Of a DNA stretch of 64,000 bases, positions 1 through 64,000 are shown piece after piece. The stretch's first letter is position 1. The number at the start of each line of letters is the position of its first letter. The notes beneath the pieces were generated by a model. The model was given only the letters and a program-made list of their open reading frames with translations. It did no database searches and had not been told where the DNA came from. The stretch spans positions 248,001 through 312,000 of the forward strand of contig NZ_JACHTE010000003.1 of NCBI RefSeq assembly GCF_014145395.1, given 5' to 3'. A program made the position numbers and the translations under genes. This stretch comes from Marilutibacter penaei (GTDB taxonomy: Bacteria; Pseudomonadota; Gammaproteobacteria; Xanthomonadales; Xanthomonadaceae).

Positions 1-770
1 ACATCCGTGCCGGCGACATCTTCCAGGTCGTGCTCAGCCAGCGCCTTTCGGTGCCTTTCAAGGCGCGTCCGGTCGATGTCTACCGCGCCCTGCGTGCCCT
101 GAATCCGTCGCCCTACATGTATTTCCTCGATGTCGGCGACATGCAGGTGGTCGGTTCCTCGCCGGAAATCCTCGTGCGCCTGCAGGACGGGACGGTCACC
201 GTTCGGCCGATCGCCGGCACGCGACCGCGCGGCGACACGCCCGAGCAGGACGACGCGCTCGAAGCCGAACTGCTCGCCGACCCCAAGGAGCGCGCCGAGC
301 ACCTCATGCTGATCGACCTGGGCCGCAACGACACCGGCCGCGTATCCGAGGCGGGCAGCGTGCAGATGGGCGAGCAGTTCACCATCGAACGCTACAGCCA
401 CGTCATGCACATCGTCAGCGAAGTGACCGGTCGCCTGAAGGCGGGCATGAGCTACGCCGACGTGCTGCGCGCGACCTTCCCGGCCGGGACCGTCAGCGGT
501 GCGCCGAAGATCCGCGCTCTGGAGATCATCCGCGAACTTGAACCGATCCGCCGCAACATCTACTCCGGCGCGGTCGGATACATCGGCTGGCACGGCGACG
601 CCGACACCGCGATCGCCATCCGCACCGCGGTGATCCAGGACGGCCGCCTGTATGTCCAGGCCGGCGCGGGCATCGTCCATGACTCCGATCCGCGCAAGGA
701 GTGGGAAGAGACCATGAACAAGGGGCGCGCGCTGTTCCGCGCCGTGGCAGAGGCGGCGCGCGGACTCTGA
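1..770 (+). CDS. trpE: Anthranilate synthase component I, 3' part
   Basis: This is the C-terminal catalytic part of TrpE, which with TrpG converts chorismate and glutamine to anthranilate, the first step of tryptophan synthesis. The frame is open from the window edge, and codons from position 3 read [14 protein letters not shown], a conserved chorismate-binding segment. Further family motifs follow: [22 protein letters not shown], and [14 protein letters not shown] near residues 150-165 of the visible part. The C-terminus ends normally with TGA. Its partner trpG is not adjacent but starts at 17284, beyond a 16 kb accessory cluster. The start codon lies outside the window. The family assignment is certain. 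Confidence 0.97.
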
Positions 771-959
771 ACGCGCGCGTTCCGTCTCATCCGTGGCCGG
801 GACGCGCAGCTCCGCCAGGCATTCCCTACGCCGGCACGCCATGCACGCGTCCGGGTTCAGCAATTCCCGACGTTGCCTTCACGAGACACCGTGTTACTTG
901 TGGTCCCGGGGATCCCAGGATCTTCCGCGTTATCCGGAACCCGGCAGGAGGGGACGACG

Positions 960-1661
960 ATGCAGTCCGTCGAAGACCGCTATGTGCAATCACGCTTCTC
1001 GAACACGTTCCCCAGGACGGTCGAACTGACATGCCCGCATTGCCTCAAGGTCGCGGTGCTCGAAGCGCGCAGCTGGCAGGAGCACGGCCACGAGGTCGCG
1101 GCCTCTGAAATGACCTGTTCGCGCTGCGAGGGCAGCGTGCTGTTCATCCAGTTGCTGACGCCGGAAGCCACGGTGCGCGAGAACGGCCTCTACTGTTACC
1201 CGGGCTCGGCGCGCCGCGAGGCGATGCCCGGCGTCAACTACCTCCAGTCACTCTCGGGTCCCCTGGCACGGACCTACGATTCAGCGTTGAAGCTCTACAA
1301 CACCGCCGACTGGGGCGCGTCCGCCCTGATGGTCCGGCACCTGCTGCAGGGCCTGGTGATCCAGCTCCTCGGCGAGACGCACCGCGACCAGCCGCTCGCG
1401 CGGCAGCTCGAAGCGCTGCCCGGTGAGCTGGACCTGAGCCGTCCCCTGCAGGACGTGGCACAGCTGCTCGAGCCGGCGGGCACGTTCGGGCGCCAGTTCG
1501 ATGACGAGGCCGCGATCGACAAGGTGAGCGCCGACCTGTTGATGGAACTGGCCGAACAGCTCATGACCTACCTGGTGGTCATGCCTGGCACGATGGAGGA
1601 CCTCAAGAAGCGCATCGCCACCGCGCCGGTGCCGCTGCGCCGCGGGTCGGACGTGGCCTGA
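960..1661 (+). CDS. Zinc-ribbon DUF4145-like protein
   Basis: A 233-residue protein of unknown function. The ATG at 960 is preceded by a strong ribosome site (AGGAGGGG). Two Cys pairs, C25-x2-C28 and C53-x2-C56, form a probable N-terminal zinc ribbon. The remaining helical part (residues about 105-225, including NTADWGASALMVRHLLQG) resembles the DUF4145 family, which often occurs beside nuclease or defence domains but also alone. No catalytic motif is visible. It lies 190 bp after trpE on the same strand and could be co-transcribed with it. The family call is by eye, so moderate confidence. Confidence 0.7.
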   Translation: MQSVEDRYVQSRFSNTFPRTVELTCPHCLKVAVLEARSWQEHGHEVAASEMTCSRCEGSVLFIQLLTPEATVRENGLYCYPGSARREAMPGVNYLQSLSGPLARTYDSALKLYNTADWGASALMVRHLLQGLVIQLLGETHRDQPLARQLEALPGELDLSRPLQDVAQLLEPAGTFGRQFDDEAAIDKVSADLLMELAEQLMTYLVVMPGTMEDLKKRIATAPVPLRRGSDVA

Positions 1662-1686
1662 GCGCGCGCGGAGCGGGCGAGGCGAG

Positions 1687-2514
1687 CTAGGACGAGGACG
1701 CCACCCGCAACGCGAGTTCCGTGCGGTTGGACACCCCGGCCTTGCGGAACACGGCATGGATCTGGTTGCGCACCGTATTGGGGCTGGACCCCAGTTCCCG
1801 GGCAATCTGCTTGTTGCTCAGACCGCCTGCTACCAGCCGCAGGATCTCGGCCTCGCGTGCGGTGAACAGGTACCAGTCAAGCCCTTCCGATGCGGCCCGG
1901 GGCACGTTGCCAGGGATCGCCGGACGCATCGCATGCAACCGGGATGCTTCCGAAACCAGGTTGTCGATGACGTGCTTCACGCCGGCCACGTCGGGCCAGG
2001 GGCGGGTCGCACTGATCACCACGAACAGCACCTGCGAGCCCGTCCCCGCTTGCGCATGGATCGCGAAGCGACGGCTCGCTGGCCGACGTGCCAGCAACCG
2101 GCGTCCCACGCAGGCGCAGGCGTCGAAGTCGACGATGGACGGTGCTTGTACGGCCGACCAGATCGCAACCAGCGACGCGCAGTGGCTGCGCAGCGTGCGC
2201 GGCTCCTCGTGGATCTCACCCTCGAGGTGCAGTATCCGGTCGATGTGCACGGCCGGGGTCTCGACCGTCGCCAGGCCGACGGCGAGGCAGTCGACATCGA
2301 GGCAATCGCCATCGATATCCCGGCTTTCGTCTTCGAACAGGCGTGCGCGCAGCACGTCCCAACTGGTTCCATCCCTGTGCAAGGCTTTCCATCTCCGTCT
2401 ACCCGCCCTTCGCGGGTCGCATGCGCGGTACTGCGACGCGCGCTCCAGTATAGGGAGATACGCCAACGCGCCGGCGATCCGGCCGTGAGGTCTGACAGGG
2501 TGGCTCAGCAGCAT
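1687..2514 (-). CDS. LuxR-type HTH transcriptional regulator (no AHL domain seen)
   Basis: The C-terminus is a clear GerE/LuxR helix-turn-helix: LTAREAEILRLVAGGLSNKQ-type sequence (here FTAREAEILRL) followed by NTVRNQIHAVFRKAGVSNRT. The N-terminal part is not a recognisable autoinducer or receiver domain but carries several Cys residues (CLDVDC and CAC), which could sense a thiophilic metal or redox change. It is the last gene of the leftward operon. The ATG at 2514 overlaps the methyltransferase stop by 10 bases. However, the first 44 codons use rare AGA, AGG and ATA codons, so a TTG start at 2382 (231 residues) is equally possible. It is a natural candidate regulator of the cluster. Confidence 0.8.
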   Translation of the reverse strand: MLLSHPVRPHGRIAGALAYLPILERASQYRACDPRRAGRRRWKALHRDGTSWDVLRARLFEDESRDIDGDCLDVDCLAVGLATVETPAVHIDRILHLEGEIHEEPRTLRSHCASLVAIWSAVQAPSIVDFDACACVGRRLLARRPASRRFAIHAQAGTGSQVLFVVISATRPWPDVAGVKHVIDNLVSEASRLHAMRPAIPGNVPRAASEGLDWYLFTAREAEILRLVAGGLSNKQIARELGSSPNTVRNQIHAVFRKAGVSNRTELALRVASSS

Positions 2515-3596
2515 CCACTGCCCGGGGCGCAGGTGTCGGATGGCGGACGGCTGCCATCAAAAGGCACCAGACCCTTGGTGACCCGTACCGGACGTTCGGC
2601 CGGCGTGTTGCAGTCGAACGGCGATGCGGCGTCGAGGGGCGGTTCGTTCACGCTGCGCAGACCGACCAGGTCGCCCCCATAGGGGGATCGCATCAGCAGC
2701 GCATACGTCTTGGCGCAGACCGCGACGCGCTGCCCGCGCCGATAACGATGGCCATCATCGTCGTGAACCTCCCGCCACGGCCCGCGGTACATCACCGCCT
2801 GCCCCAGTTCGAAGCAGGGCCCGGCCTTGCCCTTGAACGCTTCGACCACGCACAGGCGCACCTCGACATCGCCGATGCGGTCGACCGCTTCGGGGTCGGC
2901 GATCGCCGCGAAGTGCAGTTGCAACCCATGGAAACCCGCGGCCTCGAACAGGCCGATGGCGGCCTGCTCCGTCGGCAGGTGGAGGCGATGGCCGGCCTGC
3001 AGTCCCTGGATGGCATGGGGACCATCAAGGGGCTCGTCCGCCACCAGTACCGTGGCCAGCAGGCGTCCGTCCAGGGCCATCACGCGATGGGCCTCGGCGA
3101 GCAGCAAGGGTTGCAGGCCAGGCGCCACGCGGTTGACGGTCAGGTCCAGTACAAGCCTGTCGAACGTGCCGTCCTCCGCCGCCGGTTGCCGGTGCCGCAG
3201 GTCGTCCCGCTGCTCGGAGAACATCAGGTAGGTGTCCAGGTCACGGATTCCGCCGCGCTGGAGCAAGGCTTCCACACCCTCCGCGTCCTCGCGAAGGTCG
3301 TGCAGCCGAAGCAGCCGAAGTGCGCGCGCCCGCTGCTCGCGCACGACCGGCAGCTGTCGAAGGGCGCGATGACGCGTGTCCGCGATCGTGGCCGACGCTG
3401 CGGCCCGGGGCAGCAGTTGCTCGCTGAACCCGGAGTCCTCGATGCCCCACCACAAGATCCGGGGACATACCGCTTGCTCTGTTTCGAATCGATCCTGCAG
3501 CGCGTCGGCGAGCAGGGTTGCCTGGTGCCTCAGCGGGACGGCACGGACCGCATACCGGTCAGGCGCGTTCATGCCAGGGCGTGTGGTCGAGTTCAT
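2505..3596 (-). CDS. ArsM-like SAM methyltransferase with Cys-rich tail
   Basis: A 363-residue protein whose C-terminal third (AFKGKAGPCFELGQAVMYRG, then DDDGH and AVCAKTY) matches the characteristic C-terminal domain of ArsM-type arsenite methyltransferases and their close homologues. The protein ends C356-x5-C362-C363, a vicinal thiol tail like those seen on arsenic-binding members. The central part has a class I methyltransferase-like strand order (TFDRLVLDLTVNRVAPG), but the N-terminal SAM-binding glycine motif is not obvious, so activity is uncertain. I chose the ATG at 3596 because GAGGGG lies 7 bases upstream; it overlaps the preceding SDR gene by 38 bases. It could instead methylate an organic substrate. 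Confidence 0.7.
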   Translation of the reverse strand: MNSTTRPGMNAPDRYAVRAVPLRHQATLLADALQDRFETEQAVCPRILWWGIEDSGFSEQLLPRAAASATIADTRHRALRQLPVVREQRARALRLLRLHDLREDAEGVEALLQRGGIRDLDTYLMFSEQRDDLRHRQPAAEDGTFDRLVLDLTVNRVAPGLQPLLLAEAHRVMALDGRLLATVLVADEPLDGPHAIQGLQAGHRLHLPTEQAAIGLFEAAGFHGLQLHFAAIADPEAVDRIGDVEVRLCVVEAFKGKAGPCFELGQAVMYRGPWREVHDDDGHRYRRGQRVAVCAKTYALLMRSPYGGDLVGLRSVNEPPLDAASPFDCNTPAERPVRVTKGLVPFDGSRPPSDTCAPGSGCC

Positions 3597-4773
3597 CAGG
3601 CGTCCCCTCGAGATATTCGACGACCCGAGGCAACTGGCCCCCGAACCGGGCGTGATAGCGCGCGAGCGGACCGGACGCGGCCACGAAGCGGTCCTGGCAG
3701 ACCTGGACCGTGTCGAGCGTGGCCTGGGTGAACCGCAGCCCGTCCGCCCGCAGGCAGTCCAGCCAGCCGTGTTCGAACCGCCAGGGATAGGCGCCGATTT
3801 CCAGGTTGGTACGGGCGAATGAAAGATAGTTGCGCTGGCGCAGGTCCAGTGCCTTGAGGTCCACTTCGTCGAGGCTGGCATGGAATACCACCTGGTCCGG
3901 GCGCAGCACGTCGCAGAACTGGCGCCAGAGCGCTTTCATCGAAGGGGAGCTGCCGTTGTCGGACACCAGGTTGACATGGGCACCGTCCGGGACGCGGGCG
4001 AGAATCGCCAACAGGGCCGACTGGAACGTGTCCTGGTGCACGAGGTTCAGCGGCTGGTCCGTGGCCACCACGTGGAGGCGGGCGCGATGACGTTCGCTCA
4101 ACAGGCGCTCGATGCCCATCCACTGCTGGTACACGCCATAGCGCTTGCCGCTGTAGCGGCCGTCTTCGGCCGCCCCGATCACGATGGATGGCCGGATCAC
4201 CAGGAAGGGGACGCCCGCCGCCGCGATCGCATGTTCGGCAGCGCGCTTCGTGGCGGTGTAGTGGGTCGGGTCTCGACGCGGTTCGGCCAGCGCCGCCTCG
4301 GGGACCATGGCATCCGAGTACCCGGCCGCATAGGCGGAGGAAATGAAGGCCAGCAGCGACACGTCAGCCAGGCCGGCCGCTTCGGCAACGCGCTGGGTGA
4401 AGGCGACGTTGATCTGGTTCAAGGCGGCTTCGTCGAAGTAGTCGAGGCACCCTGCGCAGTGCACCACGGTATCGATGCGTTCGCGCGCCATCAGTTCGCG
4501 CAATGCCTCGACCGACGCATCTTCTGCGCCCGCCCAGCGATATGCCACGACGCGTGAGGCATGATCCTCCGGGCATGCGCCCAGCGCCTCCAGTTCGCGC
4601 AGGATGGGTGGCGGCAGCGTGCCCGGTGCGATGTCCTGGCGGGTGGGTACCACGACGACGTCGGCCCAACCGTCATGCAGCATCCCTGCGGCCGCCAGCG
4701 CACCGAGGTAACCGGTGCCGCCGGTGAGCAGCACGCGTCCCCCGCGGCGCGCCCGCTCAAGCAGCGCTTTCAT
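3559..4773 (-). CDS. Extended SDR, fatty-acyl/thioester reductase-like
   Basis: A 404-residue NAD(P)-dependent extended short-chain dehydrogenase. The nucleotide-binding motif TGGTGYLG is at residues 17-24. The catalytic set S145/S146, Y172 and K176 (HYTATKRAAEH) is intact. The overall plan fits the NAD_binding_4/thioester-reductase family, which reduces acyl thioesters to aldehydes or alcohols, rather than sugar epimerases. The ATG at 4773 gives the shortest N-terminus compatible with the Rossmann fold and overlaps the upstream thioredoxin-like gene by 17 bases. It sits in an operon with an ADO-like diiron protein, and the divergent operon holds an acyl AMP-ligase. A fatty aldehyde is therefore a plausible product, but the substrate is not shown. 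Confidence 0.75.
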   Translation of the reverse strand: MKALLERARRGGRVLLTGGTGYLGALAAAGMLHDGWADVVVVPTRQDIAPGTLPPPILRELEALGACPEDHASRVVAYRWAGAEDASVEALRELMARERIDTVVHCAGCLDYFDEAALNQINVAFTQRVAEAAGLADVSLLAFISSAYAAGYSDAMVPEAALAEPRRDPTHYTATKRAAEHAIAAAGVPFLVIRPSIVIGAAEDGRYSGKRYGVYQQWMGIERLLSERHRARLHVVATDQPLNLVHQDTFQSALLAILARVPDGAHVNLVSDNGSSPSMKALWRQFCDVLRPDQVVFHASLDEVDLKALDLRQRNYLSFARTNLEIGAYPWRFEHGWLDCLRADGLRFTQATLDTVQVCQDRFVAASGPLARYHARFGGQLPRVVEYLEGTPDELDHTPWHERA

Positions 4774-5176
4774 GGCTTGGAAGGGTATCGAGGGCGGTCC
4801 GGACCAGCGCGACATCCGGCGCACCGCCGAAGGAAACGAGCCTTTGGCTGACCATGACGACCGGGAACGCCGTGAGCCCGTGCGACATGAACAACTCCGA
4901 GACCTGTCCGGCAAGCCGGGCTTCCGCCGGATCCAACCGGCCTTCGAGGGCGCCCAGCGCCCGCTGCGCCTGGGTCAGCGTGAGGTTGAGCACCGGCCAG
5001 TCGAGGCCGGCATCGTCAAGCGCCTTCCGGACGGCTTCTTCCGCACGGGCATCGATGTCGGCCGTGCCCTGCGTGCAGCAACTGGCCGATACGAGCACGG
5101 CGACATCCTTACCCAGCGCCTGTTTGACAAGGGCGAGATCGCCTTCGGGGGGTGCTTTGTTGAACAAGCCGAACAT
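4757..5176 (-). CDS. ArsD/thioredoxin-like small protein with vicinal cysteines
   Basis: A 139-residue probable thioredoxin-fold protein. A vicinal pair C33-C34 (SASCCTQGTADID) sits at the end of the first beta strand, as in the arsenic metallochaperone ArsD (CCSTGVC type), although the third ArsD cysteine is absent. A later segment, LTAFPVVMVSQRLVSFGG, resembles the cis-proline and dimer region of thioredoxin-fold proteins. Small thioredoxin-like proteins are commonly encoded beside DUF318 permeases. The start has GGAGG five bases upstream. It lies between the permease and SDR genes. Likely roles are delivery of a thiol-reactive metalloid to the permease or redox partnering; both are inferred. 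Confidence 0.7.
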   Translation of the reverse strand: MFGLFNKAPPEGDLALVKQALGKDVAVLVSASCCTQGTADIDARAEEAVRKALDDAGLDWPVLNLTLTQAQRALGALEGRLDPAEARLAGQVSELFMSHGLTAFPVVMVSQRLVSFGGAPDVALVRTALDTLPSHESAA

Positions 5177-5195
5177 CCGGACCTCCGGTTCAGGA

Positions 5196-6110
5196 CTACA
5201 GGGTGAGGGCCACGATCAGCCCAAGCAGGAGCGCGCAACCCAGTACGGTGAGGGTGTGTGCCACGACAAGCGGCAAGCGGAACATGCGGAACAACAGGAC
5301 CACTTCCGGCGGACTGGTGCCGATGGCTGCGACCAGGAAGGTCACCAGGGGACCACCGGGAAAGCCCTTCTCCAGAAGTGCAAGTCCGATGGGAAGCGCT
5401 GCAACGGGAGAGATGTAGAGCGGCAGGCCGACCAGGGCGCAGACGAGGTAGAGCGCCGGCAACGGGAGCGCATCCACGAGCGTGAGCAGCGTGTGCGTCG
5501 GCACGGCGCCGTAAATCAGGCCGCCCACCAGCAGGCCGAGGGCCAGATAGGGCCCGGTCCTGCGCAGTTCCTCGCGTGCGGCCCTCCAGGCGAAGCGGCT
5601 CGCGGGCGCCAGGCCCGGCCATGCCGGGCGGGAGGCATCGCCGACGAAGGTCGCGCCGCTGGGCGCGGTGGACATGATGGCGACATGGCGTCCCAGTCCG
5701 ATCCGCGCGGCCACCACGCCGGCGACGGTGGTGAGTGCAAGTCCGGTGGCGATGAACACCAGGCCGGGCCATGCACCGTGGGTGAGGAACAGCAGGATGA
5801 AGACCCCCTCGTTCACCACCGGAGAGGACACCAGGAACGCGAAACTGGGCGCGAATCCAACGCCTGCACGCAACATGCCATTCAGTGCGGGGATGGTTGA
5901 GCATGAGCAGAACGGTGTGACCACCCCGCCCACGCTCGCCAGGAAGGAGGCCTTGAATCCGGACGCTCCGAGCAGTCGGCCCTGCTGGGCCTGGAACGGG
6001 AAGCGCTGTTGCGCCAGGACCACGCCCCAGGTCACCAGCAGGAACAGCCCGATGAGCAGTGCTCCGTCGAGCACGAGGAAGCGGGTGAACTCGCCCAGCC
6101 AATCGGTCAT
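5196..6110 (-). CDS. ArsP/DUF318-family permease
   Basis: A 304-residue integral membrane protein with about eight hydrophobic segments. The family signature TPFCSCSTIPALNG (residues 65-78, with C68 and C70) is followed by a long SPVVNEGVF segment, as in the ArsP_1/DUF318 (PF03773) permeases. Characterised ArsP proteins export trivalent organoarsenicals such as methylarsenite, and other branches act on copper, zinc or unknown substrates. The neighbours, an ArsD-like protein and an ArsM-like methyltransferase, favour the arsenical assignment, but the sequence alone does not prove the substrate. It is the second gene of the leftward operon. Confidence 0.8.
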   Translation of the reverse strand: MTDWLGEFTRFLVLDGALLIGLFLLVTWGVVLAQQRFPFQAQQGRLLGASGFKASFLASVGGVVTPFCSCSTIPALNGMLRAGVGFAPSFAFLVSSPVVNEGVFILLFLTHGAWPGLVFIATGLALTTVAGVVAARIGLGRHVAIMSTAPSGATFVGDASRPAWPGLAPASRFAWRAAREELRRTGPYLALGLLVGGLIYGAVPTHTLLTLVDALPLPALYLVCALVGLPLYISPVAALPIGLALLEKGFPGGPLVTFLVAAIGTSPPEVVLLFRMFRLPLVVAHTLTVLGCALLLGLIVALTL

Positions 6111-6146
6111 GGCCCTTCGCCCTCGCGTCGTGGCGCAGGGGCGGCT

Positions 6147-6989
6147 TCAGTGGCCTGCGAGGCCGGCACTGGCGGAGGGCATCCCGCCGTAGGACTGCAT
6201 CGCCTCGACCAGTGGTGCCGTCACCTCGGGCTCGAAGCCCGCCCGGTCCAGCGTCTCGACGTAGGCATCGAGTGCTTCGATCCGGATCTCGTCGATGTCG
6301 GTCTTGAGGTCACCCAGGCTGAGAGCACCGCAATCAATGTGCAGCCGGTCGCAAAGGAAATGGCAACTGGTGCTGACCATGCTGAACAGCTCGGGCATGA
6401 CGCGATGGTGTGCCCAGCGCAGGCTGTCATTGATGGCGTCGGCATCGTCCTCGCGCATCCGCCGGATGCGCGCGAGCCCGATCTCAAGGTGCTCCAGTTC
6501 GTCCTCGAGGATCTTTCCGGCCAGGCTCGACGTATCCGGGTCGCCTTCGCGCTTGAGCGTGCGATACAGCACGATCGCCATGGTCTCGGTCATCAGGTCC
6601 TGGATCAGCAGGCACGCACCGAGATCCTTGTTGGCGACCGCCGTGCTGAAGTGCCGACGGATGTTGAACCACTGCGGTTCGACGATTTCGCGCATGACGT
6701 CATAGTCGTGCCGCTTGCCAAGGCTGGACAGCATCAGGATGTGCTTGCACTCCTCGTGCGCCTGCTTGACGGCCTCGATCTTGCTTTCGGTGTCCGGCAT
6801 CAGCGGCACCATCTCCGAATAGTTCTCCACGGCCATGATTTCACCCGCTACCGCGTTGGACGCGATGTAGGCGAGCAGATTGAAGTAGCTGTCCCCCTTC
6901 TCGTGGCGGCTCTCGATATGGCTGCGTCGGCTGGGCACGCGAAGGTCGGCCGGACCCGCGAGTGCGGGCGAAGCGGTGGCATTGGACAT
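6147..6989 (-). CDS. Aldehyde-deformylating-oxygenase-like diiron protein
   Basis: A 280-residue ferritin-like helical protein. All six carboxylate/histidine ligands expected for a diiron centre are visible in the order and spacing of cyanobacterial aldehyde-deformylating oxygenase (ADO): E50 (AGEIMAVENY), E80-x2-H83 (EECKH), E135 (CLLIQDLMTETMAI) and E164-x2-H167 (DELEHLEIG). The CLLIQ segment is nearly identical to that of ADO. ADO converts fatty aldehydes to alkanes and formate, but related diiron proteins perform other oxidations. Residues 1-30 are an extension rich in Ala, Ser and Arg. It is the first leftward gene, with GGGAG nine bases before the ATG. ADO-type proteins outside cyanobacteria are rare. 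Confidence 0.8.
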   Translation of the reverse strand: MSNATASPALAGPADLRVPSRRSHIESRHEKGDSYFNLLAYIASNAVAGEIMAVENYSEMVPLMPDTESKIEAVKQAHEECKHILMLSSLGKRHDYDVMREIVEPQWFNIRRHFSTAVANKDLGACLLIQDLMTETMAIVLYRTLKREGDPDTSSLAGKILEDELEHLEIGLARIRRMREDDADAINDSLRWAHHRVMPELFSMVSTSCHFLCDRLHIDCGALSLGDLKTDIDEIRIEALDAYVETLDRAGFEPEVTAPLVEAMQSYGGMPSASAGLAGH

Positions 6990-7274
6990 GGCTCGGACTC
7001 CCTGTTCGAGTGGACGGCGAGGCGAACACGGGAGCCGGGCCCGGTCGGGCAGGCGGCGTCGCTACGCTCGGAGTCGAAGCTACCTGCGTGGGCGAGGTGG
7101 GCGCCATAGTACATAGCTTCTATTCATGCGCTGCGCCCGCACGGCTAGCATCAGGACGCGAAACGTATCGTTCGAGGCGCTGCAATGCGCCCTACGCAAG
7201 GGTTGCAGACGCATCCACGCTGCATTCGATGCCGTGGAGACCAGGGACGAGGAGAAACGGGAGTGGGAGGTCCA
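6990..7274. promoter_or_regulatory. Divergent control region of the accessory cluster
   Basis: This 285-base gap separates the divergent ADO-like and pstS-like genes and must hold both operon promoters. The stretch around 7106-7133 (TAGTACATAGCTTCTATTCA) is strikingly AT-rich against its surroundings and is the best place to look for -10 elements and an operator. No clear lux-box or Pho-box repeat was recognised by eye. Confidence 0.5.
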
Positions 7275-8144
7275 ATGGACGGAAGGCATGGGGTGCGGCC
7301 CCGATGGAGCGTGATGCCCTACGTTGCTCTAGTCATGACCGCAGGCATGTTGGCAGCGTGCGTGAACGGGACGGCGGAGAATGCCGATGGCCGGGGCGGC
7401 GAAGGGCGCATCCTGGTCGTGGGGTCCAGCACCATTGCGCCCCTGATGTCGGAAATTGCCAAAGCGTACGAGGCGGATCATCCCGGCGTGCGTATCGAGG
7501 TCCAGGCAGGGGGCAGCTCGCGGGGGGTGCTCGACGTGCGCCAGGGTGTCGCGGAGCTGGGCATGGTGTCGCGGGCGCTCGCGGAGGATGAAGCGGATCT
7601 CGATCGCGTGCTGGTGGCACGGGACGGGGTGGGCCTTGTCGTGCATCGGGACAACCCCGTGTCGCAGCTGTCCAGGAAGCAGGTCATCGGCATTTATACG
7701 GGTGCCATCGGGAACTGGCGGGATGTCGGCGGGCCCGATCTTCCGATTACCGTGGTCAGCAAGGCCGAAGGGCGTTCGACGCTGGAAATTTTCGTGGAAC
7801 ATTTCGGCATCGCGTATCGCGACATCCGGGCCGATGTCGTCATTGGCGACAACCAGCAGGGTATCCAGACCGTGGCGGGCGCGCCGGGCGCGATCGGCTA
7901 TGTGTCCATCGGTACCGCCGAGTACGAGTCAGGCGCCGGCGTGCCGATCCGCCTGATGCCGCTGGACGGCGAGATGCCCAGCACCGCGGCCGTGGCCAGT
8001 GGCGACTACGGCATGAGCCGAGAGCTCAATCTTGTCTACCGGCCACCCTTGGATGAGCGCATCGCGGGCCTTCTTTCGTATGCGCGATCCGCTGAAGCGG
8101 CGCGCGTGGCCCGCGGCCAGTTCTTCGTGCCCGCCAGCGACTGA
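7275..8144 (+). CDS. pstS: PstS-like phosphate/oxyanion-binding lipoprotein
   Basis: A 289-residue periplasmic binding protein of the PstS type (PBP-like family 2). An N-terminal signal with the lipobox LAAC predicts lipid attachment at C29. The anion-binding loop GSSTIAPLMSEI, plus AGGSSRGVLDV and later GYVSIGTAEY, follow PstS. ATG 7275 was chosen for the GGGAGG four bases upstream. It opens the rightward operon with dedicated pstC, pstA and pstB genes but no phoU, so this is probably not the housekeeping phosphate system. Because PstS proteins also bind arsenate with varying selectivity, oxyanion uptake for the cluster is plausible. Confidence 0.88.
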   Translation: MDGRHGVRPRWSVMPYVALVMTAGMLAACVNGTAENADGRGGEGRILVVGSSTIAPLMSEIAKAYEADHPGVRIEVQAGGSSRGVLDVRQGVAELGMVSRALAEDEADLDRVLVARDGVGLVVHRDNPVSQLSRKQVIGIYTGAIGNWRDVGGPDLPITVVSKAEGRSTLEIFVEHFGIAYRDIRADVVIGDNQQGIQTVAGAPGAIGYVSIGTAEYESGAGVPIRLMPLDGEMPSTAAVASGDYGMSRELNLVYRPPLDERIAGLLSYARSAEAARVARGQFFVPASD

Positions 8145-8159
8145 GCAAAGAGCGCGACG

Positions 8160-9068
8160 ATGTGGACCTCAGCGGGCACGGATGCTCCCAGCCCGGCGCC
8201 GCCCGGGTTGCGTCGTCGCAGCCGATGGGGGGATCAGCTGTTCTGGCTGGGGATGGCGCTACTCGCAGCCATGGCGGCCTCGACGGTCCTCCTGATCGCA
8301 TGGTTGCTGCTGTCCGAAAGCCTGCCGTTGATCCTCAAGGGCGGTGCCTGGCGCTTCCTCTCCGACCCCGGATGGTGGCCCCGGGAAGGCAGTTTCAACA
8401 TGGCGCCCATGGCACTCGCCAGCCTCCTGCTCACCGTGGGTGCGCTCACCCTGGCGGCACCGTTTGGAATCGCCTACGCCATACACACGGTCTTCAACGC
8501 CGGGCCCCGGCAGGCCGTCTTGCTGGGCGGGCTGGTGGAGGCCAGCGCGGCGGTGCCCACGGTGGTCTATGGCCTGTGGGGCATCACCGCGGTGGTGCCC
8601 CTGCTGGGGCAGGTGAACCCGCCGGGGGCCAGCCTTGCGGCCGGCATCGTCGTCGTCGCGGTGATGATCTTCCCGACTCTGACCCTGCTCGTTCAAGCTG
8701 CGCTGCGTGCGGTGCCCGCGCACTATGCCCATTCCGCGGAGGCGCTGGGCGTTTCCCGGGGGCAGGTGATCCTGCGCATCATCCTGCCAGCGGCGCGCAA
8801 GGGGGTGCTATCGGCCATGGTGCTCGCGGCGGCCCGCGCCATCGGCGAGACCATGGTGGTCCTCATGGTGTGCGGGAACATCGTGCAGGTGCCGGGCTCG
8901 GTCTTCGAGCCGGTGCGCACGCTGACAGCCAACATCGCGCTCGAAATGCCTTACGCAATGGGCGATCACCGGATGTCGCTGTTCGTGGCCGGTCTGCTCA
9001 TGCTCGTGCTGATCGCCGTCATGGTGATGCTCGGCGGAACGCTCGCACGCGGGCGCCGCCACACATGA
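8160..9068 (+). CDS. pstC: Phosphate-type ABC transporter permease PstC-like
   Basis: A 302-residue inner-membrane permease with six predicted membrane segments. The EAA-loop region SAEALGVSRGQVILRIILPA around residues 195-215 and the RAIGETMVVLMVCGN segment are typical of PstC. It starts 15 bases after the pstS stop, and its stop overlaps the pstA ATG in an ATGA, which indicates translational coupling. It forms the channel with PstA for whatever oxyanion PstS binds. Confidence 0.9.
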   Translation: MWTSAGTDAPSPAPPGLRRRSRWGDQLFWLGMALLAAMAASTVLLIAWLLLSESLPLILKGGAWRFLSDPGWWPREGSFNMAPMALASLLLTVGALTLAAPFGIAYAIHTVFNAGPRQAVLLGGLVEASAAVPTVVYGLWGITAVVPLLGQVNPPGASLAAGIVVVAVMIFPTLTLLVQAALRAVPAHYAHSAEALGVSRGQVILRIILPAARKGVLSAMVLAAARAIGETMVVLMVCGNIVQVPGSVFEPVRTLTANIALEMPYAMGDHRMSLFVAGLLMLVLIAVMVMLGGTLARGRRHT

Positions 9069-9955
9069 GGGGGTGGCGAGCGAAGCCCGTTCCGTGGCGG
9101 CCCGGCAGCAACGGATCGACAGTCCCCGCGCTGCTGACCGGGATCACGGTCCTGGTCCTGGCCTGGCCTCTATGGATGGTGGCGTCGAAGGGCGTGCCGT
9201 TGCTCGGCCCTGAATTCCTGATCTCGTCCCCGCGCGACGCGGGTCGGGCCGGCGGCATCGCACCGATCCTGGTCTCGACGCTCGGAATCGTTTCGATCAG
9301 TCTGGCGGCGGCCCTTCCCCCGGCGTTCGCGGTAGCCACGATGCTGTCCGAAGCCCTGCCTGCCGGAGGCCGGACGGCGCGCCTCATTCGCGGCAGCCTG
9401 GATGTGCTCGCGGGAGTGCCCTCGATCGTGTTCGGAATATTCGGCCTGGTCCTGTTCTGCCGAAAGCTGGGGATGGGCTACTCGATTGCCGCCGGCGGAC
9501 TGACCTTGGCCTGCATGATCCTGCCCACGCTGGCACGTGCGATCCACGTCGCCCTGGAGGCAGCAGCGGAGGAGCATCGGAATGCAGGCCTCGCGCTGGG
9601 ACTCTCGCGCCGTGCGGTCTTGTGCCGGGTGCTGGTGCCCGTCGCGCTGCCCGGGATCTGTGCCGGCATGGTCCTGGGGCTGACCCGTGCGCTGGCGGAA
9701 ACCGCGGTGCTGCTGTTCACGAGCGGGTACTCGGACCGGATGCCCGGCTCGGTCCTGGACTCCGGACGCAGCATCTCGGTCCATATCTACGAGTTGTCGA
9801 CCAACGTTCCGGGCGGTACTGCACCGGCTTACGGCTCGGCGCTTGCACTGTTGCTGCTGCTCGCGTGCCTGAGCCTGGCCATGCATGGCCTGCTGCGATG
9901 GATGCATCGCAGGCTGGCAGGCATGGCCATACCTACAGGAGGGTCAACCGGGTGA
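9065..9955 (+). CDS. pstA: Phosphate-type ABC transporter permease PstA-like
   Basis: A 296-residue permease. Family features are VLAGVPSIVFGIFGLVLF, the coupling loop NAGLALGLSRRAVLCRVLVP and RALAETAVLLFTSGY, all placed as in PstA. It overlaps pstC by four bases and its own stop overlaps the GTG of pstB (GTGA). The tight packing shows that the transporter genes are expressed as one unit with the downstream ligase and exporter genes. Confidence 0.9.
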   Translation: MRGWRAKPVPWRPGSNGSTVPALLTGITVLVLAWPLWMVASKGVPLLGPEFLISSPRDAGRAGGIAPILVSTLGIVSISLAAALPPAFAVATMLSEALPAGGRTARLIRGSLDVLAGVPSIVFGIFGLVLFCRKLGMGYSIAAGGLTLACMILPTLARAIHVALEAAAEEHRNAGLALGLSRRAVLCRVLVPVALPGICAGMVLGLTRALAETAVLLFTSGYSDRMPGSVLDSGRSISVHIYELSTNVPGGTAPAYGSALALLLLLACLSLAMHGLLRWMHRRLAGMAIPTGGSTG

Positions 9956-10794
9956 ACCAGATCGCCATGAGCGGGCCGTGCAACGCAAGGCTCCGGGATG
10001 AAGACGACCTTTCGGCCTGCTGCGGATCGTCCCACGAAGCCATCGAGCTGGACGACGTCAGCGTGAGTTATGGCGACGAGGCCGTGGTGACCGACGTGGC
10101 CCTGCGGATTCCCCGCAACGCCGTGACCGCGTTGATCGGTCCATCCGGGTGCGGAAAGTCGAGTCTTCTGTATTGCCTGAACCGGATGTGCGATCTGATT
10201 CCCGGCTGTCGGACACGGGGCAGCGTGCGCTTTGGATGGCTCGACAACGAGCGCCTGGCCTGCGATCCGACGATCCTTCGACGGCACGTCGGCATGCTGT
10301 TCCAGCGACCGGGGCCGTTTCCGTTTTCCATCCGCCGCAATATCGAGTTCGCGCTCCGCCAGCATGGTGTCCGCGCCCGTCCGGACCTCGACGAGCGCGT
10401 GGAGTGGTCGCTGCGCGAGGCTGGCCTGTGGGATGAAGTGCGCGATCGCCTGGACAGGCCGGCCTTGGGTCTGTCAGGTGGGCAGCAGCAGCGATTGTGC
10501 CTGGCGCGGGCGCTGGCGCTGGATCCTTCGGTACTGCTGATGGACGAACCCTGCAGCGCGCTGGATCCCATCTCCACCCGCAAGCTCGAGGAACTGATCC
10601 GGCGGCTTGCCCGTGACCGGACCATCGTGCTGGTCACGCACAGCCTCCCCCAGGCGCGCCGTGTCGCCGACCACGTCGCTTTGCTTTGGAAGGCTGAAGG
10701 GGATGCAGGGCGTCTCGTCGAACATGGTCACGCGCGGCGCTTCTTCGAACAGCCCCATCATGCAGTGACGCGCGAGTACCTGAGCTTCGCGTGA
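9952..10794 (+). CDS. pstB: Phosphate-type ABC transporter ATPase PstB-like
   Basis: A 280-residue ABC ATPase. Walker A is GPSGCGKSS, the signature is LSGGQQQRL, Walker B is LLMDEPCSALDP and the switch histidine is in THSLPQARR. The Q-loop reads FQRPGPFPFSIRRNIE instead of the usual FQKPNPFPKSIYDN of PstB, so this is a diverged member. I chose GTG 9952 because GGAGGG precedes it and it overlaps the pstA stop; ATG 9967 is the alternative. The N-terminal extension contains an unusual Cys and Cys-Cys pair before the ATPase core. Confidence 0.9.
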   Translation: MNQIAMSGPCNARLRDEDDLSACCGSSHEAIELDDVSVSYGDEAVVTDVALRIPRNAVTALIGPSGCGKSSLLYCLNRMCDLIPGCRTRGSVRFGWLDNERLACDPTILRRHVGMLFQRPGPFPFSIRRNIEFALRQHGVRARPDLDERVEWSLREAGLWDEVRDRLDRPALGLSGGQQQRLCLARALALDPSVLLMDEPCSALDPISTRKLEELIRRLARDRTIVLVTHSLPQARRVADHVALLWKAEGDAGRLVEHGHARRFFEQPHHAVTREYLSFA

Positions 10795-10866
10795 TGGGAC
10801 CGCCGTCGGGGCGGATGGTACATCCATTCCATTGAGCGACCCGGGGCCGGTTCCTAGCATCGATGC

Positions 10867-12441
10867 ATGGCCTTCCTTCCCGAATCCGGTGCGGCGTCGT
10901 CGTTCGGCATGTCAGTGCAGCCCTTGCGCGTCGAGGCATTGCTGGACCATGCCGCGCGGGTGCATCCCCGGTCCACGGTCACCACGGCCGGAGCCGCAGG
11001 CACCTCGAAGAGCCTGTCCTATCCGGAGCTGGCGGAGGCGGCCGGCCACGTCGCAGTCCTGATGCAGGCCGCGGGATTCAGGCCGGGGGACCGCATTTTC
11101 CTTCTTGCCCATGCGGCGGCGGAAGTCCTTGCCTGGACGTACGGTGCGGCACGCCTGGGCGTCGTTCCTCATTTCGCCAACCCGGGTCATGGCGCCGGGA
11201 CGCTTCGGATGCAGTGGACGAAATCCGGTGCACGCTGGCTGCTTCACGATGCCGCATGCGAGGCGCTGGCCCTTGAATGCGTGGCGGGCGGGGACGAGGC
11301 TTCCCTGCGGCGGCTGGACATGGCGTCCGCCCCCGCGCTGCGAGCCGGCCTCAAGGAGGATCCGCGACCCGAAGGCGCGCTGGCACTGGTGTGCTACTCG
11401 TCCGGTACCACTGGACTGCCGAAGGTGGTGGCATTCACCCATCGCTCCACCGTGCTGCACGCGTTCGCTTGCGCCTTGCCTGATGCGATGTGTCTCGCTT
11501 CGTCTGACCGGGTGATGCCGCTCGTGCAGCCTTTCCATGCCGCCGCCTGGGCCGCGCCGTTCGCGTGTCCGCTGGTGGGCGCTTCGCTGGTGCTGGTGCC
11601 GCCGAGTGCCGAACCTGCGCAATGGTACGAATGGATCGAGGTGCACCGCGTCACCGTGCTCGGCGCGGTCACGGCTCAATGGCGGATGCTGCTGGCGTAC
11701 ATGGAGCAGCACAACCTGCATTTCAGTACGTTGCGGAGGACGGTGGTGGCCGGCACCCGGATGCCGCCGGCCGTCGCCACGCGAATCGTTGATCGCCTCG
11801 GCGTCGAGGTCAGGCAAGCGTGGGGCATGACCGAGACGTCACCGCTGGCCACGATCGGCTGCCACGGTCGTGTTCGGGAGACTGCACACGGTCGCCCCGT
11901 GTTCGGTGTCCAGGTCGCCGTGCGCAACTGGGCGGGTACCTTGCAGCCCGGCGGGATGGGAGAGCTGATGGTGCGCGGTCATTGGGTGGCGACGCCCGGC
12001 TGGAACGGCGAATGGCTGTCCACCGGCGACCTTGCGATGGTGCATGCCGATGGCGGCGTCGAGGTGGTGGACCGTCTGTGCGATGTCGTGCACGGGACCT
12101 CCGGCCCGCTCAGCTCCGCCCTGGTGGAATACGAAGCCTGCGTGCAGGAAGGCGTGGCAGATGCCGCGCTACTGGCCATGGAAGGCCACTTTCCGCACGG
12201 GGTGTTGGCGTGGGTCGCACGGGATGGAAGCGAGCCGGCGCGGATCGTCGACGGCCTTCGACAACGCCTCGCCACCGCTTTCGATGGCTGGAATCCGGAC
12301 CGATTCGTTCGTGTGGATGCGTTGCCCTTCACCTCATCAGCGAAAGTCAGGAAGACGCAGCTGAAGGCCGAGCTTCTGGCGGCCGGGCATCTTTCCGCGC
12401 CGAACCCGGGTTCCGGGAAGCCGGCCCGGGCGCCGGCATGA
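10867..12441 (+). CDS. AMP-dependent acyl ligase, AlkK-like
   Basis: A 524-residue member of the ANL superfamily, which activates carboxylic acids as acyl-AMP and usually acyl-CoA. Motif A3 is SSGTTGLPK (residues about 178-186), A5 is WGMTETS (about 318), A7 is STGDLA (about 386) and the A10 lysine is in SSAKVRK (about 490). The layout around PLVQPFHAAAWAAP resembles medium- and long-chain fatty acyl-CoA ligases such as AlkK. The usual motif between A7 and A10 (SGGEWISS type) is altered here to GTSGPLSS. It follows pstB by 72 bases and overlaps the next gene in an ATGA. The substrate is unknown; a fatty acid is likely. Confidence 0.85.
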   Translation: MAFLPESGAASSFGMSVQPLRVEALLDHAARVHPRSTVTTAGAAGTSKSLSYPELAEAAGHVAVLMQAAGFRPGDRIFLLAHAAAEVLAWTYGAARLGVVPHFANPGHGAGTLRMQWTKSGARWLLHDAACEALALECVAGGDEASLRRLDMASAPALRAGLKEDPRPEGALALVCYSSGTTGLPKVVAFTHRSTVLHAFACALPDAMCLASSDRVMPLVQPFHAAAWAAPFACPLVGASLVLVPPSAEPAQWYEWIEVHRVTVLGAVTAQWRMLLAYMEQHNLHFSTLRRTVVAGTRMPPAVATRIVDRLGVEVRQAWGMTETSPLATIGCHGRVRETAHGRPVFGVQVAVRNWAGTLQPGGMGELMVRGHWVATPGWNGEWLSTGDLAMVHADGGVEVVDRLCDVVHGTSGPLSSALVEYEACVQEGVADAALLAMEGHFPHGVLAWVARDGSEPARIVDGLRQRLATAFDGWNPDRFVRVDALPFTSSAKVRKTQLKAELLAAGHLSAPNPGSGKPARAPA

Positions 12442-15400
12442 GCAGCATCGGGCATCCCGATGGGACCGTCTCGCGCCGTCCAACCGACGAGGTGGATGCA
12501 GTAGAAGGCGGCCTGTCCCGCTACCTGCAATGGGTGGTACGTCGTCGGGTCTGGGTGATTGCGCTGGTCGTGGTGGTCACGGCCGTGCTGGGGACCTTCG
12601 CCGCTCGCCAGCAGGTCATCATCAACCCCGCCACCGTGGTGCCCCAGGGCCACCCGTACATCCAGGCAACGAACACCATCGAACGGATCTTCGGGTCGAA
12701 GTACCTCGTGGTGATCGGTGTGACCCCCACCCAGGGCGACGCCCTGCAGCCCCGCGTGCTGGAGACGGTCCAGGACATCACGCGTGCACTGTACGCGTCG
12801 CCGTCGGTGAGCAAACAGACGCTGCTCAGCCTGTCTTCGCGGCAGGCCAAGGGGATCGCGGCCACCGCCGAGGGGTTCGAAGTGTCGCCCCTGATGCCGA
12901 CGGTTCCGCGGGACGAGCCGGGCCGGCAGGCCTTGCGCGATGCGCTCCAGGCCAATCCGGTCTACCGCGATTCGGTGATCTCCTCGGACTGGAAGACCGC
13001 GACCGTGCTGGTGGAGTTGAAGGAGGATGCCGGGGGGTTCGGCGCGATGCTGCGGGACGTCGATGCCATCGTCGAGGCTGCGCGGGGTCCCGGCATCGAG
13101 ATATCGGTCGGCGGCAACCCGGTGTTCCTCCACCAGGCCGAGGTCTTCGCGGACCGCATCAACTGGCTTTTCCCGATCGCGGTACTGGTGATCGGACTGT
13201 TGCATTTCGAAGCGTTCCGGACCGTCCAGGGCCTCGTACTCCCTCTGGTGACCGCCGTGCTGTCGGTGGTGTGGGGCGTCGGGATCATGGGCGCCATGGG
13301 CGTGCCGATGGACATCTTCAATTCCCCCACGCCGATCCTCATCCTGGCCGTGGCGGCCGGGCACGCCGTGCAGCTTCTGAAACGCTACTACGAGTGCTAT
13401 GCCGTACGGGCGGGCGAGCAGGGCATGGTGCCGGAGCTCGCCAACCGGCAGGCGATCGTCGATGCGCTGCTCGCAGTTGGACCGGTGCTGGTGATTGCAG
13501 GAGGCGTGGCGGCACTCGGCTTCTTCTCGCTGGTGGTGTTCCAGCTGGAGACCGTGCGCGCCTTTGGCATCTTCACGGGGATTGGCATCCTGTCCGCGGT
13601 GGTGCTTGAGTTCACCTTCACGCCGGCGGTCCGCGCCAGTCTTCGTCCGCCTCGTCTGCAGCACATTGAGCCCGGTGGCGGTACGCGGATCTGGGACCGC
13701 ATTGCGGGAGGCATCGCCGTGGCGGTGGAGCGCCCAGCAACGCGACGGCGCCTCATATGGGCCGTGGCCCTTCTCGTGGCGCTCGCGATGGTCGGGTGGC
13801 CTCGCGTGCAGGTGGACAACGCCAGCAAGACATTCTTTGACGAAACGCTGCCGGTGCAGCGCGACGATGCCTTGCTCAACGCGCGTACCGGTGGAACCAA
13901 CGCGCTTTACGTGATGATCGACAGTGGTGCGGTCGACGGGATCAAGTCGCCACAGGTTCTGGCCGCGCTGCGTACGTTGCAGGCCGCCGCGGACGCGTAT
14001 CCGGAGGTCGGCAAGACCGTGTCGATCGACGACTTCCTGTCCCGCATGCACGTGGCGGTGACCGGGGATGGCGACGCATCGGCCCTGGTCGACCCGAGGA
14101 ACGGGGCGCTGATCGCGCAGTACCTCTTCCTCTACGCCATGTCGGGCGACCCCGGGGATTTCTCGGCGCATGTCGACTACGAGTACCGTCGGGCCAAGCT
14201 TTCGGTGATGCTGCGGACGCACAGCAATGCCGAGATCGCCGCGCTGGTGGACCACCTGCGCGACGTGGCGGGCGCGGTGATACCCGATGGGACGTCCGTT
14301 TCGTTCGGCGGTGAGGTTGCGCAGACCCTGGCCGTGACCGACGTGATGGTGCGCAGCAAGCTCCTGAACATCATCCAGATCCTGGCCGTGATCTTCCTCG
14401 TGTCCGCGATGGCGTTCCGGTCGTTCCTGGCGGGTGCGCTGGTGCTCTCGCCGCTGCTCGTGGTCCTGTCGCTGGTGTTCGGCGTGATGGGCCACTTCGG
14501 CGTGCCATTGAATATTCCGAACTCGCTCATTTCGGCCATGGCCGTCGGCATCGGCGCGGACTATGCGATCTACCTGATCCATCGAACGCGCGAGTACGCC
14601 CTGCAAGGCATCGCGCTGGAAGACGCGATCAATCGTGCGATCCGTACTGCTGGCAAGGCCTGCCTGTTCGTGGCCACGGCCGTGGCGGGTGGGTATGCCG
14701 TCCTTTTCCTTTCCCATGACTACAACGTGCATATGTGGCTTGCGACTTTCATCGTGCTGGCAATGGTCGCCAGCGTCCTCACCGCACTGGTGCTGATACC
14801 CGCTGCCCTGCTGGTTCTGCGGCCTGCCTTCCTGGTGCGGGATCGGTCCGGCGACCGGGGAGCGGTGCTGCTGGTGATCGCGGCGGCGATCGGCTTCCTG
14901 GCGTACTCGCAGCTTGCGTGGGCCGGAGACGACGCCCGCGCGATCATGGAACGGAACGCCGACGTCATGCGCTTCGCGACGGCGAAGTCGCAGGCGCGCT
15001 TCGAGCTGGTCTCGGCGTCCGGTGGCCAGCGCCGACGTGAGGCGGACCTCCGGTCGCGTCTCCGTCCTGGTGGACGCGACACCGAGCGGCTGATCCGTTT
15101 CGAATCTCCTGCCGACATCCGCGGCACCGCGACGCTGCTGGTCGAGGACAGCGTCAACGGCGACGGCATGTGGGTGTACCTGCCGGCCCTGAAACGGGTG
15201 CGTCGCCTGGCGGCTTCGAACCGCAAGGACAGTTTCGTGGGCACGGACTTCAGCTACGGCGACGTGATGGGGCATCGCGTCGAGGACTGGACCCATGTGC
15301 TGGAGGGAGAGCGCTCGCGCGATGGCATGCCCCATTGGGTGGTGGCGTCCGTTCCCGCCACGCAGGCGGTGCGCGACGACAGTGGATACGGCAAGCGGAT

Positions 15401-15647
15401 CACCTGGATCCGCCAGGACAACCATGCCGCCACGCGAGTCGACGTGTTCGATACCGGCGGGCAGCCCTACAAACGCTTCGAGTTCAAGGACCTGCGCGAG
15501 GTCGCTCCGGGCAAATGGCAGCCGATGGAAGCGCGCGGCGAGAACCTGCAGAGCGGTCATCGCACTACGATCACCTTCACCGGCTTCGAAGCGGGGGTGC
15601 CCTTGGCCGATGACCTGTTCTCTCCCAATCGCCTGGATCGACCCTGA
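12438..15647 (+). CDS. RND/MMPL-family transporter fused to a LolA-like outer-membrane lipoprotein-sorting domain
   Basis: A 1069-residue protein. Residues about 30-800 are a two-repeat RND/MMPL lipid exporter with 12 membrane segments (GLLHFEAFRTVQGLVLP in repeat 1, GIGADYAIYLIHRTREY in repeat 2). From about residue 810 a hydrophobic stretch ending in LAWA-GDD, looking like a former signal peptide, leads into a soluble domain of about 240 residues. Its WVYLPALKRVRRL and DFSYGDVMG motifs are typical of LolA-like outer-membrane lipoprotein-sorting proteins, which are normally separate genes beside such transporters. It overlaps the ligase by four bases and the porin by one. It probably extracts a lipid from the inner membrane and carries it across the periplasm. 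Confidence 0.88.
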   Translation: MSSIGHPDGTVSRRPTDEVDAVEGGLSRYLQWVVRRRVWVIALVVVVTAVLGTFAARQQVIINPATVVPQGHPYIQATNTIERIFGSKYLVVIGVTPTQGDALQPRVLETVQDITRALYASPSVSKQTLLSLSSRQAKGIAATAEGFEVSPLMPTVPRDEPGRQALRDALQANPVYRDSVISSDWKTATVLVELKEDAGGFGAMLRDVDAIVEAARGPGIEISVGGNPVFLHQAEVFADRINWLFPIAVLVIGLLHFEAFRTVQGLVLPLVTAVLSVVWGVGIMGAMGVPMDIFNSPTPILILAVAAGHAVQLLKRYYECYAVRAGEQGMVPELANRQAIVDALLAVGPVLVIAGGVAALGFFSLVVFQLETVRAFGIFTGIGILSAVVLEFTFTPAVRASLRPPRLQHIEPGGGTRIWDRIAGGIAVAVERPATRRRLIWAVALLVALAMVGWPRVQVDNASKTFFDETLPVQRDDALLNARTGGTNALYVMIDSGAVDGIKSPQVLAALRTLQAAADAYPEVGKTVSIDDFLSRMHVAVTGDGDASALVDPRNGALIAQYLFLYAMSGDPGDFSAHVDYEYRRAKLSVMLRTHSNAEIAALVDHLRDVAGAVIPDGTSVSFGGEVAQTLAVTDVMVRSKLLNIIQILAVIFLVSAMAFRSFLAGALVLSPLLVVLSLVFGVMGHFGVPLNIPNSLISAMAVGIGADYAIYLIHRTREYALQGIALEDAINRAIRTAGKACLFVATAVAGGYAVLFLSHDYNVHMWLATFIVLAMVASVLTALVLIPAALLVLRPAFLVRDRSGDRGAVLLVIAAAIGFLAYSQLAWAGDDARAIMERNADVMRFATAKSQARFELVSASGGQRRREADLRSRLRPGGRDTERLIRFESPADIRGTATLLVEDSVNGDGMWVYLPALKRVRRLAASNRKDSFVGTDFSYGDVMGHRVEDWTHVLEGERSRDGMPHWVVASVPATQAVRDDSGYGKRITWIRQDNHAATRVDVFDTGGQPYKRFEFKDLREVAPGKWQPMEARGENLQSGHRTTITFTGFEAGVPLADDLFSPNRLDRP

Positions 15648-16897
15648 TGAGCGGCCGCGGCCGGGTCGCCGCGACCGTCAGGGCGATCGTGATGGCAGCG
15701 GGCGTGGGCGGCGTGCTCCCGCCGTTGCAGGCGGCCGGCCCTGCACTCGAGGGCGAGTTCGCGGCGGGACTGTGGTCCTCGGACCGGCGGCTTGAAGACC
15801 GCAGTGGCATTGCCAGTGCGCGGGCGCGCCTGGCCCTCGACTGGCAGGTCGGAGAGGGGGTGTCGGTACGCGGCGAGGCCTGGGCCGCCTGGGGTCCCGA
15901 GCGCCTGGACGGTCGAAGCTGGGACGCAGGCCTGCGTCGGCTGCTGGTGGCGTTCGATTCGGTGCCCTGTACGCCCGCGCTCGGCCGGGAAGAAATACTG
16001 TGGGGCCGTTCCGACGGGCTCAATCCGACCGATCAGGTATCGCCGCGAAACTTCCTGCGCCTCAGCCCCCGGGATCGAGACCAGCGCAGTGGACGCGGAG
16101 GTCTGCACCTCGATTGCATGCTCGGGGAGGGGCGGTTTCAGGCCCACTGGCTCGGTGAGTTCCACTTCAACGACGTCCCGCTGCCCCTGCCGCCAGGCGT
16201 ACGTTTCAGGGAGGACGATGCGGATGCAGGCGCCGACATCGCGATGCGCTATGAGCGTCGTGGCCAGCGACTCGACTGGGCACTCAGCGTGCTCGACGGC
16301 CATGACCCCTATCCCACGCTTGCAGTCCGCGATGTGAGGCCAAGTGGGCTGCTGCTCGGACGCGATGCCAGCCCGATCCGGATGCTGGGAGGGGATGCCG
16401 CACTCGCCATCGGGACGGCCGTGCTGCGCGCCGAGGTCGCGCGGACGTGGCAGGACGGGAACGGTCGGGCAGGATCGGCACGGCGGCCTTCGCATACGGC
16501 GGTGGTGGCCGGGGCTGAGTGGTTCGTGGGCGACATGGCCACGTTCTCGGTGCAGGGTTTCTGGAAGCATCTCGATGGGCGGGGCGGCACGGCGACGGTA
16601 CCGGCCCGCATCCAGCAGGCCCAGGGCCTGCTGGCGAACGAGGTTGACCGGAACCAGCATGGGCTGACCCTGCGCTATGCGCGGCCGCTGTGGGAAAGCC
16701 GGGGCGACGTGGAGGTGTTCGCCGTCTGGTCCCGGCCCCGGGACGACTGGATGTTGCGGGCAAGGCTTGAGCGGAGCCTCGGGGACCGGAGTGTGCTGCG
16801 CATCGGCGCGGACCTCTTTGGCGGTCCGGCCGACAGCTATCTGGGAAACCTCCGTGACAACTGCCTGGCGGTGGCCGAACTGGGCTACGCCTGGTGA
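15647..16897 (+). CDS. DUF1302-like outer-membrane beta-barrel protein
   Basis: A 416-residue exported protein with a signal peptide cleavable near LQAA. The segment EEILWGRSDGLNPTDQVSPR at residues about 113-132 is the family hallmark of DUF1302-like outer-membrane proteins that accompany MMPL/RND and LolA-like partners. The rest shows alternating beta-strand patterns, and the protein ends in an aromatic-containing strand (ELGYAW) as expected for a barrel. It is the last gene of the rightward operon, and its ATG overlaps the previous stop. It likely completes export of the cluster product to the outer membrane or outside. Confidence 0.8.
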   Translation: MSGRGRVAATVRAIVMAAGVGGVLPPLQAAGPALEGEFAAGLWSSDRRLEDRSGIASARARLALDWQVGEGVSVRGEAWAAWGPERLDGRSWDAGLRRLLVAFDSVPCTPALGREEILWGRSDGLNPTDQVSPRNFLRLSPRDRDQRSGRGGLHLDCMLGEGRFQAHWLGEFHFNDVPLPLPPGVRFREDDADAGADIAMRYERRGQRLDWALSVLDGHDPYPTLAVRDVRPSGLLLGRDASPIRMLGGDAALAIGTAVLRAEVARTWQDGNGRAGSARRPSHTAVVAGAEWFVGDMATFSVQGFWKHLDGRGGTATVPARIQQAQGLLANEVDRNQHGLTLRYARPLWESRGDVEVFAVWSRPRDDWMLRARLERSLGDRSVLRIGADLFGGPADSYLGNLRDNCLAVAELGYAW

Positions 16898-17283
16898 CGG
16901 GCCTGGCCCACCGCCATGCCACGGCGCACGGTCGCGCCCCCTGCGCGTAGCCGGTAAAGTAGCCGGCATGAGCCCGGCCGGTCGCTTTCGCAACAGATGC
17001 GCCACGCCCGTCCCCGAGAGGGGCGGCCCGGCGTCGTGGCGACCCGGCTGGCGATGGTGGCGTTGAATCCGTACGCCCTGTCTTCCGCTTCCCGGAGAAC
17101 GTCCACCATGCCTGCCCGCTGTCATGCCCCGTCCCGGGGTCGCCTCCTTGTCCGTGTCTACGCTCCCGCGGTGCTCGCGCTCCCACCAGTGTGCGCGGTG
17201 TGCGCGGCGCAAGCGGAAGGCAGGCTGGCCCCCACGACCCCGGCGGACGCCCATGTGGCCCGCATGTACGAGATTGCCCGCCC
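16898..17283. other. Gap between the accessory cluster and trpG
   Basis: This 386-base gap should contain the promoter that now serves trpG-trpD-trpC, since trpE is far away. Only one short reading frame (from 17108) has a plausible ribosome site. No rho-independent terminator, repeat or attachment site was recognised. Confidence 0.5.
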
Positions 17284-17293
17284 ATGCTGCTGA
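17108..17293 (+). CDS. Possible small secreted peptide upstream of trpG
   Basis: A 61-codon frame starting at an ATG with GGAGA ten bases upstream. It has a basic N-terminus, a hydrophobic Ala/Val/Leu stretch and a possible signal cleavage after CAAQA. Its stop overlaps the trpG start (ATGCTGCTGA), so it could couple translation to trpG. It has no recognisable family and may be a chance frame in GC-rich DNA. Confidence 0.25.
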
Positions 17294-17874
17294 TGATCGA
17301 CAACTACGACAGCTTCACCTGGAACCTCGTGCAGTATCTGCAGACACTGGGGGCCGAAGTGAAGGTCGTGCGCAATGACGAGCTGACCGTGGCGGAGATC
17401 CAGGCACTGGCACCGGAACGCATCGTCATCTCGCCGGGTCCGTGCACGCCCAACGAGGCGGGTGTCTCGGTGGAGGTCATCGAACGCCTGGGTGCGCGGG
17501 TGCCGGTCTTCGGCGTCTGCCTCGGCCACCAGAGTCTCGGCCAGGCCTACGGCGGCGACGTGGTCCGCGCGAAGCAGATCATGCATGGCAAGACCTCGCC
17601 GATCCGACATGCGGACCAGGGGGTGTTCAGCGGCCTGCCGGACGGGTTCGAGGCCACCCGGTACCACTCGCTCGTGGTCAAGCGCGACACGCTGCCGGAT
17701 TGCCTCGAGATCACGGCCTGGACCGAGGACGAGGCGGGCGGCTTCGACGAGATCATGGGCCTGCGCCATCGCGAGCACCCGGTCGAAGGCGTGCAGTTCC
17801 ATCCCGAGTCGATCCTGACCGAGCACGGCCACGCCATGCTGCGGCATTTCCTGGAGCGCCCGGGCGCGACCTGA
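17284..17874 (+). CDS. trpG: Anthranilate synthase component II (glutamine amidotransferase)
   Basis: A 196-residue class I glutamine amidotransferase that supplies ammonia to TrpE. The nucleophile C79 lies in [17 protein letters not shown], and the His-Glu pair is in [16 protein letters not shown]. The N-terminus [19 protein letters not shown] is canonical and fixes the start. It is followed by trpD after 72 bases and by trpC, but is 16.5 kb from trpE. Confidence 0.98.
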
Positions 17875-17946
17875 ACCCCCACGCGGGCCGCGTCGTCTAC
17901 CATGGCGCGCGGCGGCGCTGCCGAACCCAGCGAACACGGAGTCCCC

Positions 17947-18990
17947 ATGCCGATCACTGCGCAGGAAGCCCTGCAACGCACCATCGAACATCGCGAGATC
18001 TTCCATGACGAGATGGTCGAGTTGATGCGCCAGGTCATGCGGGGCGAGATCACGCCGACGATGACCGCCGCGATCCTCACCGGCCTGCGCGTCAAGAAGG
18101 AAACGGTGGGCGAGATCGCGGGTGCGGCCAGCGTCCTGCGCGAGTTCGCGCGACCGGTCGAGGTGGCGGATCGGAGCGGCCTGGTCGACATCGTCGGGAC
18201 CGGCGGCGATGGCGCGCACACCTTCAATATCAGCACCGCGAGCATGTTCGTGGTCGCCGCGGCGGGGGCCAAGGTCGCCAAGCACGGCAACCGCAGCGTG
18301 TCGTCGAAGTCCGGCAGCGCGGACGTGCTCGAGGCGCTCGGCGCCTGCATCGAACTGCAACCGGCGGAGGTGGCGCAGTCCATCGACCGTTGCGGCATCG
18401 GCTTCATGTACGCACCCGTGCACCACCCGGCCATGAAGGTCGTCGCCCCGGTGCGGCGCGAGATGGGCGTGCGGACGCTGTTCAACATCCTGGGCCCGCT
18501 GACCAATCCGGCCGGCGCGCCGAGCATCCTGATGGGTGTCTTCCACCCCGACCTCGTCGGCATCCAGGTGCGCGTGCTGCGCAAGCTGGGCGCGAAACGT
18601 GCGCTGGTGGTCTGGGGGCGAGACGGCCTCGACGAGCTGTCGCTGGGCGCGGCCACCCTGGTGGGCGAACTGCGCGACGGCGAGGTCCGCGAGTACGAGG
18701 TGCACCCCGAGGATTTCGGCATCGCGATGGCCGCGACCCGCAACCTGCAGGTGGCCGACGCCGCCGAATCGAAGCGCATCGTGCTCGACGTGCTGGACGG
18801 CACCCCCGGACTGCCGCTGGAGATCGTCGCGATGAACGCCGGGGCGGCGCTGTACGTGGCCGGGATTGCCGACGACTTCGCCGACGGCATCGCGCGTGCG
18901 CGTGAGGCCATGGCCTCCGGTGCGGCGCGCGCGCGCCTCGATGCGTTCGTCGCGACCACCCGTGAACTGGGCGGCCTGCCGCCCCTCTGA
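17947..18990 (+). CDS. trpD: Anthranilate phosphoribosyltransferase
   Basis: A 347-residue TrpD, which joins anthranilate and PRPP. Visible motifs are [17 protein letters not shown] (PRPP site), [21 protein letters not shown] (given here in part) and the HHPAMK segment. The start at 17947 has GGAG upstream. It is the middle gene of trpG-trpD-trpC. The length is normal. Confidence 0.98.
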
Positions 18991-19014
18991 CCCGATGCAG
19001 CACGAAAACCCACG

Positions 19015-19806
19015 ATGAGCGACATCCTGAACACCATCCTGGCCCGCAAGGTCGAGGAAATCGAACAGCGCAGCCGGATGCGTCCCCTTGAAATGGTGCG
19101 CGACCGCGCCGAGGCGATGGCACCGGCGCGCGGGTTCGTGCGCGCGATCCAGTCGAAGCTCGATGCGGGGGCGCCCGCGGTCATCGCCGAGGTCAAGAAG
19201 GCCAGCCCCTCGAAGGGCCTGATCCGGGCCGACTTCCGGCCCGCCGACATCGCGCGCAGCTACGAGGCAGGCGGCGCCGCCTGCCTGTCGGTCCTGACCG
19301 ACGTCGACTTCTTCCAGGGCAGCAACCTGTACCTCGGCGAGGCGCGCGCGGCCTGCGGGCTGCCGGTGCTGCGCAAGGACTTCACCGTCGACCCCTACCA
19401 GGTTTACGAGGCGCGCATGATCGGGGCCGATGCGATCCTGTTGATCGTCGCTGCGCTGGAGGACGGTCCGATGATCGAGATGGCGAACCTCGCCCACGAT
19501 CTCGGCATGGACGTGCTGGTCGAGGTGCACGACATCGACGAGCTCGAGCGCGCGCTGCAGACCGACTGCACGCTGATCGGGGTGAACAACCGCAACCTGC
19601 GGACGTTCGAGGTCTCGCTCGATACCACGCTCGCGCTCAGGCAGGCGGTGCCGCCGGACCGCACCCTCGTCACCGAGAGCGGCATCGCGACCCCGGCTGA
19701 TGTCGCCCGCATGCGCGAGGCCGGCATCGGTACCTTCCTGGTCGGCGAGCGCTTCATGCGCGAGGCCGATCCGGGTGCCGCGCTGCAGCGCCTGTTCGCG
19801 ACATGA
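19015..19806 (+). CDS. trpC: Indole-3-glycerol phosphate synthase
   Basis: A 263-residue single-function TrpC of the (beta/alpha)8 type, which closes the indole ring. Key segments are [40 protein letters not shown] and ESGI, which carry the catalytic Lys, Glu and Asn residues. It starts 24 bases after trpD, and its stop overlaps the next gene in an ATGA. Confidence 0.98.
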
Positions 19807-20561
19807 GCGTCGCCGGGCCCCGCTATCCCGACGTGCGCGACGGCGCGCCCCTGGTCGTCTTCGATTTCGACCACACCCTGTACGACGGCGACTCGGGCAC
19901 CCATCTGTTCCGCTGGATGATCGGGCGGAACTGGTGGCGGGTGGCCCTGGCGTTGCTGGTCGCGCCGGTGTTCGGACCGATGGTGGCGTTCCTGCCGACC
20001 CGGCGACGGGGGATCGCAGGGTTCGTCTGGGTAGGCTCGGTCGCCGGCCTGCACGGCCGCCGCGACCTGGATGCGGTGATCGACCAGTACGTGGCGGGTC
20101 ATGTCGAAGCGATCCGCAGCCGGCTCCTGCCGGTTGCGGTCGAGGTGCTGCACCGCCATCGCGAGGCAGGCGACCAGGTCGTCGTCGCGACCGGCGCGCC
20201 CCCGGAGTTGGCGCGGGCGATCCTCGCCTTCGTCGCCCACGAGGACGTGCCGGTCGTCGGTACCGAGGTCGGTCCGCGCCTGGGCGGCGTCGGCGCGACC
20301 CGGCATTGCCACAACGAGATGAAGCTGGTGATGCTGCGCGAGGCCGGTTACACCACGCCGATCGAACAGGCGTACACGGACAGCTGGGCCGACCTGCCGC
20401 TCGCCCTCGCCGCGCGCCGCCCGGTGGTGGTGAATCCCAAGCCGGGGCGCGTGGACGATTTCCGGGCCCGTTTGCCGGAGGGCACCCCGATCCTCAACTG
20501 GGGCTGCCCCGGGCGGGGTGGCGAGCCCGTGGCTGGATCTTCCCGGCCGGCGGACGGCTGA
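19803..20561 (+). CDS. HAD-superfamily IB phosphatase
   Basis: A 252-residue haloacid-dehalogenase-family hydrolase. The nucleophile motif [11 protein letters not shown] places D21 and D23 in the active site, followed by [11 protein letters not shown] (motif II) and a motif IV-like [10 protein letters not shown]. The region after motif I ([19 protein letters not shown]) is hydrophobic, as in YfhB-like phosphatases, so it may associate with the membrane. It overlaps trpC by four bases. This trpC-HAD-clp order is conserved in Xanthomonas relatives, but the substrate is unknown. Confidence 0.9.
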
Positions 20562-20575
20562 GGAGGCGCGACATG

Positions 20576-20602
20576 CGACGGGCGGCCCTGGGCCGCCCGT
20601 CG
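20576..20602. terminator. Bidirectional hairpin between the HAD gene and clp
   Basis: A perfect 12-base stem (CGACGGGCGGCC, loop CTG, GGCCGCCCGTCG) lies between two convergent genes. There is no T-run, so it is probably a bidirectional terminator or an mRNA-stabilising hairpin. Confidence 0.6.
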
Positions 20603-20633
20603 TGATTCCAGTTCGCGAACCGGGCTGAGCCGC

Positions 20634-21326
20634 TCAGTCGCGGGTTCCGTAGAGCACGATCGTCTTGCCCCGTGCATGCAGCTTGCCGTCGGCCTGCAGC
20701 TTCTTGAGCACGCGGCCGGCCATTTCGCGGGAGCAGCCGACCAGGCGCGACAGCTCCTGGCGCGAAACACGCAGCTGGGTGCCGTCGGGGTGGCTCATCG
20801 CCTCCGGCTCCAGCGCCAGGTCGTGCAGCGCGCGAACGATGCGGTCGGTCACGTCGAGGAACGCCAGGCGGCCGGCCTTGCGGCTGGTGTCCAGCAGGCG
20901 ACGCGAGATCTGCGCACCGATGGCGTACAGCAGCTTGGGAGCGTCCGCGGCGAGGCGGGTGAGCAGCAGGTCGTAGAAGCGGTCATGGCCGATTTCGGCC
21001 AGTTCGCAGGCCACGCGCGTGCGCAGGATCACCTCGCGCTGCTGGCTTTCGATGAAGAGGCCCAGCTCGCCGACGAACTCACCGGGACCAAAGTAACCCA
21101 GGACCAGTTCGCGGCCGTCTTCCTCCTCGGTGATGATGCTGACCGACCCGGAGACCACGAAATACAGGGTGCTGGCCGGGTCCCCGGGGCGGAACACATC
21201 GGTGCGCGACGGGTAGCGGCGGCGATGGCAATGGGCCAGGAAGCGCTCGATTGTCGCGGCATCCGGGGTGAGCGGGCTGTGCGAACGGCGCAGCGCGGTG
21301 AGGTGGGCAACCTGGTCGACGGGCAT
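20634..21326 (-). CDS. clp: CRP-like global regulator Clp
   Basis: A 230-residue CRP/FNR-family regulator. The cyclic-nucleotide-binding fold covers residues about 25-140 (FRPGDPASTLYFVVSGSVSI, GEFVGELGLF), and a winged HTH lies at about 170-225 (SRQELSRLVGCSREMAGRVL). It closely follows Xanthomonas Clp, which responds to cyclic di-GMP and controls exopolysaccharide, enzymes and virulence. The location between trpC/HAD and speD is the Xanthomonas order. It is divergent from speD and shares a 208-base upstream region. Confidence 0.96.
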   Translation of the reverse strand: MPVDQVAHLTALRRSHSPLTPDAATIERFLAHCHRRRYPSRTDVFRPGDPASTLYFVVSGSVSIITEEEDGRELVLGYFGPGEFVGELGLFIESQQREVILRTRVACELAEIGHDRFYDLLLTRLAADAPKLLYAIGAQISRRLLDTSRKAGRLAFLDVTDRIVRALHDLALEPEAMSHPDGTQLRVSRQELSRLVGCSREMAGRVLKKLQADGKLHARGKTIVLYGTRD

Positions 21327-21472
21327 GGCTCTCTTCGGTAGTGGAACCTGAACCCGTCGGAGCTTAGGCCCAAGCGACGCCCGGGGGCAAATCCTGACGT
21401 TTTTCAGCAGAGCACCCCGTTCCCGCGGCCCCCGGGCGGCCCGGCCCGGGCTCGCCCCGGACCCGTCGTTGC

Positions 21473-21501
21473 TTTAACCGTCATCCCGATTGCCGCATAA
21501 T
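21473..21501 (+). promoter_or_regulatory. Putative sigma-70 promoter of speD
   Basis: TTTAAC at 21473-21478 and CATAAT at 21496-21501 are separated by 17 bases. They lie 34 bases upstream of the speD GTG in the clp-speD divergent region. Confidence 0.45.
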
Positions 21502-21534
21502 CCCCGCCCCTACACGTCCCCCGGGAACACTGCC

Positions 21535-22326
21535 GTGGTCAAGCCGTTGCCTCGCTTGAGGTTGCAGGGGTTCAACAACCTCACCAAGGCCCTGTCGTTC
21601 AACATCTACGATGTCTGCTATGCCGTCTCCGAAGAGCAGCGGCAGCGCTACATCGAGTACATCGACGAGGCGTACAACGCCGACCGCCTCACGCAGATCC
21701 TGACCGACGTGGCGGACATCATCGGGGCGAACATCCTCAACATCGCGCGCCAGGACTACGATCCGCAGGGCGCGTCGGTGACGATCCTGATCTCGGAAGA
21801 GCCGGTGGTCGACAAGCGGGATGCGAAGGGCGTGATTTCCGACGCGGTGGTCGCGCACATGGACAAGTCGCACATCACCGTGCACACGTATCCGGAAACG
21901 CACCCGGACAACGGCATCGCGACCTTCCGCGCCGACATCGACGTGGCGACCTGTGGCGTCATCTCGCCGCTTAAGGCCCTCAACTACCTGATCGAGAGCT
22001 TCGAGTCCGACATCGTGGTGATGGATTACCGCGTGCGTGGCTTCACGAGGGACGTGAAGGGCAAGAAGCATTACATCGACCACAAGATCAACTCGATCCA
22101 GGACTACCTCGCGAAGAACGTGAAGTCGCGCTACGAGATGATCGACGTCAACGTCTACCAGGAAAACATCTACCACACGAAGATGCAGCTGATGGACTTC
22201 GACCTCGACCGCTACCTGTTCGAGGAGCGTGCGCGGAACCTGTCGTTCAAGGAGCGCATGAAGATCGAGACGCGCCTGAAGCGCGAGATCGAGGAGCTGT
22301 ACCACGGGCGCAACCTGTCCGACTGA
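21535..22326 (+). CDS. speD: S-adenosylmethionine decarboxylase proenzyme
   Basis: A 263-residue pyruvoyl enzyme that makes decarboxylated SAM for spermidine synthesis. The self-cleavage site is K111-S112 ([15 protein letters not shown]), the same positions as in E. coli SpeD. I chose the GTG at 21535 because it gives the family N-terminus [19 protein letters not shown]. The upstream ATG at 21490 would overlap the promoter. A terminator follows directly. Confidence 0.96.
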
Positions 22327-22352
22327 GCCGGGCCGCGCCGCGTCTCATCGAG

Positions 22353-22378
22353 AACCCGCCGGAGACGGCGGGTTTTTC
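22353..22378 (+). terminator. Rho-independent terminator of speD
   Basis: A nine-base stem (AACCCGCCG, loop GAGA, CGGCGGGTT) is followed by a T-run, 27 bases after the speD stop. Confidence 0.85.
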
Positions 22379-22410
22379 ATTGGGGGGTGCGCGGTGGGCG
22401 CGTCGACGGC

Positions 22411-23052
22411 TCAGAGCCGGTAGGCGACGGCCTTCATGAACTTCGAGGCGGCGGCCATCACCGACGGGATCGGCGGCGGCAGGACCCGGGCGCCCGCGGC
22501 CTCGGCATTGTCGGCGTGCCGCGCCTCGTCGGCCTTCATCACCTCGAGGATCGCCCGGCTGCGGATGTCCGCCGGCGGAAGCGAATCGAGGTGCTCGTCG
22601 ATGTGCGCCTCGACCTGGCGTTCGGTCTCGACCACGAAGCCGAGGTTCCAGCCGTCGCCGCGCAGGCCGGCCAGCACGCCGATCGCGAAGCTGCCCCCGT
22701 ACCAGAGTGGGTTGAACAGGCTCGGCCGGCTGTCGAGTTCGCGCAGGCGGTCCCCGCACCAGGCGAGGTGGTCGGTCTCTTCCTGGGCCGCGTGGAGCAG
22801 GTGCTCGCGCGTGGCGGGGTCGCGCGCCACCGCGGCCTGGCCGCAATACAGGGCCTGCGCGCAGACTTCGCCGACGTGGTTGATGCGCATCAGGCCGGCG
22901 GCGTGGCGGCGCTCCGTGTCGTCGAGGACGACCTCGGCCGCGTCACCGGCGGGGTTGGCACGCTCGGCATGGGGTGCGCCGAACACCGTCTCGAGCGCAC
23001 GCTGGGACTGGTCGAAGAGGCGGTCGAGCGGGGTGAGGCGTCGGCTGTGCAT
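22411..23052 (-). CDS. coq7: Demethoxyubiquinone hydroxylase
   Basis: A 213-residue ferritin-like diiron monooxygenase of the Coq7 family, which performs the last ring hydroxylation of ubiquinone synthesis. The ligand motifs are E62 ([13 protein letters not shown]), E92-x2-H95 (EETDH), E144 ([10 protein letters not shown]) and E176-x2-H179 (DEARH). It ends in the conserved MKAVAYRL. It is alone on its strand beside the Fe-S protein gene, and its start is set by [13 protein letters not shown]. Confidence 0.96.
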
Positions 23053-23061
23053 GGCGCCATT

Positions 23062-24246
23062 CTAGCGGGGGCGGGCGCCCGTACCGGGTGAAGGCGCCCG
23101 CTCGAGCTGGTCGGCGAGCAGTTCCAGCGGGTGTTTCACGGGCACCGGGCTGGCATTGGCCAGATGCAGGCGGCAGCCGATGTTCGCGCTGAGTACGCAG
23201 TCGACGCCCGATGCCTCGATCTGCGCGATCAAGGGGGCGCGGAACCCGTTCGCGTGTTCCGGATCTTCCAGCATGCCGGTGCCGGCCGCGCCGCAGCACC
23301 CCGTCCCGGCGTCCAGCGTCACCACGTCGAGGCCCGGGACGCAGGCCAGCAGGCGGTGCATGGCCCCGACGCTGCGAGTGACGTTGCGCTGCGTGCACGG
23401 CAGGTGCAGCCCGACGCGCGCGTCCAGGCGTCGGACCTGCAGGCGATCGGCATGGTCCGCCAGGAACCCGATGGCGTCGACAGCACGGCCCTCGATGGCG
23501 GAGGCAAGCGCATCGTGGCATCCGCTCGCGAGGGTCAGGACGGTGTCGATCCCTGCAAAGGCCTGGCGGTTGCGTCGGGCGAGCGTCGCGGCGGCCGCCG
23601 CATCGCCCGCGTGCGCGTGCAGGGTGCCGCAGCACGTCTGGCCCTCGGGCGCCACGACCTGGATGTCGATCGTCGCGCACAGGCGCGCGAGCGCTTCCCG
23701 TGTGCCGGCTTCGTAGGGCCGCGCCACGCAGCCGCTCGAAACGGCCACCACCTGCCGCGGCATGACCGGCGTGGAACGTGGCGGCGACGTCCGGCGTGCC
23801 GGGGGGCGGGGCAGGGGGCGCATCCGCGAAGGCAACAGCGGGTATGCAATGCGATAGAAGCCCAGCAGCGTCGAGAGCGCGGCCGGGCGCGCAGCCAGCA
23901 TTTCGAGCGCGCGTGCGCGCCACGTCGGCGCCCGGCGCGCGCGCTGCTGTTTCCGTGCCTCGACCAGAAAGGCGCCGTACTCCACGCCCGCCGGGCACAC
24001 CGCTTCGCAGGTCCGGCAGCCGAGGCAATGGTCGAGGTGGGCGTCGCCCTCCTGCGTGGGTTCAGCCTGCCCGTCGGCCCACGCGCGGGTGAGCGCGATC
24101 CGGCCCCGGGGGGATTCGGTTTCCAACCGGCTCGCCGCGTAGGTCGGGCACGCAGGCAGGCACAGGCCGCACTGGACGCAGCGGTCGGCCAGCGCCACCA
24201 GCGGATCGGCGGTGGGCCGGGGCGTCGACGGCGGGGCGGCGGGCAT
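23062..24246 (-). CDS. Glycolate-oxidase Fe-S subunit (GlcF)-like protein
   Basis: A 394-residue protein with two CxxCxxCxxxC 4Fe-4S clusters ([12 protein letters not shown] near residue 23 and [12 protein letters not shown] near 73). Two C-terminal cysteine-rich CCG-type domains (CCGTLHAH and CCGAAGTGM) follow. This is the build of GlcF and LutA/heterodisulfide-reductase-like electron carriers. No flavin partner (glcD, glcE) is adjacent, so the electron donor must be encoded elsewhere. It ends ten bases before the coq7 start, and the two genes are co-directional. Confidence 0.85.
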
Positions 24247-24290
24247 CGGCGCGATGCTAGCACGCGACCTGAACGCGGACGCACCCGAAC

Positions 24291-24319
24291 TTGCGGCGAT
24301 GCGCGCGAACCGGTATTAT
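24291..24319 (+). promoter_or_regulatory. Putative sigma-70 promoter of rplM-rpsI
   Basis: TTGCGG at 24291-24296 and TATTAT at 24314-24319 have the optimal 17-base spacing. They leave a leader of about 110 bases before rplM. Confidence 0.6.
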
Positions 24320-24433
24320 CCCGCCTCTTTCGTCCCCGGAATCCTCCGTGGACAACAACGCGCGGCAAAGTTCCGCGGGCCCTTCGGCCCACCGGAATCC
24401 GCCCGACCAGGTACCCCTGAAAGCAGAGCCGTC

Positions 24434-24862
24434 ATGAAGACCTTCACCGCAAAGAACGAGACCGTCCAGCGCGACTGGTACGTCGTCGACGCCACGGGCA
24501 AGACCCTTGGCCGCCTGTGCTCCGAGCTGGCCCGCCGCCTGCGTGGCAAGCACAAGCCCGTTTTCACCCCCCACGTTGATACCGGCGACTACCTCGTCGT
24601 GATCAATGCGGAAAAGATCGCCGTGACCGGCAACAAGCTGCAGGACAAGATGTACCACCGCTTCACCGGGTACATCGGCAACCTGAAGTCCGAGACCCTC
24701 GGCCAGGCGCTTGAGCGCCACCCGGAGCGTGTCATCGAGATCGGCGTCAAGGGCATGCTGCCCAAGAATCCCCTCGGCCGCGCGATGTACCGCAAGCTGA
24801 AGGTGTACAAGGGTGCCGAGCACCCGCACGCCGCGCAGCAGCCGCAGCCCCTGGACTTCTAA
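24434..24862 (+). CDS. rplM: 50S ribosomal protein L13
   Basis: A 142-residue ribosomal protein of normal length. Typical segments are [20 protein letters not shown] at the N-terminus and [20 protein letters not shown] near the C-terminus. The ATG at 24434 matches the family start. It is in the conserved rplM-rpsI operon, 12 bases before rpsI. Confidence 0.99.
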
Positions 24863-24874
24863 GGTAGAGCACAC

Positions 24875-25267
24875 ATGGCAACCCAGCAGAATTACGGCAC
24901 CGGCCGCCGCAAGTCCTCCACCGCGCGCGTGTTCCTGCGCAAGGGCAGTGGCGCCATCACCATCAACGACCGTCCGATCGACGAGTTCTTCGGTCGCGAG
25001 ACCGCGCGCATGATCGTGCGCCAGCCGCTCGAGCTGACCCAGTCGGCGGACAAGTTCGACGTCAAGGTCACCGTCATCGGCGGCGGCACCACCGGCCAGG
25101 CCGGTGCGATCCGCCTGGGCATCGCCCGCGCGCTGGTCGAGTACGACGAGAGCCTGAAGTCCGACCTGCGCAAGGCCGGCTTCATGACCCGCGACGCCCG
25201 CGAAGTCGAGCGCAAGAAGGTCGGCCTGCACAAGGCACGCCGCGCCACGCAGTTCTCGAAGCGCTAA
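24875..25267 (+). CDS. rpsI: 30S ribosomal protein S9
   Basis: A 130-residue ribosomal protein. The N-terminal [20 protein letters not shown] and the C-terminal [10 protein letters not shown], whose tail contacts P-site tRNA, are diagnostic. It is co-transcribed with rplM, and a tRNA gene follows after 36 bases. Confidence 0.99.
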
Positions 25268-25288
25268 TCCACTTCGAAGCTTCTGCGG

Positions 25289-25294
25289 TATAAT
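25289..25294 (+). promoter_or_regulatory. -10 element of the tRNA-Gln promoter
   Basis: A perfect TATAAT lies ten bases before the mature tRNA 5' end. The -35 region falls within the rpsI end and is weak, so read-through from rpsI may also contribute. Confidence 0.6.
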
Positions 25295-25303
25295 CGATCC
25301 CAT

Positions 25304-25378
25304 AGCCCCGTCGCCAAGCGGTAAGGCACCTGACTCTGACTCAGGCATTCGGTGGTTCGAATCCATCCGGGGCTGCCA
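25304..25378 (+). tRNA. tRNA-Gln (anticodon CTG)
   Basis: A 75-base cloverleaf. The acceptor stem AGCCCCG pairs with CGGGGCT, the anticodon stem CCTGA/TCAGG encloses the loop CTCTGAC with anticodon CTG, and the T-arm carries GGTTCGAATCC. The discriminator is G and CCA is encoded. The sequence resembles bacterial glutamine tRNAs (GTCGCCAAGCGGTAAGGCAC). Confidence 0.95.
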
Positions 25379-25383
25379 AATCG

Positions 25384-25421
25384 AACGAAACGCCCGCCTT
25401 CATGGCGGGCGTTTCGTTTTT
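25384..25421 (+). terminator. Rho-independent terminator after tRNA-Gln
   Basis: A perfect 15-base stem (AACGAAACGCCCGCC, loop TTCAT) is followed by a T-run. It starts six bases after the tRNA CCA. Confidence 0.92.
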
Positions 25422-25609
25422 GGGCACCCTGTCGGCTATTGCCGGTATGGGCGCGCGGTCCTGTACCCCTGAGATGCCTGCCGCAGCGGGCTTTCCCGAC
25501 GTTTCGCGGCACTCGTCAGCCTGTAACCCCTTTCAGGTTTCGGCGTGAAGGCGATGACGCTAACGTGCCGATCGCCACGGGGATGGCATTCGACCAAAGG
25601 GGAAGCATC

Positions 25610-26143
25610 GTGTTGGGGTTCATGCGCAGGCTCATGGGCGGGCAGCCCGTCCGCCACCGTCCGGGTGCCACGCACCGCCGGATCGAGATCGACATTCCGA
25701 CGTCGCGGCCACCGCGCCAGATCAGCTACGACCCGTCGCTGGTCGAGTCCCTTGAGAAGGACCATTGCGAGCTGGTGACCTTGTTCAAGGAGATCGGACA
25801 GTGCGCCAAGCTGGACGAGTACGCCGACGTGCCGATGCTCCTGCTGTCCTTCAAGACACGGCTCGAGGCCCATCTGATCGCCGAGAACGTGCGGTTCTAC
25901 AACTACGTGGAAAGCACGCTCGAACACGATGCGGAGAACACGATGCTGATCCGCAGCTTCCGTCGCGAGATGAACAGCATCGCGCGCGGCGTCGTGGACT
26001 TCGTGAAGAAGTACCAGGTCGCACGCTTCGACGTGCAGACCCGCAACGAATTCGTGGCTGACTACAACACCGTCGGGGCGTTGCTGACGCAGCGCATCGA
26101 TCGAGAGGAAAGCAGCCTGTACCCGCTTTACCAACCCATCTGA
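25610..26143 (+). CDS. Hemerythrin-type (HHE) protein
   Basis: A 177-residue helical protein. The likely iron ligands are H52 (LEKDHCELVTLF), H88 and E92 (LEAHLIAENVRFY), H106 and E166/E167 (REESSLYPLY), a hemerythrin four-helix pattern. Hemerythrin domains bind oxygen or sense redox and nitric oxide. I chose GTG 25610 because AAAGGGGA lies seven bases upstream; ATG 25583 and ATG 25622 are alternatives. It is 47 bases upstream of the DUF3050 gene on the same strand and may be its redox partner. Confidence 0.75.
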   Translation: MLGFMRRLMGGQPVRHRPGATHRRIEIDIPTSRPPRQISYDPSLVESLEKDHCELVTLFKEIGQCAKLDEYADVPMLLLSFKTRLEAHLIAENVRFYNYVESTLEHDAENTMLIRSFRREMNSIARGVVDFVKKYQVARFDVQTRNEFVADYNTVGALLTQRIDREESSLYPLYQPI

Positions 26144-26190
26144 GCTGCCGGCCCGGCCGGCGGCCACCCACTGCAGAGGCGAGGAGCGAC

Positions 26191-27030
26191 ATGGACGTCA
26201 ACACGAATGTCACGGACGGGCAGCTGGATGCGGTCCCCACGGAACGCATCCTGGCCCTGAGGCAGGGGCTGGAATGCCACCCAGTGTTCGCGGAGTTGCG
26301 CGACATCCACGCGTTGCGTGCGTTCATGCAGGTGCACGTGTTCGCGGTGTGGGATTTCATGACCCTGGTCAAGCGCCTGCAACGCGACCTGACCTGCGTG
26401 ACCTTGCCGTGGATGCCGCCCGCGGATGCCGCCAGCGCACGCCTGATCAACGACATCGTGCTGGCGGAGGAAAGCGACATCGACCGGAACGGGGTCGCCG
26501 CGAGCCACATGGACCTCTATCTCGAGGCCATGGCCGACGTGGGTGCCTCCACGCGCATGTTCGACGGCTTCCTGGCGCTGCTGCGCGACGGTGTGGACTG
26601 CGATGCCGCGCTGGATCGGATCGACGTGCCCGATTTCGTCCGGGCTTTCGTGCGGGACACCCTGGCGACCGCCCATGGCGGCACGACGCTGCAGGTGATG
26701 GCGAGCTTCCTGTACGGGCGTGAGAACGTGATCCCGGGCATGTTCCAGGGATTGCTCGACCGGTGGAGCCTGAATGTGTCGGCGGCGCCCGGCTTCGTCT
26801 ACTACCTCGAGCGTCATATCGAGCTGGATGCGGACGAGCACGGGCCTGCCGCGGCCCGGATGATCGGGCGGCTGTTGGCGCGACATCCGGACGGCCTGGC
26901 GGTGGCGCGTGAATCCGCCGAGCAGGCGCTGGTGGCCCGCCACCGGCTTTGGGACGGTACTGCGGCGATGCTGCGACGCACGTTGGCCCCGACCGGCGCG
27001 TCGCCTGGGGAGGCACCGGTCCCCGCCTGA
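26191..27030 (+). CDS. DUF3050 heme-oxygenase-like fold protein
   Basis: A 279-residue all-helical protein with the DUF3050 core: LRAFMQVHVFAVWDFMTLVK, a PW segment, LINDIVLAEESD, SHMDLYLEAM and YGRENVIPGMF. The repeated His and Glu residues in helices are compatible with a heme-oxygenase-like diiron oxidase site, but activity is not established for the family as far as I know. GGCGAGGAG precedes the ATG. It follows the hemerythrin gene and converges on the luxI-type gene with only 12 bases between stops, so it may be a quorum-controlled enzyme. Confidence 0.8.
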   Translation: MDVNTNVTDGQLDAVPTERILALRQGLECHPVFAELRDIHALRAFMQVHVFAVWDFMTLVKRLQRDLTCVTLPWMPPADAASARLINDIVLAEESDIDRNGVAASHMDLYLEAMADVGASTRMFDGFLALLRDGVDCDAALDRIDVPDFVRAFVRDTLATAHGGTTLQVMASFLYGRENVIPGMFQGLLDRWSLNVSAAPGFVYYLERHIELDADEHGPAAARMIGRLLARHPDGLAVARESAEQALVARHRLWDGTAAMLRRTLAPTGASPGEAPVPA

Positions 27031-27042
27031 GCACTGCGAGGT

Positions 27043-27651
27043 TCAGGCCGCGCGGGCCAGTTCGGGCGGCCTGCGATGGGCCGCGAGGCGCGCCATGTTG
27101 CACGCGTGCAAGGGCAGTTCGAAGGCCAGGCTCGTGACGTTGCCAATGCGGCAGGTCGGACCCAGGCGCCTGACCTCGAGGGCGAGGCCACGCAGCAGGC
27201 GCTCGAATGCCGTACTGGTTGCGCCGACCACCGACGTGGCACCCCGGGCGTGCGAAAAATGCAGCAGCTCGGCCACCATGGACGCAGGCAGCGGGCCAAA
27301 CCGGGGATGCCGCCCGCCGGCAGTGCGCGCAACCGCGAAACGGCTTACCTCCCAGACCGAGGGGCTGCGCGGCATCGTTCCGGCGCCGATGAGACGGGGG
27401 AACACGTCCCGCAGCATGTTCGGCCCCGTCGTGGGGAGCAGGCGGGCGCACCCGAGTGCGACCGGGCCTTCGTGCGCCACCAGGTAGTGCGGGTCGAGCC
27501 TGTCGAACGCGTCGATCTCCCGCCCCGCATGCACGCGGACCTCCCAGCCGAGCCGACGATGGAATACGTCGGCGCGCAGCCGATGCATGCCATCCACCAA
27601 TGTCGCAGGCAGGCGGGCTTCGCTGCGACGGGCAAGGGTCAGGGTCGGCAT
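27043..27651 (-). CDS. LuxI-family acyl-homoserine-lactone synthase
   Basis: A 202-residue autoinducer synthase that makes acyl-homoserine lactones from SAM and acyl-ACP or acyl-CoA. The invariant residues are present with LuxI spacing: R26, F30, W36, D47, D50, R70, E101 and R104 (LRADVFHRRLGW, REIDAFDRLDP, VWEVSRFAV). The ATG at 27651 has GGAGG eight bases upstream; an ATG at 27666 is possible. It lies downstream of its luxR gene on the same strand, with a lux box between them, which suggests positive feedback. Confidence 0.93.
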   Translation of the reverse strand: MPTLTLARRSEARLPATLVDGMHRLRADVFHRRLGWEVRVHAGREIDAFDRLDPHYLVAHEGPVALGCARLLPTTGPNMLRDVFPRLIGAGTMPRSPSVWEVSRFAVARTAGGRHPRFGPLPASMVAELLHFSHARGATSVVGATSTAFERLLRGLALEVRRLGPTCRIGNVTSLAFELPLHACNMARLAAHRRPPELARAA

Positions 27652-27711
27652 CCCGGCGGCCTCCATGTCGATCGGGACGCACAGGGAAGCGCAGGCTGCC
27701 ATCCCACGCAG

Positions 27712-27727
27712 CTGTCACTTTCGACAG
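27712..27727 (-). promoter_or_regulatory. Lux-box operator (CT-N12-AG)
   Basis: The 16-base element CTGTCACTTTCGACAG has perfect five-base inverted arms (CTGTC/GACAG) and the CT-N12-AG consensus of LuxR-family boxes. Its centre is 68 bases upstream of the luxI start, in the luxR-luxI gap. Confidence 0.75.
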
Positions 27728-27737
27728 GGTGCCGATA

Positions 27738-28499
27738 TCAGTGAGCGGCGATCAGTCCCATGGCGACGGCGCGCGCCACCGCGGCTTGCCGCCCCGAGAC
27801 GCCCAGCTTCTGGCTGGCGTTCTGCATATGGAAAATGACCGTGCGCTCGCTGATCCCGAGCAGCTGGCCGATTTCCCAGCTCGTCTTGCCGGCGGACGCC
27901 CAGTAGAGGGCTTCACGCTCGCGGCGGGTGAGGCGGGGGACGTCGTTGGGCTGGCGGGACGCCGGCGTTGCGCGGCAGTAGCGCCGCGCCTGCTCATGGA
28001 CGAAGTGGGCAAGCAGGTGCAGCTCGGCGGTATGGGCGGCCAGTCGGGGCGCGAGCCAGGCGTGCGCCGCGAATGACATCAGCCCCCAGCCGGCGCCCGG
28101 CCCGTGCAGGGGGATGCTGATGCCCGCGCCCAGGCCGAATTCAGCCGCTTCGCCGAACATCTGCCGCACCCGTCGGGTCCGGGGATCCTGTCCGCGCGCC
28201 AGTTCCTCGCTTGCGCGTGCCCAGTTCAATGGGGTGGCATGGTCGTGGCAGTGCGCCACGATGGGATCGATGCGCAGGTAGTCGCAGGCGAGGTAGTGGT
28301 TGACCCAGCCTTCCGGGTAACCGCCGAGGGTGAACTGTTCACGGCGGTCGTTCACCAGCGGCAGGTCCACCGCGTACAGCCAATACTGCACCCCATACGC
28401 GGCCGCGAGTTCGCCAACGCGCTGGCCGAGTTCCGAGGAAGAAGTGCACCGGGATAGGGTTGCGAACGCCTCCATGGGCGCATGCAAGGGGGGTAGCAT
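27738..28499 (-). CDS. LuxR-family AHL-responsive regulator
   Basis: A 253-residue quorum-sensing regulator. The autoinducer pocket residues W65, Y69, D78, P79 and W93 are each offset by +8 from TraR W57, Y61, D70, P71 and W85, and a Gly follows in FGLGAGISIP. The C-terminal HTH contains LTRREREALYWASAGKTSWE and SERTVIFHMQNASQKLGVS. The ATG at 28499 has AAGGA at good spacing; the upstream ATG at 28547 has none. It is cognate to the adjacent LuxI by position. Confidence 0.94.
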   Translation of the reverse strand: MLPPLHAPMEAFATLSRCTSSSELGQRVGELAAAYGVQYWLYAVDLPLVNDRREQFTLGGYPEGWVNHYLACDYLRIDPIVAHCHDHATPLNWARASEELARGQDPRTRRVRQMFGEAAEFGLGAGISIPLHGPGAGWGLMSFAAHAWLAPRLAAHTAELHLLAHFVHEQARRYCRATPASRQPNDVPRLTRREREALYWASAGKTSWEIGQLLGISERTVIFHMQNASQKLGVSGRQAAVARAVAMGLIAAH

Positions 28500-28684
28500 G
28501 GCAGATCCTTCTGTCGTCGCCGCGAGGAGGGTAGCATCCATACGCATCCGGACCGTTGCGTATGGGATGAAACCCGGCCGTCGGTCACATCCGTGGGCAC
28601 GGGCTCCGGCCCATCAGGTTACAATTGAAACCATTTCCGGCCTACCCGTGCCGGCCCGCCTGCCCCCATCATGAAGGAGCCTCG

Positions 28685-29665
28685 ATGAAGCTGGGAAGTC
28701 TGAAAGAGGGTGGCCGCGACGGCACCCTGATCGTCGTTTCGCGCGACCTTGCCCGCGCCGTGCGCGCCACCGGCATTGCCGACACCCTGCAGCGTGCCCT
28801 GGAGGACTGGTCCAACGTCGCGCCGCGCCTCAATGCCTTGTCGGATGCACTCAACGCAGGGACGGCGGATGCTTCGTTCCCGCTCGAAACCTCGGCGCTG
28901 GCCGCGCCGTTGCCGCGGGCCTACGAGTTCGTGGATGGCAGTGCCTACCTGCCTCACGTGGAGCGCGTCCGGCGCGCCCGCGGCGCCGAGGTACCCGAGA
29001 CCTTTTACACCGACCCGCTGATGTACCAGGCGGTGAGCGCGGGGTTCTACGGTCCCCGTGACCCGGTCAAGGTGCCGAGCGAGGAGTACGGCATCGACCT
29101 CGAGGCCGAGGTGGTGGTGATCACCGACGACGTGCCGATGGCGGTGGAACCCGAGGCGGCCGCCGGCCACATCCAGCTCATTGGCCTGGTCAACGACGTC
29201 AGCCTGCGCAACCTGATCCCCGCCGAGCTGGGCAAGGGGTTCGGGTTCCTGCAGTCGAAGCCGCGCTCGGCGCTCAGCCCGGTGTTCGTCACCCCCGACG
29301 AACTCGGCGATGCCTGGCAGGGCAGCAAGCTGCATCGTCCGATGCTCACCCACATCAACGGGGAGTGGTTCGGCGCACCGGAAGCCGGCGTCGACATGCA
29401 GTTCGACTTCGCCCAGCTGGTCGCGCATGCCGCGAAGACGCGGCCCCTTTCGGCCGGGACCATCGTCGGATCCGGCACCGTGGCCAACGAGGACACCTCC
29501 CTGGGCGCGTCGTGCTTCGCCGAGCGTCGTACGGTGGAAACCCTGGAGCATGGGAAGCCACGGACGCCCTTCATGAAGTTCGGCGACACGGTGCGCATCG
29601 AGATGCTCGATGCGGACGGTGCCAGCATCTTCGGGGCCATCGAGCAGCGCATCGAACGGCCCTGA
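28685..29665 (+). CDS. Fumarylacetoacetate hydrolase (FAH) family enzyme
   Basis: A 326-residue FAH-fold hydrolase. The metal-site region YGIDLEAEVVVITDDVP, LIGLVNDVSLRN and the SKPRSALSPV segment are family features. Followed after 120 bases by maleylacetoacetate isomerase, it most likely cleaves fumarylacetoacetate in tyrosine breakdown. GAAGGAG precedes the ATG at 28685. The gene is divergent from luxR. Confidence 0.9.
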   Translation: MKLGSLKEGGRDGTLIVVSRDLARAVRATGIADTLQRALEDWSNVAPRLNALSDALNAGTADASFPLETSALAAPLPRAYEFVDGSAYLPHVERVRRARGAEVPETFYTDPLMYQAVSAGFYGPRDPVKVPSEEYGIDLEAEVVVITDDVPMAVEPEAAAGHIQLIGLVNDVSLRNLIPAELGKGFGFLQSKPRSALSPVFVTPDELGDAWQGSKLHRPMLTHINGEWFGAPEAGVDMQFDFAQLVAHAAKTRPLSAGTIVGSGTVANEDTSLGASCFAERRTVETLEHGKPRTPFMKFGDTVRIEMLDADGASIFGAIEQRIERP

Positions 29666-29784
29666 AGGGCCGGAACGCACGGGGCGGCAGGGCGGTGGTG
29701 CGGCGGGCCGCGCCGCCGTCCGTTCGACGCGTGCGATAAGCTGGGCGTGGCGTCCCGCCCAGCGAGCCGTACGGAAGAGAACGC

Positions 29785-30453
29785 ATGACCGAGCGACTGC
29801 AGTTGTACTCCTACTGGCGTTCCAGCGCTGCGTACCGCGTGCGCATCGGACTGAACCTCAAGGGGCTCTCCTACGACACCGTCCCCGTTCACCTGGTGCG
29901 GGACGGTGGCGAGCAGCACCAGCCCGCCTTCCGCAACGCCAACCCGCAGGGACTGGTGCCCGTGCTGAAGCACGGGAGCCGCACGTTCCGGCAGTCGATG
30001 GCCATCCTCGAGTACCTGGAGGACGCCTGGCCGTCGCCGTCGCTGCTGCCCTTCGACGCCCGTGACCGGGCGCGGGTGCGCGCCCTGGCCCAGGCCGTGG
30101 CGTGCGAGGTGCACCCCCTGAACAACCTGCGGGTGCTGCAGCACCTGGAGCGGGTGCTGGAGGTGGATGCCGAGGGGCGGGATGCCTGGGTCCGGCACTG
30201 GGTGGACGAGGGTTTCCGCGCCATCGAGGCGATGCTCGTCGACCATCCGTCCACCGGGCGCTTCTGCGAAGGGGAGTCGCCGGGCCTCGCCGACTGTTGC
30301 CTGGTGCCTCAGGTCTACAATGCCCGTCGCTTCAAGGTCGACATGGCGCCGTATCCCACGATCGAGCGCATCGAGCAGGCATGCCTGGCCTTGCCGGCCT
30401 TCGATGCCGCGCGTCCGGAGAACCAGCCCGACGCCCCCGCGGCGGGCACCTGA
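29785..30453 (+). CDS. maiA: Maleylacetoacetate isomerase (zeta-class GST)
   Basis: A 222-residue glutathione-dependent cis-trans isomerase. The zeta-class motif SSAAYRVRIGLNLKGL (residues about 13-28) and the thioredoxin-fold NPQGLVPVL and QSMAILEYLE segments identify it. It acts just before FAH in the homogentisate pathway, consistent with the neighbour. Confidence 0.95.
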   Translation: MTERLQLYSYWRSSAAYRVRIGLNLKGLSYDTVPVHLVRDGGEQHQPAFRNANPQGLVPVLKHGSRTFRQSMAILEYLEDAWPSPSLLPFDARDRARVRALAQAVACEVHPLNNLRVLQHLERVLEVDAEGRDAWVRHWVDEGFRAIEAMLVDHPSTGRFCEGESPGLADCCLVPQVYNARRFKVDMAPYPTIERIEQACLALPAFDAARPENQPDAPAAGT

Positions 30454-30561
30454 TCGCGCATCCAGCGTAATGTCCAGCCTCGCCCGGTGCAGCGCCTCCA
30501 ACGGCGCACCCCGCGGGCAGGGGCCACCCGCGAGGCGGCCCGTGCGTGCGTACCGGGGGCC

Positions 30562-31674
30562 TCAGTGCGACTCGGTGTTGTACATGTCCGCGTAGGGGTC
30601 GTGCTCGCTGCCCGCGCCCTCGGACAAGCGGAACTTCAGGGCGAGGCCGTCGCGCGAATCCGCCGCCTTGAGCGCCTCCTCCATTTCGACCTTGCCTTCC
30701 TTCACCAGGCGGAACAGGCACTGGTCGAAGCTCTCCATGCCTTCCTCCAGCGTCTCTTCCATCGCCTGCTTGATCTCGTGCACCTGGCCGCGGCGCATCA
30801 GGTCGCGGATGTGCGGCGTGTTGATCAGCACCTCGGCGGCGGGCAGGCGTCGCCCGTCCGCGCCGATCACCAGGCGCTGGCTGACCACCGCCTTGAGGTT
30901 GAGCGCCAGGTTCATCAGCACGTTCTTGTGCGCCGACTCGTTGAAGAAGTTCAGGATGCGTTCCAGCGTCTGGTCGGCGTTGTTCGAGTGCAGCGTCGCC
31001 AAACACAGGTGGCCGGTCTCGGCGAAGGCGATCGCCGCCTCCATCGTCGCGGCGTCGAGGATCTCGCCGATCAGGATCACGTCCGGCGCCTCGCGCATCG
31101 CGTTCTTCAGCGCGTTGTGGAAGGCGTGGGTGTCCAGGCCGACCTCACGCTGGTTCACGATCGACTTCTTGTGCTTGTGCAGGTACTCGATCGGGTCCTC
31201 GATGGTGAGGATGTGCCCGGACGTGTTGCTGTTCCGGTAGTCGATCATCGAGGCCAGCGTGGTCGACTTGCCCGAGCCGGTCGAACCGACGATCAGCACC
31301 AGCCCGCGCGGCGCCATGATGATGTTCTTCAGCACCGGCGGCAGCTGCAGCTCTTCGATGCTGGGGATCACGCTGCGGATCGCACGGATCACCATGCCGA
31401 CTTCGCCGCGCTGCTTGAACACGTTGATGCGGAAGCGCCCGGCGTCGGGCAGCGCGATCGCCATGTTCAGCTCGAGGTCGCGTTCGAACGTGGGCACCTG
31501 GCCCTCGTCCATCAGCGAGTAGGCGATCTTCTTGACCATGCCCGGGGGCAGCCCCGTGTTGCCGAGCGGGTACAGTTTGCCTTCGACCTTGATGTAGACC
31601 GGTGCGCCCGTCGTCAGGAACATGTCCGACGCGTTCTTCTCCGTCATCAGCTTCAGGAAATAGCCGATGTCCAT
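30562..31674 (-). CDS. pilU: Type IV pilus retraction ATPase PilU
   Basis: A 370-residue PilT/PilU-type AAA+ ATPase. Walker A is GSTGSGKSTTLA, the Asp box is HILTIEDPIEYLHKHKKS, Walker B is APDVILIGEI and the His box is HLCLATLHSNN. The N-terminus MDIGYFLKLMTEKNASDMFL and the long acidic C-terminus favour PilU over PilT. pilT, usually adjacent, is not beside it in this window. The gene is divergent from the DUF4398 lipoprotein. Confidence 0.94.
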   Translation of the reverse strand: MDIGYFLKLMTEKNASDMFLTTGAPVYIKVEGKLYPLGNTGLPPGMVKKIAYSLMDEGQVPTFERDLELNMAIALPDAGRFRINVFKQRGEVGMVIRAIRSVIPSIEELQLPPVLKNIIMAPRGLVLIVGSTGSGKSTTLASMIDYRNSNTSGHILTIEDPIEYLHKHKKSIVNQREVGLDTHAFHNALKNAMREAPDVILIGEILDAATMEAAIAFAETGHLCLATLHSNNADQTLERILNFFNESAHKNVLMNLALNLKAVVSQRLVIGADGRRLPAAEVLINTPHIRDLMRRGQVHEIKQAMEETLEEGMESFDQCLFRLVKEGKVEMEEALKAADSRDGLALKFRLSEGAGSEHDPYADMYNTESH

Positions 31675-31764
31675 GCCTCAACCCCTTTTCTACTGCTTTG
31701 CGATGGCGGGCCGTTGCAAGCGGGCCACCGGCTTCAGACAATGGCCCGGCGATTTCGCAACCGC

Positions 31765-32157
31765 ATGGCCTCCCCAATGATCCCAAGCTTCGCACAAATC
31801 CGTGGCGCTCTAGTGGCCGCAGTTCTCGCTTCCGGGCTTTCCGCCTGTGCCAGCCTGCCGCCGCCCACGGCCGAACTGGCCGAGGCCCAGCAGGCCATCG
31901 CCCGCGCGTCCGACGCCGATGCCGAGCAGTACGCCGCGCAGGACCTGGCCAGCGCCCGCGAGGCCCTCAGCCGTGCCCAGGCGGCCATGACGGCCGGCCG
32001 TGACGACGACGCCCGCAACCTGGCCCTGGCGGCGGACGCCGATGCCGACCTGGCGCATGCCCGCAGCCGGGCGGCCCAGCTGGACGCGCAGGTCGCGCAG
32101 CGGCGTGCCGAGATCACCCAACTGCAGCAACGCCTGGACCAGGAGGGTGGCCGATGA
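31765..32157 (+). CDS. DUF4398-type lipoprotein
   Basis: A protein of about 130 residues with a signal peptide and the lipobox LSAC. After it comes a helical, Ala/Asp-rich domain with heptad-like repeats (ADADADLAHARSRAAQLDAQ), as in DUF4398 proteins. ATG 31765 is used; 31741 and 31777 are also possible because no strong ribosome site is visible. It overlaps the OmpA-family gene by four bases, and the two probably work together at the envelope. Confidence 0.8.
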   Translation: MASPMIPSFAQIRGALVAAVLASGLSACASLPPPTAELAEAQQAIARASDADAEQYAAQDLASAREALSRAQAAMTAGRDDDARNLALAADADADLAHARSRAAQLDAQVAQRRAEITQLQQRLDQEGGR

Positions 32158-33092
32158 GCGCGCGTGGAGTCCTGTTCAGCCTGCTGCTGGCGGCTCCGTG
32201 GGCCGCCCCCGTCCCCGCGCAGGAGACGTCCGCGCCCACGCTCCAGCAGCGCCTCGACCGGCTCGAAGCCGACCCCGAACTCGCCACCCGCGGCGCGTAT
32301 GAGCGCCTGCAGGCGCGGCAGGCCCTGGAGGCGCTCGACGCGGCCTCCAGCCGCAATCGCGAAGCGGCCCGCTACGTCGCCGAGCGCCGGGTGAGCATCG
32401 CCGAGCTCGCGGCCCGCAACCAGACCCTCCAGGACGAACTGGTCGAGCTTGATGCACGTCGCAGCGCGTTGCTGGTCGAGGCCAGCCGCCGCGACGCCGA
32501 GCAGGCGCGTGCGGAGGCCGAGCGCCTTCGCATCCAGGCGCAGATCCAGGCCGAGGAAGCGGCGCGCCTGCGCCAGCAGACCGAGGCCGGCGAGGCGGCG
32601 ATGGCTGACGTCGAGAACGCACTGCAGGGCGTTGCGGGCGTCGAGGCGGCCCGGTTGGAAGCGGCCCGCAAGCGCGAGGCCGAACTGGCTCGCCAGGAGG
32701 CCGAACTGATGGCCGGCGGCAGCCTCCCGCCGTCCCGGCACGATCGCCGCGGCGAAGTGTTCACGTTGTCCGGCGAAGCCTTCGCCACCGGGCGGGCCGC
32801 CCTGACGCCCGCCGCGGAAGTCAGCGCGCGGGCGTTGGCCACCTACCTGCAGGCCGACGGCGGCCGCGCGCGGGTCCGCGTCGAGGGGCACACCGACAAT
32901 CAGGGCGACCCCTCCGCGAACGAGGCCCTGTCGCTGCGTCGCGCACAGGTCGTGGCCGATGCACTGGTCGCCGGTGGGGTCGATCCGGCCCGCCTCCAGG
33001 TCCAGGGGCTGGGGGATGCGCAGCCGGTGGCGGACAACGCATCGGCCGACGGCCAGGCCCGCAATCGCCGCGTGGAAGTCATCGTAAAGTGA
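32154..33092 (+). CDS. OmpA-family peptidoglycan-binding protein with coiled coil
   Basis: A 312-residue exported protein with a signal peptide ending near VPAQ. A long Glu/Arg/Ala coiled coil covers residues about 70-190. A C-terminal OmpA domain carries RVEGHTDNQGDPSANEALSL and GDAQPVADNASADGQARNRR, the peptidoglycan-binding motif. It likely tethers the envelope together with the preceding lipoprotein. Confidence 0.9.
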   Translation: MSARGVLFSLLLAAPWAAPVPAQETSAPTLQQRLDRLEADPELATRGAYERLQARQALEALDAASSRNREAARYVAERRVSIAELAARNQTLQDELVELDARRSALLVEASRRDAEQARAEAERLRIQAQIQAEEAARLRQQTEAGEAAMADVENALQGVAGVEAARLEAARKREAELARQEAELMAGGSLPPSRHDRRGEVFTLSGEAFATGRAALTPAAEVSARALATYLQADGGRARVRVEGHTDNQGDPSANEALSLRRAQVVADALVAGGVDPARLQVQGLGDAQPVADNASADGQARNRRVEVIVK

Positions 33093-33483
33093 ATTGAATC
33101 AATAGCTTGGCGAGCTCTGGTCGAGACGATTCAGGGCCGCGCAAGGCCCCTGAACCGCTCGTCGCCCGCAGCGGGCGGCCACCTTGCCGGGTCGGGACGG
33201 GAGGAGTAGGGTCTGAGTTCCAGCCGGTTGGTTTCCGTCTGGCGATGAGCCTGATCCGATGACGCATCCGCTCCTGCCACCTGCTTTCGTCGTCCCCGAC
33301 AGGGTGGCGATGGGGGTGCGCAAGGGCGGGAAGCACCTGGTGCCGCGTCCCCGGGTCCGTCCCGCGAGCGACCTGCATTTCGAACGCCTCGGCCCGCTGG
33401 CCGGGGCGTTCTGCATTTGCGGGCCCTTCTGCAGCCCGGCCGCTGGGCCGGACTTCCCTCACCTGCTGTAAGGAGGTTTCCAC
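33093..33483. other. Gap between the OmpA-family gene and the DUF465 gene
   Basis: This 391-base gap contains no convincing gene. A strong hairpin at 33383-33410 (stem AACGCCTCGGCC, loop CGCT, one G-T pair) may end the OmpA transcript. A short frame at 33259-33471 lacks family features and a ribosome site. Confidence 0.6.
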
Positions 33484-33705
33484 ATGTTTGAAGAACAGCC
33501 CCAGCCCGAAATCGATGCCATGATGAAGGCCAACCCCGAGTTCAAGCAGCTTTACCAGCGCCATCGGCTGCTCGACAAGAAGGTGAACGATGCCGAGCTG
33601 GGCGTCCTGCCCATCGACGACGTAACGCTGGGCCAGATGAAGCGCGAGAAACTCGCGGCCAAGGATCGCCTGCTGCGGCTCTACGACGCCGAGCATCGAC
33701 ACTGA
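33484..33705 (+). CDS. DUF465 (YdcH-family) small protein
   Basis: A 73-residue charged helical protein. NPEFKQLYQRHRLLDKKVND and LKREK-like (MKREKLAAKDRLLRL) segments are typical of DUF465. A perfect AAGGAGG lies before the ATG, so it is probably well expressed. Its function is unknown. Confidence 0.9.
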   Translation: MFEEQPQPEIDAMMKANPEFKQLYQRHRLLDKKVNDAELGVLPIDDVTLGQMKREKLAAKDRLLRLYDAEHRH

Positions 33706-33764
33706 CGTTTCCCTTCGCCGCGGCGGGCTTTTCCTCGTCGGTGCCCGCCGCACGCGAACCCGGA

Positions 33765-33798
33765 GCCGCCGCGGCTGTCGTCCGACAGCCGCGGCGGC
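33765..33798. terminator. Long perfect hairpin after the DUF465 gene
   Basis: A perfect 16-base inverted repeat (GCCGCCGCGGCTGTCG and its complement) with a two-base centre lies 60 bases after the DUF465 stop and 118 bases before the next gene. There is no T-run. It is a likely terminator. Confidence 0.6.
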
Positions 33799-33915
33799 GG
33801 GCCGGACCCCTTCTCCATTGCCTGTGTTGTTTGATCGGCCCCTGCACGGTGCGCCGGTTAGAATCCCGGTGCCCGCCGCCCCCGAGGCAGCGCCCGGACC
33901 CGGAAATCGCACCCC

Positions 33916-35292
33916 ATGCCCATCCACGCTTCCGTACTCGACCTGATCGGCCAGACGCCGATCGTCAAGGCCCAGCATCTCGACACCGGGCCCTGCCAGC
34001 TCTACTTCAAGCTCGAATCGCAGAACCCGGGAGGGTCGATCAAGGACCGCATCGGTCTGAAGATGATCGAGGCCGCCGAGGCCCGCGGCGACATCAAGCC
34101 CGGCGACGTCCTGGTCGAGGGCACCGCCGGCAATACCGGCATCGGCCTGGCGCTGGTCGCCCAGCAGAAGGGCTACAGGCTGCTGCTGGTGGTCCCCGAC
34201 AAGATGAGCCGGGAGAAGATCTTCAACCTGAAGGCCATGGGCGCGCAGGTGCTCCTCACCCGCTCGGACGTCGCCAAGGGCCACCCGGACTATTACCAGG
34301 ACATGGCCGAGCGGATCGCCCGCGAAACGCCGGGCGCCTACTTCATCAACCAGTTCGGCAACCCGGACAATCCGGCCGCGCACGAGCACGGCACCGGCCC
34401 CGAGATCCTCGCGCAGATGGCCGAAGCCGGTGGCCTGGACGCGATCGTGTTCGGCTGCGGCAGCTCGGGCACCATGAGCGGCCTCTCGAAGTGCTTCGCC
34501 ACGCAGTCCCCGGGCACCGAGCTGATCCTCGCCGATCCGGTCGGTTCGATCCTCGAGGAATACGTCAACCGCGGCACGCTGTCGGAAAAGTCCGCGAGCT
34601 GGATGGTGGAAGGCATCGGCGAGGATTTCCTGCCGACGATCTCCGACTTCAGCCGGGTCACGAAGGCCTACGCGATCGACGACCGCGAAAGCTTCCTGAC
34701 TGCCCGCGCGCTGCTCGAGAAGGAGGGCATCCTGGGCGGTTCGTCGACCGGTACGCTCGTGGCCGCCGCGCTGCGCTACTGCCGCGAGCAGACCACGCCG
34801 AAGAACGTGCTGGTGTTCGTCTGCGACACCGGCAACAAGTACCTGTCCAAGATGTACAACGACTACTGGATGCTGGACAACGGCTTCCTGGAGCGTGACC
34901 CGAGCGGCGACCTGCGCGACCTGGTCCTGCGCCCCTATTCCCAGCGGGACACGGTCGTCGTTGGCCCGGCGGACCTGCTGGTGACGGCCTGGCAGCGCAT
35001 GAAGCTGTACGACGTGTCCCAGTTGCCGGTCATGGATGGCGACGCCATCGTCGGCATCGTCGACGAGAGCGACGTGCTGCTGCACGTCTACGGTGACGAA
35101 GCCCGCTTCCGCGACCCGGTGTCGACCGCCATGGTCAGCAAGCTGGACAAGGTGCCGGTATCGGCGCCGATCGAATCGCTGCTCCCGATCTTCGACCGGG
35201 GCCATGTGGCCATCGTGATGGACGGCGAGCATTTCGTCGGCCTGATCACCCGGATCGACCTGCTGAACTACCTGCGGAGGCGGGTGCAGTAA
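33916..35292 (+). CDS. Cystathionine beta-synthase with C-terminal CBS pair
   Basis: A 458-residue PLP enzyme condensing homocysteine with serine. The PLP lysine is K43 in GGSIKDRIG, and the phosphate loop is EGTAGNTGIG. Residues about 340-458 form a pair of CBS domains (QLPVMDGDAIVGIVDESDVL, EHFVGLITRIDLL), usually regulatory. It is followed by the gamma-synthase/lyase gene, giving a reverse transsulfuration pair from homocysteine to cysteine. Confidence 0.94.
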   Translation: MPIHASVLDLIGQTPIVKAQHLDTGPCQLYFKLESQNPGGSIKDRIGLKMIEAAEARGDIKPGDVLVEGTAGNTGIGLALVAQQKGYRLLLVVPDKMSREKIFNLKAMGAQVLLTRSDVAKGHPDYYQDMAERIARETPGAYFINQFGNPDNPAAHEHGTGPEILAQMAEAGGLDAIVFGCGSSGTMSGLSKCFATQSPGTELILADPVGSILEEYVNRGTLSEKSASWMVEGIGEDFLPTISDFSRVTKAYAIDDRESFLTARALLEKEGILGGSSTGTLVAAALRYCREQTTPKNVLVFVCDTGNKYLSKMYNDYWMLDNGFLERDPSGDLRDLVLRPYSQRDTVVVGPADLLVTAWQRMKLYDVSQLPVMDGDAIVGIVDESDVLLHVYGDEARFRDPVSTAMVSKLDKVPVSAPIESLLPIFDRGHVAIVMDGEHFVGLITRIDLLNYLRRRVQ

Positions 35293-35395
35293 CGCATCGC
35301 CGCGGCGACCTGAACGGGGGTTGGGCGCCCCGGCGATGCTAGACTCCGCGGTCGGTCGCAGTCGTGCGTGCGACCCAGGAATGGAACCAGAGGCA

Positions 35396-36574
35396 ATGAA
35401 AGAACGACATCCGGATGGCGGGGCGGGACGGCCCGGCCTGGGCACCCTCGCGATCCACGGCGGACAGGCGCCGGACCCGAGCACCGGCGCGGTCATGCCG
35501 CCGATCTACGCGACGTCGACCTATGCGCAGGCCAGCCCCGGTGACCACCAGGGTTTCGAGTATTCGCGCACCCACAACCCGACGCGCTTCGCCTACGAGC
35601 GCTGCGTCGCGGCGCTGGAAGGCGGCACGCGCGGCTTCGCCTTCGCCTCGGGCATGGCGGCCACCTCGACCGTGCTGGAACTGCTGGATGCCGGCAGCCA
35701 TGTCATCGCCATGGACGACGTCTACGGCGGCACCTACCGCCTGTTCGAGCGGGTGCGCCGCCGCACCGCCGGCCTGGACGTCAGCTGGGTCGACCTCAGT
35801 GACGAGGCCGCGTTCGAGGCCGCAATCCGGCCCGAAAGCCGCATGGTCTGGATCGAGACGCCGACCAACCCGATGCTCAAGCTGGTGGACATCGAGCGGA
35901 TCGTCGCGATCGCCCGCCGGCACGGCCTGCTCGTCGTCGTCGACAACACCTTCTGCTCGCCGATCCTGCAGCGCCCGCTGGAAAAGGGCGCGGACCTGGT
36001 CATGCATTCGGCGACCAAGTACCTCAACGGCCACTCCGACATGGTCGGCGGCATGGTGGTGGTTGGCGCCAACGTGGACCTGGCCGACCGGATGGCCTTC
36101 CTGCAGAACTCGGTCGGCGCGGTGCAGGGACCGTTCGACAGCTTCCTCGCCCTGAGGGGGCTGAAGACGCTGCACCTGCGCATGAAGGCCCATTGCGAGA
36201 ACGCGATGGCCCTGGCGGAGTGGCTGCAGGACCACCCGGCCATCGAAAAAGTGATCTACCCCGGCCTTGCATCGCACCCCCAGCACGATCTGGCCAGACG
36301 CCAGATGGACGGCTTCGGCGGCATGATCAGCATCGTCCTGAAGGGTGGCCCCGAGGCCGCGAAGCGCTTCTGCGAACGCACCGAACTGTTCACGCTCGCC
36401 GAATCGCTGGGCGGCGTGGAAAGCCTCGTCAATCACCCCGCGATCATGACCCACGCGTCGGTGCCGGTGGAGCGGCGCGAACGGCTGGGACTCAGTGATG
36501 CGCTGGTGCGGTTGAGCGTGGGGGTGGAGGCGTTGGAGGACTTGGTGGGAGATGTCCGAGGAGCGCTCGCGTGA
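35396..36574 (+). CDS. metB: Cystathionine gamma-synthase/lyase
   Basis: A 392-residue Cys/Met-metabolism PLP enzyme. The PLP lysine is K208 in HSATKYLNGHSDMVGG, and YSRTHNPTRFAYE and ESLGGVESLVNHPA are family motifs. Sequence alone does not separate synthase from lyase; the upstream beta-synthase favours the lyase reaction. The ATG at 35396 is used; 35381 is possible. In Xanthomonas this gene (metB) marks one border of the LPS O-antigen locus, and here the O-antigen exporter gene wzm overlaps its stop. Confidence 0.93.
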   Translation: MKERHPDGGAGRPGLGTLAIHGGQAPDPSTGAVMPPIYATSTYAQASPGDHQGFEYSRTHNPTRFAYERCVAALEGGTRGFAFASGMAATSTVLELLDAGSHVIAMDDVYGGTYRLFERVRRRTAGLDVSWVDLSDEAAFEAAIRPESRMVWIETPTNPMLKLVDIERIVAIARRHGLLVVVDNTFCSPILQRPLEKGADLVMHSATKYLNGHSDMVGGMVVVGANVDLADRMAFLQNSVGAVQGPFDSFLALRGLKTLHLRMKAHCENAMALAEWLQDHPAIEKVIYPGLASHPQHDLARRQMDGFGGMISIVLKGGPEAAKRFCERTELFTLAESLGGVESLVNHPAIMTHASVPVERRERLGLSDALVRLSVGVEALEDLVGDVRGALA

Positions 36575-37413
36575 GTGAGCCGGCGGCGGTGGATTCCCGC
36601 GCGGGCATGGGACGGTCGGTGTATAGAGGCGCTTTCTGGCTGGAACTGGCGGCAAGCTGGCGAAGTCCGGAATTCTGGGCCCTGTCGAGTTGGCTGGAAA
36701 TTCTGGCGAAGGCCCGCAAGTCGCGATTCGGCCTCCTTTGGCTGCTTGCGCCGTCAATTGTCTACATTTTTGGTCTGGGTTCGTTCTTCGCGGGCATGCA
36801 GGGCCGTAGCATCTACCAGTTCGCTGCGCACATTGCCTTGGGTGCGATGGTTTTCCGGACGGTTATTTCGGCGGTGATCAATAGCGCGGGTGTCTTCAGC
36901 TCGAATGTATCGTTCATCATGGACGGCCATGTGCGTCTCACCGATTACTTGATGCAGTCGCTGGCCAAGGCGCTGTTCGACATGTGCATGTACCTGCCGG
37001 CCACCATCGTGGCCGTGGTGATGTTCCGCGACGTGCACTGGACCGGGCTCCTGTTGGCGCCCCTGTCGCTGGCCCTGATCTTCATCAACGGCCTGTGGAT
37101 GGGCACGATCTTCGCCCTGATAGGCGCCCGCTTCAATGACCTCGGCCAGCTGGTGAGCAACATTTCCATCTTCCTGTTCCTGTTGACGCCGATCATCTGG
37201 TACCCGGAGCAGATGCCCGCCGACAATTTCCGGGGGCAGTTCATGCGGTTCAACCCGTTCTTCCACCTGGTGACGATCTTCCGCGCCCCGATCCTCGGCG
37301 AGCCGGTGGGGTTGTCCACGCTGGTGTACGTGGGGGTGATGACGGTCGTCGGGCTCGTCGCCGCGACCTTCCTGTACCGGCGCTACGCACGCTTCGTCCC
37401 TCTCTGGATCTGA
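36571..37413 (+). CDS. wzm: O-antigen ABC exporter permease Wzm
   Basis: A 280-residue ABC-2 type permease with six membrane segments. AKARKSRFGLLWLLAPSIVY at the N-terminus and LTPIIWYPEQMP are typical of O-antigen and polysaccharide exporters. It starts at a GTG overlapping the metB stop (GTGA). With Wzt it moves finished O-polysaccharide on its lipid carrier across the inner membrane. Confidence 0.94.
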   Translation: MSEPAAVDSRAGMGRSVYRGAFWLELAASWRSPEFWALSSWLEILAKARKSRFGLLWLLAPSIVYIFGLGSFFAGMQGRSIYQFAAHIALGAMVFRTVISAVINSAGVFSSNVSFIMDGHVRLTDYLMQSLAKALFDMCMYLPATIVAVVMFRDVHWTGLLLAPLSLALIFINGLWMGTIFALIGARFNDLGQLVSNISIFLFLLTPIIWYPEQMPADNFRGQFMRFNPFFHLVTIFRAPILGEPVGLSTLVYVGVMTVVGLVAATFLYRRYARFVPLWI

Positions 37414-37416
37414 CCG

Positions 37417-38592
37417 ATGAGCGCGTACATCAAGGCCAAGGGGATCTGCCTGGACGTCCCGGCGTTCCTGCAGCGTGAGCGAGAGGCCAGCGGCTGGCTG
37501 GGCCTGTTCATGGGCGCAGCCTTCGATCCACCGAAGCGACGGCTGATGCGCCTGCTCAGTGACATCGACTTTGAACTGCACGAAGGTGACCGGCTCGCCA
37601 TCCTCGGTCGCAACGGAGCGGGCAAGTCGACGTTGTTGAGGGTGCTCAACAACGTCTACCAGCCCACCAGCGGCACACTGGAGGTCAACGGCTCCTGCCA
37701 GGCACTGCTGAACATGTCGCTGGGCTTCAGTGGCGAGGCGACCGTCCGCGAGAACATCTACCTGCGCGGTATTGCGATGGGCCTGAAGGCCGCCTTCCTG
37801 CGCCACCAGGTGGATCCCATCCTGGAGTTTTCGGGGCTTCGCGAGAAGGCGACGCATCGCTTGCGCACGCTGTCCTCCGGGCAGAAGATGCGCTTGGGCT
37901 TCGCGATTTCGACCAGCGTGCAGAACGACATCATGCTGATGGACGAGTGGGTCGGTGCGGGCGACGCGGAGTTCATGGCGAAAGCCAAGGATCGCATGCA
38001 AGATCGGGTGGGTGGGGCGAAGATCCTCGTCCTGGCGAGCCACAGCGTGGGTCTTTTGCGGAACATCTGCAACCGCGGCATCCTCTTGGAGCAGGGTCGA
38101 ATCATTTACGAGGGTGACATCACCTCGGCGCTGAAGAACTATCACGAACTGCTGGCCGAACTCCGTGCACGCAACGTCGTTCCCGAAGTGGCGGAGGAGG
38201 CCGCGGGGGGTGCGCAGGTGTATGGCTGCGCGGAGACGATCCGTCTGGAAGACGGCCTTTTCGTCGTCAAGGGCTGGATCCTCAACTCGGAGGGTGCGGT
38301 GCCCGGTGGAGTGGTCGTGGAAGTGGATGGACGGCGCTACATCGCCGACCGGGTGGAGCATCACTCGCGTCGGGACGTTGCAGCTCACTTCGGCCTGGCC
38401 GACGATCGTTGTGGCTTTCATGCCTACCTCGATATCCCCGGTGCCGAATCGGTCCGCGACCTCGGCGACTCGATCCAGGTATTTGGTGGCGATGCGCCCG
38501 AGCGCGCGGACGCGCCCCTGCGCGTGGCGCCCGGCTTCACCACCCAGCTTGTCAACGCACGTCGCAACCGAACGAAGGCAAAGCAGCATTGA
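37417..38592 (+). CDS. wzt: O-antigen ABC exporter ATPase Wzt with C-terminal glycan-binding module
   Basis: A 391-residue protein. The ATPase covers residues 1-250 (Walker A GRNGAGKST, signature LSSGQKMRL, MLMDEWVGAGD). The extension from about 270 has a beta-sandwich motif (FVVKGWILNSEGAVPGG ... GFHAYLDIPG) as in Wzt proteins, where it recognises the O-antigen end. A similar module occurs in the next two proteins. It starts three bases after wzm. Confidence 0.94.
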   Translation: MSAYIKAKGICLDVPAFLQREREASGWLGLFMGAAFDPPKRRLMRLLSDIDFELHEGDRLAILGRNGAGKSTLLRVLNNVYQPTSGTLEVNGSCQALLNMSLGFSGEATVRENIYLRGIAMGLKAAFLRHQVDPILEFSGLREKATHRLRTLSSGQKMRLGFAISTSVQNDIMLMDEWVGAGDAEFMAKAKDRMQDRVGGAKILVLASHSVGLLRNICNRGILLEQGRIIYEGDITSALKNYHELLAELRARNVVPEVAEEAAGGAQVYGCAETIRLEDGLFVVKGWILNSEGAVPGGVVVEVDGRRYIADRVEHHSRRDVAAHFGLADDRCGFHAYLDIPGAESVRDLGDSIQVFGGDAPERADAPLRVAPGFTTQLVNARRNRTKAKQH

Positions 38593-38614
38593 AGATCGAG
38601 AGAGGCAATACCTG

Positions 38615-40000
38615 ATGGCTCAATACCAGTCTTTTCCGGGCGCACCCGGGGACTCGCTGACGCTGGAAAAGCTGAAGTTGCTATCGCTTCCCGACCTGGC
38701 CGGCCGGAGCTTCCTCGACGTGGGCTGCAACGAAGGGTTCTTCTGCGGGTTCGCGCGCTCTCAGGGTGCGGATCGCGTAGTAGGCATCGACCATTCCGCG
38801 GGCTACATTGCCCGTGCACGCGAGCGTTTCCCGGAGTGCGAGTTCCATGCCCGGGGTTGGGACGCGCTGCCGGAAGGTCCTTTCGACGTGATCCTGCTGG
38901 CGTCTGCATTGCATTACGCCGAGGACCAGGAGGCGCTGCTCCATGAGCTGGCCGGCTTGCTCTCCCGTGACGGCGTACTGGTCGTCGAGCTGGGGATCTT
39001 CTCGTCCAGGAAAAGCGAATGGGTGAAGGTCAAGCGCGGCAGCGATGATCGCCTGTTCCCGACCATGCCTAAATTGAAGGAAATACTCGTCGATTACGCT
39101 TGGAAATGGATGGGCCCGAGCGTGTCCCAGTCGGGAGACCCGGTGGGTCGCCATGTTGTGCATATTTCGCGCAGACGCCCTGCGGCGTACCTGCTCATGC
39201 AGCCGCCTGCCTTCGGAAAGTCGAGTATCGCCCGGTCCTTGTTCCCGAAAGCGGGCATCCCACATGTATCGGGCGACCTGCTGATCGGGCAGGTCGCGGG
39301 TTCCAAGGTAAGGGCGTCCGAAGCGCTGACGCGCGCGATCAAGGAGTCCCACTCCCCGTTCCAGCTGGACCAGACGATCCAGCGGGTGTTCGACAGGGGG
39401 CTGGCGGGGGACCTGGTGGCGCTCTGGCTCGAGCAGGCCGGTGACGGTGACTTCGCCTTGGATATGTACGTGCCCGCGGAACACCAGGCGAAGCTTCGTG
39501 AACTGATTCACGATGCTGGCTATCTGCCTGTCGTGCTGGACTGGGAGCGTCCGGGACCCCGGTTCGTTCCCAAGCAGGTGATCGTCGAAAGGGCGGAGAC
39601 TTTCTATCTCTCGCTCGACGAGGGCGTCGTTGCCAGTGCACCCCGTTCTGGCGGGATGGTCGGATTTGTCGACGAACTCGCCGTATCCGAAGGCAAGGTC
39701 AGGATTCGTGGCTGGGCATCCGATGCCAACGGCGTCATGCCCGATGCACTGTCGCTCACGCTCGGTCGCCGACGCTACGACGTCAAAGCTTTCGAGAAGG
39801 AGCTTCGTCCCGACGTGCAACGACACCGTGACCTGCCCCATGCCCTGGTCGGATATCGCGCATGTATTGACGTGCCAGGTGTCGGTTGTCTCGCCGACCT
39901 GGAGGGCGACATCGTGGTGAAGGGTTTGTCGGAGAGTTCGGGAGACAATCCCGCATTTACCTTGTCATCGACGGTGAGCGAGCAGTTGAAAGGAGCGTGA
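38615..40000 (+). CDS. Methyltransferase / P-loop / glycan-module protein, possible O-antigen chain terminator
   Basis: A 461-residue three-part protein. Residues 25-140 are a class I SAM methyltransferase (FLDVGCNEGFFCG). Residues about 195-340 begin with a degenerate P-loop (PPAFGKSSIARSLF, K202), suggesting a kinase-like fold. The C-terminal 110 residues carry the Wzt-like module (VRIRGWASDANGVMPDAL). Directly after wzm-wzt, a methyltransferase/kinase protein recalls WbdD of E. coli O9a, which caps the chain and sets its length. That role is inferred; the P-loop fold differs from the WbdD kinase. ATG 38615 has AGAGG upstream. Confidence 0.75.
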   Translation: MAQYQSFPGAPGDSLTLEKLKLLSLPDLAGRSFLDVGCNEGFFCGFARSQGADRVVGIDHSAGYIARARERFPECEFHARGWDALPEGPFDVILLASALHYAEDQEALLHELAGLLSRDGVLVVELGIFSSRKSEWVKVKRGSDDRLFPTMPKLKEILVDYAWKWMGPSVSQSGDPVGRHVVHISRRRPAAYLLMQPPAFGKSSIARSLFPKAGIPHVSGDLLIGQVAGSKVRASEALTRAIKESHSPFQLDQTIQRVFDRGLAGDLVALWLEQAGDGDFALDMYVPAEHQAKLRELIHDAGYLPVVLDWERPGPRFVPKQVIVERAETFYLSLDEGVVASAPRSGGMVGFVDELAVSEGKVRIRGWASDANGVMPDALSLTLGRRRYDVKAFEKELRPDVQRHRDLPHALVGYRACIDVPGVGCLADLEGDIVVKGLSESSGDNPAFTLSSTVSEQLKGA

Positions 40001-40061
40001 TGCGGTCCCGAGCCCGACCAAGAGAGGTGTTCATGCCCCCGTACCATGGAGCCAACACAAC

Positions 40062-41912
40062 GTGAACGTCCTCAAGCGAGCCATGCGGCGTCTGCCGCTC
40101 CTGCGCGGCCCAAGTGCCCAAGTCAACATCCAGGACGCGCCGATGGCGTGGTCGCCGGATGGCGGCGGCACCCGCGTCGAGACCAAGGTCGATCATGTCG
40201 CCCGCATCGGCCGATCCGTTCTGGCCAGTGGCTGGTCGAGCTCGAGTGGCGTAGGCCTTGGCCTTTCCGTCGGTGGTTCGCCCATCGACTGCATCGTGTT
40301 CAGGGTCGAGAGGCCCGATGTCAATCGCTACCTCGGTCAGTCGTCGGATGTACGGTTGGGGTGGGTGCTGCTTGCCGTGGATGCCCCGATGGGCGAAGTA
40401 TCCCTGCAGTGTCTGGGAGCCGGCGGCGCGCCGGTACGGACTGCGGCGCTCCATATTGGACATGGCACGATCAGCCGAGACGCCAGTGTCCAGTTTGAAC
40501 CAGCGCTTGCGACGCTGAAGCAACGGAACCTGCTCGACGACGCGGAGATCGGACGGCTCGCGTCCGCGTCACTCACCGTGGTGTCCACGAACGGACTTGG
40601 CAGCGGAGCACTGGACGACGCGCGCTGCAGCAGCGTAACGGGGGGGGCGGTCGTATCCGGATGGCTGGTGACGGCGAGCGGCGTCGATGCATGGCTGGAG
40701 GACTCCAACGGACGCCGGTTCGACCTGGATGAGGCCTACCGCGGTGAACGAAGCGACATCGAAGCTGCTTTGCCCGTGTCTTTCCGGCACCGGGCCCAAG
40801 CGGCCGGATTCCTGGCGCGCTTGGACGGCATTGCTCCGGACGAACGCATCAAGCTTGTGGTCAGCGACGGCGACAAGGAGGAGCGGCTGTCCGAGCTGAC
40901 ATGTGTGGACTGGGCGTTGGAACTGGATGCGGCAAGTCGTTGGCTGATGAGTTATCCGACTAACTTGAATGCGCTGGCCGAGCGTATTCGGCGCATCGAC
41001 CTGCCGCTGCTGGCCCCGATGATCGAGGCGGTTCATGATCGATGGCAAGAGCTCGATGTTTCGGTCGCGCAGGTCGGCATGCCGCCCGCAGCACCACGCG
41101 CAAGCCTGATAATTCCGTTGTATGGCCGGTTTGACTTCGTTGAGCACCAATTGTCGGAGTTCGCGCGGGACGCAGCGTTGCTCGCGCACGTCGAAGTAAT
41201 CTACGTAATAGATGACCTTAATCTCGTGCAGCGAATGGCGAGCGAAGCCCATGTGCTACACGGTTTGTACAAGGTGCCGTTCAAATGGGTCTGGGGAGGT
41301 GCGAACCGGGGCTTCTCGGGGGCCAACAACCTTGGAGCCGCACACGCCAGCAGCGATCTGCTGGTGTTTCTCAACAGCGATGCTTTCCCAGTCGAAGCCG
41401 GCTGGGTGCAACTCATGGTCGACGCGCTTGATTCGAATCCCGGCGTCGGAGCCGTGGGTGCCCGCCTGCTGTTCCCGGATGGTTCGCTCCAGCACGCGGG
41501 AATGGAATTCCGGGCTCGTGATGACCTCGGTATCGTCGTCAATGCCCATCCGATGATGGGCCTGGACCCGGCCCTCGACACCCGTGATGGGCTGGTGCAG
41601 GTGGCAGCCGTCACCGGGGCGTGCCTCGCGATCAGCCGGGCCGACTTCGATGCGGTCGGTGGCTGGGATACCGGTTACCTCATCGGCGACTTCGAAGATT
41701 CGGATCTCTGCATGAAACTTACACGTGCAGGCAAGGTGATCGGATACCTGCCCTCGGTCACGCTCGTTCACCTGGAGCGCCAATCCTTCAAGCTTCTCGG
41801 CGATGGCGACTTTCGAACGCGCGTGGTGATCTTCAATGCGGTGCGTCACCAGACGCGTTGGCCCGACCTGCTTGCGGCGAACCGGATGGCAATGGAGCGC
41901 GCGGATGGCTGA
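40062..41912 (+). CDS. GT2 glycosyltransferase with N-terminal glycan-binding-like modules
   Basis: A 616-residue protein. Two beta-rich segments (IGRSVLASGWSSSSG near residue 48 and GGAVVSGWLVTASG near 192) resemble the Wzt C-terminal module. A GT2 domain spans residues about 345-600 (ASLIIPLYGRFDFVEHQL, LVFLNSDAFP, GDFEDSDLCMKL). It likely adds a sugar to the O-chain at the cytoplasmic face. The start is GTG 40062, with GGAG upstream; ATG 40083 is possible. Confidence 0.85.
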   Translation: MNVLKRAMRRLPLLRGPSAQVNIQDAPMAWSPDGGGTRVETKVDHVARIGRSVLASGWSSSSGVGLGLSVGGSPIDCIVFRVERPDVNRYLGQSSDVRLGWVLLAVDAPMGEVSLQCLGAGGAPVRTAALHIGHGTISRDASVQFEPALATLKQRNLLDDAEIGRLASASLTVVSTNGLGSGALDDARCSSVTGGAVVSGWLVTASGVDAWLEDSNGRRFDLDEAYRGERSDIEAALPVSFRHRAQAAGFLARLDGIAPDERIKLVVSDGDKEERLSELTCVDWALELDAASRWLMSYPTNLNALAERIRRIDLPLLAPMIEAVHDRWQELDVSVAQVGMPPAAPRASLIIPLYGRFDFVEHQLSEFARDAALLAHVEVIYVIDDLNLVQRMASEAHVLHGLYKVPFKWVWGGANRGFSGANNLGAAHASSDLLVFLNSDAFPVEAGWVQLMVDALDSNPGVGAVGARLLFPDGSLQHAGMEFRARDDLGIVVNAHPMMGLDPALDTRDGLVQVAAVTGACLAISRADFDAVGGWDTGYLIGDFEDSDLCMKLTRAGKVIGYLPSVTLVHLERQSFKLLGDGDFRTRVVIFNAVRHQTRWPDLLAANRMAMERADG

Positions 41913-43194
41913 ATCCATGTTCAAAGAACGCATTCTGGTCGTTGCGCATGCGCATCCCGATTTCAGCTTGGGCGGTGGCGAGATCGCCGCGTACAACCTG
42001 TTCAGGGCCTACCGCGAGTGCAGCCAGGTCGAACAGGCCTGGTTCCTCGGGCGTGCCGACAGGGGCAGGAAGAACAGCGGTAGCCTGGGCATGCGTCGCC
42101 AGGACGAATACATCTGGGAGCAAGGCATCGGCGACTGGCACCTGATGAAGGCGGCCAATCGCGAAGCTGTCCTCACCTCGTTCGCCGAGTTGGTGCGCTC
42201 GCTGAAGCCCACGATCGTGCATGCCCACCACTACATGCACCTGGGGCTGGAGTTCATTCGCGTCATCAAGAACATCGATCCGACGATCCGCATCTACCTC
42301 ACCCTGCACGAGTACATGGCGATCTGCCGCAATAACGGGCAGATGATCAAGACCGACGGCAAACGCCTGTGCAGCAGCGCGTCTCCCGACGAGTGCCGGG
42401 CCTGCTTTCCGCAACACACGCCGGAGGATTTCTGGCTGCGCGAGCATGCATTCAAGCGAACCTTCGACCTGGTGGATGGCTTCGTTTCACCTTCGCATTT
42501 CCTCAAGCAGCGCTATGTGGATTGGGGCATCGATCCGGAGCGGATCGCTGTAATCGAGAATGGCCAGGAAGCCCTGTCGCAGGTGGCTCCGCGTGTACCG
42601 GAGGAGGGCGAGGGTCGCAACCGCTTCGGCTTCTTTGGCCAGATCACGCCCTACAAGGGCCTGCACGTCCTGCTGGAGGCATTGGCTTGCCTCAAGCGGA
42701 AGCAGCGTCGAAGGATCGTGCTGGAAGTGCATGGCGCCAACCTTGAATTGCAGACGGACGAGTACCGCAAGCGCATCGAAACGCTGCGCCAACCCCTGCT
42801 CGATGAGGGCGTGGTGCAGTGGATCGGCCCCTACCAGCCCCATGAAATGCGACACCGGATGGCTGGCGTGGACTGGGTGGTCGTACCCTCGATCTGGTGG
42901 GAAAACTCGCCGATGGTGATCCAGGAATCCTTTCTTTGCGGGCGCCCTTTGCTGGTGTCCGATATCGGAGGCATGGCGGAGAAAGTCAGGCACGGCGTCG
43001 ATGGGCTGCATGTAGCCACTGGCAACAGTGTGCAGTGGGGACGTTCGATGTTGGCCGCATCAGAACCCACGGGCCTTTGGGAGCGCGCCCGGGCGGCCAT
43101 TCGGCAGCCGCTCGCCCATGACGCCTGCGCCCAGGCACACCTGGCCTGGTTCGCCGCCAGGGCGAGCAGTGGTACGACGCGGTGGCACCGATGA
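41905..43194 (+). CDS. GT4-family glycosyltransferase
   Basis: A 429-residue GT-B glycosyltransferase. The N-terminal donor-side motif is HPDFSLGGGEIAAYNLFRAY, and the GT4 core is FGFFGQITPYKGLHVLLEAL with the E-x7-E-like SIWWENSPMVIQESFLCGRP. The ATG overlaps the preceding stop by eight bases. It is part of the O-antigen assembly line; the sugar is not predictable. Confidence 0.9.
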   Translation: MAESMFKERILVVAHAHPDFSLGGGEIAAYNLFRAYRECSQVEQAWFLGRADRGRKNSGSLGMRRQDEYIWEQGIGDWHLMKAANREAVLTSFAELVRSLKPTIVHAHHYMHLGLEFIRVIKNIDPTIRIYLTLHEYMAICRNNGQMIKTDGKRLCSSASPDECRACFPQHTPEDFWLREHAFKRTFDLVDGFVSPSHFLKQRYVDWGIDPERIAVIENGQEALSQVAPRVPEEGEGRNRFGFFGQITPYKGLHVLLEALACLKRKQRRRIVLEVHGANLELQTDEYRKRIETLRQPLLDEGVVQWIGPYQPHEMRHRMAGVDWVVVPSIWWENSPMVIQESFLCGRPLLVSDIGGMAEKVRHGVDGLHVATGNSVQWGRSMLAASEPTGLWERARAAIRQPLAHDACAQAHLAWFAARASSGTTRWHR

Positions 43195-45692
43195 GCGCAC
43201 GTGGGGATCTCCCAGGGGCTTTCACCTTTGTGGCCCACGTAGGCGACGGAAAGACCGGGACGTCGGCGATCCAGAAATCGATGGCTAGCCAGCGCGAGCG
43301 CTTGCTCGCACTGCGCGTGTTCTACGCCGGCTTGATGTTCGAGCATATCCCTGCACGATTCGATTGGCAGCGTGCATCCCGTATCGAGGCGTTCCATGCG
43401 CTTCCAGCGGAGCGCGCGATCGAGGAGATGACCGCCGTCATCCGTGACACTCTGGCGCTTGCACGCGAACGTGGCTGCACCACGATCGTGCTTAGCAACG
43501 AGACGCTGCTTGGTCGCAGCGGACCGATGATCGAGGCACTTGCGCGCGTTGCCGAGGAAGGGGTGACGGTGAAGCCGGTCGCCTACGTTCGCCGGCATGA
43601 CGCTTGGGCACGATCGGCCTACCTGCAGTGGGGCTTGCGCCACAAGACTTACGAAGGCCCGATCCGGAACTTCGAACAATGGTCAGGACGCCGTGACTTC
43701 GGAATCTATCGGAAGCTGGGGCCTTGGCTTGCAGCATTCCCCGATGCCGTCGTGCTGCGAAATTTCGATGCCGTGCCGGATGCGGCACTCGACTTCATGG
43801 AAGTGCTCGGCGTAAAGGCTGAAGACACGCGGACGGTGAGAGCCAACGAAACACCTGCCTACGAGGAACTGGCACTACGGGCGCTCTTCAACCATGGCCA
43901 AAGAGAACGCGTGACCCCTGCGCGCTTCAATCAGTTGTTCCAGACGCAGGCCATGGACTTCCGGCTGCCGCTGGGAGAGTGGTTACAGGCGCAGTTGCCC
44001 AGCAACGCGCAGTTGTCCGCCATTGCGGACCACTGCGCGGATGATCGCAGGCGGCTCAATGAGCTCCTGGTCGCGGGTGGCCAGGCTCCCCTTGAAGCCA
44101 ACATGCTGGACGAGCGGCCCTTCGACTTTCATCCCGAAGTGGTGATGTCCACCCTATTCCAGATCCTTGGCAGCCAGGCGAAACGCATCGAGGCTCTTGA
44201 GAAGCGGATCGAGGGCATTCCTGCGCCAGAAGCGCATTCGGGCGCGTCGACCTCGATCGATTCCAACGTGGCTGAGTCGTTTGCGCAGGTCGATCCCGCC
44301 GTCGCCGAGGCATTGGCACCGTCGCTGGGCTACTTCGGTGCCAATCGTTTCGACACTTTGTCGCTTCCGGTACCTGGCCCCATTCGAGAGTTGCGGCTGA
44401 CCGTCGAAGCGGACAAGCCCACGTTCCTGAATCTCAGGAAGCTCGAACTACTATGCGGCGGTAAAGTGGTCGGCGTCGATGCCGCGCGCGTTGCGGTTGA
44501 GCAAAGCAGCGTCGCTGGTGATGAGAGGGTTAACGGAGCACACGCGCTCATGCATGGCGCAGGTATCCACAGTGCGGCGGAGCAGCAGCCGTGGTGGCGT
44601 GTGCGTTTCGATTCGCCCCTCCAAGTGGATGAGCTGCGCATATGGAACAGGAGCGATGGGTGGGGCTGTCGCTCCAAGCACCTCAAAGTTAGCGTCGTGG
44701 ACGTGCACGGCGCGGAACGCGTGCTGTATCGGGGCGGCAGCCAAGTGACGCTCGAAGGGACGCTGGCCGCGGTAGCGCATGCCGCGGGGGTCGGGATGCC
44801 CGTACTTCCCGGTTCCGCTGCTGAAGCGGAGACCCTTCGTCGCTCGCTCCTTGCAGGCGTGGCCACTCGAATCCGCTCCGAGAAGATGGACGTTACCAGC
44901 ATAGACTGGCGCTCCACCATGGCGATGCTCGATATCTGGCGCGATGTGGAGCCTAGTGCCGATGAATGGGGGGTTCTAGCGGGGTATCTTTTCGCTCAGT
45001 ATCGAGCTAAAGGCGGGACCAGCATCAAGTCCTTCTCCTTGTTGCTGAATACACGGGAGCGCTTGGCTCGGCTCCAGAATGAGCTGAATATTCTCGGTGA
45101 GATGCACGAAGGCACTCGCTTCATGCTGACCCGGCATGGCGTGAAGTCCGAAGGGGTGTTGAGGAAGGAACCAGAGCGGTTTCTCGCTCATATGGCCGCA
45201 GTCATGGCCGTCCTGGAAGAAGCAGGCCGCGAACCCATGATGGCGTACGGAACGCTTTTGGGCGCGGTGCGCGACCAGAATTTCATCGCCCATGACGACG
45301 ACATCGATATCCTCTATCACGCTAAAGCGGGCTCTCGAGCGGCGGTGGAGGGGGAATTGATGGAAGTGAAGTCGCTCTTTCAGAGAGCGGGCTTCAAAGT
45401 CGTCGACCTGCTGCCCAACAGCATGAATCTGCACGTGATTGACCCGAGCAATGGTTCGGTGATGGATGTCTTTCCCACGTGGTTGGAGGAGGGACAGATG
45501 CAGATGCACATGGAGGCCATGAAAGTTCGAGGCATTGAACCAGCCATCCTCTTTCCACGGGGGAAGATGAGCTTCCTTGGCCGGACATTTCCCACGCCCG
45601 CTGATCCTCCGGGCTACCTGCTTGAGCGCTACGGGCCGGACTGGAAGGTTTCCGATCCGTTCTTCGAATGGCCCTGGAAGCTAAGTAACTAG
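43191..45692 (+). CDS. Sulfotransferase-like / discoidin-like / LicD triple fusion
   Basis: An 833-residue protein. The N-terminus has a PAPS-loop-like HVGDGKTGTSAIQKSM (sulfotransferase type). The middle (residues about 390-520) resembles an F5/8-type discoidin glycan-binding domain (WWRVRFDSPLQVDELRIWNR). The last 230 residues are LicD-like (MAYGTLLGAVRDQNFIAHDD, with DDDIDI metal ligands), a family that transfers phosphocholine or glycerol phosphate to glycans. The ATG overlaps the previous stop (ATGA). The LicD part is visibly lower in GC than neighbouring genes. The next gene supplies a CDP-glycerol-type donor. Confidence 0.82.
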   Translation: MSARGDLPGAFTFVAHVGDGKTGTSAIQKSMASQRERLLALRVFYAGLMFEHIPARFDWQRASRIEAFHALPAERAIEEMTAVIRDTLALARERGCTTIVLSNETLLGRSGPMIEALARVAEEGVTVKPVAYVRRHDAWARSAYLQWGLRHKTYEGPIRNFEQWSGRRDFGIYRKLGPWLAAFPDAVVLRNFDAVPDAALDFMEVLGVKAEDTRTVRANETPAYEELALRALFNHGQRERVTPARFNQLFQTQAMDFRLPLGEWLQAQLPSNAQLSAIADHCADDRRRLNELLVAGGQAPLEANMLDERPFDFHPEVVMSTLFQILGSQAKRIEALEKRIEGIPAPEAHSGASTSIDSNVAESFAQVDPAVAEALAPSLGYFGANRFDTLSLPVPGPIRELRLTVEADKPTFLNLRKLELLCGGKVVGVDAARVAVEQSSVAGDERVNGAHALMHGAGIHSAAEQQPWWRVRFDSPLQVDELRIWNRSDGWGCRSKHLKVSVVDVHGAERVLYRGGSQVTLEGTLAAVAHAAGVGMPVLPGSAAEAETLRRSLLAGVATRIRSEKMDVTSIDWRSTMAMLDIWRDVEPSADEWGVLAGYLFAQYRAKGGTSIKSFSLLLNTRERLARLQNELNILGEMHEGTRFMLTRHGVKSEGVLRKEPERFLAHMAAVMAVLEEAGREPMMAYGTLLGAVRDQNFIAHDDDIDILYHAKAGSRAAVEGELMEVKSLFQRAGFKVVDLLPNSMNLHVIDPSNGSVMDVFPTWLEEGQMQMHMEAMKVRGIEPAILFPRGKMSFLGRTFPTPADPPGYLLERYGPDWKVSDPFFEWPWKLSN

Positions 45693-45710
45693 GCCCGTCG
45701 GAGGGCTGAA

Positions 45711-46166
45711 ATGACTACTGTAATTACTTACGGCACGTTCGACCTGTTCCATGTCGGGCATGTGAACCTGCTTCGCCGGCTCCGGGACCTGGGTGACCGC
45801 CTGGTGGTCGGTGTGTCCACTGACGAGTTCAATGCCAGCAAGGGCAAGTCGGCGGTAATGCCGTACGGTCATCGCGCCGAGATCGTCCGTTCGCTCCGTT
45901 ACGTCGACGATGTGTTCCCCGAGTCTTCCTGGGACCAGAAGCGCGCGGATATCGCCCGCGAAGGTGCTGACATATTTGCGATAGGTGAGGACTGGGTGGG
46001 GAAATTCGACGACCTCGGCGACGTTTGCGACGTCGTGTATGTACCCCGGACGCGCGACATTTCCACGACGGACCTGAAGCAGGTGCTGCAATCCATGCAG
46101 GAAGAGCGCGTCCAGGAGCTGAAGCGCGCGACCGAGCACGTACTGCAGCTCGTATCGCGGCTCTGA
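45711..46166 (+). CDS. Glycerol-3-phosphate cytidylyltransferase-like protein
   Basis: A 151-residue nucleotidyltransferase of the TagD type. ITYGTFDLFHVGHVNLLRRL carries the HxGH motif, and RTRDISTTDLK contains the family ISTT motif. It probably makes CDP-glycerol (or a related CDP-alcohol) for the LicD domain encoded just upstream. GGAGG precedes the ATG. Confidence 0.9.
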   Translation: MTTVITYGTFDLFHVGHVNLLRRLRDLGDRLVVGVSTDEFNASKGKSAVMPYGHRAEIVRSLRYVDDVFPESSWDQKRADIAREGADIFAIGEDWVGKFDDLGDVCDVVYVPRTRDISTTDLKQVLQSMQEERVQELKRATEHVLQLVSRL

Positions 46167-46173
46167 GCCTGAG

Positions 46174-47253
46174 ATGGCACCTGGATCACGCCCGAGCTGC
46201 CTGCTCCACGTAGGCATGCACAAGACGGGAAGCTCGGCCATCCAGCTTGCCTTGTCGCGCTCGTTCGACGGCTATGTCGACCTGGGGCGTGGTCCCAACC
46301 ACAGTGGTGCGCTGCACGCGGCATTCGCCGAAAACCCGGGTGCCTACCACTTCTTCCGCAGGCTCGGGCTGGATGACCAGGAGCTGGCGGGAATCCGCCA
46401 GCAGGTCCTGGAACGGCTGGCCACCGCGCTGGCGGACGGCCGCCAACGCTATGTACTCTCCGGGGAGGACATGTGCTCCCTGGACGACAGCGAGCTGGAA
46501 CGCCTGAAAGCGTTCATCCTCGGCTACGTCGACACGGTCGACGTGGTGGCGTACGTCCGTTCTCCCGCATCGTTCATGGGGAGCGCCTTCCAGCAACGTA
46601 TCCGCGGAGGCTATTCAAGCTTCAACCTGATGGCCCTGTATCCACAGTACCGCAAGCGACTGCAACGCTTCGACCGCGTGTTCGGGCGCGCACGCACGCG
46701 GTTGATGCCTTTCTCGCCGCGGCGTTTCATCGGCGGGGATGTGGTGTCGGATTTCAGCGAGCGTATGGAGCTGGGCTTGGAGCCCGATACGGCTCGTGCG
46801 CACGTGAACGTCGGCCTGTCAGGGCCGGCGACCGCCCTGTTGTATGTGTACCGCAAGTTCGGAAGTCCCAGGGGGGAGGGGCGGGAGGACATCCGGATCA
46901 ATCGCGCCCTGGTCTGGGCCCTGGGGCAACTGCCGGGCGACAAGTTCCAGTTACGCCTCGCTGCGCTGGAAGGCGTGTTGGCCAGGTTCCGGGCCGACAT
47001 CGACTGGGTCGAGGGTCGCATGGGGAAGTCCTTCGAAGCGGAAATCGAGCATCCCGGCTTCGGCGTCGCGGCGGAGCCTGATCTCATCCGCGTTTACGAA
47101 GCGCAGTTGGCATGGCTTCGGGATCTCGATCCCAACCTGCCGGTCGACATGGCTTCGGGGCCCGACGAGGTCGCCCGAGCCGTGCATTCGGTCGTTCCCT
47201 TGGTGTTGGAGCGGTACGCCCACGCCAGGAAGCTGGAGAGGTTGGCCGGATGA
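46174..47253 (+). CDS. Sulfotransferase-like protein
   Basis: A 359-residue protein with an N-terminal phosphosulfate loop [20 protein letters not shown] and a core [20 protein letters not shown], as in bacterial sulfotransferase-fold proteins of O-antigen loci. It could sulfate a sugar, but no PAPS-synthesis genes are in the window. It overlaps the acetyltransferase gene by four bases. Confidence 0.8.
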
Positions 47254-48080
47254 TGGTCGATCGCCCAACGCAGCGCCAGAGCATCGCGCGCGACCTCCAC
47301 GTCACCAAACCGCTGCTCGAGGCCCTCGCCTCGCATGGCATCATGCTCCGCTACAACCAGCGGGGGCCGGGGCCGTCGCGCATGGGGTGGCTCGAGGTTG
47401 GCGACATCCTGAAAATTCGCCGTCGCTATTCTGTGGAACAGAATGTCGGGTTCTACGGAGGGCCCTACATGGGGTTGAAGGGGAGCAGGCCGGCGTCCGG
47501 GTTCTGCCCCATGGGCGCGTTCAGCTACTCGTACTCACCGCTTCCGGAACGCTGTTCCGTTGGCCGCTACTGCTCGCTTTCGTCCGGCATCCAGTTCCTG
47601 GATTCCCTGCATCCCAGCGACGCGCTGACCACCTCCGCCTTGCTGGTGAACAGCAAGAACGCGCTGTTCCTTCCTGCCGCTACCGATGCGACGCAGGCGC
47701 ATGCCAAGGCATACAGCGTTTCCCAGGGCAAGCCTTTCCCGACGATCGGGAGCGATGTGTGGATCGGCTGCGACGTGACGCTGGCGTTGGGCATCACCAT
47801 CGGGACCGGTGCGATCGTGGCGGCCGGCAGTACCGTCACGCGCGACGTGCCGCCTTATGCGGTGGTCGCCGGCGCACCGGCACGGGTGCGCAAGTACCGC
47901 TTCGATGAACCCACCATTGAACGACTGCTCGCATCCCGGTGGTGGGAGTTGGATCCCCAGGATGTTTTCGCCGCGGACTTCGATGATCCTTTGGCCTGGC
48001 TCGACAGGTTCGAGGCGGCGCCCGGACGTTTCCGGCCTTTCCAACCGCGTCTATTCAGCTTCCACGACTACGAGGAATAA
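47250..48080 (+). CDS. CatB-like hexapeptide acetyltransferase
   Basis: A 276-residue left-handed beta-helix acyltransferase. The hexapeptide region [20 protein letters not shown] and the [14 protein letters not shown] tail match the CatB/xenobiotic acyltransferase group. An N-terminal extension of about 80 residues is unusual for the family. It probably O-acetylates the O-antigen. ATG 47250 overlaps the previous stop. Confidence 0.88.
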
Positions 48081-48084
48081 CCCG

Positions 48085-48792
48085 ATGAGTGAAGAAAGCA
48101 GTCCGCCCCTGACGCCTGAGAGCCTCGTGGAAGCCTTGGAGAAGTGGTTGGGGCATCGCCACACGGGTTATGACTTCGTGAAGATCGGCAAGATCATGGC
48201 CGCTGCCGACACGGCACGCTTTGTCCAGGAGCACATGCCGCTCGCGCCGGTGCACCGCCGGAAGCGGGCGTTGCACGAGGACGGCTTCAAGCTCGCCCGT
48301 CCCGGAGGACTGTTCCTGGAGTTCGGGGTTGCCGGTGGGCATTCGATCAATTTCATCGCCGACAGCAACAAGGGCGCGACCATCCACGGGTTTGACAGCT
48401 TCGAGGGCCTCCCCGAGGCATGGACGGCCACTTACAAGAAGGGCCACTTCGCGCAGGGATTGCCCGAGGTCCGGGACAATGTCGAACTGCACGTGGGTTG
48501 GTTCGACCAGTCGCTTCCCCCCTTCCTCGAGTCGCATCCAGGCCCGGTCTCCTATCTGCACGTGGATTGCGACCTGTATTCGTCGACCGTGACCATCTTC
48601 GAACTGCTGTCGGAACGGATCGTCGAGGGCACCGTGATCGTGTTCGACGAATACTTCAACTATCCGACCTGGCGCGATCACGAGCACAAGGCGTTCATGG
48701 AGTTCGTCGCTCGGCGTAACGTCAGGTTCCGCTACTTCGGCTCGGTGAACTGCAACAAGCAGGTGGGTGTGGTCATCGAAGCGATCGGATGA
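48085..48792 (+). CDS. SAM methyltransferase, TylF/MycF-like
   Basis: A 235-residue class I methyltransferase. Motif I is LFLEFGVAGGHSINFIAD. HGFDSFEGLPEAW and YLHVDCDLYSSTVTIFEL, with metal-binding Asp residues, are typical of sugar O-methyltransferases of the TylF/MycF type. It likely methylates an O-antigen sugar. Confidence 0.9.
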   Translation: MSEESSPPLTPESLVEALEKWLGHRHTGYDFVKIGKIMAAADTARFVQEHMPLAPVHRRKRALHEDGFKLARPGGLFLEFGVAGGHSINFIADSNKGATIHGFDSFEGLPEAWTATYKKGHFAQGLPEVRDNVELHVGWFDQSLPPFLESHPGPVSYLHVDCDLYSSTVTIFELLSERIVEGTVIVFDEYFNYPTWRDHEHKAFMEFVARRNVRFRYFGSVNCNKQVGVVIEAIG

Positions 48793-48892
48793 GCAACGCC
48801 GTAGGAAGTCCGGGGTGGGGATATGATCTCGACGCCCGCGCGGTGCTCCGTATCGGGCGTCGCCGGTCCAGGAACATCGAAGGTCGCATCGC

Positions 48893-51628
48893 ATGAAATC
48901 GAAGCAACCCGCGCAACTCGACCCGGGCTGGCACCTCGTCTCAGGGATCGCCCCCGGAGGCCTGCCCGAAGGCGCGCACGGCTGGCTACGGAGCGTGGGC
49001 ACGAAAGACGCCCCACGCCTGCCTCTCGGCCCGCTGCAGGCCGGCGAGCGGTTCGAGGTGGTCCTGTCCGTCGACGGTGGTGAGTTCGAGGCCTTTGCCG
49101 AACTGCCGGGTGCGGAGGCGGAACATGGGCCTATCAACGTGGAAACCTTCGCCATTGGTCGCAGGGCGGCATTGTCCCGGATGCTCCGGGGTGAAGGGCG
49201 CAGCGCGTCGGCGGGCGCAGTCGCGAGTCGGCTGGCCCGGGCGCTGATGGGACTCCTTCGTGGAGGCGCGCGCGGGGGCGTCTATGCGCTCGCCTCTGCG
49301 TACCAGGTGCCCCTGTGGCCCGACATGGGGCGCCATGGCATTCCCTGCACGGTGACGCTCCAGACAGGTATCGGTTGGCGAAGTGCATGGGTGCCGGTGA
49401 ATGAACTCGCCGGTGCCTGCGGTGAAGACGGCACGGACGTCATCGAGTGGACGGCCCTGGGGGCCGATCCGCAGTTCCAGCTCCGGCGTTCGGGCTTGCC
49501 GTTCGGGCTTCCCGCGGGCTGGTACGAGATCCAATTCGAAGCCGAGGTCCTGGAAGGATCGCTGTTGAGCCCTACACTGTTTCCCGACTATGGCCGGGGC
49601 TGCCAGCACCATGAGCAGATCCGCCTGCCCGAACCCGGGCCATCGGGCGTGTTGCGAGCGACGGTGATGCTACGCGAGCCGGTCTCCGCGCTCAGGTTCG
49701 ACCCCAGCGTCCGACAGGCACGTTTCCGTGTGCAGCGCTTCACACTGCGCAAACTGGGCCGCGTGCGCGCCCTGATGGGGCTGCTGGGGGCCCGACGCGA
49801 AGCCGATGGGAGTCTCGACTACCGGGCCTTGGCCAACCGCTCTGCGCGTTTCCTGCGTGACGCCACCCGCGACGGGCTTTCCAACGCTGCGACCCGCCTG
49901 CATCGGCACGACGACAGCGATGCAGGGGCGACATACGAGAGGTGGGTGCATCTCTACGATACGTTCGACCGGAACGACGTGGCCATGATGCGCACGCGCG
50001 CCTCCCGTCTCGTCCATCGCCCCCGATTCTCGATCCTGCTTCCGGTGTACGAGACGCCCGAGAAGTGGCTGCGGCGCTGCCTGGACAGCATCCTTTCGCA
50101 AGCCTACCCGGAGTGGGAGCTCTGCGTCGTCGACGATGCCTCGAGCTCCCCGCATGTCAGGCAGGTCCTGGAGACCTACCTGGCGAAGGATTCCCGGATT
50201 CGCGTCACCTGGCGTGCCACGAACGGACACATCTCGCGAGCCTCTAACGACGCGCTCGCCATGGCGACCGGTGACTACATCGCGCTGATGGACCACGACG
50301 ACGAGCTTCGCCCGCATGCGCTCCTCGAAATGGCCGAGCGCATGCAGGCCGATCCCGGCCTGCGGCTGCTGTACTCGGACGAGGACAAGATCGACGTCGA
50401 GGGGCAACGGATGCAGCCCTATTTCAAACCGGACTGGAATCCCGACCTCCTGCTGTCGCAGAATTACCTGTGTCATTTCACGGTACTGGAACGGCAGCTG
50501 GTGGAGGACGTCGGCGGCTTCCGCGAGGGTTTCGAGGGCAGCCAGGACCACGACCTATTCCTCAGGTGCACCGCAGTGCTGACGGGCGAGCAGATCGGAC
50601 ACGTCCACAAAGTCCTCTACCACTGGCGTGCCATACCGGGCTCGACCGCCCACGAGCGCAGTGCCAAAGACTACGCCTCAAACGCGGGCCTGCGTGCGGT
50701 GGCCGACCACCTGGCGCGCCATGCCCCGGGTGCCGAGGTGCTCGACCTGGCCCACGGGCACTACCGGGTCGTCTGGCCGCTGCCGGATCCGGCGCCCCGC
50801 GTGAGTATCCTCATCCCCACCCGCGACCGGGTGGACCTGCTGTCAACGTGCGTCGAATCCCTGTTGGCGCTGACGGACTATCCCGACATCGAGATCATCG
50901 TCGTCGACAACCAGTCGGAGGATCCCGGAACGCTTTCCTACCTGGAAAGCCTGCGCGAGCGTCCGGGGATCCGGGTCCTCGCCTACGACGCGCCGTTCAA
51001 CTATTCGGCGATCAACAATTGGGCCGCCTCCCAGGCCTCCGGGGACGTGCTTTGCCTGCTCAACAACGACATCGAAGTCGTGGACGGCGCCTGGCTGCGC
51101 GAGATGGTGGGGCACGCGCTCCGCGACGAGGTCGGCGCGGTGGGCGCGATGCTGCTCTACCCGGATTACAGGATCCAGCATGCCGGCGTGGTGCTCGGCC
51201 TGGGGGGGGTCGCCAACCACATCTACTGCGGCCTCCCGGACGGAGCTGCCGGGCATGGCGCGCGTGCGCTGGTGGCCCAGGACATGTCGGCGGTGACCGC
51301 CGCCTGCCTGGTGGTACGCAAGGCCGTGTACGTTTCAGTCGGCGGCCTGGACGAACGCCTGCAGGTGGCGTTCAACGACGTCGATTTCTGCCTCCGCCTG
51401 CGCAAGGCCGGGCTGTGGAACGTGTGGACGCCGTTCGCCCGCCTGATTCACCATGAATCCGCCAGCAGGGGGCGTGACGAAGAAGGCGAGAAACGCGAAC
51501 GCTTCCTGCGGGAGGTGGCCCACATGGAAGCGGAATGGAAGGACTGGCTGGAGGCCGATCCCGGATACAACCGCAACCTCAGTCTCGAGAACTTCGCCTC
51601 CGAACCCGCGTTCCCGCCGCGGGCCTGA
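48893..51628 (+). CDS. Tandem GT2 glycosyltransferase with N-terminal beta domain
   Basis: A 911-residue protein. Residues 1-370 contain beta-rich segments without a clear family. Two GT2 domains follow: the first from about residue 378 (RFSILLPVYETPEKWLRRCL, with DHDDE), the second from about 635 (RVSILIPTRDRVDLLSTCVE, with LLNNDIEV). Such proteins often add two different linkages or build a disaccharide repeat. It begins a new stretch after a 100-base gap. Confidence 0.9.
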   Translation: MKSKQPAQLDPGWHLVSGIAPGGLPEGAHGWLRSVGTKDAPRLPLGPLQAGERFEVVLSVDGGEFEAFAELPGAEAEHGPINVETFAIGRRAALSRMLRGEGRSASAGAVASRLARALMGLLRGGARGGVYALASAYQVPLWPDMGRHGIPCTVTLQTGIGWRSAWVPVNELAGACGEDGTDVIEWTALGADPQFQLRRSGLPFGLPAGWYEIQFEAEVLEGSLLSPTLFPDYGRGCQHHEQIRLPEPGPSGVLRATVMLREPVSALRFDPSVRQARFRVQRFTLRKLGRVRALMGLLGARREADGSLDYRALANRSARFLRDATRDGLSNAATRLHRHDDSDAGATYERWVHLYDTFDRNDVAMMRTRASRLVHRPRFSILLPVYETPEKWLRRCLDSILSQAYPEWELCVVDDASSSPHVRQVLETYLAKDSRIRVTWRATNGHISRASNDALAMATGDYIALMDHDDELRPHALLEMAERMQADPGLRLLYSDEDKIDVEGQRMQPYFKPDWNPDLLLSQNYLCHFTVLERQLVEDVGGFREGFEGSQDHDLFLRCTAVLTGEQIGHVHKVLYHWRAIPGSTAHERSAKDYASNAGLRAVADHLARHAPGAEVLDLAHGHYRVVWPLPDPAPRVSILIPTRDRVDLLSTCVESLLALTDYPDIEIIVVDNQSEDPGTLSYLESLRERPGIRVLAYDAPFNYSAINNWAASQASGDVLCLLNNDIEVVDGAWLREMVGHALRDEVGAVGAMLLYPDYRIQHAGVVLGLGGVANHIYCGLPDGAAGHGARALVAQDMSAVTAACLVVRKAVYVSVGGLDERLQVAFNDVDFCLRLRKAGLWNVWTPFARLIHHESASRGRDEEGEKRERFLREVAHMEAEWKDWLEADPGYNRNLSLENFASEPAFPPRA

Positions 51629-51704
51629 GGCGCCCGGTTGCGCGGGCGGGCCACGGGCCGGCCGGCGCCCGTCCAGTGGGGCGTGCGCCGGATCCCGATG
51701 AAGA

Positions 51705-52823
51705 TCAGATAGGCGGTGCCAGGCGGTTCTGCACGCCGTTGCGTCGCAGGTACTCGTGGAAACGCCTGTAGTTCTCCGGGTACTTGCGATTGAAGTGGGC
51801 CGTGTCGATCTTCTCCTTGACCAGTTCCTCGATCCGTACGTCGGCGGGGATGTCGGCCAGGGCCACCTGGGGCAGGCCGAGGTGATCGCAGAATTCCTTG
51901 GTGCGGCTGTCGTGCGTCACCCAGAGCGACGGAATGCCGCGTTGCATGGATGCCATGTTGCCGTGGAAGCGGGTGCCCACGCAGAAGTCGAAGCCCTGGT
52001 CGAGGAACTCGAACCAGACGGGCATCGAATAGAACTGGTGGAATGTCTCGTTGATCCAGCGATGGTAGGCCGGGAAACTCACGGCGCCGGACCGGAACAG
52101 CTTCAGTTGCGGCGGCGGCAGCAGGGCGAGCAGGTCTTCCGGCACGCTGGAGATGTCCTCGTACACCGGCTTGCCCTTGATCGCGTACTCGAAGTGCTCG
52201 CATTGGCCGATATGCGAGGCTCCGGCGCGCATAGAGCTCGCAAGCAATGCCCTTTCCTCGGAGTGGAGGGTGAAGTTGATGATAGAGCGGCTGCCATCAA
52301 TGTTTGGTGCCAGCTCGGGGAACCGGAAGTCCGGGCGCAGGCTGATGAAGCACGACTGGCAACCGACCACCTCGACGTTCTGGATGCCGAGCGCGTTGCA
52401 GAGCTCGGCGGTGAAGGTGCCGCGGACGGCGATGCTCGCCGAGTGGCGCGAGAGGGTTTCGAGCAGGCGTACCGTGTTCGGATTGACCTTGCAGTCGGCG
52501 ATGGCCGTGTTGAGGGGGGCCTGCGCACCCAGGCCGAACACGACCGTGGGCAGCCCGAGCTTCTCGATATAGTCCGCCAGGGTGACGTGCCCGTTCGTGA
52601 AGTCCGGGTTGAAGTTGACCGGGATCGTCGTCGCCGCGACGAACGCGAGGTGCGAACACGTGTCGCGCACCTTCTGCAGGGATTCCTCGCTGGTGTCGCG
52701 GATATCCACGTTGATGTGGTCGCCCACGATATGGCGGGCAGCATAGCCATGCAGGAAGTTGCCCGTGTTCTCGCGGAAGCCCTCACGCCCCCTCTCGGTG
52801 ATCCCGCAGAATGCAATCGTCAT
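51705..52823 (-). CDS. Polysaccharide pyruvyl transferase family protein
   Basis: A 372-residue protein of the CsaB/WcaK-type pyruvyl transferase family (PF04230). TVVFGLGAQAPLN, SASIAVRGTFTAEL and GFDFCVGTRFHGNMASMQRG are the family landmarks. It may add a pyruvate ketal to O-antigen. A related gene lies directly upstream on the same strand. Start ATG 52823 is chosen as the first in-frame Met before the strand MTIAFCGI. Confidence 0.88.
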   Translation of the reverse strand: MTIAFCGITERGREGFRENTGNFLHGYAARHIVGDHINVDIRDTSEESLQKVRDTCSHLAFVAATTIPVNFNPDFTNGHVTLADYIEKLGLPTVVFGLGAQAPLNTAIADCKVNPNTVRLLETLSRHSASIAVRGTFTAELCNALGIQNVEVVGCQSCFISLRPDFRFPELAPNIDGSRSIINFTLHSEERALLASSMRAGASHIGQCEHFEYAIKGKPVYEDISSVPEDLLALLPPPQLKLFRSGAVSFPAYHRWINETFHQFYSMPVWFEFLDQGFDFCVGTRFHGNMASMQRGIPSLWVTHDSRTKEFCDHLGLPQVALADIPADVRIEELVKEKIDTAHFNRKYPENYRRFHEYLRRNGVQNRLAPPI

Positions 52824-52876
52824 CTTGTCGTCTACCTTGAATCTGTTTCGGTCGGCCCAAGCTCGATGGTCCCGCG

Positions 52877-53998
52877 TCACGGGGTGAGAGTGCTGGGGAT
52901 GTCGTTCTCGGCGTAGAACGCCATCAGCTCCTGGTGGCACTTGGCGATCGCGGCATTGCACGTCGCCCAGTCGTGCTCGAGCATGGTCGCGACGGGGTCG
53001 CGCCATTCCTCGGTGACGTCCTGGTAGGGGAGCTTGTATAGCTGGCAGAACTCTTCCAGGCGCGAGTCGTACGTGTAGTAGTAGCAAGGTGAGCCCTGCA
53101 GCAACGCCACCATGTTGCCATGGAAGCGGAAGCCGATGATCGCGTCCAGGTCCCGGGCCTTGGCAAGCCACTCCTCGATGCTCTTGACGCTCACCATGCG
53201 CGACACGATGTCGAGCGCGGAAACCGAGCCATCGCCCTGGATTCCCTTCAGCAGGCCTTCGGCGGCCTCGACCCTCTCCTCGAAGGGCGCCAGGCGGTCC
53301 GCGATCACGAACTCGCGCATGACGCCCTGCTCGAACAACGAAGTGACGGTGGAGTTGCGGATGGAGAAGTCGATGACCTTGTGGTGCATCGCACGCGCCT
53401 CCTGGGGCGCATGGCAGAAGATGTTCCGGGACAGGCCGCTGTGGAGGGAGACGCCGAGGCGACGGTGGGAGGTGGCCAGCAGTTCCGGAACGGCGATCGA
53501 GGGCCGCGCCAGCGTGTAGAAAAGGGAAGGGCAGCCGGTGATGCGGATGTTCTTGCCCCCGAGGCGCTCGACCACCGACGCGGTGAAGTCGCCACGCACC
53601 GAGATGCTCGCGCCGCGCTCGTTCAGTCGCGCGATGAAATCCCGCGCACCACTGTTGCCGTCGAGGAAGGTGGCGTCCGCGACGGGGTTCTGCGCGCCCA
53701 GGCCGACGATGGCCGCCGGCGTTCGAAGGCTGTCGAGCGTCTTGCATGCCGCGGCGAAGTCGAACTGGTCGTGCAGGTAGGTGGAGCCACGGATGACGGC
53801 CAGGTCGCTGGGCGCGCTGGAGGTATCGCCGAAGGCGATACGCGAGAACGTGTCCGAAGCGAGCTGGCGCACCACCGATGCGCAAACCAGCATGTCGCCG
53901 TAGTTGGGCTTCCACTTGGAGGTGCGCATGTCCGCCCATGTGGTGAGGCTGCCGGACTGGCTATGGTTGAAGTGGATCAGGAGTATGTTCTTGTGCAT
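52877..53998 (-). CDS. Polysaccharide pyruvyl transferase family protein, second copy
   Basis: A 373-residue paralogue of the neighbouring protein, with AAIVGLGAQNPVA, GASISVRGDFTASVVERLG and IIGFRFHGNMVALLQGS. The two are diverged, so they probably modify different residues or form a pair. It is co-directional with the downstream copy, 53 bases apart. Confidence 0.88.
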   Translation of the reverse strand: MHKNILLIHFNHSQSGSLTTWADMRTSKWKPNYGDMLVCASVVRQLASDTFSRIAFGDTSSAPSDLAVIRGSTYLHDQFDFAAACKTLDSLRTPAAIVGLGAQNPVADATFLDGNSGARDFIARLNERGASISVRGDFTASVVERLGGKNIRITGCPSLFYTLARPSIAVPELLATSHRRLGVSLHSGLSRNIFCHAPQEARAMHHKVIDFSIRNSTVTSLFEQGVMREFVIADRLAPFEERVEAAEGLLKGIQGDGSVSALDIVSRMVSVKSIEEWLAKARDLDAIIGFRFHGNMVALLQGSPCYYYTYDSRLEEFCQLYKLPYQDVTEEWRDPVATMLEHDWATCNAAIAKCHQELMAFYAENDIPSTLTP

Positions 53999-54058
53999 GT
54001 CTCGATCTTCGCCGACGCTTCGGGGGGCTACTACCAGTCGACGACTGGCGGTCGATGG

Positions 54059-54685
54059 TCAGTCAAGTGTGGGGAGTTCGGTGGAGTAGCCGAAAGTGTC
54101 GAAGTCACGTTTGTAGAAATCACAGACGCGCGCGATGTCGCTGGATTCCCACTCGATCCGCATCCCGGCCTCCTTGCCGCTCGCCAGGAGGCGCGGTGCC
54201 GGGCCGGTGAACGCCAGGCCGATCGACGCCGCGGCCGCGGAAAGCGCCGCGTCCAGTCCGGACTCGAGCTTGTGGACCTCGACGTTCTTCTCGACGAATT
54301 CCCACTGGGGCCGCAGGTGGTTGTCGAACAGCCAGGGCTCCTTGCGGGCCCGGTCGAGCGAGGTTTCCAGCCACGCCGAGAACTCGGGTCCTTCCTTGAA
54401 GAATCCGGACTTGTGCATCGACAAGCGCATCCGGTACTCGCTTTCGATCCGCGAAAACGGGTTCCTGACGAGGCAGAAGGCCTCGTGGAAGTAGCCCTTG
54501 CCAAACAGCTGGTTGAAGTCCGACATCCGCAGGTGCTGGGGGGTGCACTTCAGCGACGCGGGCACGCCCACGGTCCTGAGGCGCAATGGCGCCACCTGCG
54601 ACATCCACGCTTCCACGCTCGTCCCGCCCGTCTTGGGCACGTGGATGAAAAGGAGCCGCTTGTCGTTGTGTTCTATGAAGGGCAT
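54059..54685 (-). CDS. Sulfotransferase-family protein (type 2)
   Basis: A 208-residue protein with the 5'-phosphosulfate loop LLFIHVPKTGGTSVEAWM and the 3'-phosphate motif CLVRNPFSRIESEYRMRL, the pattern of the Sulfotransfer_2 family. It likely sulfates a glycan. The ATG at 54685 lies seven bases after the stop of the co-directional upstream glycosyltransferase gene. Confidence 0.87.
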   Translation of the reverse strand: MPFIEHNDKRLLFIHVPKTGGTSVEAWMSQVAPLRLRTVGVPASLKCTPQHLRMSDFNQLFGKGYFHEAFCLVRNPFSRIESEYRMRLSMHKSGFFKEGPEFSAWLETSLDRARKEPWLFDNHLRPQWEFVEKNVEVHKLESGLDAALSAAAASIGLAFTGPAPRLLASGKEAGMRIEWESSDIARVCDFYKRDFDTFGYSTELPTLD

Positions 54686-54692
54686 CTTGGCT

Positions 54693-57260
54693 TCAGCGCC
54701 GGCTCGAGATGATTTGGCTGCAGCGTTGCACCAGGGGCGCAGTCGCAGCGTTCCAGTTGCGCCCGGCGGCCGTGGACGCCGCGCCGCTCGACAGCGACTC
54801 GAGCATCGCGCGGTCCAGCGAAAGCTCCCCGAGGATTTCCGCCCCGGCTTCGGCGAACGTGCCCACGGTGGCCCGCGAAGGCAACAGGCGGCCGTTCTCG
54901 CCGTCCACCACCAGTTCGTTGATCGCCCCGACATCGGTGACGACCGGCACCACGCCATGGCCCATGGCTTCGATGATGGTCAGGGGCAGCCCTTCCCAGC
55001 GCGAGAGCATCAGCAGCACGTCGGCATTGGCGAACTCGCGCTCGAGCTCTTCCTTGTCAAAGATGGCGGGGGAGACGCTGAACCGGGCGGCGCCGGCACT
55101 GGCGTTCCCGATCCCGATGTCGTCGAGGAGGGAACTGCCGACCACCCGCCATTCGAGGTCGAGCTTTCGCTTCGCGGCCAGGCGGATGATCGCCTCGAGG
55201 CGATCGAGCCCCTTCTGGTAATCGAAGCGACCCAGCAGCAGGACGCGCAGCGGGGCATCGCCATCCGTCCGTGGACGGCGCGGCAGCGCGCCGAAATCGG
55301 CCGCGTTGGGCACGGTGACCACCTTGTTCCTGGGCACGCCCATGCCCTTGAGCCAGTCGCCCATCCGCTCCGAGCAGGGCGCCATCAAGTCGTAGGCGTG
55401 CTCGTAGGCGAGGGAATGATAGGGGTGGCCCACCAGGCGGCCGGTACTGGACTCGTCGAACACGTGGACCGACGAGACCGTGACGCAACCCTGTCGCTTG
55501 AGCTCGCCCGCCAGCCCGTTGAGGTGCGAGGAGTGGAAGTTCAGGAAGACGTCCAGGTCGTGAAGCAACCCGTTGATGTGCGGGTGGGAAGTCTGGGTGG
55601 CCGGCAACAGGCGCTGGCCCATGTAGCAGGGCGTCTTGCCGTCGGAGCCCGCGAGCAGCTCCCGGTCGGGGATGATCGAGATCTCGTCGAAGCAGTCGGC
55701 GTTGCGGCTGGACACGCGGAAGTCGCCGGTGCCGGCGACCACGAGGCGGGTCGTGTAGCCCTGGGCGCGGAACTCGCGGGCCATGGCGTACGCCACCTGC
55801 TCGACGCCGCCGTACGAGGCAACCGGCAGCACGAATCCTGCCGTGGGGGCCCCGGTCCTGCGGACCGGATACAGTGGGCTGGCCTTCAGCAGGCGTCGCG
55901 CCAGCTTGTAGCGTTCGGGCAGGTTGGCGATCGTCCGCATGCGCTCGCCTTCGATTGGCGCCACCAGTGGTCCGCCGTTCTCGGCACGCACGTCCTTGAG
56001 ATAGTCGATGCAAAGCCGGTCGGCGTTGTTGCTGTGCGCCGACTGGAGGCGTACGTTATTGAAGGGCGCGCCTATGCTGAGCCACTCGAGCGTGGTGGAG
56101 GTATCGGCGCTGAACTCGCGCTTCGCCCAGTCCAGCTTCTTGTCGGACGCGCAGCTCAGGAACAGCGTGCTGGAGATGAAGAAAAGCGAGGCCCGGCCAT
56201 TGCTCGACTTCCCGGGCTGGACGCTGATGCGGTCTTCGCTTTCCTCAAGGCAGATGAAAACCCCGTGCTTGTCGTCCAGCCGCCTTTCGGCCGCCCAGAA
56301 TGCCGACCGCAACAGCCCCTTGTCCTTCAGCACCTGCATCGCCAGGGCAGTGCCGAAGACCAGGAAGGGGGGGAAGTGCGTGGTCTTGCGGGCGCGGTTG
56401 TGTTCGATCGCGCTCTCGCAGAAGGGGATTGCTTGCGTACCCTCGGCGATCAGGTCGACGGGATCGGTTGCGGAGAGCATCCGGTTCGACGTGCCCTCGA
56501 TGAAGCCAAAGCGCGGTGCCTCCTCGGCTTCCAGCGCGAGGATGCTCGCCGGCTTGAACAGGCGTTTCCACTTGCCGCGGATGTACGCCACGATTTCCTC
56601 ATGGTCGCGGTCCGAGTCGCGCAGCATGCTCTCGGCGCGCTTCCTGTAGAGCAGGCCCAGCTCGTTGTAGCACTCGCCCTTGAAACCGTTGGCGGCGCAG
56701 TTGAGCCAGAACTCCCAGCCCTCGTAACCCTTTTTCATGTTCTCGTCGAAGCGGACGCCCGACTCGAGCACGCGGCGCTTGATGAGGCTGCCTGCCTCGC
56801 AGATGTTCTGCGAAAGGTTGGTCAGCAGGGAGTACTCGCCGCTGTAATCGAACTTGTGGCGCAAGCCGAACATGTAGATGCCCGGATAGAGCCAGTCGGC
56901 GCTGGAGGCTTCCAGCACCCCCCAGGCGCGGCTGACCGCGCGCGGCTGCAGGAGGTTGTCCGCGTCCAGCAGGTAGATGGCCTCCACGTCGGGAAAGTTG
57001 GCCAGCACGTAGTCGATGCCGTGGTTGCGCGCCGAACTCAGACCACCATTGGGCTTGCGGATGTAGTGGACACGGGGTTCCGCGAGCGCGAACTCGCCCA
57101 GGGTGTGGTCGGTATCTTCGAACGGGCAACCGTCGTTGACTGCCACGATGACGACGCCGGGGTCTTCCAGTGCGGAGTGGATCGCCTCGACGACGAGCCC
57201 GGAGTGCTTGAACACCGGCAGCACGATCGCCAGCTTGGTGCGTGAGATGTCCTGGGTCAT
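54693..57260 (-). CDS. GT2-GT4 fusion glycosyltransferase
   Basis: An 855-residue bifunctional protein. The N-terminal GT2 domain is LAIVLPVFKHSGLVVEAIHS with IYLLDADN. A linker of about 200 residues follows, and then a C-terminal GT4 domain (GGVEQVAYAMAREF, VLLLGRFDYQKGLDRLEAI, SRWEGLPLTIIEAMGHG). It probably makes two successive linkages. The start is ATG 57260, just before TKLAIVLPVF. Confidence 0.9.
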   Translation of the reverse strand: MTQDISRTKLAIVLPVFKHSGLVVEAIHSALEDPGVVIVAVNDGCPFEDTDHTLGEFALAEPRVHYIRKPNGGLSSARNHGIDYVLANFPDVEAIYLLDADNLLQPRAVSRAWGVLEASSADWLYPGIYMFGLRHKFDYSGEYSLLTNLSQNICEAGSLIKRRVLESGVRFDENMKKGYEGWEFWLNCAANGFKGECYNELGLLYRKRAESMLRDSDRDHEEIVAYIRGKWKRLFKPASILALEAEEAPRFGFIEGTSNRMLSATDPVDLIAEGTQAIPFCESAIEHNRARKTTHFPPFLVFGTALAMQVLKDKGLLRSAFWAAERRLDDKHGVFICLEESEDRISVQPGKSSNGRASLFFISSTLFLSCASDKKLDWAKREFSADTSTTLEWLSIGAPFNNVRLQSAHSNNADRLCIDYLKDVRAENGGPLVAPIEGERMRTIANLPERYKLARRLLKASPLYPVRRTGAPTAGFVLPVASYGGVEQVAYAMAREFRAQGYTTRLVVAGTGDFRVSSRNADCFDEISIIPDRELLAGSDGKTPCYMGQRLLPATQTSHPHINGLLHDLDVFLNFHSSHLNGLAGELKRQGCVTVSSVHVFDESSTGRLVGHPYHSLAYEHAYDLMAPCSERMGDWLKGMGVPRNKVVTVPNAADFGALPRRPRTDGDAPLRVLLLGRFDYQKGLDRLEAIIRLAAKRKLDLEWRVVGSSLLDDIGIGNASAGAARFSVSPAIFDKEELEREFANADVLLMLSRWEGLPLTIIEAMGHGVVPVVTDVGAINELVVDGENGRLLPSRATVGTFAEAGAEILGELSLDRAMLESLSSGAASTAAGRNWNAATAPLVQRCSQIISSRR

Positions 57261-57264
57261 GGCG

Positions 57265-58722
57265 TCAGAACACGAGCCAGGTGTCGCCGAAACGGGCCCA
57301 GGCGTAAGCCGAGGTGCCGCCATCGGGGATGCGCGTGGCGAGGTAGAGCCTGCCCGCCTTGCCGTTCGATGCCGTGCGCGCCATGCTGGGCTTGTCCGGC
57401 GTCGCAAGGCTCCAGCCATCCGTCGAGGCGTCGCCGCAGAGCAGGTCGATGGCCTCCTGGTCATTCTCGGCGATCGCCAGTCGGAACAGCGTGCCTTGGC
57501 CTTTCTCGTGGTGGATGGCGACCTGGCTTTCCACCTGGAACTCGCCTTCGGGCAGCACGGTGTCCAGGCGGGCGATGACGGGACCGCCGTCGGCTGGGTG
57601 GACCGAGACCAGCGGGCCGGGGAGGCCTTCGACCATCGGCTGGCTGATGCGGGCGTCAGGAACATGCACCTGCTGGACGTCGTCCTTCGACCAGTTGAGC
57701 TTGACGCGTCTATCAGGTGCGGGGCTGCGCGTCTCGAACTCGAAGGGAGCCATGTCGAGCGAGTGCGCCACACGGGTGCCCGCGAGTCCGCTCCACAGCT
57801 TGATCGCGGGGAACGCGCCCGCTCCGGTGCCCGGCTGCTTGCCCGGCACCTGGATGGATGCGCCCGCGACCGACTGCTTGGACGTCAGGATCGCGATCTT
57901 GGCGGGACCTTCCATCTGCAGTTCGATTGCCACCAGGTGGCCGTATGCGATCGGCAGGCTGTCGACGAGGAGGGTCGTCCAGTTGCCCTCGTGCAGCTTG
58001 GAGGCGGGGACCGCCCAGTGCGAGAAGCGCTGGCCCGATCGCGCGGACACCAGGGACACGTGCACGGTGGACGCGTCGGCCGCACGGCTTCCACCGTCGA
58101 GGACTTCCAGCCAGAGCGAGATCGCCGAGACGCGATTGAGTTCGTAGGGAAGGACGAGCCTGGCGGGCTCGTCGCGCGGGACCAGCACGGGGCGGTTGTC
58201 CGCGATCGTCTCGGTGGGCGGAAGCTCGACGAGAACCTTCGGGGTGTTGAGCCCGGATTCGTGCACGAAATGTTCGACACGCTCGAACGCGGCCTGCAGG
58301 TTTTCGTGCAGGTGGCGCACCTCGGAAAGCTCGCGGGTGATGGCGAAGTTCCGGCGCGCGAGGCTTTGCAGGCGGGCCGCAGTGCCGGAGGCGACCGCGG
58401 CCCTTACGCCCGCGACGAAGGCGCTATCGATCCCGGCCGGGGAGACGGCGAATACCCGCGGCCTGAACGTCGCGCCATCGGCCCCTTCGACCATCGCGGC
58501 CAACTCGGGGTATGCCTCGAGGGTCGGCCACCGCTGTTCGTTGTAAACGATCGCGAAAGTCGCGCTGTCGTGCAGGTCACGTGAGCCGAAGCGGTCCGAG
58601 TATTCGTGCGACAGCCCGTCCGCCACGTCGTCGGGCAGCGGGCTCTCGAAGCCAATCCAAAGGACGCGGGGGGTAAGGCCTGCAGCGTCGGTCGCTGGTG
58701 GCACGATGGCCGGATCGATCAT
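57265..58722 (-). CDS. Unknown O-antigen-locus protein, beta-rich
   Basis: A 485-residue protein with no catalytic motif that I recognise. A helical stretch (residues about 115-165, LARRNFAITRELSEVRHLHE) separates an N-terminal alpha/beta part (RVLWIGFESPLPDDVADGLS) from two probable beta-sandwiches. It ends YAWARFGDTWLVF. It is immediately upstream of the GT2-GT4 gene. It may be a DUF6212-type protein or a glycan-binding scaffold; this is a guess. Confidence 0.7.
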   Translation of the reverse strand: MIDPAIVPPATDAAGLTPRVLWIGFESPLPDDVADGLSHEYSDRFGSRDLHDSATFAIVYNEQRWPTLEAYPELAAMVEGADGATFRPRVFAVSPAGIDSAFVAGVRAAVASGTAARLQSLARRNFAITRELSEVRHLHENLQAAFERVEHFVHESGLNTPKVLVELPPTETIADNRPVLVPRDEPARLVLPYELNRVSAISLWLEVLDGGSRAADASTVHVSLVSARSGQRFSHWAVPASKLHEGNWTTLLVDSLPIAYGHLVAIELQMEGPAKIAILTSKQSVAGASIQVPGKQPGTGAGAFPAIKLWSGLAGTRVAHSLDMAPFEFETRSPAPDRRVKLNWSKDDVQQVHVPDARISQPMVEGLPGPLVSVHPADGGPVIARLDTVLPEGEFQVESQVAIHHEKGQGTLFRLAIAENDQEAIDLLCGDASTDGWSLATPDKPSMARTASNGKAGRLYLATRIPDGGTSAYAWARFGDTWLVF

Positions 58723-58995
58723 TTCAATGGTTCCCTGTTCCAGTTCTTGAGGTGCCTTCGAAGGTGGGGCGACGGATCGTGTCCGCAGGCGCGTCGATTC
58801 GACGCCCGCGGGCCGTTGCGCGCAGGCCATGCCGGGCGCTCGCGTCGCCCCCGGTACCCGTTCCACCCACTTCCGTGTTCGCGAGGGTGCATTGTCCCGG
58901 CCACACCCGGTGTTCCGAGTGGAGCAAAGATACATGACACGCATGTACTCGGCGGTACCCGGCCCGACATGCCGGGTCGTGGCCGGCCCGCGCCA

Positions 58996-59487
58996 TCACG
59001 GGGCGGCGGGGGAGGCGTCCACGGGCCAGTCGAACTTGAGCACGCCGACCGCCGCGGGGTTCACGGGCGAGTCGCCCGGGTCGGCCTGGTACGACACGTT
59101 GATGCGTCCGTATCCACCCTTGCGGAACGCAAGGCGCTCAACGCCGTCTTCCTTTTCGGGAATCGCGATCGTGCTGAAGCCGCTTGCCTCGAGCGCGCTG
59201 CCGATCCCCCGCGCCACGGTGCCCGCGTCGCCGTCGAGCAGCTCCAGCGTGCTCACGCGCCGCTGGTCGCCCCCACGCGTGGTGTAGAAGCGGTCGCTGC
59301 GCACGTGGAAAGGCAGGTCGAGCACGACGCCGTCCGGCAGGGGGTCGTACATGGGCTTGGGCACTTCGGGAGCCGGCGCGGGGGGGCAATCCACGGACGC
59401 CTCCGCGGTCGACTGGGGTGCCGGTTGGGGGCTGTTGCAGGCGGACAGCGCTATCGCAGTCGCAATTACGAAGCTCAGGCGTTTCAT
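58996..59487 (-). CDS. Conserved hypothetical lipoprotein
   Basis: A 163-residue protein with a signal peptide and the lipobox LSAC-NS, then a Pro-rich linker. The globular part (LPFHVRSDRFYTTRGGDQRR ... KGGYGRINVSYQ) has no family that I recognise. It lies just downstream of the etfA gene on the same strand and outside the O-antigen genes. Confidence 0.75.
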   Translation of the reverse strand: MKRLSFVIATAIALSACNSPQPAPQSTAEASVDCPPAPAPEVPKPMYDPLPDGVVLDLPFHVRSDRFYTTRGGDQRRVSTLELLDGDAGTVARGIGSALEASGFSTIAIPEKEDGVERLAFRKGGYGRINVSYQADPGDSPVNPAAVGVLKFDWPVDASPAAP

Positions 59488-59588
59488 CTGGGGTCTTGTC
59501 CTGTGGGTGGGGGGCTGTCGGCGAAAAAAAGTCGGGTCAAGCTTTGAGTCCGCGCCTCGCCGGTGGCGAGGGGCGCGCAGATGGCGCC

Positions 59589-60530
59589 TCAGCCCAGCGC
59601 CGCTTCCAGCTCCGGGAGGACCTTGAACAGGTCGCCCACCAGGCCGATGTCCGCGATCTCGAAGATCGGCGCGTCGGCGTCCTTGTTGATCGCCACGATC
59701 GTGCCTGCATCCTTGATGCCGGTCAGGTGCTGGATCGCACCGCTGATACCGATGGCGACGTACAGTTCGGGGGCGATGATCTTGCCGGTCTGGCCGACCT
59801 GCATCTCGTTGGGGACGTAGCCGGCGTCCACCGCGGCACGCGAGGCGCCGACGCCGGCACCGAGCCTGTCGGCGAAGTCGAAGATGATCTTGAAGTTCTC
59901 CGCCGAGCCCACGCCACGGCCGCCCGACACCACGCGCTTCGCGCTCTGCAGGTCGGGGCGGTCGGAGCTGCCGGCCTCCAGGCCGACGAAGCGGGTGTGG
60001 GTCGGCAGGGTCACGTCGACCGACGTGGCCTCCACCGGCGCGCTTCCGCCCGACTTCGCCTCCGGCCAGGACGCGGTGCGCACGGTCGCGACGACCGCGT
60101 GGTCGGCCGGGGCCTCCACAGTGATGATCGCGTTGCCCGCGTAGATCGGGCGCTTGAACGTATGGCTGCCTTCCACCGCCATCACGTCCGACACCTGGGC
60201 CACGCCCAGCAGGGCCGCCACGCAGGGCATCAGGTCCTTGCCGAACGTGGTCGAGGGGCCCAGGACATGGCTGTAGCCGGCGGCGAGGCCGGCGACCTGG
60301 GGCGCCAGCACCTGGGCCAGCGCATGGGCGTTGGCTTCGTGCGCGACGGCCAGGACCTTCGACACGCCTTCGATCGAAGCCGCTTCGGCGGAGACGGCGG
60401 CCGGGTCGGCGGCGAGGACGACGACATCGATGGCGTCGGGCTCCAGCGCCCGCGCGGCGGAAACGCACTTCGCGGTCGAGGCGTTCAGCTTGCCGTCCAG
60501 GTGCTCGGCGACGATCAGTACCTTGCTCAT
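59589..60530 (-). CDS. etfA: Electron transfer flavoprotein alpha subunit
   Basis: A 313-residue FAD-binding subunit that passes electrons from acyl-CoA dehydrogenases to ETF-ubiquinone oxidoreductase. The C-terminal FAD domain shows [20 protein letters not shown] and [20 protein letters not shown]. Its ATG overlaps the etfB stop by one base. etfA marks the right border of the O-antigen locus, as in Xanthomonas. Confidence 0.97.
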
Positions 60531-61276
60531 TACAGCAACCCCTTCTGCTTCAGTGCGGCGACCAGCTCGGCCGCGTCCTTGACCATGACGCCCTTGCTGC
60601 GCTTGGGCGGCGGCGCGTAGCGGGTGGTCTTGAGCGTGTCGCCGGCGTCGACGCCGAGGTCGGCGAACGCGATCGTGTCGATCGGCTTGCTCTTGGCCTT
60701 CATGATGTCGGGCAGCTTGATGAAGCGCGGCTCGTTCAGGCGCAGGTCGGTGGTGACGACGGCCGGCAGTTCGACTTCCAGGGTCTCCAGGCCGGCATCG
60801 ACCTCGCGGGTCACCGTGGCCTTGCCGTCGGCGACCTCCAGCTTGCTCGCGAAGGTCGCCTGCGGGCGGCCCCACAGCGTGGCCAGCATCTGGCCGGTCT
60901 GGTTGGCGTCGTCGTCGATCGCCTGCTTGCCCAGGATCACCAGGTCGGGCTGCTCTTTCTCGACCAGCTTGAGGAAGGCGCGCGCGGCGGTGAGCGACTG
61001 GATACCGCCCTCGCTGACCACGTGGATCGCGCGGTTGGCCCCCATGGCCAGCCCATTGCGCAGGTGGGCCTGGGCGTCGGCCGGCGCGATGGTGGCCACG
61101 ACCACCTCGGTGGCGATGCCCTTGTCGCGCAGGCGCAGGGCTTCTTCCAGCGCGATTTCATCGAAGGGATTGGCGGACAGCTTGACGCCATCGGTGACGA
61201 CGCCGGAGCCGTCCGGCTTGACCTGGATGCGGACGTTGTAGTCCACCACGCGCTTGTAACCGACGAGGATCTTCAT
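60530..61276 (-). CDS. etfB: Electron transfer flavoprotein beta subunit
   Basis: A 248-residue AMP-binding subunit. MKILVGYKRVVDYNVRIQVK and LGKQAIDDDANQTGQMLA are diagnostic. ATG 61276 gives the canonical N-terminus. It is upstream of etfA in the usual operon. Confidence 0.97.
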   Translation of the reverse strand: MKILVGYKRVVDYNVRIQVKPDGSGVVTDGVKLSANPFDEIALEEALRLRDKGIATEVVVATIAPADAQAHLRNGLAMGANRAIHVVSEGGIQSLTAARAFLKLVEKEQPDLVILGKQAIDDDANQTGQMLATLWGRPQATFASKLEVADGKATVTREVDAGLETLEVELPAVVTTDLRLNEPRFIKLPDIMKAKSKPIDTIAFADLGVDAGDTLKTTRYAPPPKRSKGVMVKDAAELVAALKQKGLL

Positions 61277-61390
61277 CGAGCGGGGATTCCTCAATAGCCT
61301 GGAGGGGAGGGCCGGGGCACGGTGGCCTCGGCGGACTGCCGATTCTAACGCACCCGCGTGGGCATCGCCGGAACTGGGCAGGGCCCCTGG

Positions 61391-62272
61391 TCAACCGTCT
61401 GCGCGTAGCGAAAAGACCTGTTCACCCCGCCAGGATTCACCGGGTGGGAGCTCGACAGGCGAGAGGATCCGCGCGGCTTCGATACAGATGAACCTGCGAT
61501 GGTCGCCGGTCGCGAGGTCGGGCAATCCGGCAGCCTTCTCCGGCCCGGGATTCCACAGCACCACGTCGCGGAAACCGGTCATGGTGATCGCGAGTCGCTG
61601 CTGGCCATCCTCGTAGTGCAGCGGTGCCTCGACATCGGCATAGATACGGTCGATCTCCCGGCTGTCTAGGGTGAGCGTCGGTCCGGGATCCAGGGCGTCC
61701 TCGCCGCGGGTACTGTCATGGAAGTGGTGGCCCTCCAGCCCCGACAGGCGTGCCCGGGTGACGTCATCCGTCCGGAGGTAGGTGTGCAGGGCGGCGGCGA
61801 AATCGAAGGGGGCCGTCCCCGTGTTGCAGACGTTGAGTGCAACGGACAGCGCCCGGGGCGAGAGAAGGGCTTCCAGCTGGAGGCGGAAGGGATGGGGCCA
61901 TGCCTGGCGTGTGCTCGCATCATCCTCGAGCATGAAAGTGAGGCGGCCGGGCACATCTTCCGCAACGCGACGCCAGCTCACGCGGCGCGCGAAACCATGG
62001 CGTCCCCCGCTGCCGCGCATCGCGAACTGCGGGAAGATGACGGGGATGCCACCGCGCACTGCGGTGCCTTCCGCATGGCGATCAGCGGGGCCCCGGAACA
62101 GCCGTTCGCGGCCATCCGCGATCCACGACAGCACTTGCCCCCCGAAGGTCGTCCCGGCGACCGACATGCCATGGGCTTCGGCACGATACTGTCCGAAATT
62201 GGCGCGATCGTTCGTTGGACCGGGCGACGGGTCTGTGTCCATGGCGGCGGCGGACTCGGGGCGGGAGGTCAT
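61391..62272 (-). CDS. Aldose-1-epimerase family (hexose-6-phosphate mutarotase-like) protein
   Basis: A 293-residue protein of the YeaD type. GGQVLSWIADG, AVRGGIPVIFPQFAMRG and ALHTYLRTDDV are family landmarks. VLWNPGPEKAAGLPDLATGD near the end is strongly conserved in D-hexose-6-phosphate mutarotases. ATG 62272 or ATG 62242 could be the start, as neither has a good ribosome site. It is divergent from xanB. Confidence 0.9.
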   Translation of the reverse strand: MTSRPESAAAMDTDPSPGPTNDRANFGQYRAEAHGMSVAGTTFGGQVLSWIADGRERLFRGPADRHAEGTAVRGGIPVIFPQFAMRGSGGRHGFARRVSWRRVAEDVPGRLTFMLEDDASTRQAWPHPFRLQLEALLSPRALSVALNVCNTGTAPFDFAAALHTYLRTDDVTRARLSGLEGHHFHDSTRGEDALDPGPTLTLDSREIDRIYADVEAPLHYEDGQQRLAITMTGFRDVVLWNPGPEKAAGLPDLATGDHRRFICIEAARILSPVELPPGESWRGEQVFSLRADG

Positions 62273-62371
62273 TATGAACGGACCGGCGACGGTGCAAGGA
62301 GCCGTGTCCGGCCTGTCTACGCTGCCCGCTCGGTTAATCTCTCATCACTTCGACGTTCCAGGGAGCGGTAG

Positions 62372-63784
62372 ATGCTTCATCCGGTAATCCTGAGCGGTGG
62401 CAGCGGCACGCGCCTGTGGCCGTTGTCGCGCCAGAACCAGCCCAAGCAGTTCCTGTCGCTGATCGGCGACCGGTCCCTGTTCCAGGAAACCCTCCTGCGC
62501 GCCAGCCGGCTCGACGGCGCGCAGCCGCCGGTGACGGTGTGCAGCGACGATCATCGCTTCATGGTCGGCGAGCAACTCCAGGCGATCGGCCTGGACAGCG
62601 GCGGCATCATCCTCGAACCGGTGGCACGCAACACCGCACCGGCCATCGCCCTGGCGGCGATGCACGTGGCGGCCGGCGATCCCGATGCGACCATGCTGGT
62701 CATGCCGGCCGACCACCTGATCGAGGACGAGGCCTCGTTCCGCACCGCGGTGGAGACCGCACTGGCCGAGGCCGGCCAAGGCTGGCTGGTGGCGTTCGGC
62801 ATCACCCCCGACTACGCGGAGACCGGTTACGGCTACATCCTCAGGGGGAACGCCCTTGGCGAGGGCGCCTTCCGCATCGAGCGCTTCGTCGAGAAGCCCG
62901 ACCTGGCGACCGCCGAGCGCTATGTCGCCGAAGGCACCTATGCCTGGAACTCGGGCATGTTCCTGTTCCGCGCCGCGCGTTACCTGGAGGAGCTGGAGCG
63001 GCACGCGCCCGACATGCTGGCGGCGGTGCGCGCGGCGTACGACGCGCGCGAAAGCGACCTCGATTTCACCCGCGTGCCCGAGGCGGCGTTCGCCCGGAGC
63101 CCGAACGATTCCATCGACTACGCGGTGATGGAGAAGACCGACCGCGCCGCCGTGGTCCCGGTCAGCTGTGGCTGGAGCGACATCGGGTCCTGGTCCTCGC
63201 TTTGGGCGGTGGCCCAGCGCGACGACGACGGCAACCTGCACGAGGGCGACGTGATCTCGGTCGACAGCAGCGGCAGCCTGGTGCGTGCGTCGGAGCGCCG
63301 CCTGATCGCCACCATCGGCGTGGACGACCTGGTCATCGTCGATACGCCCGACGCCACACTGGTCGCGCGCAAGGACCGGGTCCAGGACGTCAAGGCCGTC
63401 GTCGACCGGCTGAAGCAGGCCGGCCGCCAGGAGCACCTGTTCCATCGCAAGGTCTACCGGCCATGGGGCAGTTACGATTCGATCGGCGTGGGCCCGCGTT
63501 TCCAGGTCAAGCGGATCGTGGTCAAGCCCGGCGCGGCCCTGAGCCTGCAGAAGCATGCCCATCGCGCCGAGCACTGGGTGGTGGTGTCGGGCATCGCCGA
63601 GGTGACCTGCGACGACCGCGTGTTCGACCTGCGCGAGAACGAGAGCACCTTCATCCCACTGGGCAGCGTGCACCGCCTGCGCAACCGCGGGGACGTGCCG
63701 GTGGAACTGATCGAAGTCCAGTCCGGCAGCTACCTGGGGGAGGACGACATCGTCCGCCTGGAGGACGTGTACGGCCGCTCCTGA
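62372..63784 (+). CDS. xanB: Mannose-1-phosphate guanylyltransferase / mannose-6-phosphate isomerase
   Basis: A 470-residue bifunctional enzyme for GDP-mannose. The N-terminal nucleotidyltransferase has ILSGGSGTRLWPLSRQNQPK, and the C-terminal cupin isomerase has the metal-binding QKHAHRAEHWVVVSG motif. In Xanthomonas, XanB serves LPS and xanthan synthesis and lies close to the LPS locus, as here. Genes for dTDP-rhamnose (rml) are not present between etfB and xanB. Confidence 0.97.
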   Translation: MLHPVILSGGSGTRLWPLSRQNQPKQFLSLIGDRSLFQETLLRASRLDGAQPPVTVCSDDHRFMVGEQLQAIGLDSGGIILEPVARNTAPAIALAAMHVAAGDPDATMLVMPADHLIEDEASFRTAVETALAEAGQGWLVAFGITPDYAETGYGYILRGNALGEGAFRIERFVEKPDLATAERYVAEGTYAWNSGMFLFRAARYLEELERHAPDMLAAVRAAYDARESDLDFTRVPEAAFARSPNDSIDYAVMEKTDRAAVVPVSCGWSDIGSWSSLWAVAQRDDDGNLHEGDVISVDSSGSLVRASERRLIATIGVDDLVIVDTPDATLVARKDRVQDVKAVVDRLKQAGRQEHLFHRKVYRPWGSYDSIGVGPRFQVKRIVVKPGAALSLQKHAHRAEHWVVVSGIAEVTCDDRVFDLRENESTFIPLGSVHRLRNRGDVPVELIEVQSGSYLGEDDIVRLEDVYGRS

Positions 63785-63867
63785 GCCCTCGCCATTGCCC
63801 CAACGTACGGTTCGGTCCGGCCACCCCGGCGCGCTAGACTGGGGGTATCCCGCAATGGAGTGGCCCC

Positions 63868-64000
63868 ATGTCCCAGACTCCCGCTGCGTCGCCGGCCGGC
63901 GGCGCGAGCCAGAAACTGTATCCCGATGCCCGGAGCGCACTGGACGGCGTGATCGCCGACGACCAGACGCTGGCGGTCGGCGGCTTTGGCCTGTGCGGCA
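63868..64000 (+). CDS. 3-oxoacid CoA-transferase subunit A, 5' part
   Basis: The first 44 codons are visible. After a short Ala/Ser-rich leader, KLYPDARSALDGVIADDQTL and AVGGFGLCG match CoA-transferase alpha subunits (ScoA, called LpsI in Xanthomonas LPS studies). The gene continues beyond the window. Confidence 0.88.
   Translation, partial: MSQTPAASPAGGASQKLYPDARSALDGVIADDQTLAVGGFGLCG

Follow-up and report, generated by a model that had tools for sequence, protein, structure and literature searches.

A divergent gene cluster joining a cysteine-bearing ADO-like enzyme to arsenic-type and lipid-export genes in Marilutibacter penaei: a possible arsenolipid pathway

Gene content of the divergent operons

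The window analysed here, a 64,000-nucleotide stretch of contig NZ_JACHTE010000003.1 of Marilutibacter penaei, carries between positions 1687 and 16897 two divergent operons flanking a conserved 18-bp dyad (Table 1). The minus-strand operon encodes a LuxR protein, an ArsM-like protein, an SDR, a Cys-Cys thioredoxin-like protein, an ArsP_1 permease and an ADO-like protein; the plus-strand operon encodes PstSCAB, an AMP-ligase, an RND-LolA fusion and a barrel. An ORF check and family scans confirmed that all genes named in an earlier note on this DNA are present, open and ordered in two divergent operons, as it had claimed.

Table 1. Features of the cluster, with positions in the window
Feature	Position	Strand	Evidence
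LuxR/GerE-type regulator	1687..2514	-	PF00196 55 bits; cysteine columns
ArsM-derived protein, CC tail (SGCC)	2505..3572	-	ArsM homology; alignment; Foldseek
SDR, thioester-reductase / male-sterility type	3559..4773	-	NAD_binding_4 60 bits; best PDB MxaA 4u7w, 2.1e-18
Thioredoxin-like / ArsD-like protein, 139 aa	4757..5176	-	C33-C34; hhalign
ArsP_1 (DUF318) permease	5196..6110	-	ArsP_1 116.1 bits
ADO-like diiron protein	6147..6989	-	Ald_deCOase 57 bits; ligand alignment; fold
Dyad ATAGAAGCTATGTACTAT between divergent operons	7106..7123	.	Conservation
pstS-like binding protein	7275..8144	+	PBP_like_2 131 bits; alternative start 7314
pstC-like permease	8160..9068	+	Translation; conservation in type 1 loci
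pstA-like permease	9065..9955	+	Translation; conservation in type 1 loci
pstB-like ATPase	9967..10794	+	TIGR00972 312.8 bits (cut-off 343.2)
AMP-forming acyl ligase	10909..12441	+	AMP-binding 213 bits; alternative start 10867
HAE3/MMPL-type RND permease fused to LolA_like domain	12438..15647	+	MMPL 140 + LolA_like 176 bits
Outer-membrane barrel (predicted), at most distantly DUF1302-like	15647..16897	+	1/7 aligned barrels matching DUF1302

Three cysteines of the LuxR protein (C112, C133 and C135) are invariant in all eight sequences aligned, taken from 8 of the 10 loci of the window's own type (type 1, see below; L055 and L066 were left out). The protein is likely a thiol or metalloid sensor, and the dyad ATAGAAGCTATGTACTAT is probably its operator. 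The dyad is not confined to the cluster in every genome: three of ten (G849, G851 and G865) contain additional strict copies, and a loose copy occurred once in a random control window (L133).

The permease is of the ArsP type, as had been proposed (family cut-off 32.3 bits), and both cysteines of its TPFCSCS motif, C68 and C70, are invariant in 15/15 proteins. It lies closer to the SaoE model (70.7 bits, cut-off 325) and to Cu/Zn exporter models than to any arsenic-specific model, all scores being below cut-off. The neighbouring small protein had been called ArsD-like: its Cys-Cys pair is indeed invariant (15/15) and hhalign gives a 75% probability for ArsD, but over 39 columns that omit the Cys-Cys, and Pfam ArsD does not match at E 0.1. 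Searching PDB sequences with its family profile returned chance-like matches only, mostly HIV RNase H entries (best E 0.028).

Four Pst-type subunits are encoded in the window. The pstC, pstA and pstB genes, outside the Pfam scan, are named from their translations, PstC and PstA resting on conservation with other type 1 loci; the pstC-like gene stands at 56–62% to pstC of seven of these. PstB is a divergent second copy, the copy on another contig scoring 375.6 bits, above the TIGR00972 cut-off. The acyl ligase carries SSGTTGLPK and C-terminal SAKV motifs. MMPL and LolA_like domains are joined in a single 1069-aa protein, which from this architecture may be a lipid exporter. For the barrel, the earlier label "DUF1302-like" applies to one of the seven aligned homologues (2.6e-8); the window's own barrel has no significant Pfam match.

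A cysteine-bearing ADO-like enzyme and an ArsM relative

The ADO-like protein scores well above the Ald_deCOase (PF11266) cut-off of 28 bits. Residues E50, E80, H83, E135, E164 and H167, which we take to be its six diiron ligands, align with those of two canonical Adonisia ADOs and are invariant in 21/21 ADO-like proteins. Its predicted fold agrees (Foldseek 1.5e-8 to 4kvq; VIA Z 27.1 over 221 residues, 2.2 Å, to 4rc5, the next family reaching Z 20.7; the second look in the structure library was limited to chains ranked by Foldseek). The protein nevertheless falls under the equivalog cut-off (TIGR04059, 54.5 bits vs 222.65), and on PF11266 the canonical Adonisia ADOs score 402 and 355 bits vs 59 for the variant from the same genome. 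A motif, C209-x3-C213-x6-C220, is invariant in 21/21 ADO-like proteins and absent from both canonical ADOs. By these sequence features the ADO-like proteins are a cysteine-bearing subfamily of ADO.

The SDR keeps S145, Y172 and K176 in 18/18 proteins, its nearest solved structures are thioester reductases, and its predicted reaction is the reduction of an acyl thioester to an aldehyde. An SDR followed by an ADO is the logic of an alkane route, and the cluster could be an arsenic-induced hydrocarbon pathway, in which an ordinary alkane or other lipid is exported as a protective outer-membrane layer, with the Ars-like genes serving detoxification alone and no arsenic in the product. The retained diiron ligands and ADO fold, the thioester-reductase type of the SDR and the lipid type of the exporter are all compatible with this. 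A plain alkane route, however, needs neither the three extra invariant cysteines of the ADO nor a CC tail on this enzyme where the ArsM-like protein is missing, nor an arsM gene inside the ado-sdr operon, as found at one homologous locus (L063). We consider this explanation rather unlikely, though worth keeping in view.

The ArsM-like gene has no Pfam match at E 0.1 and its product reaches 59.8 bits on the NCBIfam ArsM model (cut-off 500). It aligns with ArsM-family proteins at 33–34% identity (E down to 1.2e-33), including the C-terminal domain and CC tail. Because its family profile gave only sub-significant matches to PDB sequences (best E 0.59), folds were also compared: the top 13 Foldseek matches were all ArsM/AS3MT (3.1e-11), but with low TM-scores (0.34–0.42 by query length) for a model of pLDDT 75.5.

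Cysteines C253, C286, C321, C354 and C355, the C-terminal cysteines and CC tail, are common to the ArsM-like protein and the ArsM family. At six other ArsM positions, by contrast, cysteine is present in 26/26 ArsM-family proteins compared and in 0/9 type 1 proteins. The 26 are 29 foreign ArsM loci minus L010, L011 (internal stop) and L028 (truncated); the type 1 set omits L066, a near-duplicate, and L045, which shares a contig with L052. Ten of the 26 were scanned, and ArsM was the best model for each (336–362 bits, all below the cut-off of 500). The Gly-rich SAM loop (DLGSGAGK) is absent from the type 1 proteins, with an LWWGGxYSELL-like sequence in its place. We therefore retain the ArsM homology and CC tail of the earlier description and reject the methylation: having lost all six family cysteines tested, the protein is an ArsM relative that is probably not an arsenite methylase. 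A clear ArsM is missing from the genome of the window and from 12 of the other 19 that bear the cluster, the best scores on the arsenite methyltransferase model being 41 to 69 bits against a cut-off of 263; dimethylated arsenolipids are therefore unlikely there.

Homologous loci and their arsenic neighbours

Scanning GTDB species genomes yielded 19 further loci, 20 with the window. Type 1 (n=10) is the same cluster as in the window; type 2 (n=7) has instead an importer of amino-acid type, OsmC and an FtsX/LolA exporter; type 3 comprises two-ADO clusters; and one cyanobacterial locus has the ADO and no SDR. The ADO-like protein and the thioester-reductase-like SDR form the constant core, both present in 19 of the 20 loci. 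Cysteine-bearing proteins surround it, joined in most loci by an ABC importer, an ArsP_1 permease and an exporter of LolA type; a LolA-type domain or gene occurs in L065 and in eight loci of type 1 and five of type 2. Since the gene order of the window recurs in Pseudomonas, Lysobacter, Rubrivivax and Roseateles loci, the arrangement is more than chance. The CC tail sits on the ArsM-like protein in 10/10 type 1 loci, whose ADO has none, and on the ADO itself in 7/7 type 2 loci, all of which lack the ArsM-like protein.

The carriers include Pseudomonas farris, Roseateles subflavus, Chitinolyticbacter albus and Sphingomonas pokkalii. In a phylum-wide sample the ADO profile found one genome of 398, the window's own. 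Among 274 genomes of a class sample, one other close relative turned up at 65% identity (G128), besides two weak ones. For the ArsM-like gene, a family sample of 197 other genomes contained a single one with a strong relative (51%, G386), and the six same-genus genomes listed from that sample contained none. No relative of the ADO-like protein was found on plasmids at E 1e-5. The gene set is rare among bacteria and recurs in distant relatives, at times adjoining arsenic genes.

The earlier interpretation is partly supported by these loci. The pst, ligase and RND genes do not always accompany the core, a point on which it had asked for a check: type 2 carries an importer of SBP3 type, resembling amino-acid importers, together with OsmC and FtsX/LolA genes. 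Loss of the Ars-like genes with retention of the lipid genes, named as contrary evidence, was found in part, type 3 loci and L063 having neither the permease nor the Cys-Cys gene; arsenic genes are nonetheless present as aioBA in L064 and arsM in L063. The proposed link between arsenic and lipid genes reappears outside the window, with aioBA, acr3, arsH/arsI or arsM in or near homologous loci. Such genes, beyond the usual core, occur at 6/19 loci vs 1/72 random windows from the same genomes (Fisher p 2.5e-4), a comparison in which the controls were drawn from 12 of the 19 genomes and a subset of contigs, some overlapping one another, nine of the ten marker queries originated in these same loci, and several of the loci are closely related to one another. 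The count excludes type 1 ArsM-like genes matching ArsM (14/19 loci have some match, 7 of them that alone) and L054, which has only an aquaporin besides; at 12/19 loci no tested marker was found other than their own ArsM-like gene.

At a Roseateles locus (L055), aioB (160.3 bits, cut-off 95.65) and aioA (1172.7, cut-off 359.05) lie between the ArsM-like gene and luxR, and a CusF-like copper gene follows luxR. In Sphingomonas (L064), aioBA is within 6 kb of the ado genes (aioA 1174.9 bits), and a PHO4 phosphate transporter lies near its two ado genes. An acr3-arsC-arsR set adjoins the ado of L057 (ACR3 378.7 bits, cut-off 282.8; ArsC-like LMWP protein below cut-off), and an arsR-arsI-arsC-arsC-aqp-arsH run adjoins the cluster of L061 (ArsH 408.6, cut-off 292.25; ArsI 137.6, cut-off 116; ArsC-like below cut-off). 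In L063 an arsM gene (247.6 bits, below the cut-off of 263) separates ado from sdr; in L068 one scoring 265.9 bits, above that cut-off, is the third gene upstream of ado. The GCG, NCV and AC motifs have their three cysteines in both. FAAL, PKS and two desaturase genes also adjoin the ADO of L068. The Myxococcales locus L065 has no tested arsenic marker in its 15 kb, though one of its ADO paralogues bears a CC tail.

These neighbourhoods bear on two other explanations. One is uptake and breakdown: ABC importers would take in an organoarsenical or arsenolipid, the enzymes would oxidise or degrade it and the permease would expel the freed arsenic. Importers in types 1 and 2, a permease nearest the SaoE efflux model and the ArsI/CadI-family and ArsH genes beside L061 fit such a scheme, whereas the acyl ligase, the SDR and the FAAL/PKS neighbours point to synthesis, the RND- and FtsX-LolA exporters point outward, and ArsI and ArsH lie outside the conserved core; we regard it as improbable. 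Scarcely less so is service to another thiophilic element or cofactor (selenium, tellurium, antimony or copper), or mere co-location in heavy-metal islands, the arsenic neighbours being accidental. This would suit the 12/19 loci with no arsenic marker apart from the ArsM-like gene, the CusF-like gene, ORFs judged copper-type by eye in L059, an RND metal/drug efflux set preceding ado in L054 and the weak match of type 2 OsmC to the OsmC-related (seleno)protein model (25.8 bits, cut-off 95). Against it, the arsenic genes occupy varied positions in four lineages, some within the operon (L055, L063), and are nearly absent from the control windows.

Proposed pathway and relation to known systems

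Our preferred reading, to which we give nearly even chances, is an arsenic-dedicated lipid pathway, perhaps for an arsenolipid. Dedication to arsenic seems to us probable; that the product contains arsenic, judged from the genes, is more tentative, somewhat short of an even call. The extra PstSCAB would bring in arsenate or another arsenic species. In the cytosol, the Cys-Cys protein and the CC-tailed, ArsM-type C-terminal domain would bind As(III). Once the ligase has activated a fatty acid, the SDR would convert the acyl thioester to an aldehyde and the ADO-like enzyme would remove the aldehyde carbon, leaving a chain one carbon shorter that might be joined to arsenic on or near the enzyme's own three-cysteine motif. 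Transfer of the lipid to the outer membrane would fall to the RND-LolA fusion and the barrel, and disposal of trivalent arsenicals to the permease; the LuxR protein could switch both operons through the shared dyad.

Several observations count against an arsenic reading: the 12 of 19 loci without extra markers, with L054 having the aquaporin only; the amino-acid-like importer of type 2, which fits arsenic poorly; the permease's proximity to SaoE and Cu/Zn exporter models, together with the CusF-like gene of L055; and the six cysteines lost from the ArsM-like protein.

Among known systems, the cyanobacterial alkane pathway (acyl-ACP reductase and ADO) shares the diiron ADO fold, the six ligands and a reductase expected to give an aldehyde from an acyl thioester. 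It differs in that the present ADO-like protein is far below the equivalog cut-off and has the cysteine motif, the present reductase is a thioester-reductase SDR, and arsenic genes and an exporter lie around it. The Sao organometal system likewise combines an ABC importer and a thioredoxin-like protein with an ArsP_1-type permease; it is not known to have an ADO, SDR or lipid exporter, and the present permease is well under the SaoE cut-off. The arsQML arsinothricin and ArsM/ArsS arsenosugar systems share ArsM homology, but no radical SAM protein is among the ten cluster proteins scanned, and the present ArsM-like protein is without the six ArsM cysteines.

According to the available part of PMC12159101, the arsenic-induced bsn (bisenarsan) cluster of Streptomyces produces an acylated organoarsenical and does so with no SAM enzymes, its route to the C-As product using an EPSP-synthase homologue, a mutase and a decarboxylase, and radical SAM enzymes place adenosyl or aminocarboxypropyl radicals on arsenic. 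None of the three bsn enzymes was seen in the present cluster, the bsnMN-type EPSP-synthase-like and mutase genes being absent among the ten proteins scanned (the remaining three are pst genes). Arsenic has been reported in cell lipids of Agrobacterium; the sections at hand of that source leave the genes of the lipid step unnamed and call the step unknown for arsenite oxidisers (PMC7533571). The arsenic islands it describes, with aioBA and pst1, resemble our loci in the extra pst genes and in the aioBA of L055 and L064, and those sections do not mention an ADO/SDR/RND-LolA core. For algae, the accessible text of PMC11009773 speaks of several yet unknown arsenic pathways and of some species in which no arsenic hydrocarbons were found. 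To the bacterial and algal arsenolipid questions, as far as these excerpts state them (PMC7533571, PMC11009773), the cluster supplies concrete genes, a regulator, a probable operator and named carriers. It also reveals a cysteine-bearing ADO subfamily and an ArsM relative stripped of its family cysteines.

A stronger variant of the arsenolipid pathway, which we think unlikely, has the ADO-like enzyme itself form the C-As bond, SAM-free; if true, bacteria would have an organometalloid synthesis of a new class. ADO deformylation leaves an alkyl radical one carbon shorter than the aldehyde, and As(III) at C209-x3-C213-x6-C220 or the CC tail would catch this radical, giving an alkylarsenical. The natural arsenic hydrocarbons (AsHC) consist of a chain on dimethylarsinoyl, and the computed masses of AsHC 332, 360, 388 and 444 fit C15, C17, C19 and C23 chains. 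Each is one carbon short of an even fatty acid, which C-As bond formation of the ADO type, if true, would explain. The minor compound AsHC 374 fits C18, outside the odd-chain rule unless an odd fatty acid is used.

A divergent cluster and its relatives

In the 3.17-Mb genome of M. penaei, the window cluster is flanked by trpE and trpG (names read from translations). Its G+C content (0.673) is close to that of its surroundings (0.656–0.685), and it is therefore not a compositional island. Several of its gene junctions are overlaps of a few bases. The gene names are backed by family scans whose strength varies from gene to gene; no NCBIfam release 20.0 model reaches its cut-off on the ADO-like (aldehyde-deformylating-oxygenase relative), ArsM-like or Cys-Cys (thioredoxin-like/ArsD-like) protein. 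No published description of the cluster was found among the open-access papers searched; one may exist in print elsewhere.

Positions of the cluster, its control element and related features
Locus	Positions	Strand	Feature
Window	30-770		trpE
Window	1687-16897		cluster
Window		-	middle outwards: ADO-like diiron protein, ArsP_1 permease, 139-aa Cys-Cys protein, thioester-reductase-like SDR, ArsM-like protein, LuxR regulator
Window		+	in order: pstS, pstC, pstA, pstB, AMP-ligase, RND-LolA fusion, barrel
Window	7106-7123		dyad
Window	15647-17874		cluster beside trpG
L045 (family member, Lysobacter MAG, G386)	1-2549		cluster beside trpG as in the window; trpG 82% identical
L053 (Rubrivivax, type 1)	4951-6282		SorA/SoxC-like sulfite dehydrogenase gene (under cut-off) between ligase and pstB
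L060 (type 1)	14615-15307		luxR, example of LuxR-family regulators with three invariant cysteines
L069 and L058 (type 2)	7992-16551 and 13579-16697		ADO core, amino-acid-type ABC importer, OsmC protein
L058	17274-20126		after the type 2 genes: ferredoxin and SolI-like P450 (454 bits, cut-off 850)
L068 and L104 (Adonisia turfae)	6539-20769 and 17611-19923		arsM, two fatty-acid desaturases, CC-tailed ADO variant, FAAL, PKS, acyltransferase

The ADO-like protein was used to query GTDB species genomes in a single scan, and 19 related loci (L labels) were returned; these and the window were grouped into types by gene content. Type 1 (L050-L055, L060, L066, L067 and the window, n=10) keeps the order ado-permease-CysCys-sdr-ArsM-like-luxR. 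The divergent pst-ligase-RND half is present in eight of the ten; L067 is cut by a contig end, and L054 lacks this half within 10 kb. Type 2 (L056-L059, L061-L063, n=7) has ado and sdr throughout, together with a type-3 binding protein, an ATPase, two permeases and OsmC (7/7); the permease and Cys-Cys genes occur in all but L063. Within the stretches fetched, an FtsX permease was present in six of the seven (not L058) and a LolA-like gene in L056, L057, L059, L061 and L063. In type 2, the importer, OsmC and FtsX/LolA genes stand in place of pst, ligase and RND genes, and the constant association of the latter with the core, which the earlier note had raised, is not supported. The sole type 2 locus extended (L069, same genome as L056) has a barrel gene after the type 2 genes. 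The SolI-like P450 of L058 is followed by a protein of 383 aa that matched no NCBIfam model and, by eye, appeared membrane-bound. Type 3 (L064, Sphingomonas; L065, Myxococcales) carries two ado genes and sdr, and the cyanobacterial locus L068 (Adonisia) an ADO relative at 41% and no sdr. This is a rare cluster: among the 398 genomes of a phylum sample, that of M. penaei alone had the ADO profile, and the ArsM-like gene is missing from all six genomes listed as the same genus.

Conserved cysteines, a control element and the ArsM-like protein

The motif C209-x3-C213-x6-C220 is invariant in the 21 aligned ADO-like proteins; two canonical ADOs encoded by Adonisia are without it and have the six diiron ligands and C126 in common with them. 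In type 1, a CC end is found on the ArsM-like protein (10/10) and not on the ADO; in type 2, where the ArsM-like protein is absent, the ADO itself ends in CC (7/7). The Adonisia ADO variant and one L065 paralogue also bear a CC end; in one L064 paralogue, CC pairs occur close to the end. Cysteines are likewise kept in the Cys-Cys protein (C33-C34, 15/15), the permease (C68 and C70, 15/15) and the LuxR protein (C112, C133 and C135, 8/8). Judged from sequence, the overall pattern would suit a thiophilic metalloid, and the three-cysteine LuxR-family regulators are possibly a new class of metalloid sensor.

The dyad ATAGAAGCTATGTACTAT occurs once in the window, where 0.03 matches are expected. Its loose form lies upstream of ado in 9/10 type 1 loci (exception L054); its strict form occurs once in the M. 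penaei genome and is present in eight of the ten type 1 genomes, three of them with extra copies. Because a luxR gene is linked to it, the dyad is likely an operator.

Nine type 1 ArsM-like proteins were compared with ArsM-family proteins from other genomes (n=26). Six positions that are cysteine in 26/26 of the latter are cysteine in 0/9 of the former, whose glycine-rich SAM loop is also altered, whereas the C-terminal part retains C253, C286, C321, C354 and C355. The window protein reaches 59.8 bits on the NCBIfam ArsM model; this model is the best for each of ten scanned ArsM-family proteins (336–362 bits, cut-off 500). For the predicted structure (pLDDT 75.5), the 13 top Foldseek matches are all to ArsM/AS3MT, with low TM-scores. 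These results make the protein a descendant of ArsM that should not methylate arsenite by the known route. Our guess is a carrier or scaffold.

The lipid genes and their arsenic neighbours

The ADO-like model (pLDDT 87) matches ADO with Z 27, the next family reaching 20.7. The SDR profile is closest to MxaA, AusA and the reductase domains of PKS and NRPS, with S145, Y172 and K176 invariant, and nucleotide motifs are present in the ligase. In type 1, the RND permease carries the LolA-type domain as a fusion; in type 2 and L065, this domain is encoded on its own, next to FtsX genes. The proposal of an arsenic-hydrocarbon product draws on ADO chemistry and on computed masses: 332, 360, 388 and 444 match C15, C17, C19 and C23 on dimethylarsinoyl, and 374 matches C18.

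Excerpts of PMC7533571, PMC10705907, PMC8787705, PMC11009773, PMC11228943, PMC6939163, PMC7345539 and PMC12159101 served as sources; that of PMC11009773 gives the arsenic hydrocarbon 374 as a minor compound.

Arsenic genes beyond the usual core are borne by six of the 19 loci. In L055, aioB and aioA lie between the ArsM-like gene and luxR on the same strand; in L064, sdr is followed at a distance of 3.6 kb by aioB-aioA, and a gene for a PHO4 phosphate transporter lies between them. ACR3, ArsC-like and ArsR genes are divergent from ado in L057, and ArsI, two ArsC-like genes, an aquaporin, ArsH and ArsR immediately precede it in L061. L063 has arsM between ado and sdr, and L068 combines arsM with lipid genes (Table). 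A seventh locus, L054, has an aquaporin only, 74% like that of L061; in the other 12, no marker was seen except the ArsM-like gene of those loci that have it. As a control, a fixed marker set (at least 80 bits) was searched in 72 windows of 20 kb, drawn at random from 12 of the cluster-bearing genomes, and one was positive, for an AioA-like protein at 29%. This enrichment (6/19 vs 1/72, Fisher p 2.5e-4) concerns loci related to each other and marker queries of which nine of ten were drawn from the loci themselves.

Elsewhere in the M. penaei genome are an ACR3 gene (378 bits, another contig) and a second PstB, which exceeds the family cut-off; a search of this genome for ArsM gave no clear one. 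Of the 19 other genomes with the cluster, seven have an ArsM-family gene that scores at least 160 bits; the best scores in the remaining 12 are 41–69. In Adonisia turfae, a second AMP-ligase/ketosynthase protein lies further along the L068/L104 stretch, and the set resembles a cluster for an arsenic polyketide or arsenic lipid in this cyanobacterium.

Follow-up and report, generated by a model that had tools for sequence, protein, structure and literature searches.

A relative of aldehyde-deformylating oxygenase among arsenic-like genes in a mobile 15-kb cluster points to a possible, so far undescribed, bacterial pathway that makes or breaks carbon-arsenic compounds

The window (the whole 64,000-nucleotide stretch of Marilutibacter penaei DNA that was analysed) contains an island inside the trp operon. 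In congeners, trpE, a conserved ORF and trpG lie in a row. In the window, a 15-kb insertion lies between that ORF (873-1661) and trpG. The island and its genes are as follows:

1662-17190, no strand assigned: island between the conserved trp-operon ORF and trpG
1687-2514, minus strand: LuxR-type regulator with three conserved Cys (C...CxC) in its sensor part
2505-3596, minus strand: degenerate ArsM-like protein with the ArsM C-terminal domain, SAM motif and catalytic Cys lost, tail CAPGSGCC
3559-4773, minus strand: extended SDR of the thioester-reductase type, YxxxK and TGGTGYLG intact
4757-5176, minus strand: small thioredoxin-fold/ArsD-like protein with an invariant vicinal Cys33-Cys34 (the Cys-Cys protein)
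5196-6110, minus strand: ArsP_1-family permease
6147-6989, minus strand: diiron protein of 280 aa resembling aldehyde-deformylating oxygenase (ADO), assigned from PF11266, ligands, predicted fold and alignment
7185-8144, plus strand: PstS-like phosphate-type binding protein (family match)
8160-10794, plus strand: PstC-, PstA- and PstB-like ABC importer, named from sequence
10867-12441, plus strand: AMP-forming acyl-CoA ligase (family match)
12438-15647, plus strand: MMPL (RND) transporter and LolA_like domain (family match), which share one reading frame
15647-16897, plus strand: putative outer-membrane protein, conserved in the type A loci described below, with no Pfam match

The ADO-like ORF, for which the first-pass annotation gave no strand, is on the minus strand; it starts with an ATG at 6989, and a ribosome-binding-like GGGAG lies upstream. 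Its product matches the PF11266 Ald_deCOase model with 56.8 bits (E 3.6e-15; cut-off 28), compared with 355-427 bits for canonical ADOs. Identity to cyanobacterial ADO is 17-26%. In an alignment of 18 homologues from the Gamma-, Beta- and Alphaproteobacteria, Myxococcota and Cyanobacteria, E50, E80, H83, E135, E164 and H167 are invariant. Their spacing (E50-x29-E80-xx-H83 and E135-x28-E164-xx-H167) is that of the two E-X28-29-E-X2-H motifs of ADO. In alignments with seven cyanobacterial ADOs and with solved ADOs, the six residues fall on the ADO ligand columns (E33/E61/H64/E116/E145/H148 in Nostoc numbering; PMC9743570). The CLLIQ helix is also present. A chance match is excluded by the E-values and the conservation.

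The AlphaFold2 model of the ADO-like protein, built from the 18-row alignment, has a pLDDT of 86.7. In Foldseek and VIA-align comparisons, cyanobacterial ADO ranks first, with ADO chains at Z 24-27. The best structural match is 4rc5 (Z 27.1, rmsd 2.1 Å, 221 of 221 residues), and R2lox is the next family in VIA-align (Z 21). The conserved ADO ligands, the CLLIQ helix and the ADO-type diiron protein outside cyanobacteria that the first-pass annotation reported are confirmed. An identity as the azoxy-forming VlmB was rejected: its fold matches at only Z 19 and no azoxy partner genes were recognised.

The IQ-TREE tree has 42 rows, with its root drawn at the midpoint. It contains 23 rows of the ADO-like family, 12 cyanobacterial ADOs and an outgroup that includes Myxococcota matches at about 30-55 bits, which are other ferritin-like proteins. 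In this tree, the cyanobacterial ADOs form a clade with 100/98 support. The ADO-like family forms a separate group with moderate support (91/75) and long branches, so that the branching order within the family is unsure. The ADO-like protein groups with 22 relatives beside the ADOs and is not inside the ADO clade. Both kinds occur in the genome of Adonisia turfae, where two ordinary ADOs score 402 and 355 bits on PF11266 and a single member of the ADO-like family scores 59 bits. Because the two kinds form separate groups and coexist in this genome, the family is, judged from sequence comparison, related to ADO without being a cyanobacterial ADO of recent acquisition. It is a rare subfamily that stands beside ADO, and the protein of the window is one of its members. 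The earlier ADO-type label stands for the fold and the ligands. An identity as a cyanobacterial-type ADO is ruled out by the score on the ADO equivalog model TIGR04059 (54.5 bits, far below the cut-off of 222.65) and by the position outside the ADO clade. The accompanying statement that ADO is almost a cyanobacterial signature is too strong, since ADO genes have been reported from the Flavobacteriaceae (PMC10176705).

Nineteen loci from one genome scan were compared. In most type A loci, the order is ADO-like gene, ArsP_1 permease, Cys-Cys protein, SDR, ArsM-like protein and LuxR. The divergent half contains PstSCAB, acyl-CoA ligase, MMPL-LolA_like and outer-membrane protein genes. Type A hosts are the window genome, Pseudomonas, Lysobacter, Rubrivivax, Roseateles and others; the exceptions in structure are L008, which has the first half only, and L021, which ends with its contig. 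Type B loci keep a core of ADO-like, ArsP, Cys-Cys protein and SDR genes, although no ArsP or Cys-Cys match was detected in one of them (L017). Next to this core are an amino-acid-type ABC importer, an OsmC-like protein and an exporter with LolD/MacB-like and LolA-like parts. In most loci of types A and B, the permease gene comes after the ADO-like gene. The Sphingomonas and Myxococcales loci contain two ADO-like genes and an SDR, with no ars-like genes nearby. Their ADO-like genes are tandem pairs followed by the SDR (Sphingomonas pokkalii, L018 9088-10867; a Myxococcales MAG, L019 9141-10762). The ArsM-like gene is absent from the type B, Sphingomonas and Myxococcales loci. All loci but that of Adonisia (L022) pair the ADO-like gene with an SDR gene; near the Adonisia gene there is no SDR.

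At the Adonisia locus, one gene encodes a canonical arsenite methyltransferase, which scores 265.9 bits against a cut-off of 263. The locus also has two desaturases, the ADO-like gene, FAAL-ACP, KS-AT-ACP and acyltransferase-like and HAD-like proteins. Spacing and direction suggest that all these genes form one cluster. This apparent lipid/polyketide cluster (L022 6539-20769 and L045 16911-19823) has two FAAL-ACP genes. One Adonisia FAAL-ACP-KS ORF appears to stop inside its KS domain.

Members of the ADO-like family occur in 1 of 398 sampled Pseudomonadota genomes, 2 of 149 genomes in the family of the window, 2 of 300 in the order of Azohydromonas and 1 of 292 cyanobacteria. Each count includes its centre genome, so the true frequency is lower still. 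In plasmids, there is no tblastn match to the ADO-like protein of the window or of Adonisia, and viral contigs contain no relative of the ADO-like protein. The clean insertion into the trp operon implies that the unit moves together. The gene cluster is mobile, and the ADO-like subfamily seems to have spread as part of it. A far more divergent relative (about 105 bits) is encoded at L049 9040-9894 (also L026) in a Myxococcota genome and has its own Cys-rich segment CVPVCGVCGMVGGSCG.

At the H7 region of ADO, the ADO-like family has an insertion with C209, C213 and C220, all three invariant in the 18 homologues. Helices H6-H8 form the substrate entrance of ADO (PMC9743570), and the aligned position would place the Cys triad at this entrance. 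A terminal CC is found in the type B ADO-like proteins, in the Adonisia member and in one of the two Myxococcales copies. The tail of the second Sphingomonas copy contains three CC motifs. Type A ADO-like proteins have no CC tail; in type A loci, the ArsM-like protein ends in GCC instead. In the sequence alignment, several tunnel residues conserved in ADO are replaced in the family: FF by QW, the second Tyr of YxxY and the Cys of QAC. The first-pass annotation was incomplete in that it missed these cysteines, the arsenic-like neighbours and the mobile-island context.

Its placement of the ADO-like gene in an operon with a reductase-like SDR is correct, as the SDR gene (3559-4773) lies in the same minus-strand operon. 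Among solved structures, this SDR is closest to the thioester reductases MxaA, AusA and CAR, and AAR is not among its NCBIfam matches.

The ArsM-like protein is related to arsenic methyltransferases by two comparisons. All nine members match only arsenic methyltransferase NCBIfam models, with scores far below the cut-offs, and ArsM/AS3MT fill the first 13 Foldseek rows. In VIA-align, matches are spread over many Rossmann methyltransferases, with ArsM tied at Z about 16 against a best of 17.7, so only the sequence-aware Foldseek order and the NCBIfam matches favour ArsM. The model is of middling quality (pLDDT 74.6), with a poor C-terminal part. An alignment of five members with Adonisia ArsM shows that none of the five has DLGSGAG, the Cys of SNCVINL or the Cys of YFACVAG. 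Methyl transfer appears unlikely because the SAM motif and two catalytic cysteines are gone. The protein keeps invariant C261, C294, C329, C356, C362 and C363, and its CAPGSGCC tail recurs unchanged at the C-terminus of an ArsD from L075. The Cys-Cys protein resembles thioredoxin and, weakly, ArsD (hhalign 78% over 37 columns). Pfam ArsD matches 2 of its 12 members and Thioredoxin_3 matches 7 of 12. A PDB search with its profile gave chance matches only.

Arsenic is the best guess for the element handled by the cluster, because ArsM-, ArsD- and ArsP-type parts co-occur and Adonisia has a true ArsM. The cluster would serve the metabolism of a thiophilic metalloid, most probably arsenic. The best permease scores are with SaoE and the SO_0444 Cu/Zn family and lie below the respective cut-offs, which makes Hg, Sb or Cu/Zn possible. 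Neither the window genome nor any other type A genome tested has a canonical ArsM. There is therefore no evident methylated arsenic precursor in these genomes, and a C-As bond would have to come from a different enzyme or with a compound taken up by the cell. Open-licence papers yielded nothing relevant on a link between arsenic clusters and ADO-type enzymes or diiron proteins.

The reading we prefer, tentatively and at less than an even chance, is that the SDR makes an aldehyde and the ADO-like diiron protein then cleaves its C1-C2 bond with O2, within organoarsenical (perhaps arsenolipid) metabolism. In the scheme we infer, arsenic is the element, an aldehyde the substrate and biosynthesis the direction, and each step is conditional. 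PstSCAB, or the amino-acid-type ABC importer in type B, would import the metalloid or its carrier. The ArsD-like, ArsM-like and Cys-tail proteins would keep the metalloid, in its trivalent form, bound as thiolates. A carboxylic acid would become the aldehyde through the acyl ligase together with the thioester-reductase SDR. The ADO-like protein would use O2 and ferredoxin-type electrons to cut the aldehyde, releasing formate and leaving a shortened (arseno)alkyl product. ArsP and the MMPL/LolA-like system would export the product, perhaps an arsenolipid or arseno-hydrocarbon. Between the earlier guesses of hydrocarbon formation and a different oxidation, the latter is the better.

Aldehyde cleavage is consistent with the six ligands, the ADO fold and the thioester-reductase SDR, which adjoins the ADO-like gene even in Sphingomonas and Myxococcales. 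An arsenic cluster is suggested by the conserved type A unit, which moves as a whole, and its type B version, by the database matches of the ArsM-like protein, by the tail shared with ArsD and by the ArsD similarity of the Cys-Cys protein. The sensor cysteines of the LuxR regulator also point to it, as does the Adonisia copy, whose neighbours include a true arsenite methyltransferase, desaturases, FAAL-ACP and PKS. Against the preferred reading are the best matches of the permease, the changes at ADO-conserved residues, the lack of canonical ArsM in the type A genomes tested and the lack of an SDR near the Adonisia gene. The missing ArsM-like gene in type B, Sphingomonas and Myxococcales also counts against it, as does the absence of any ars-like genes near the last two.

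The same genes may instead break down organometalloids, which is rather unlikely. An organoarsenical or organomercurial would be imported, the diiron protein would oxidatively cleave C-As, the SDR would take the aldehyde or acid fragment, and As(III) would leave via ArsP. The gene cast is similar to that of the Sec-assisted organometallic (SAO) system, as described in a review (PMC13188914), and the permease of the window matches SaoE best. A dedicated importer would be odd if only inorganic arsenic were detoxified, and the tested type A hosts have no canonical ArsM. However, the acyl ligase, the MMPL/LolA-like exporter and the Adonisia desaturases, FAAL and PKS look biosynthetic, and no C-As-cleaving relative of ADO is known to us.

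Ordinary alkane synthesis, in which the thioester reductase and ADO-like protein are a pair convergent with AAR/ADO and the metalloid-handling genes are mere neighbours, is improbable. The SDR and ADO-like genes do occur together in nearly all loci, including those of Sphingomonas and Myxococcales with two ADO-like copies, an SDR and no ars-like genes nearby, but extra cysteines and CC tails mark the family, the whole unit is kept and mobile together, and the score is far under the ADO equivalog cut-off. Oxidation of Cys-bound trivalent (organo)arsenic to the pentavalent state by the diiron centre and O2 is about as improbable: the Cys triad and CC tails are on the diiron protein itself and the partner proteins are of arsenic type, but this reaction does not need the thioester-reductase SDR or the acyl ligase and no comparable diiron arsenic oxidase is known to us.

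Another C-As-forming step would be needed if the cluster is biosynthetic, since the type A hosts tested have no canonical ArsM. ADO releases an alkyl radical after cleavage of the aldehyde C1-C2 bond (PMC9743570). As a long shot, the diiron protein might itself form the C-As bond: thiolate-held As(III) might capture this radical in place of H and give a long-chain alkyl arsenical in one step. The idea rests on this radical chemistry and on the cysteines of the entrance triad or the CC tails. If true, it would be a SAM-independent, O2-dependent route to arsenic hydrocarbons.

The origin of arsenic-containing lipids and hydrocarbons is unsolved, and several pathways of biological arsenic cycling in algae are yet unknown (PMC11009773). 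A compact mobile cluster with an O2-using diiron enzyme and ArsM-, ArsD- and ArsP-like proteins is a concrete candidate, amenable to knockout or expression in ordinary hosts. In either direction, it would widen the range of functions of the ADO superfamily.

Cyanobacterial ADO (TIGR04059, PF11266) shares the fold, six ligands, CLLIQ helix and adjoining reductase gene. It differs in that the ADO-like family has the H7 insertion with the Cys triad and, in part, CC tails, and the ADO-like protein has changed tunnel residues, a different reductase and metalloid-type neighbours. The VlmB azoxy synthase and R2lox share a ferritin-like diiron oxidase fold (Z 19-21) but are clearly further from the ADO-like protein than ADO is. 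The arsinothricin arsQML genes of Burkholderia gladioli are likewise a small sporadic proteobacterial cluster with an ArsM-related protein and a transporter (PMC8552651). Unlike arsQML, the island has no radical SAM ArsL, its ArsM-like protein lacks the SAM motif and catalytic cysteines, and diiron and SDR enzymes are present instead. The bisenarsan (bsn) cluster of Streptomyces also couples arsenic to acyl-chain chemistry, but its C-As bond needs the EPSP-synthase homologue BsnM and a partner, and an ADO-like gene is not mentioned (PMC12159101). According to the review, the SAO cast is an ABC importer, a Trx-like protein, a Cys-Cys-COOH protein and a MerB-like organometallic lyase (PMC13188914). 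No MerB-like lyase was seen in the island and SaoL has no match among the island proteins scanned; the island has a diiron enzyme, SDR, acyl ligase and LolA-like exporter. By the same description, the island shares with SAO an ABC importer, a SaoE-like permease, a Trx-like protein and a protein with Cys-Cys at its carboxy terminus. Should the cluster break down organometalloids, it would represent an aerobic equivalent of SAO.
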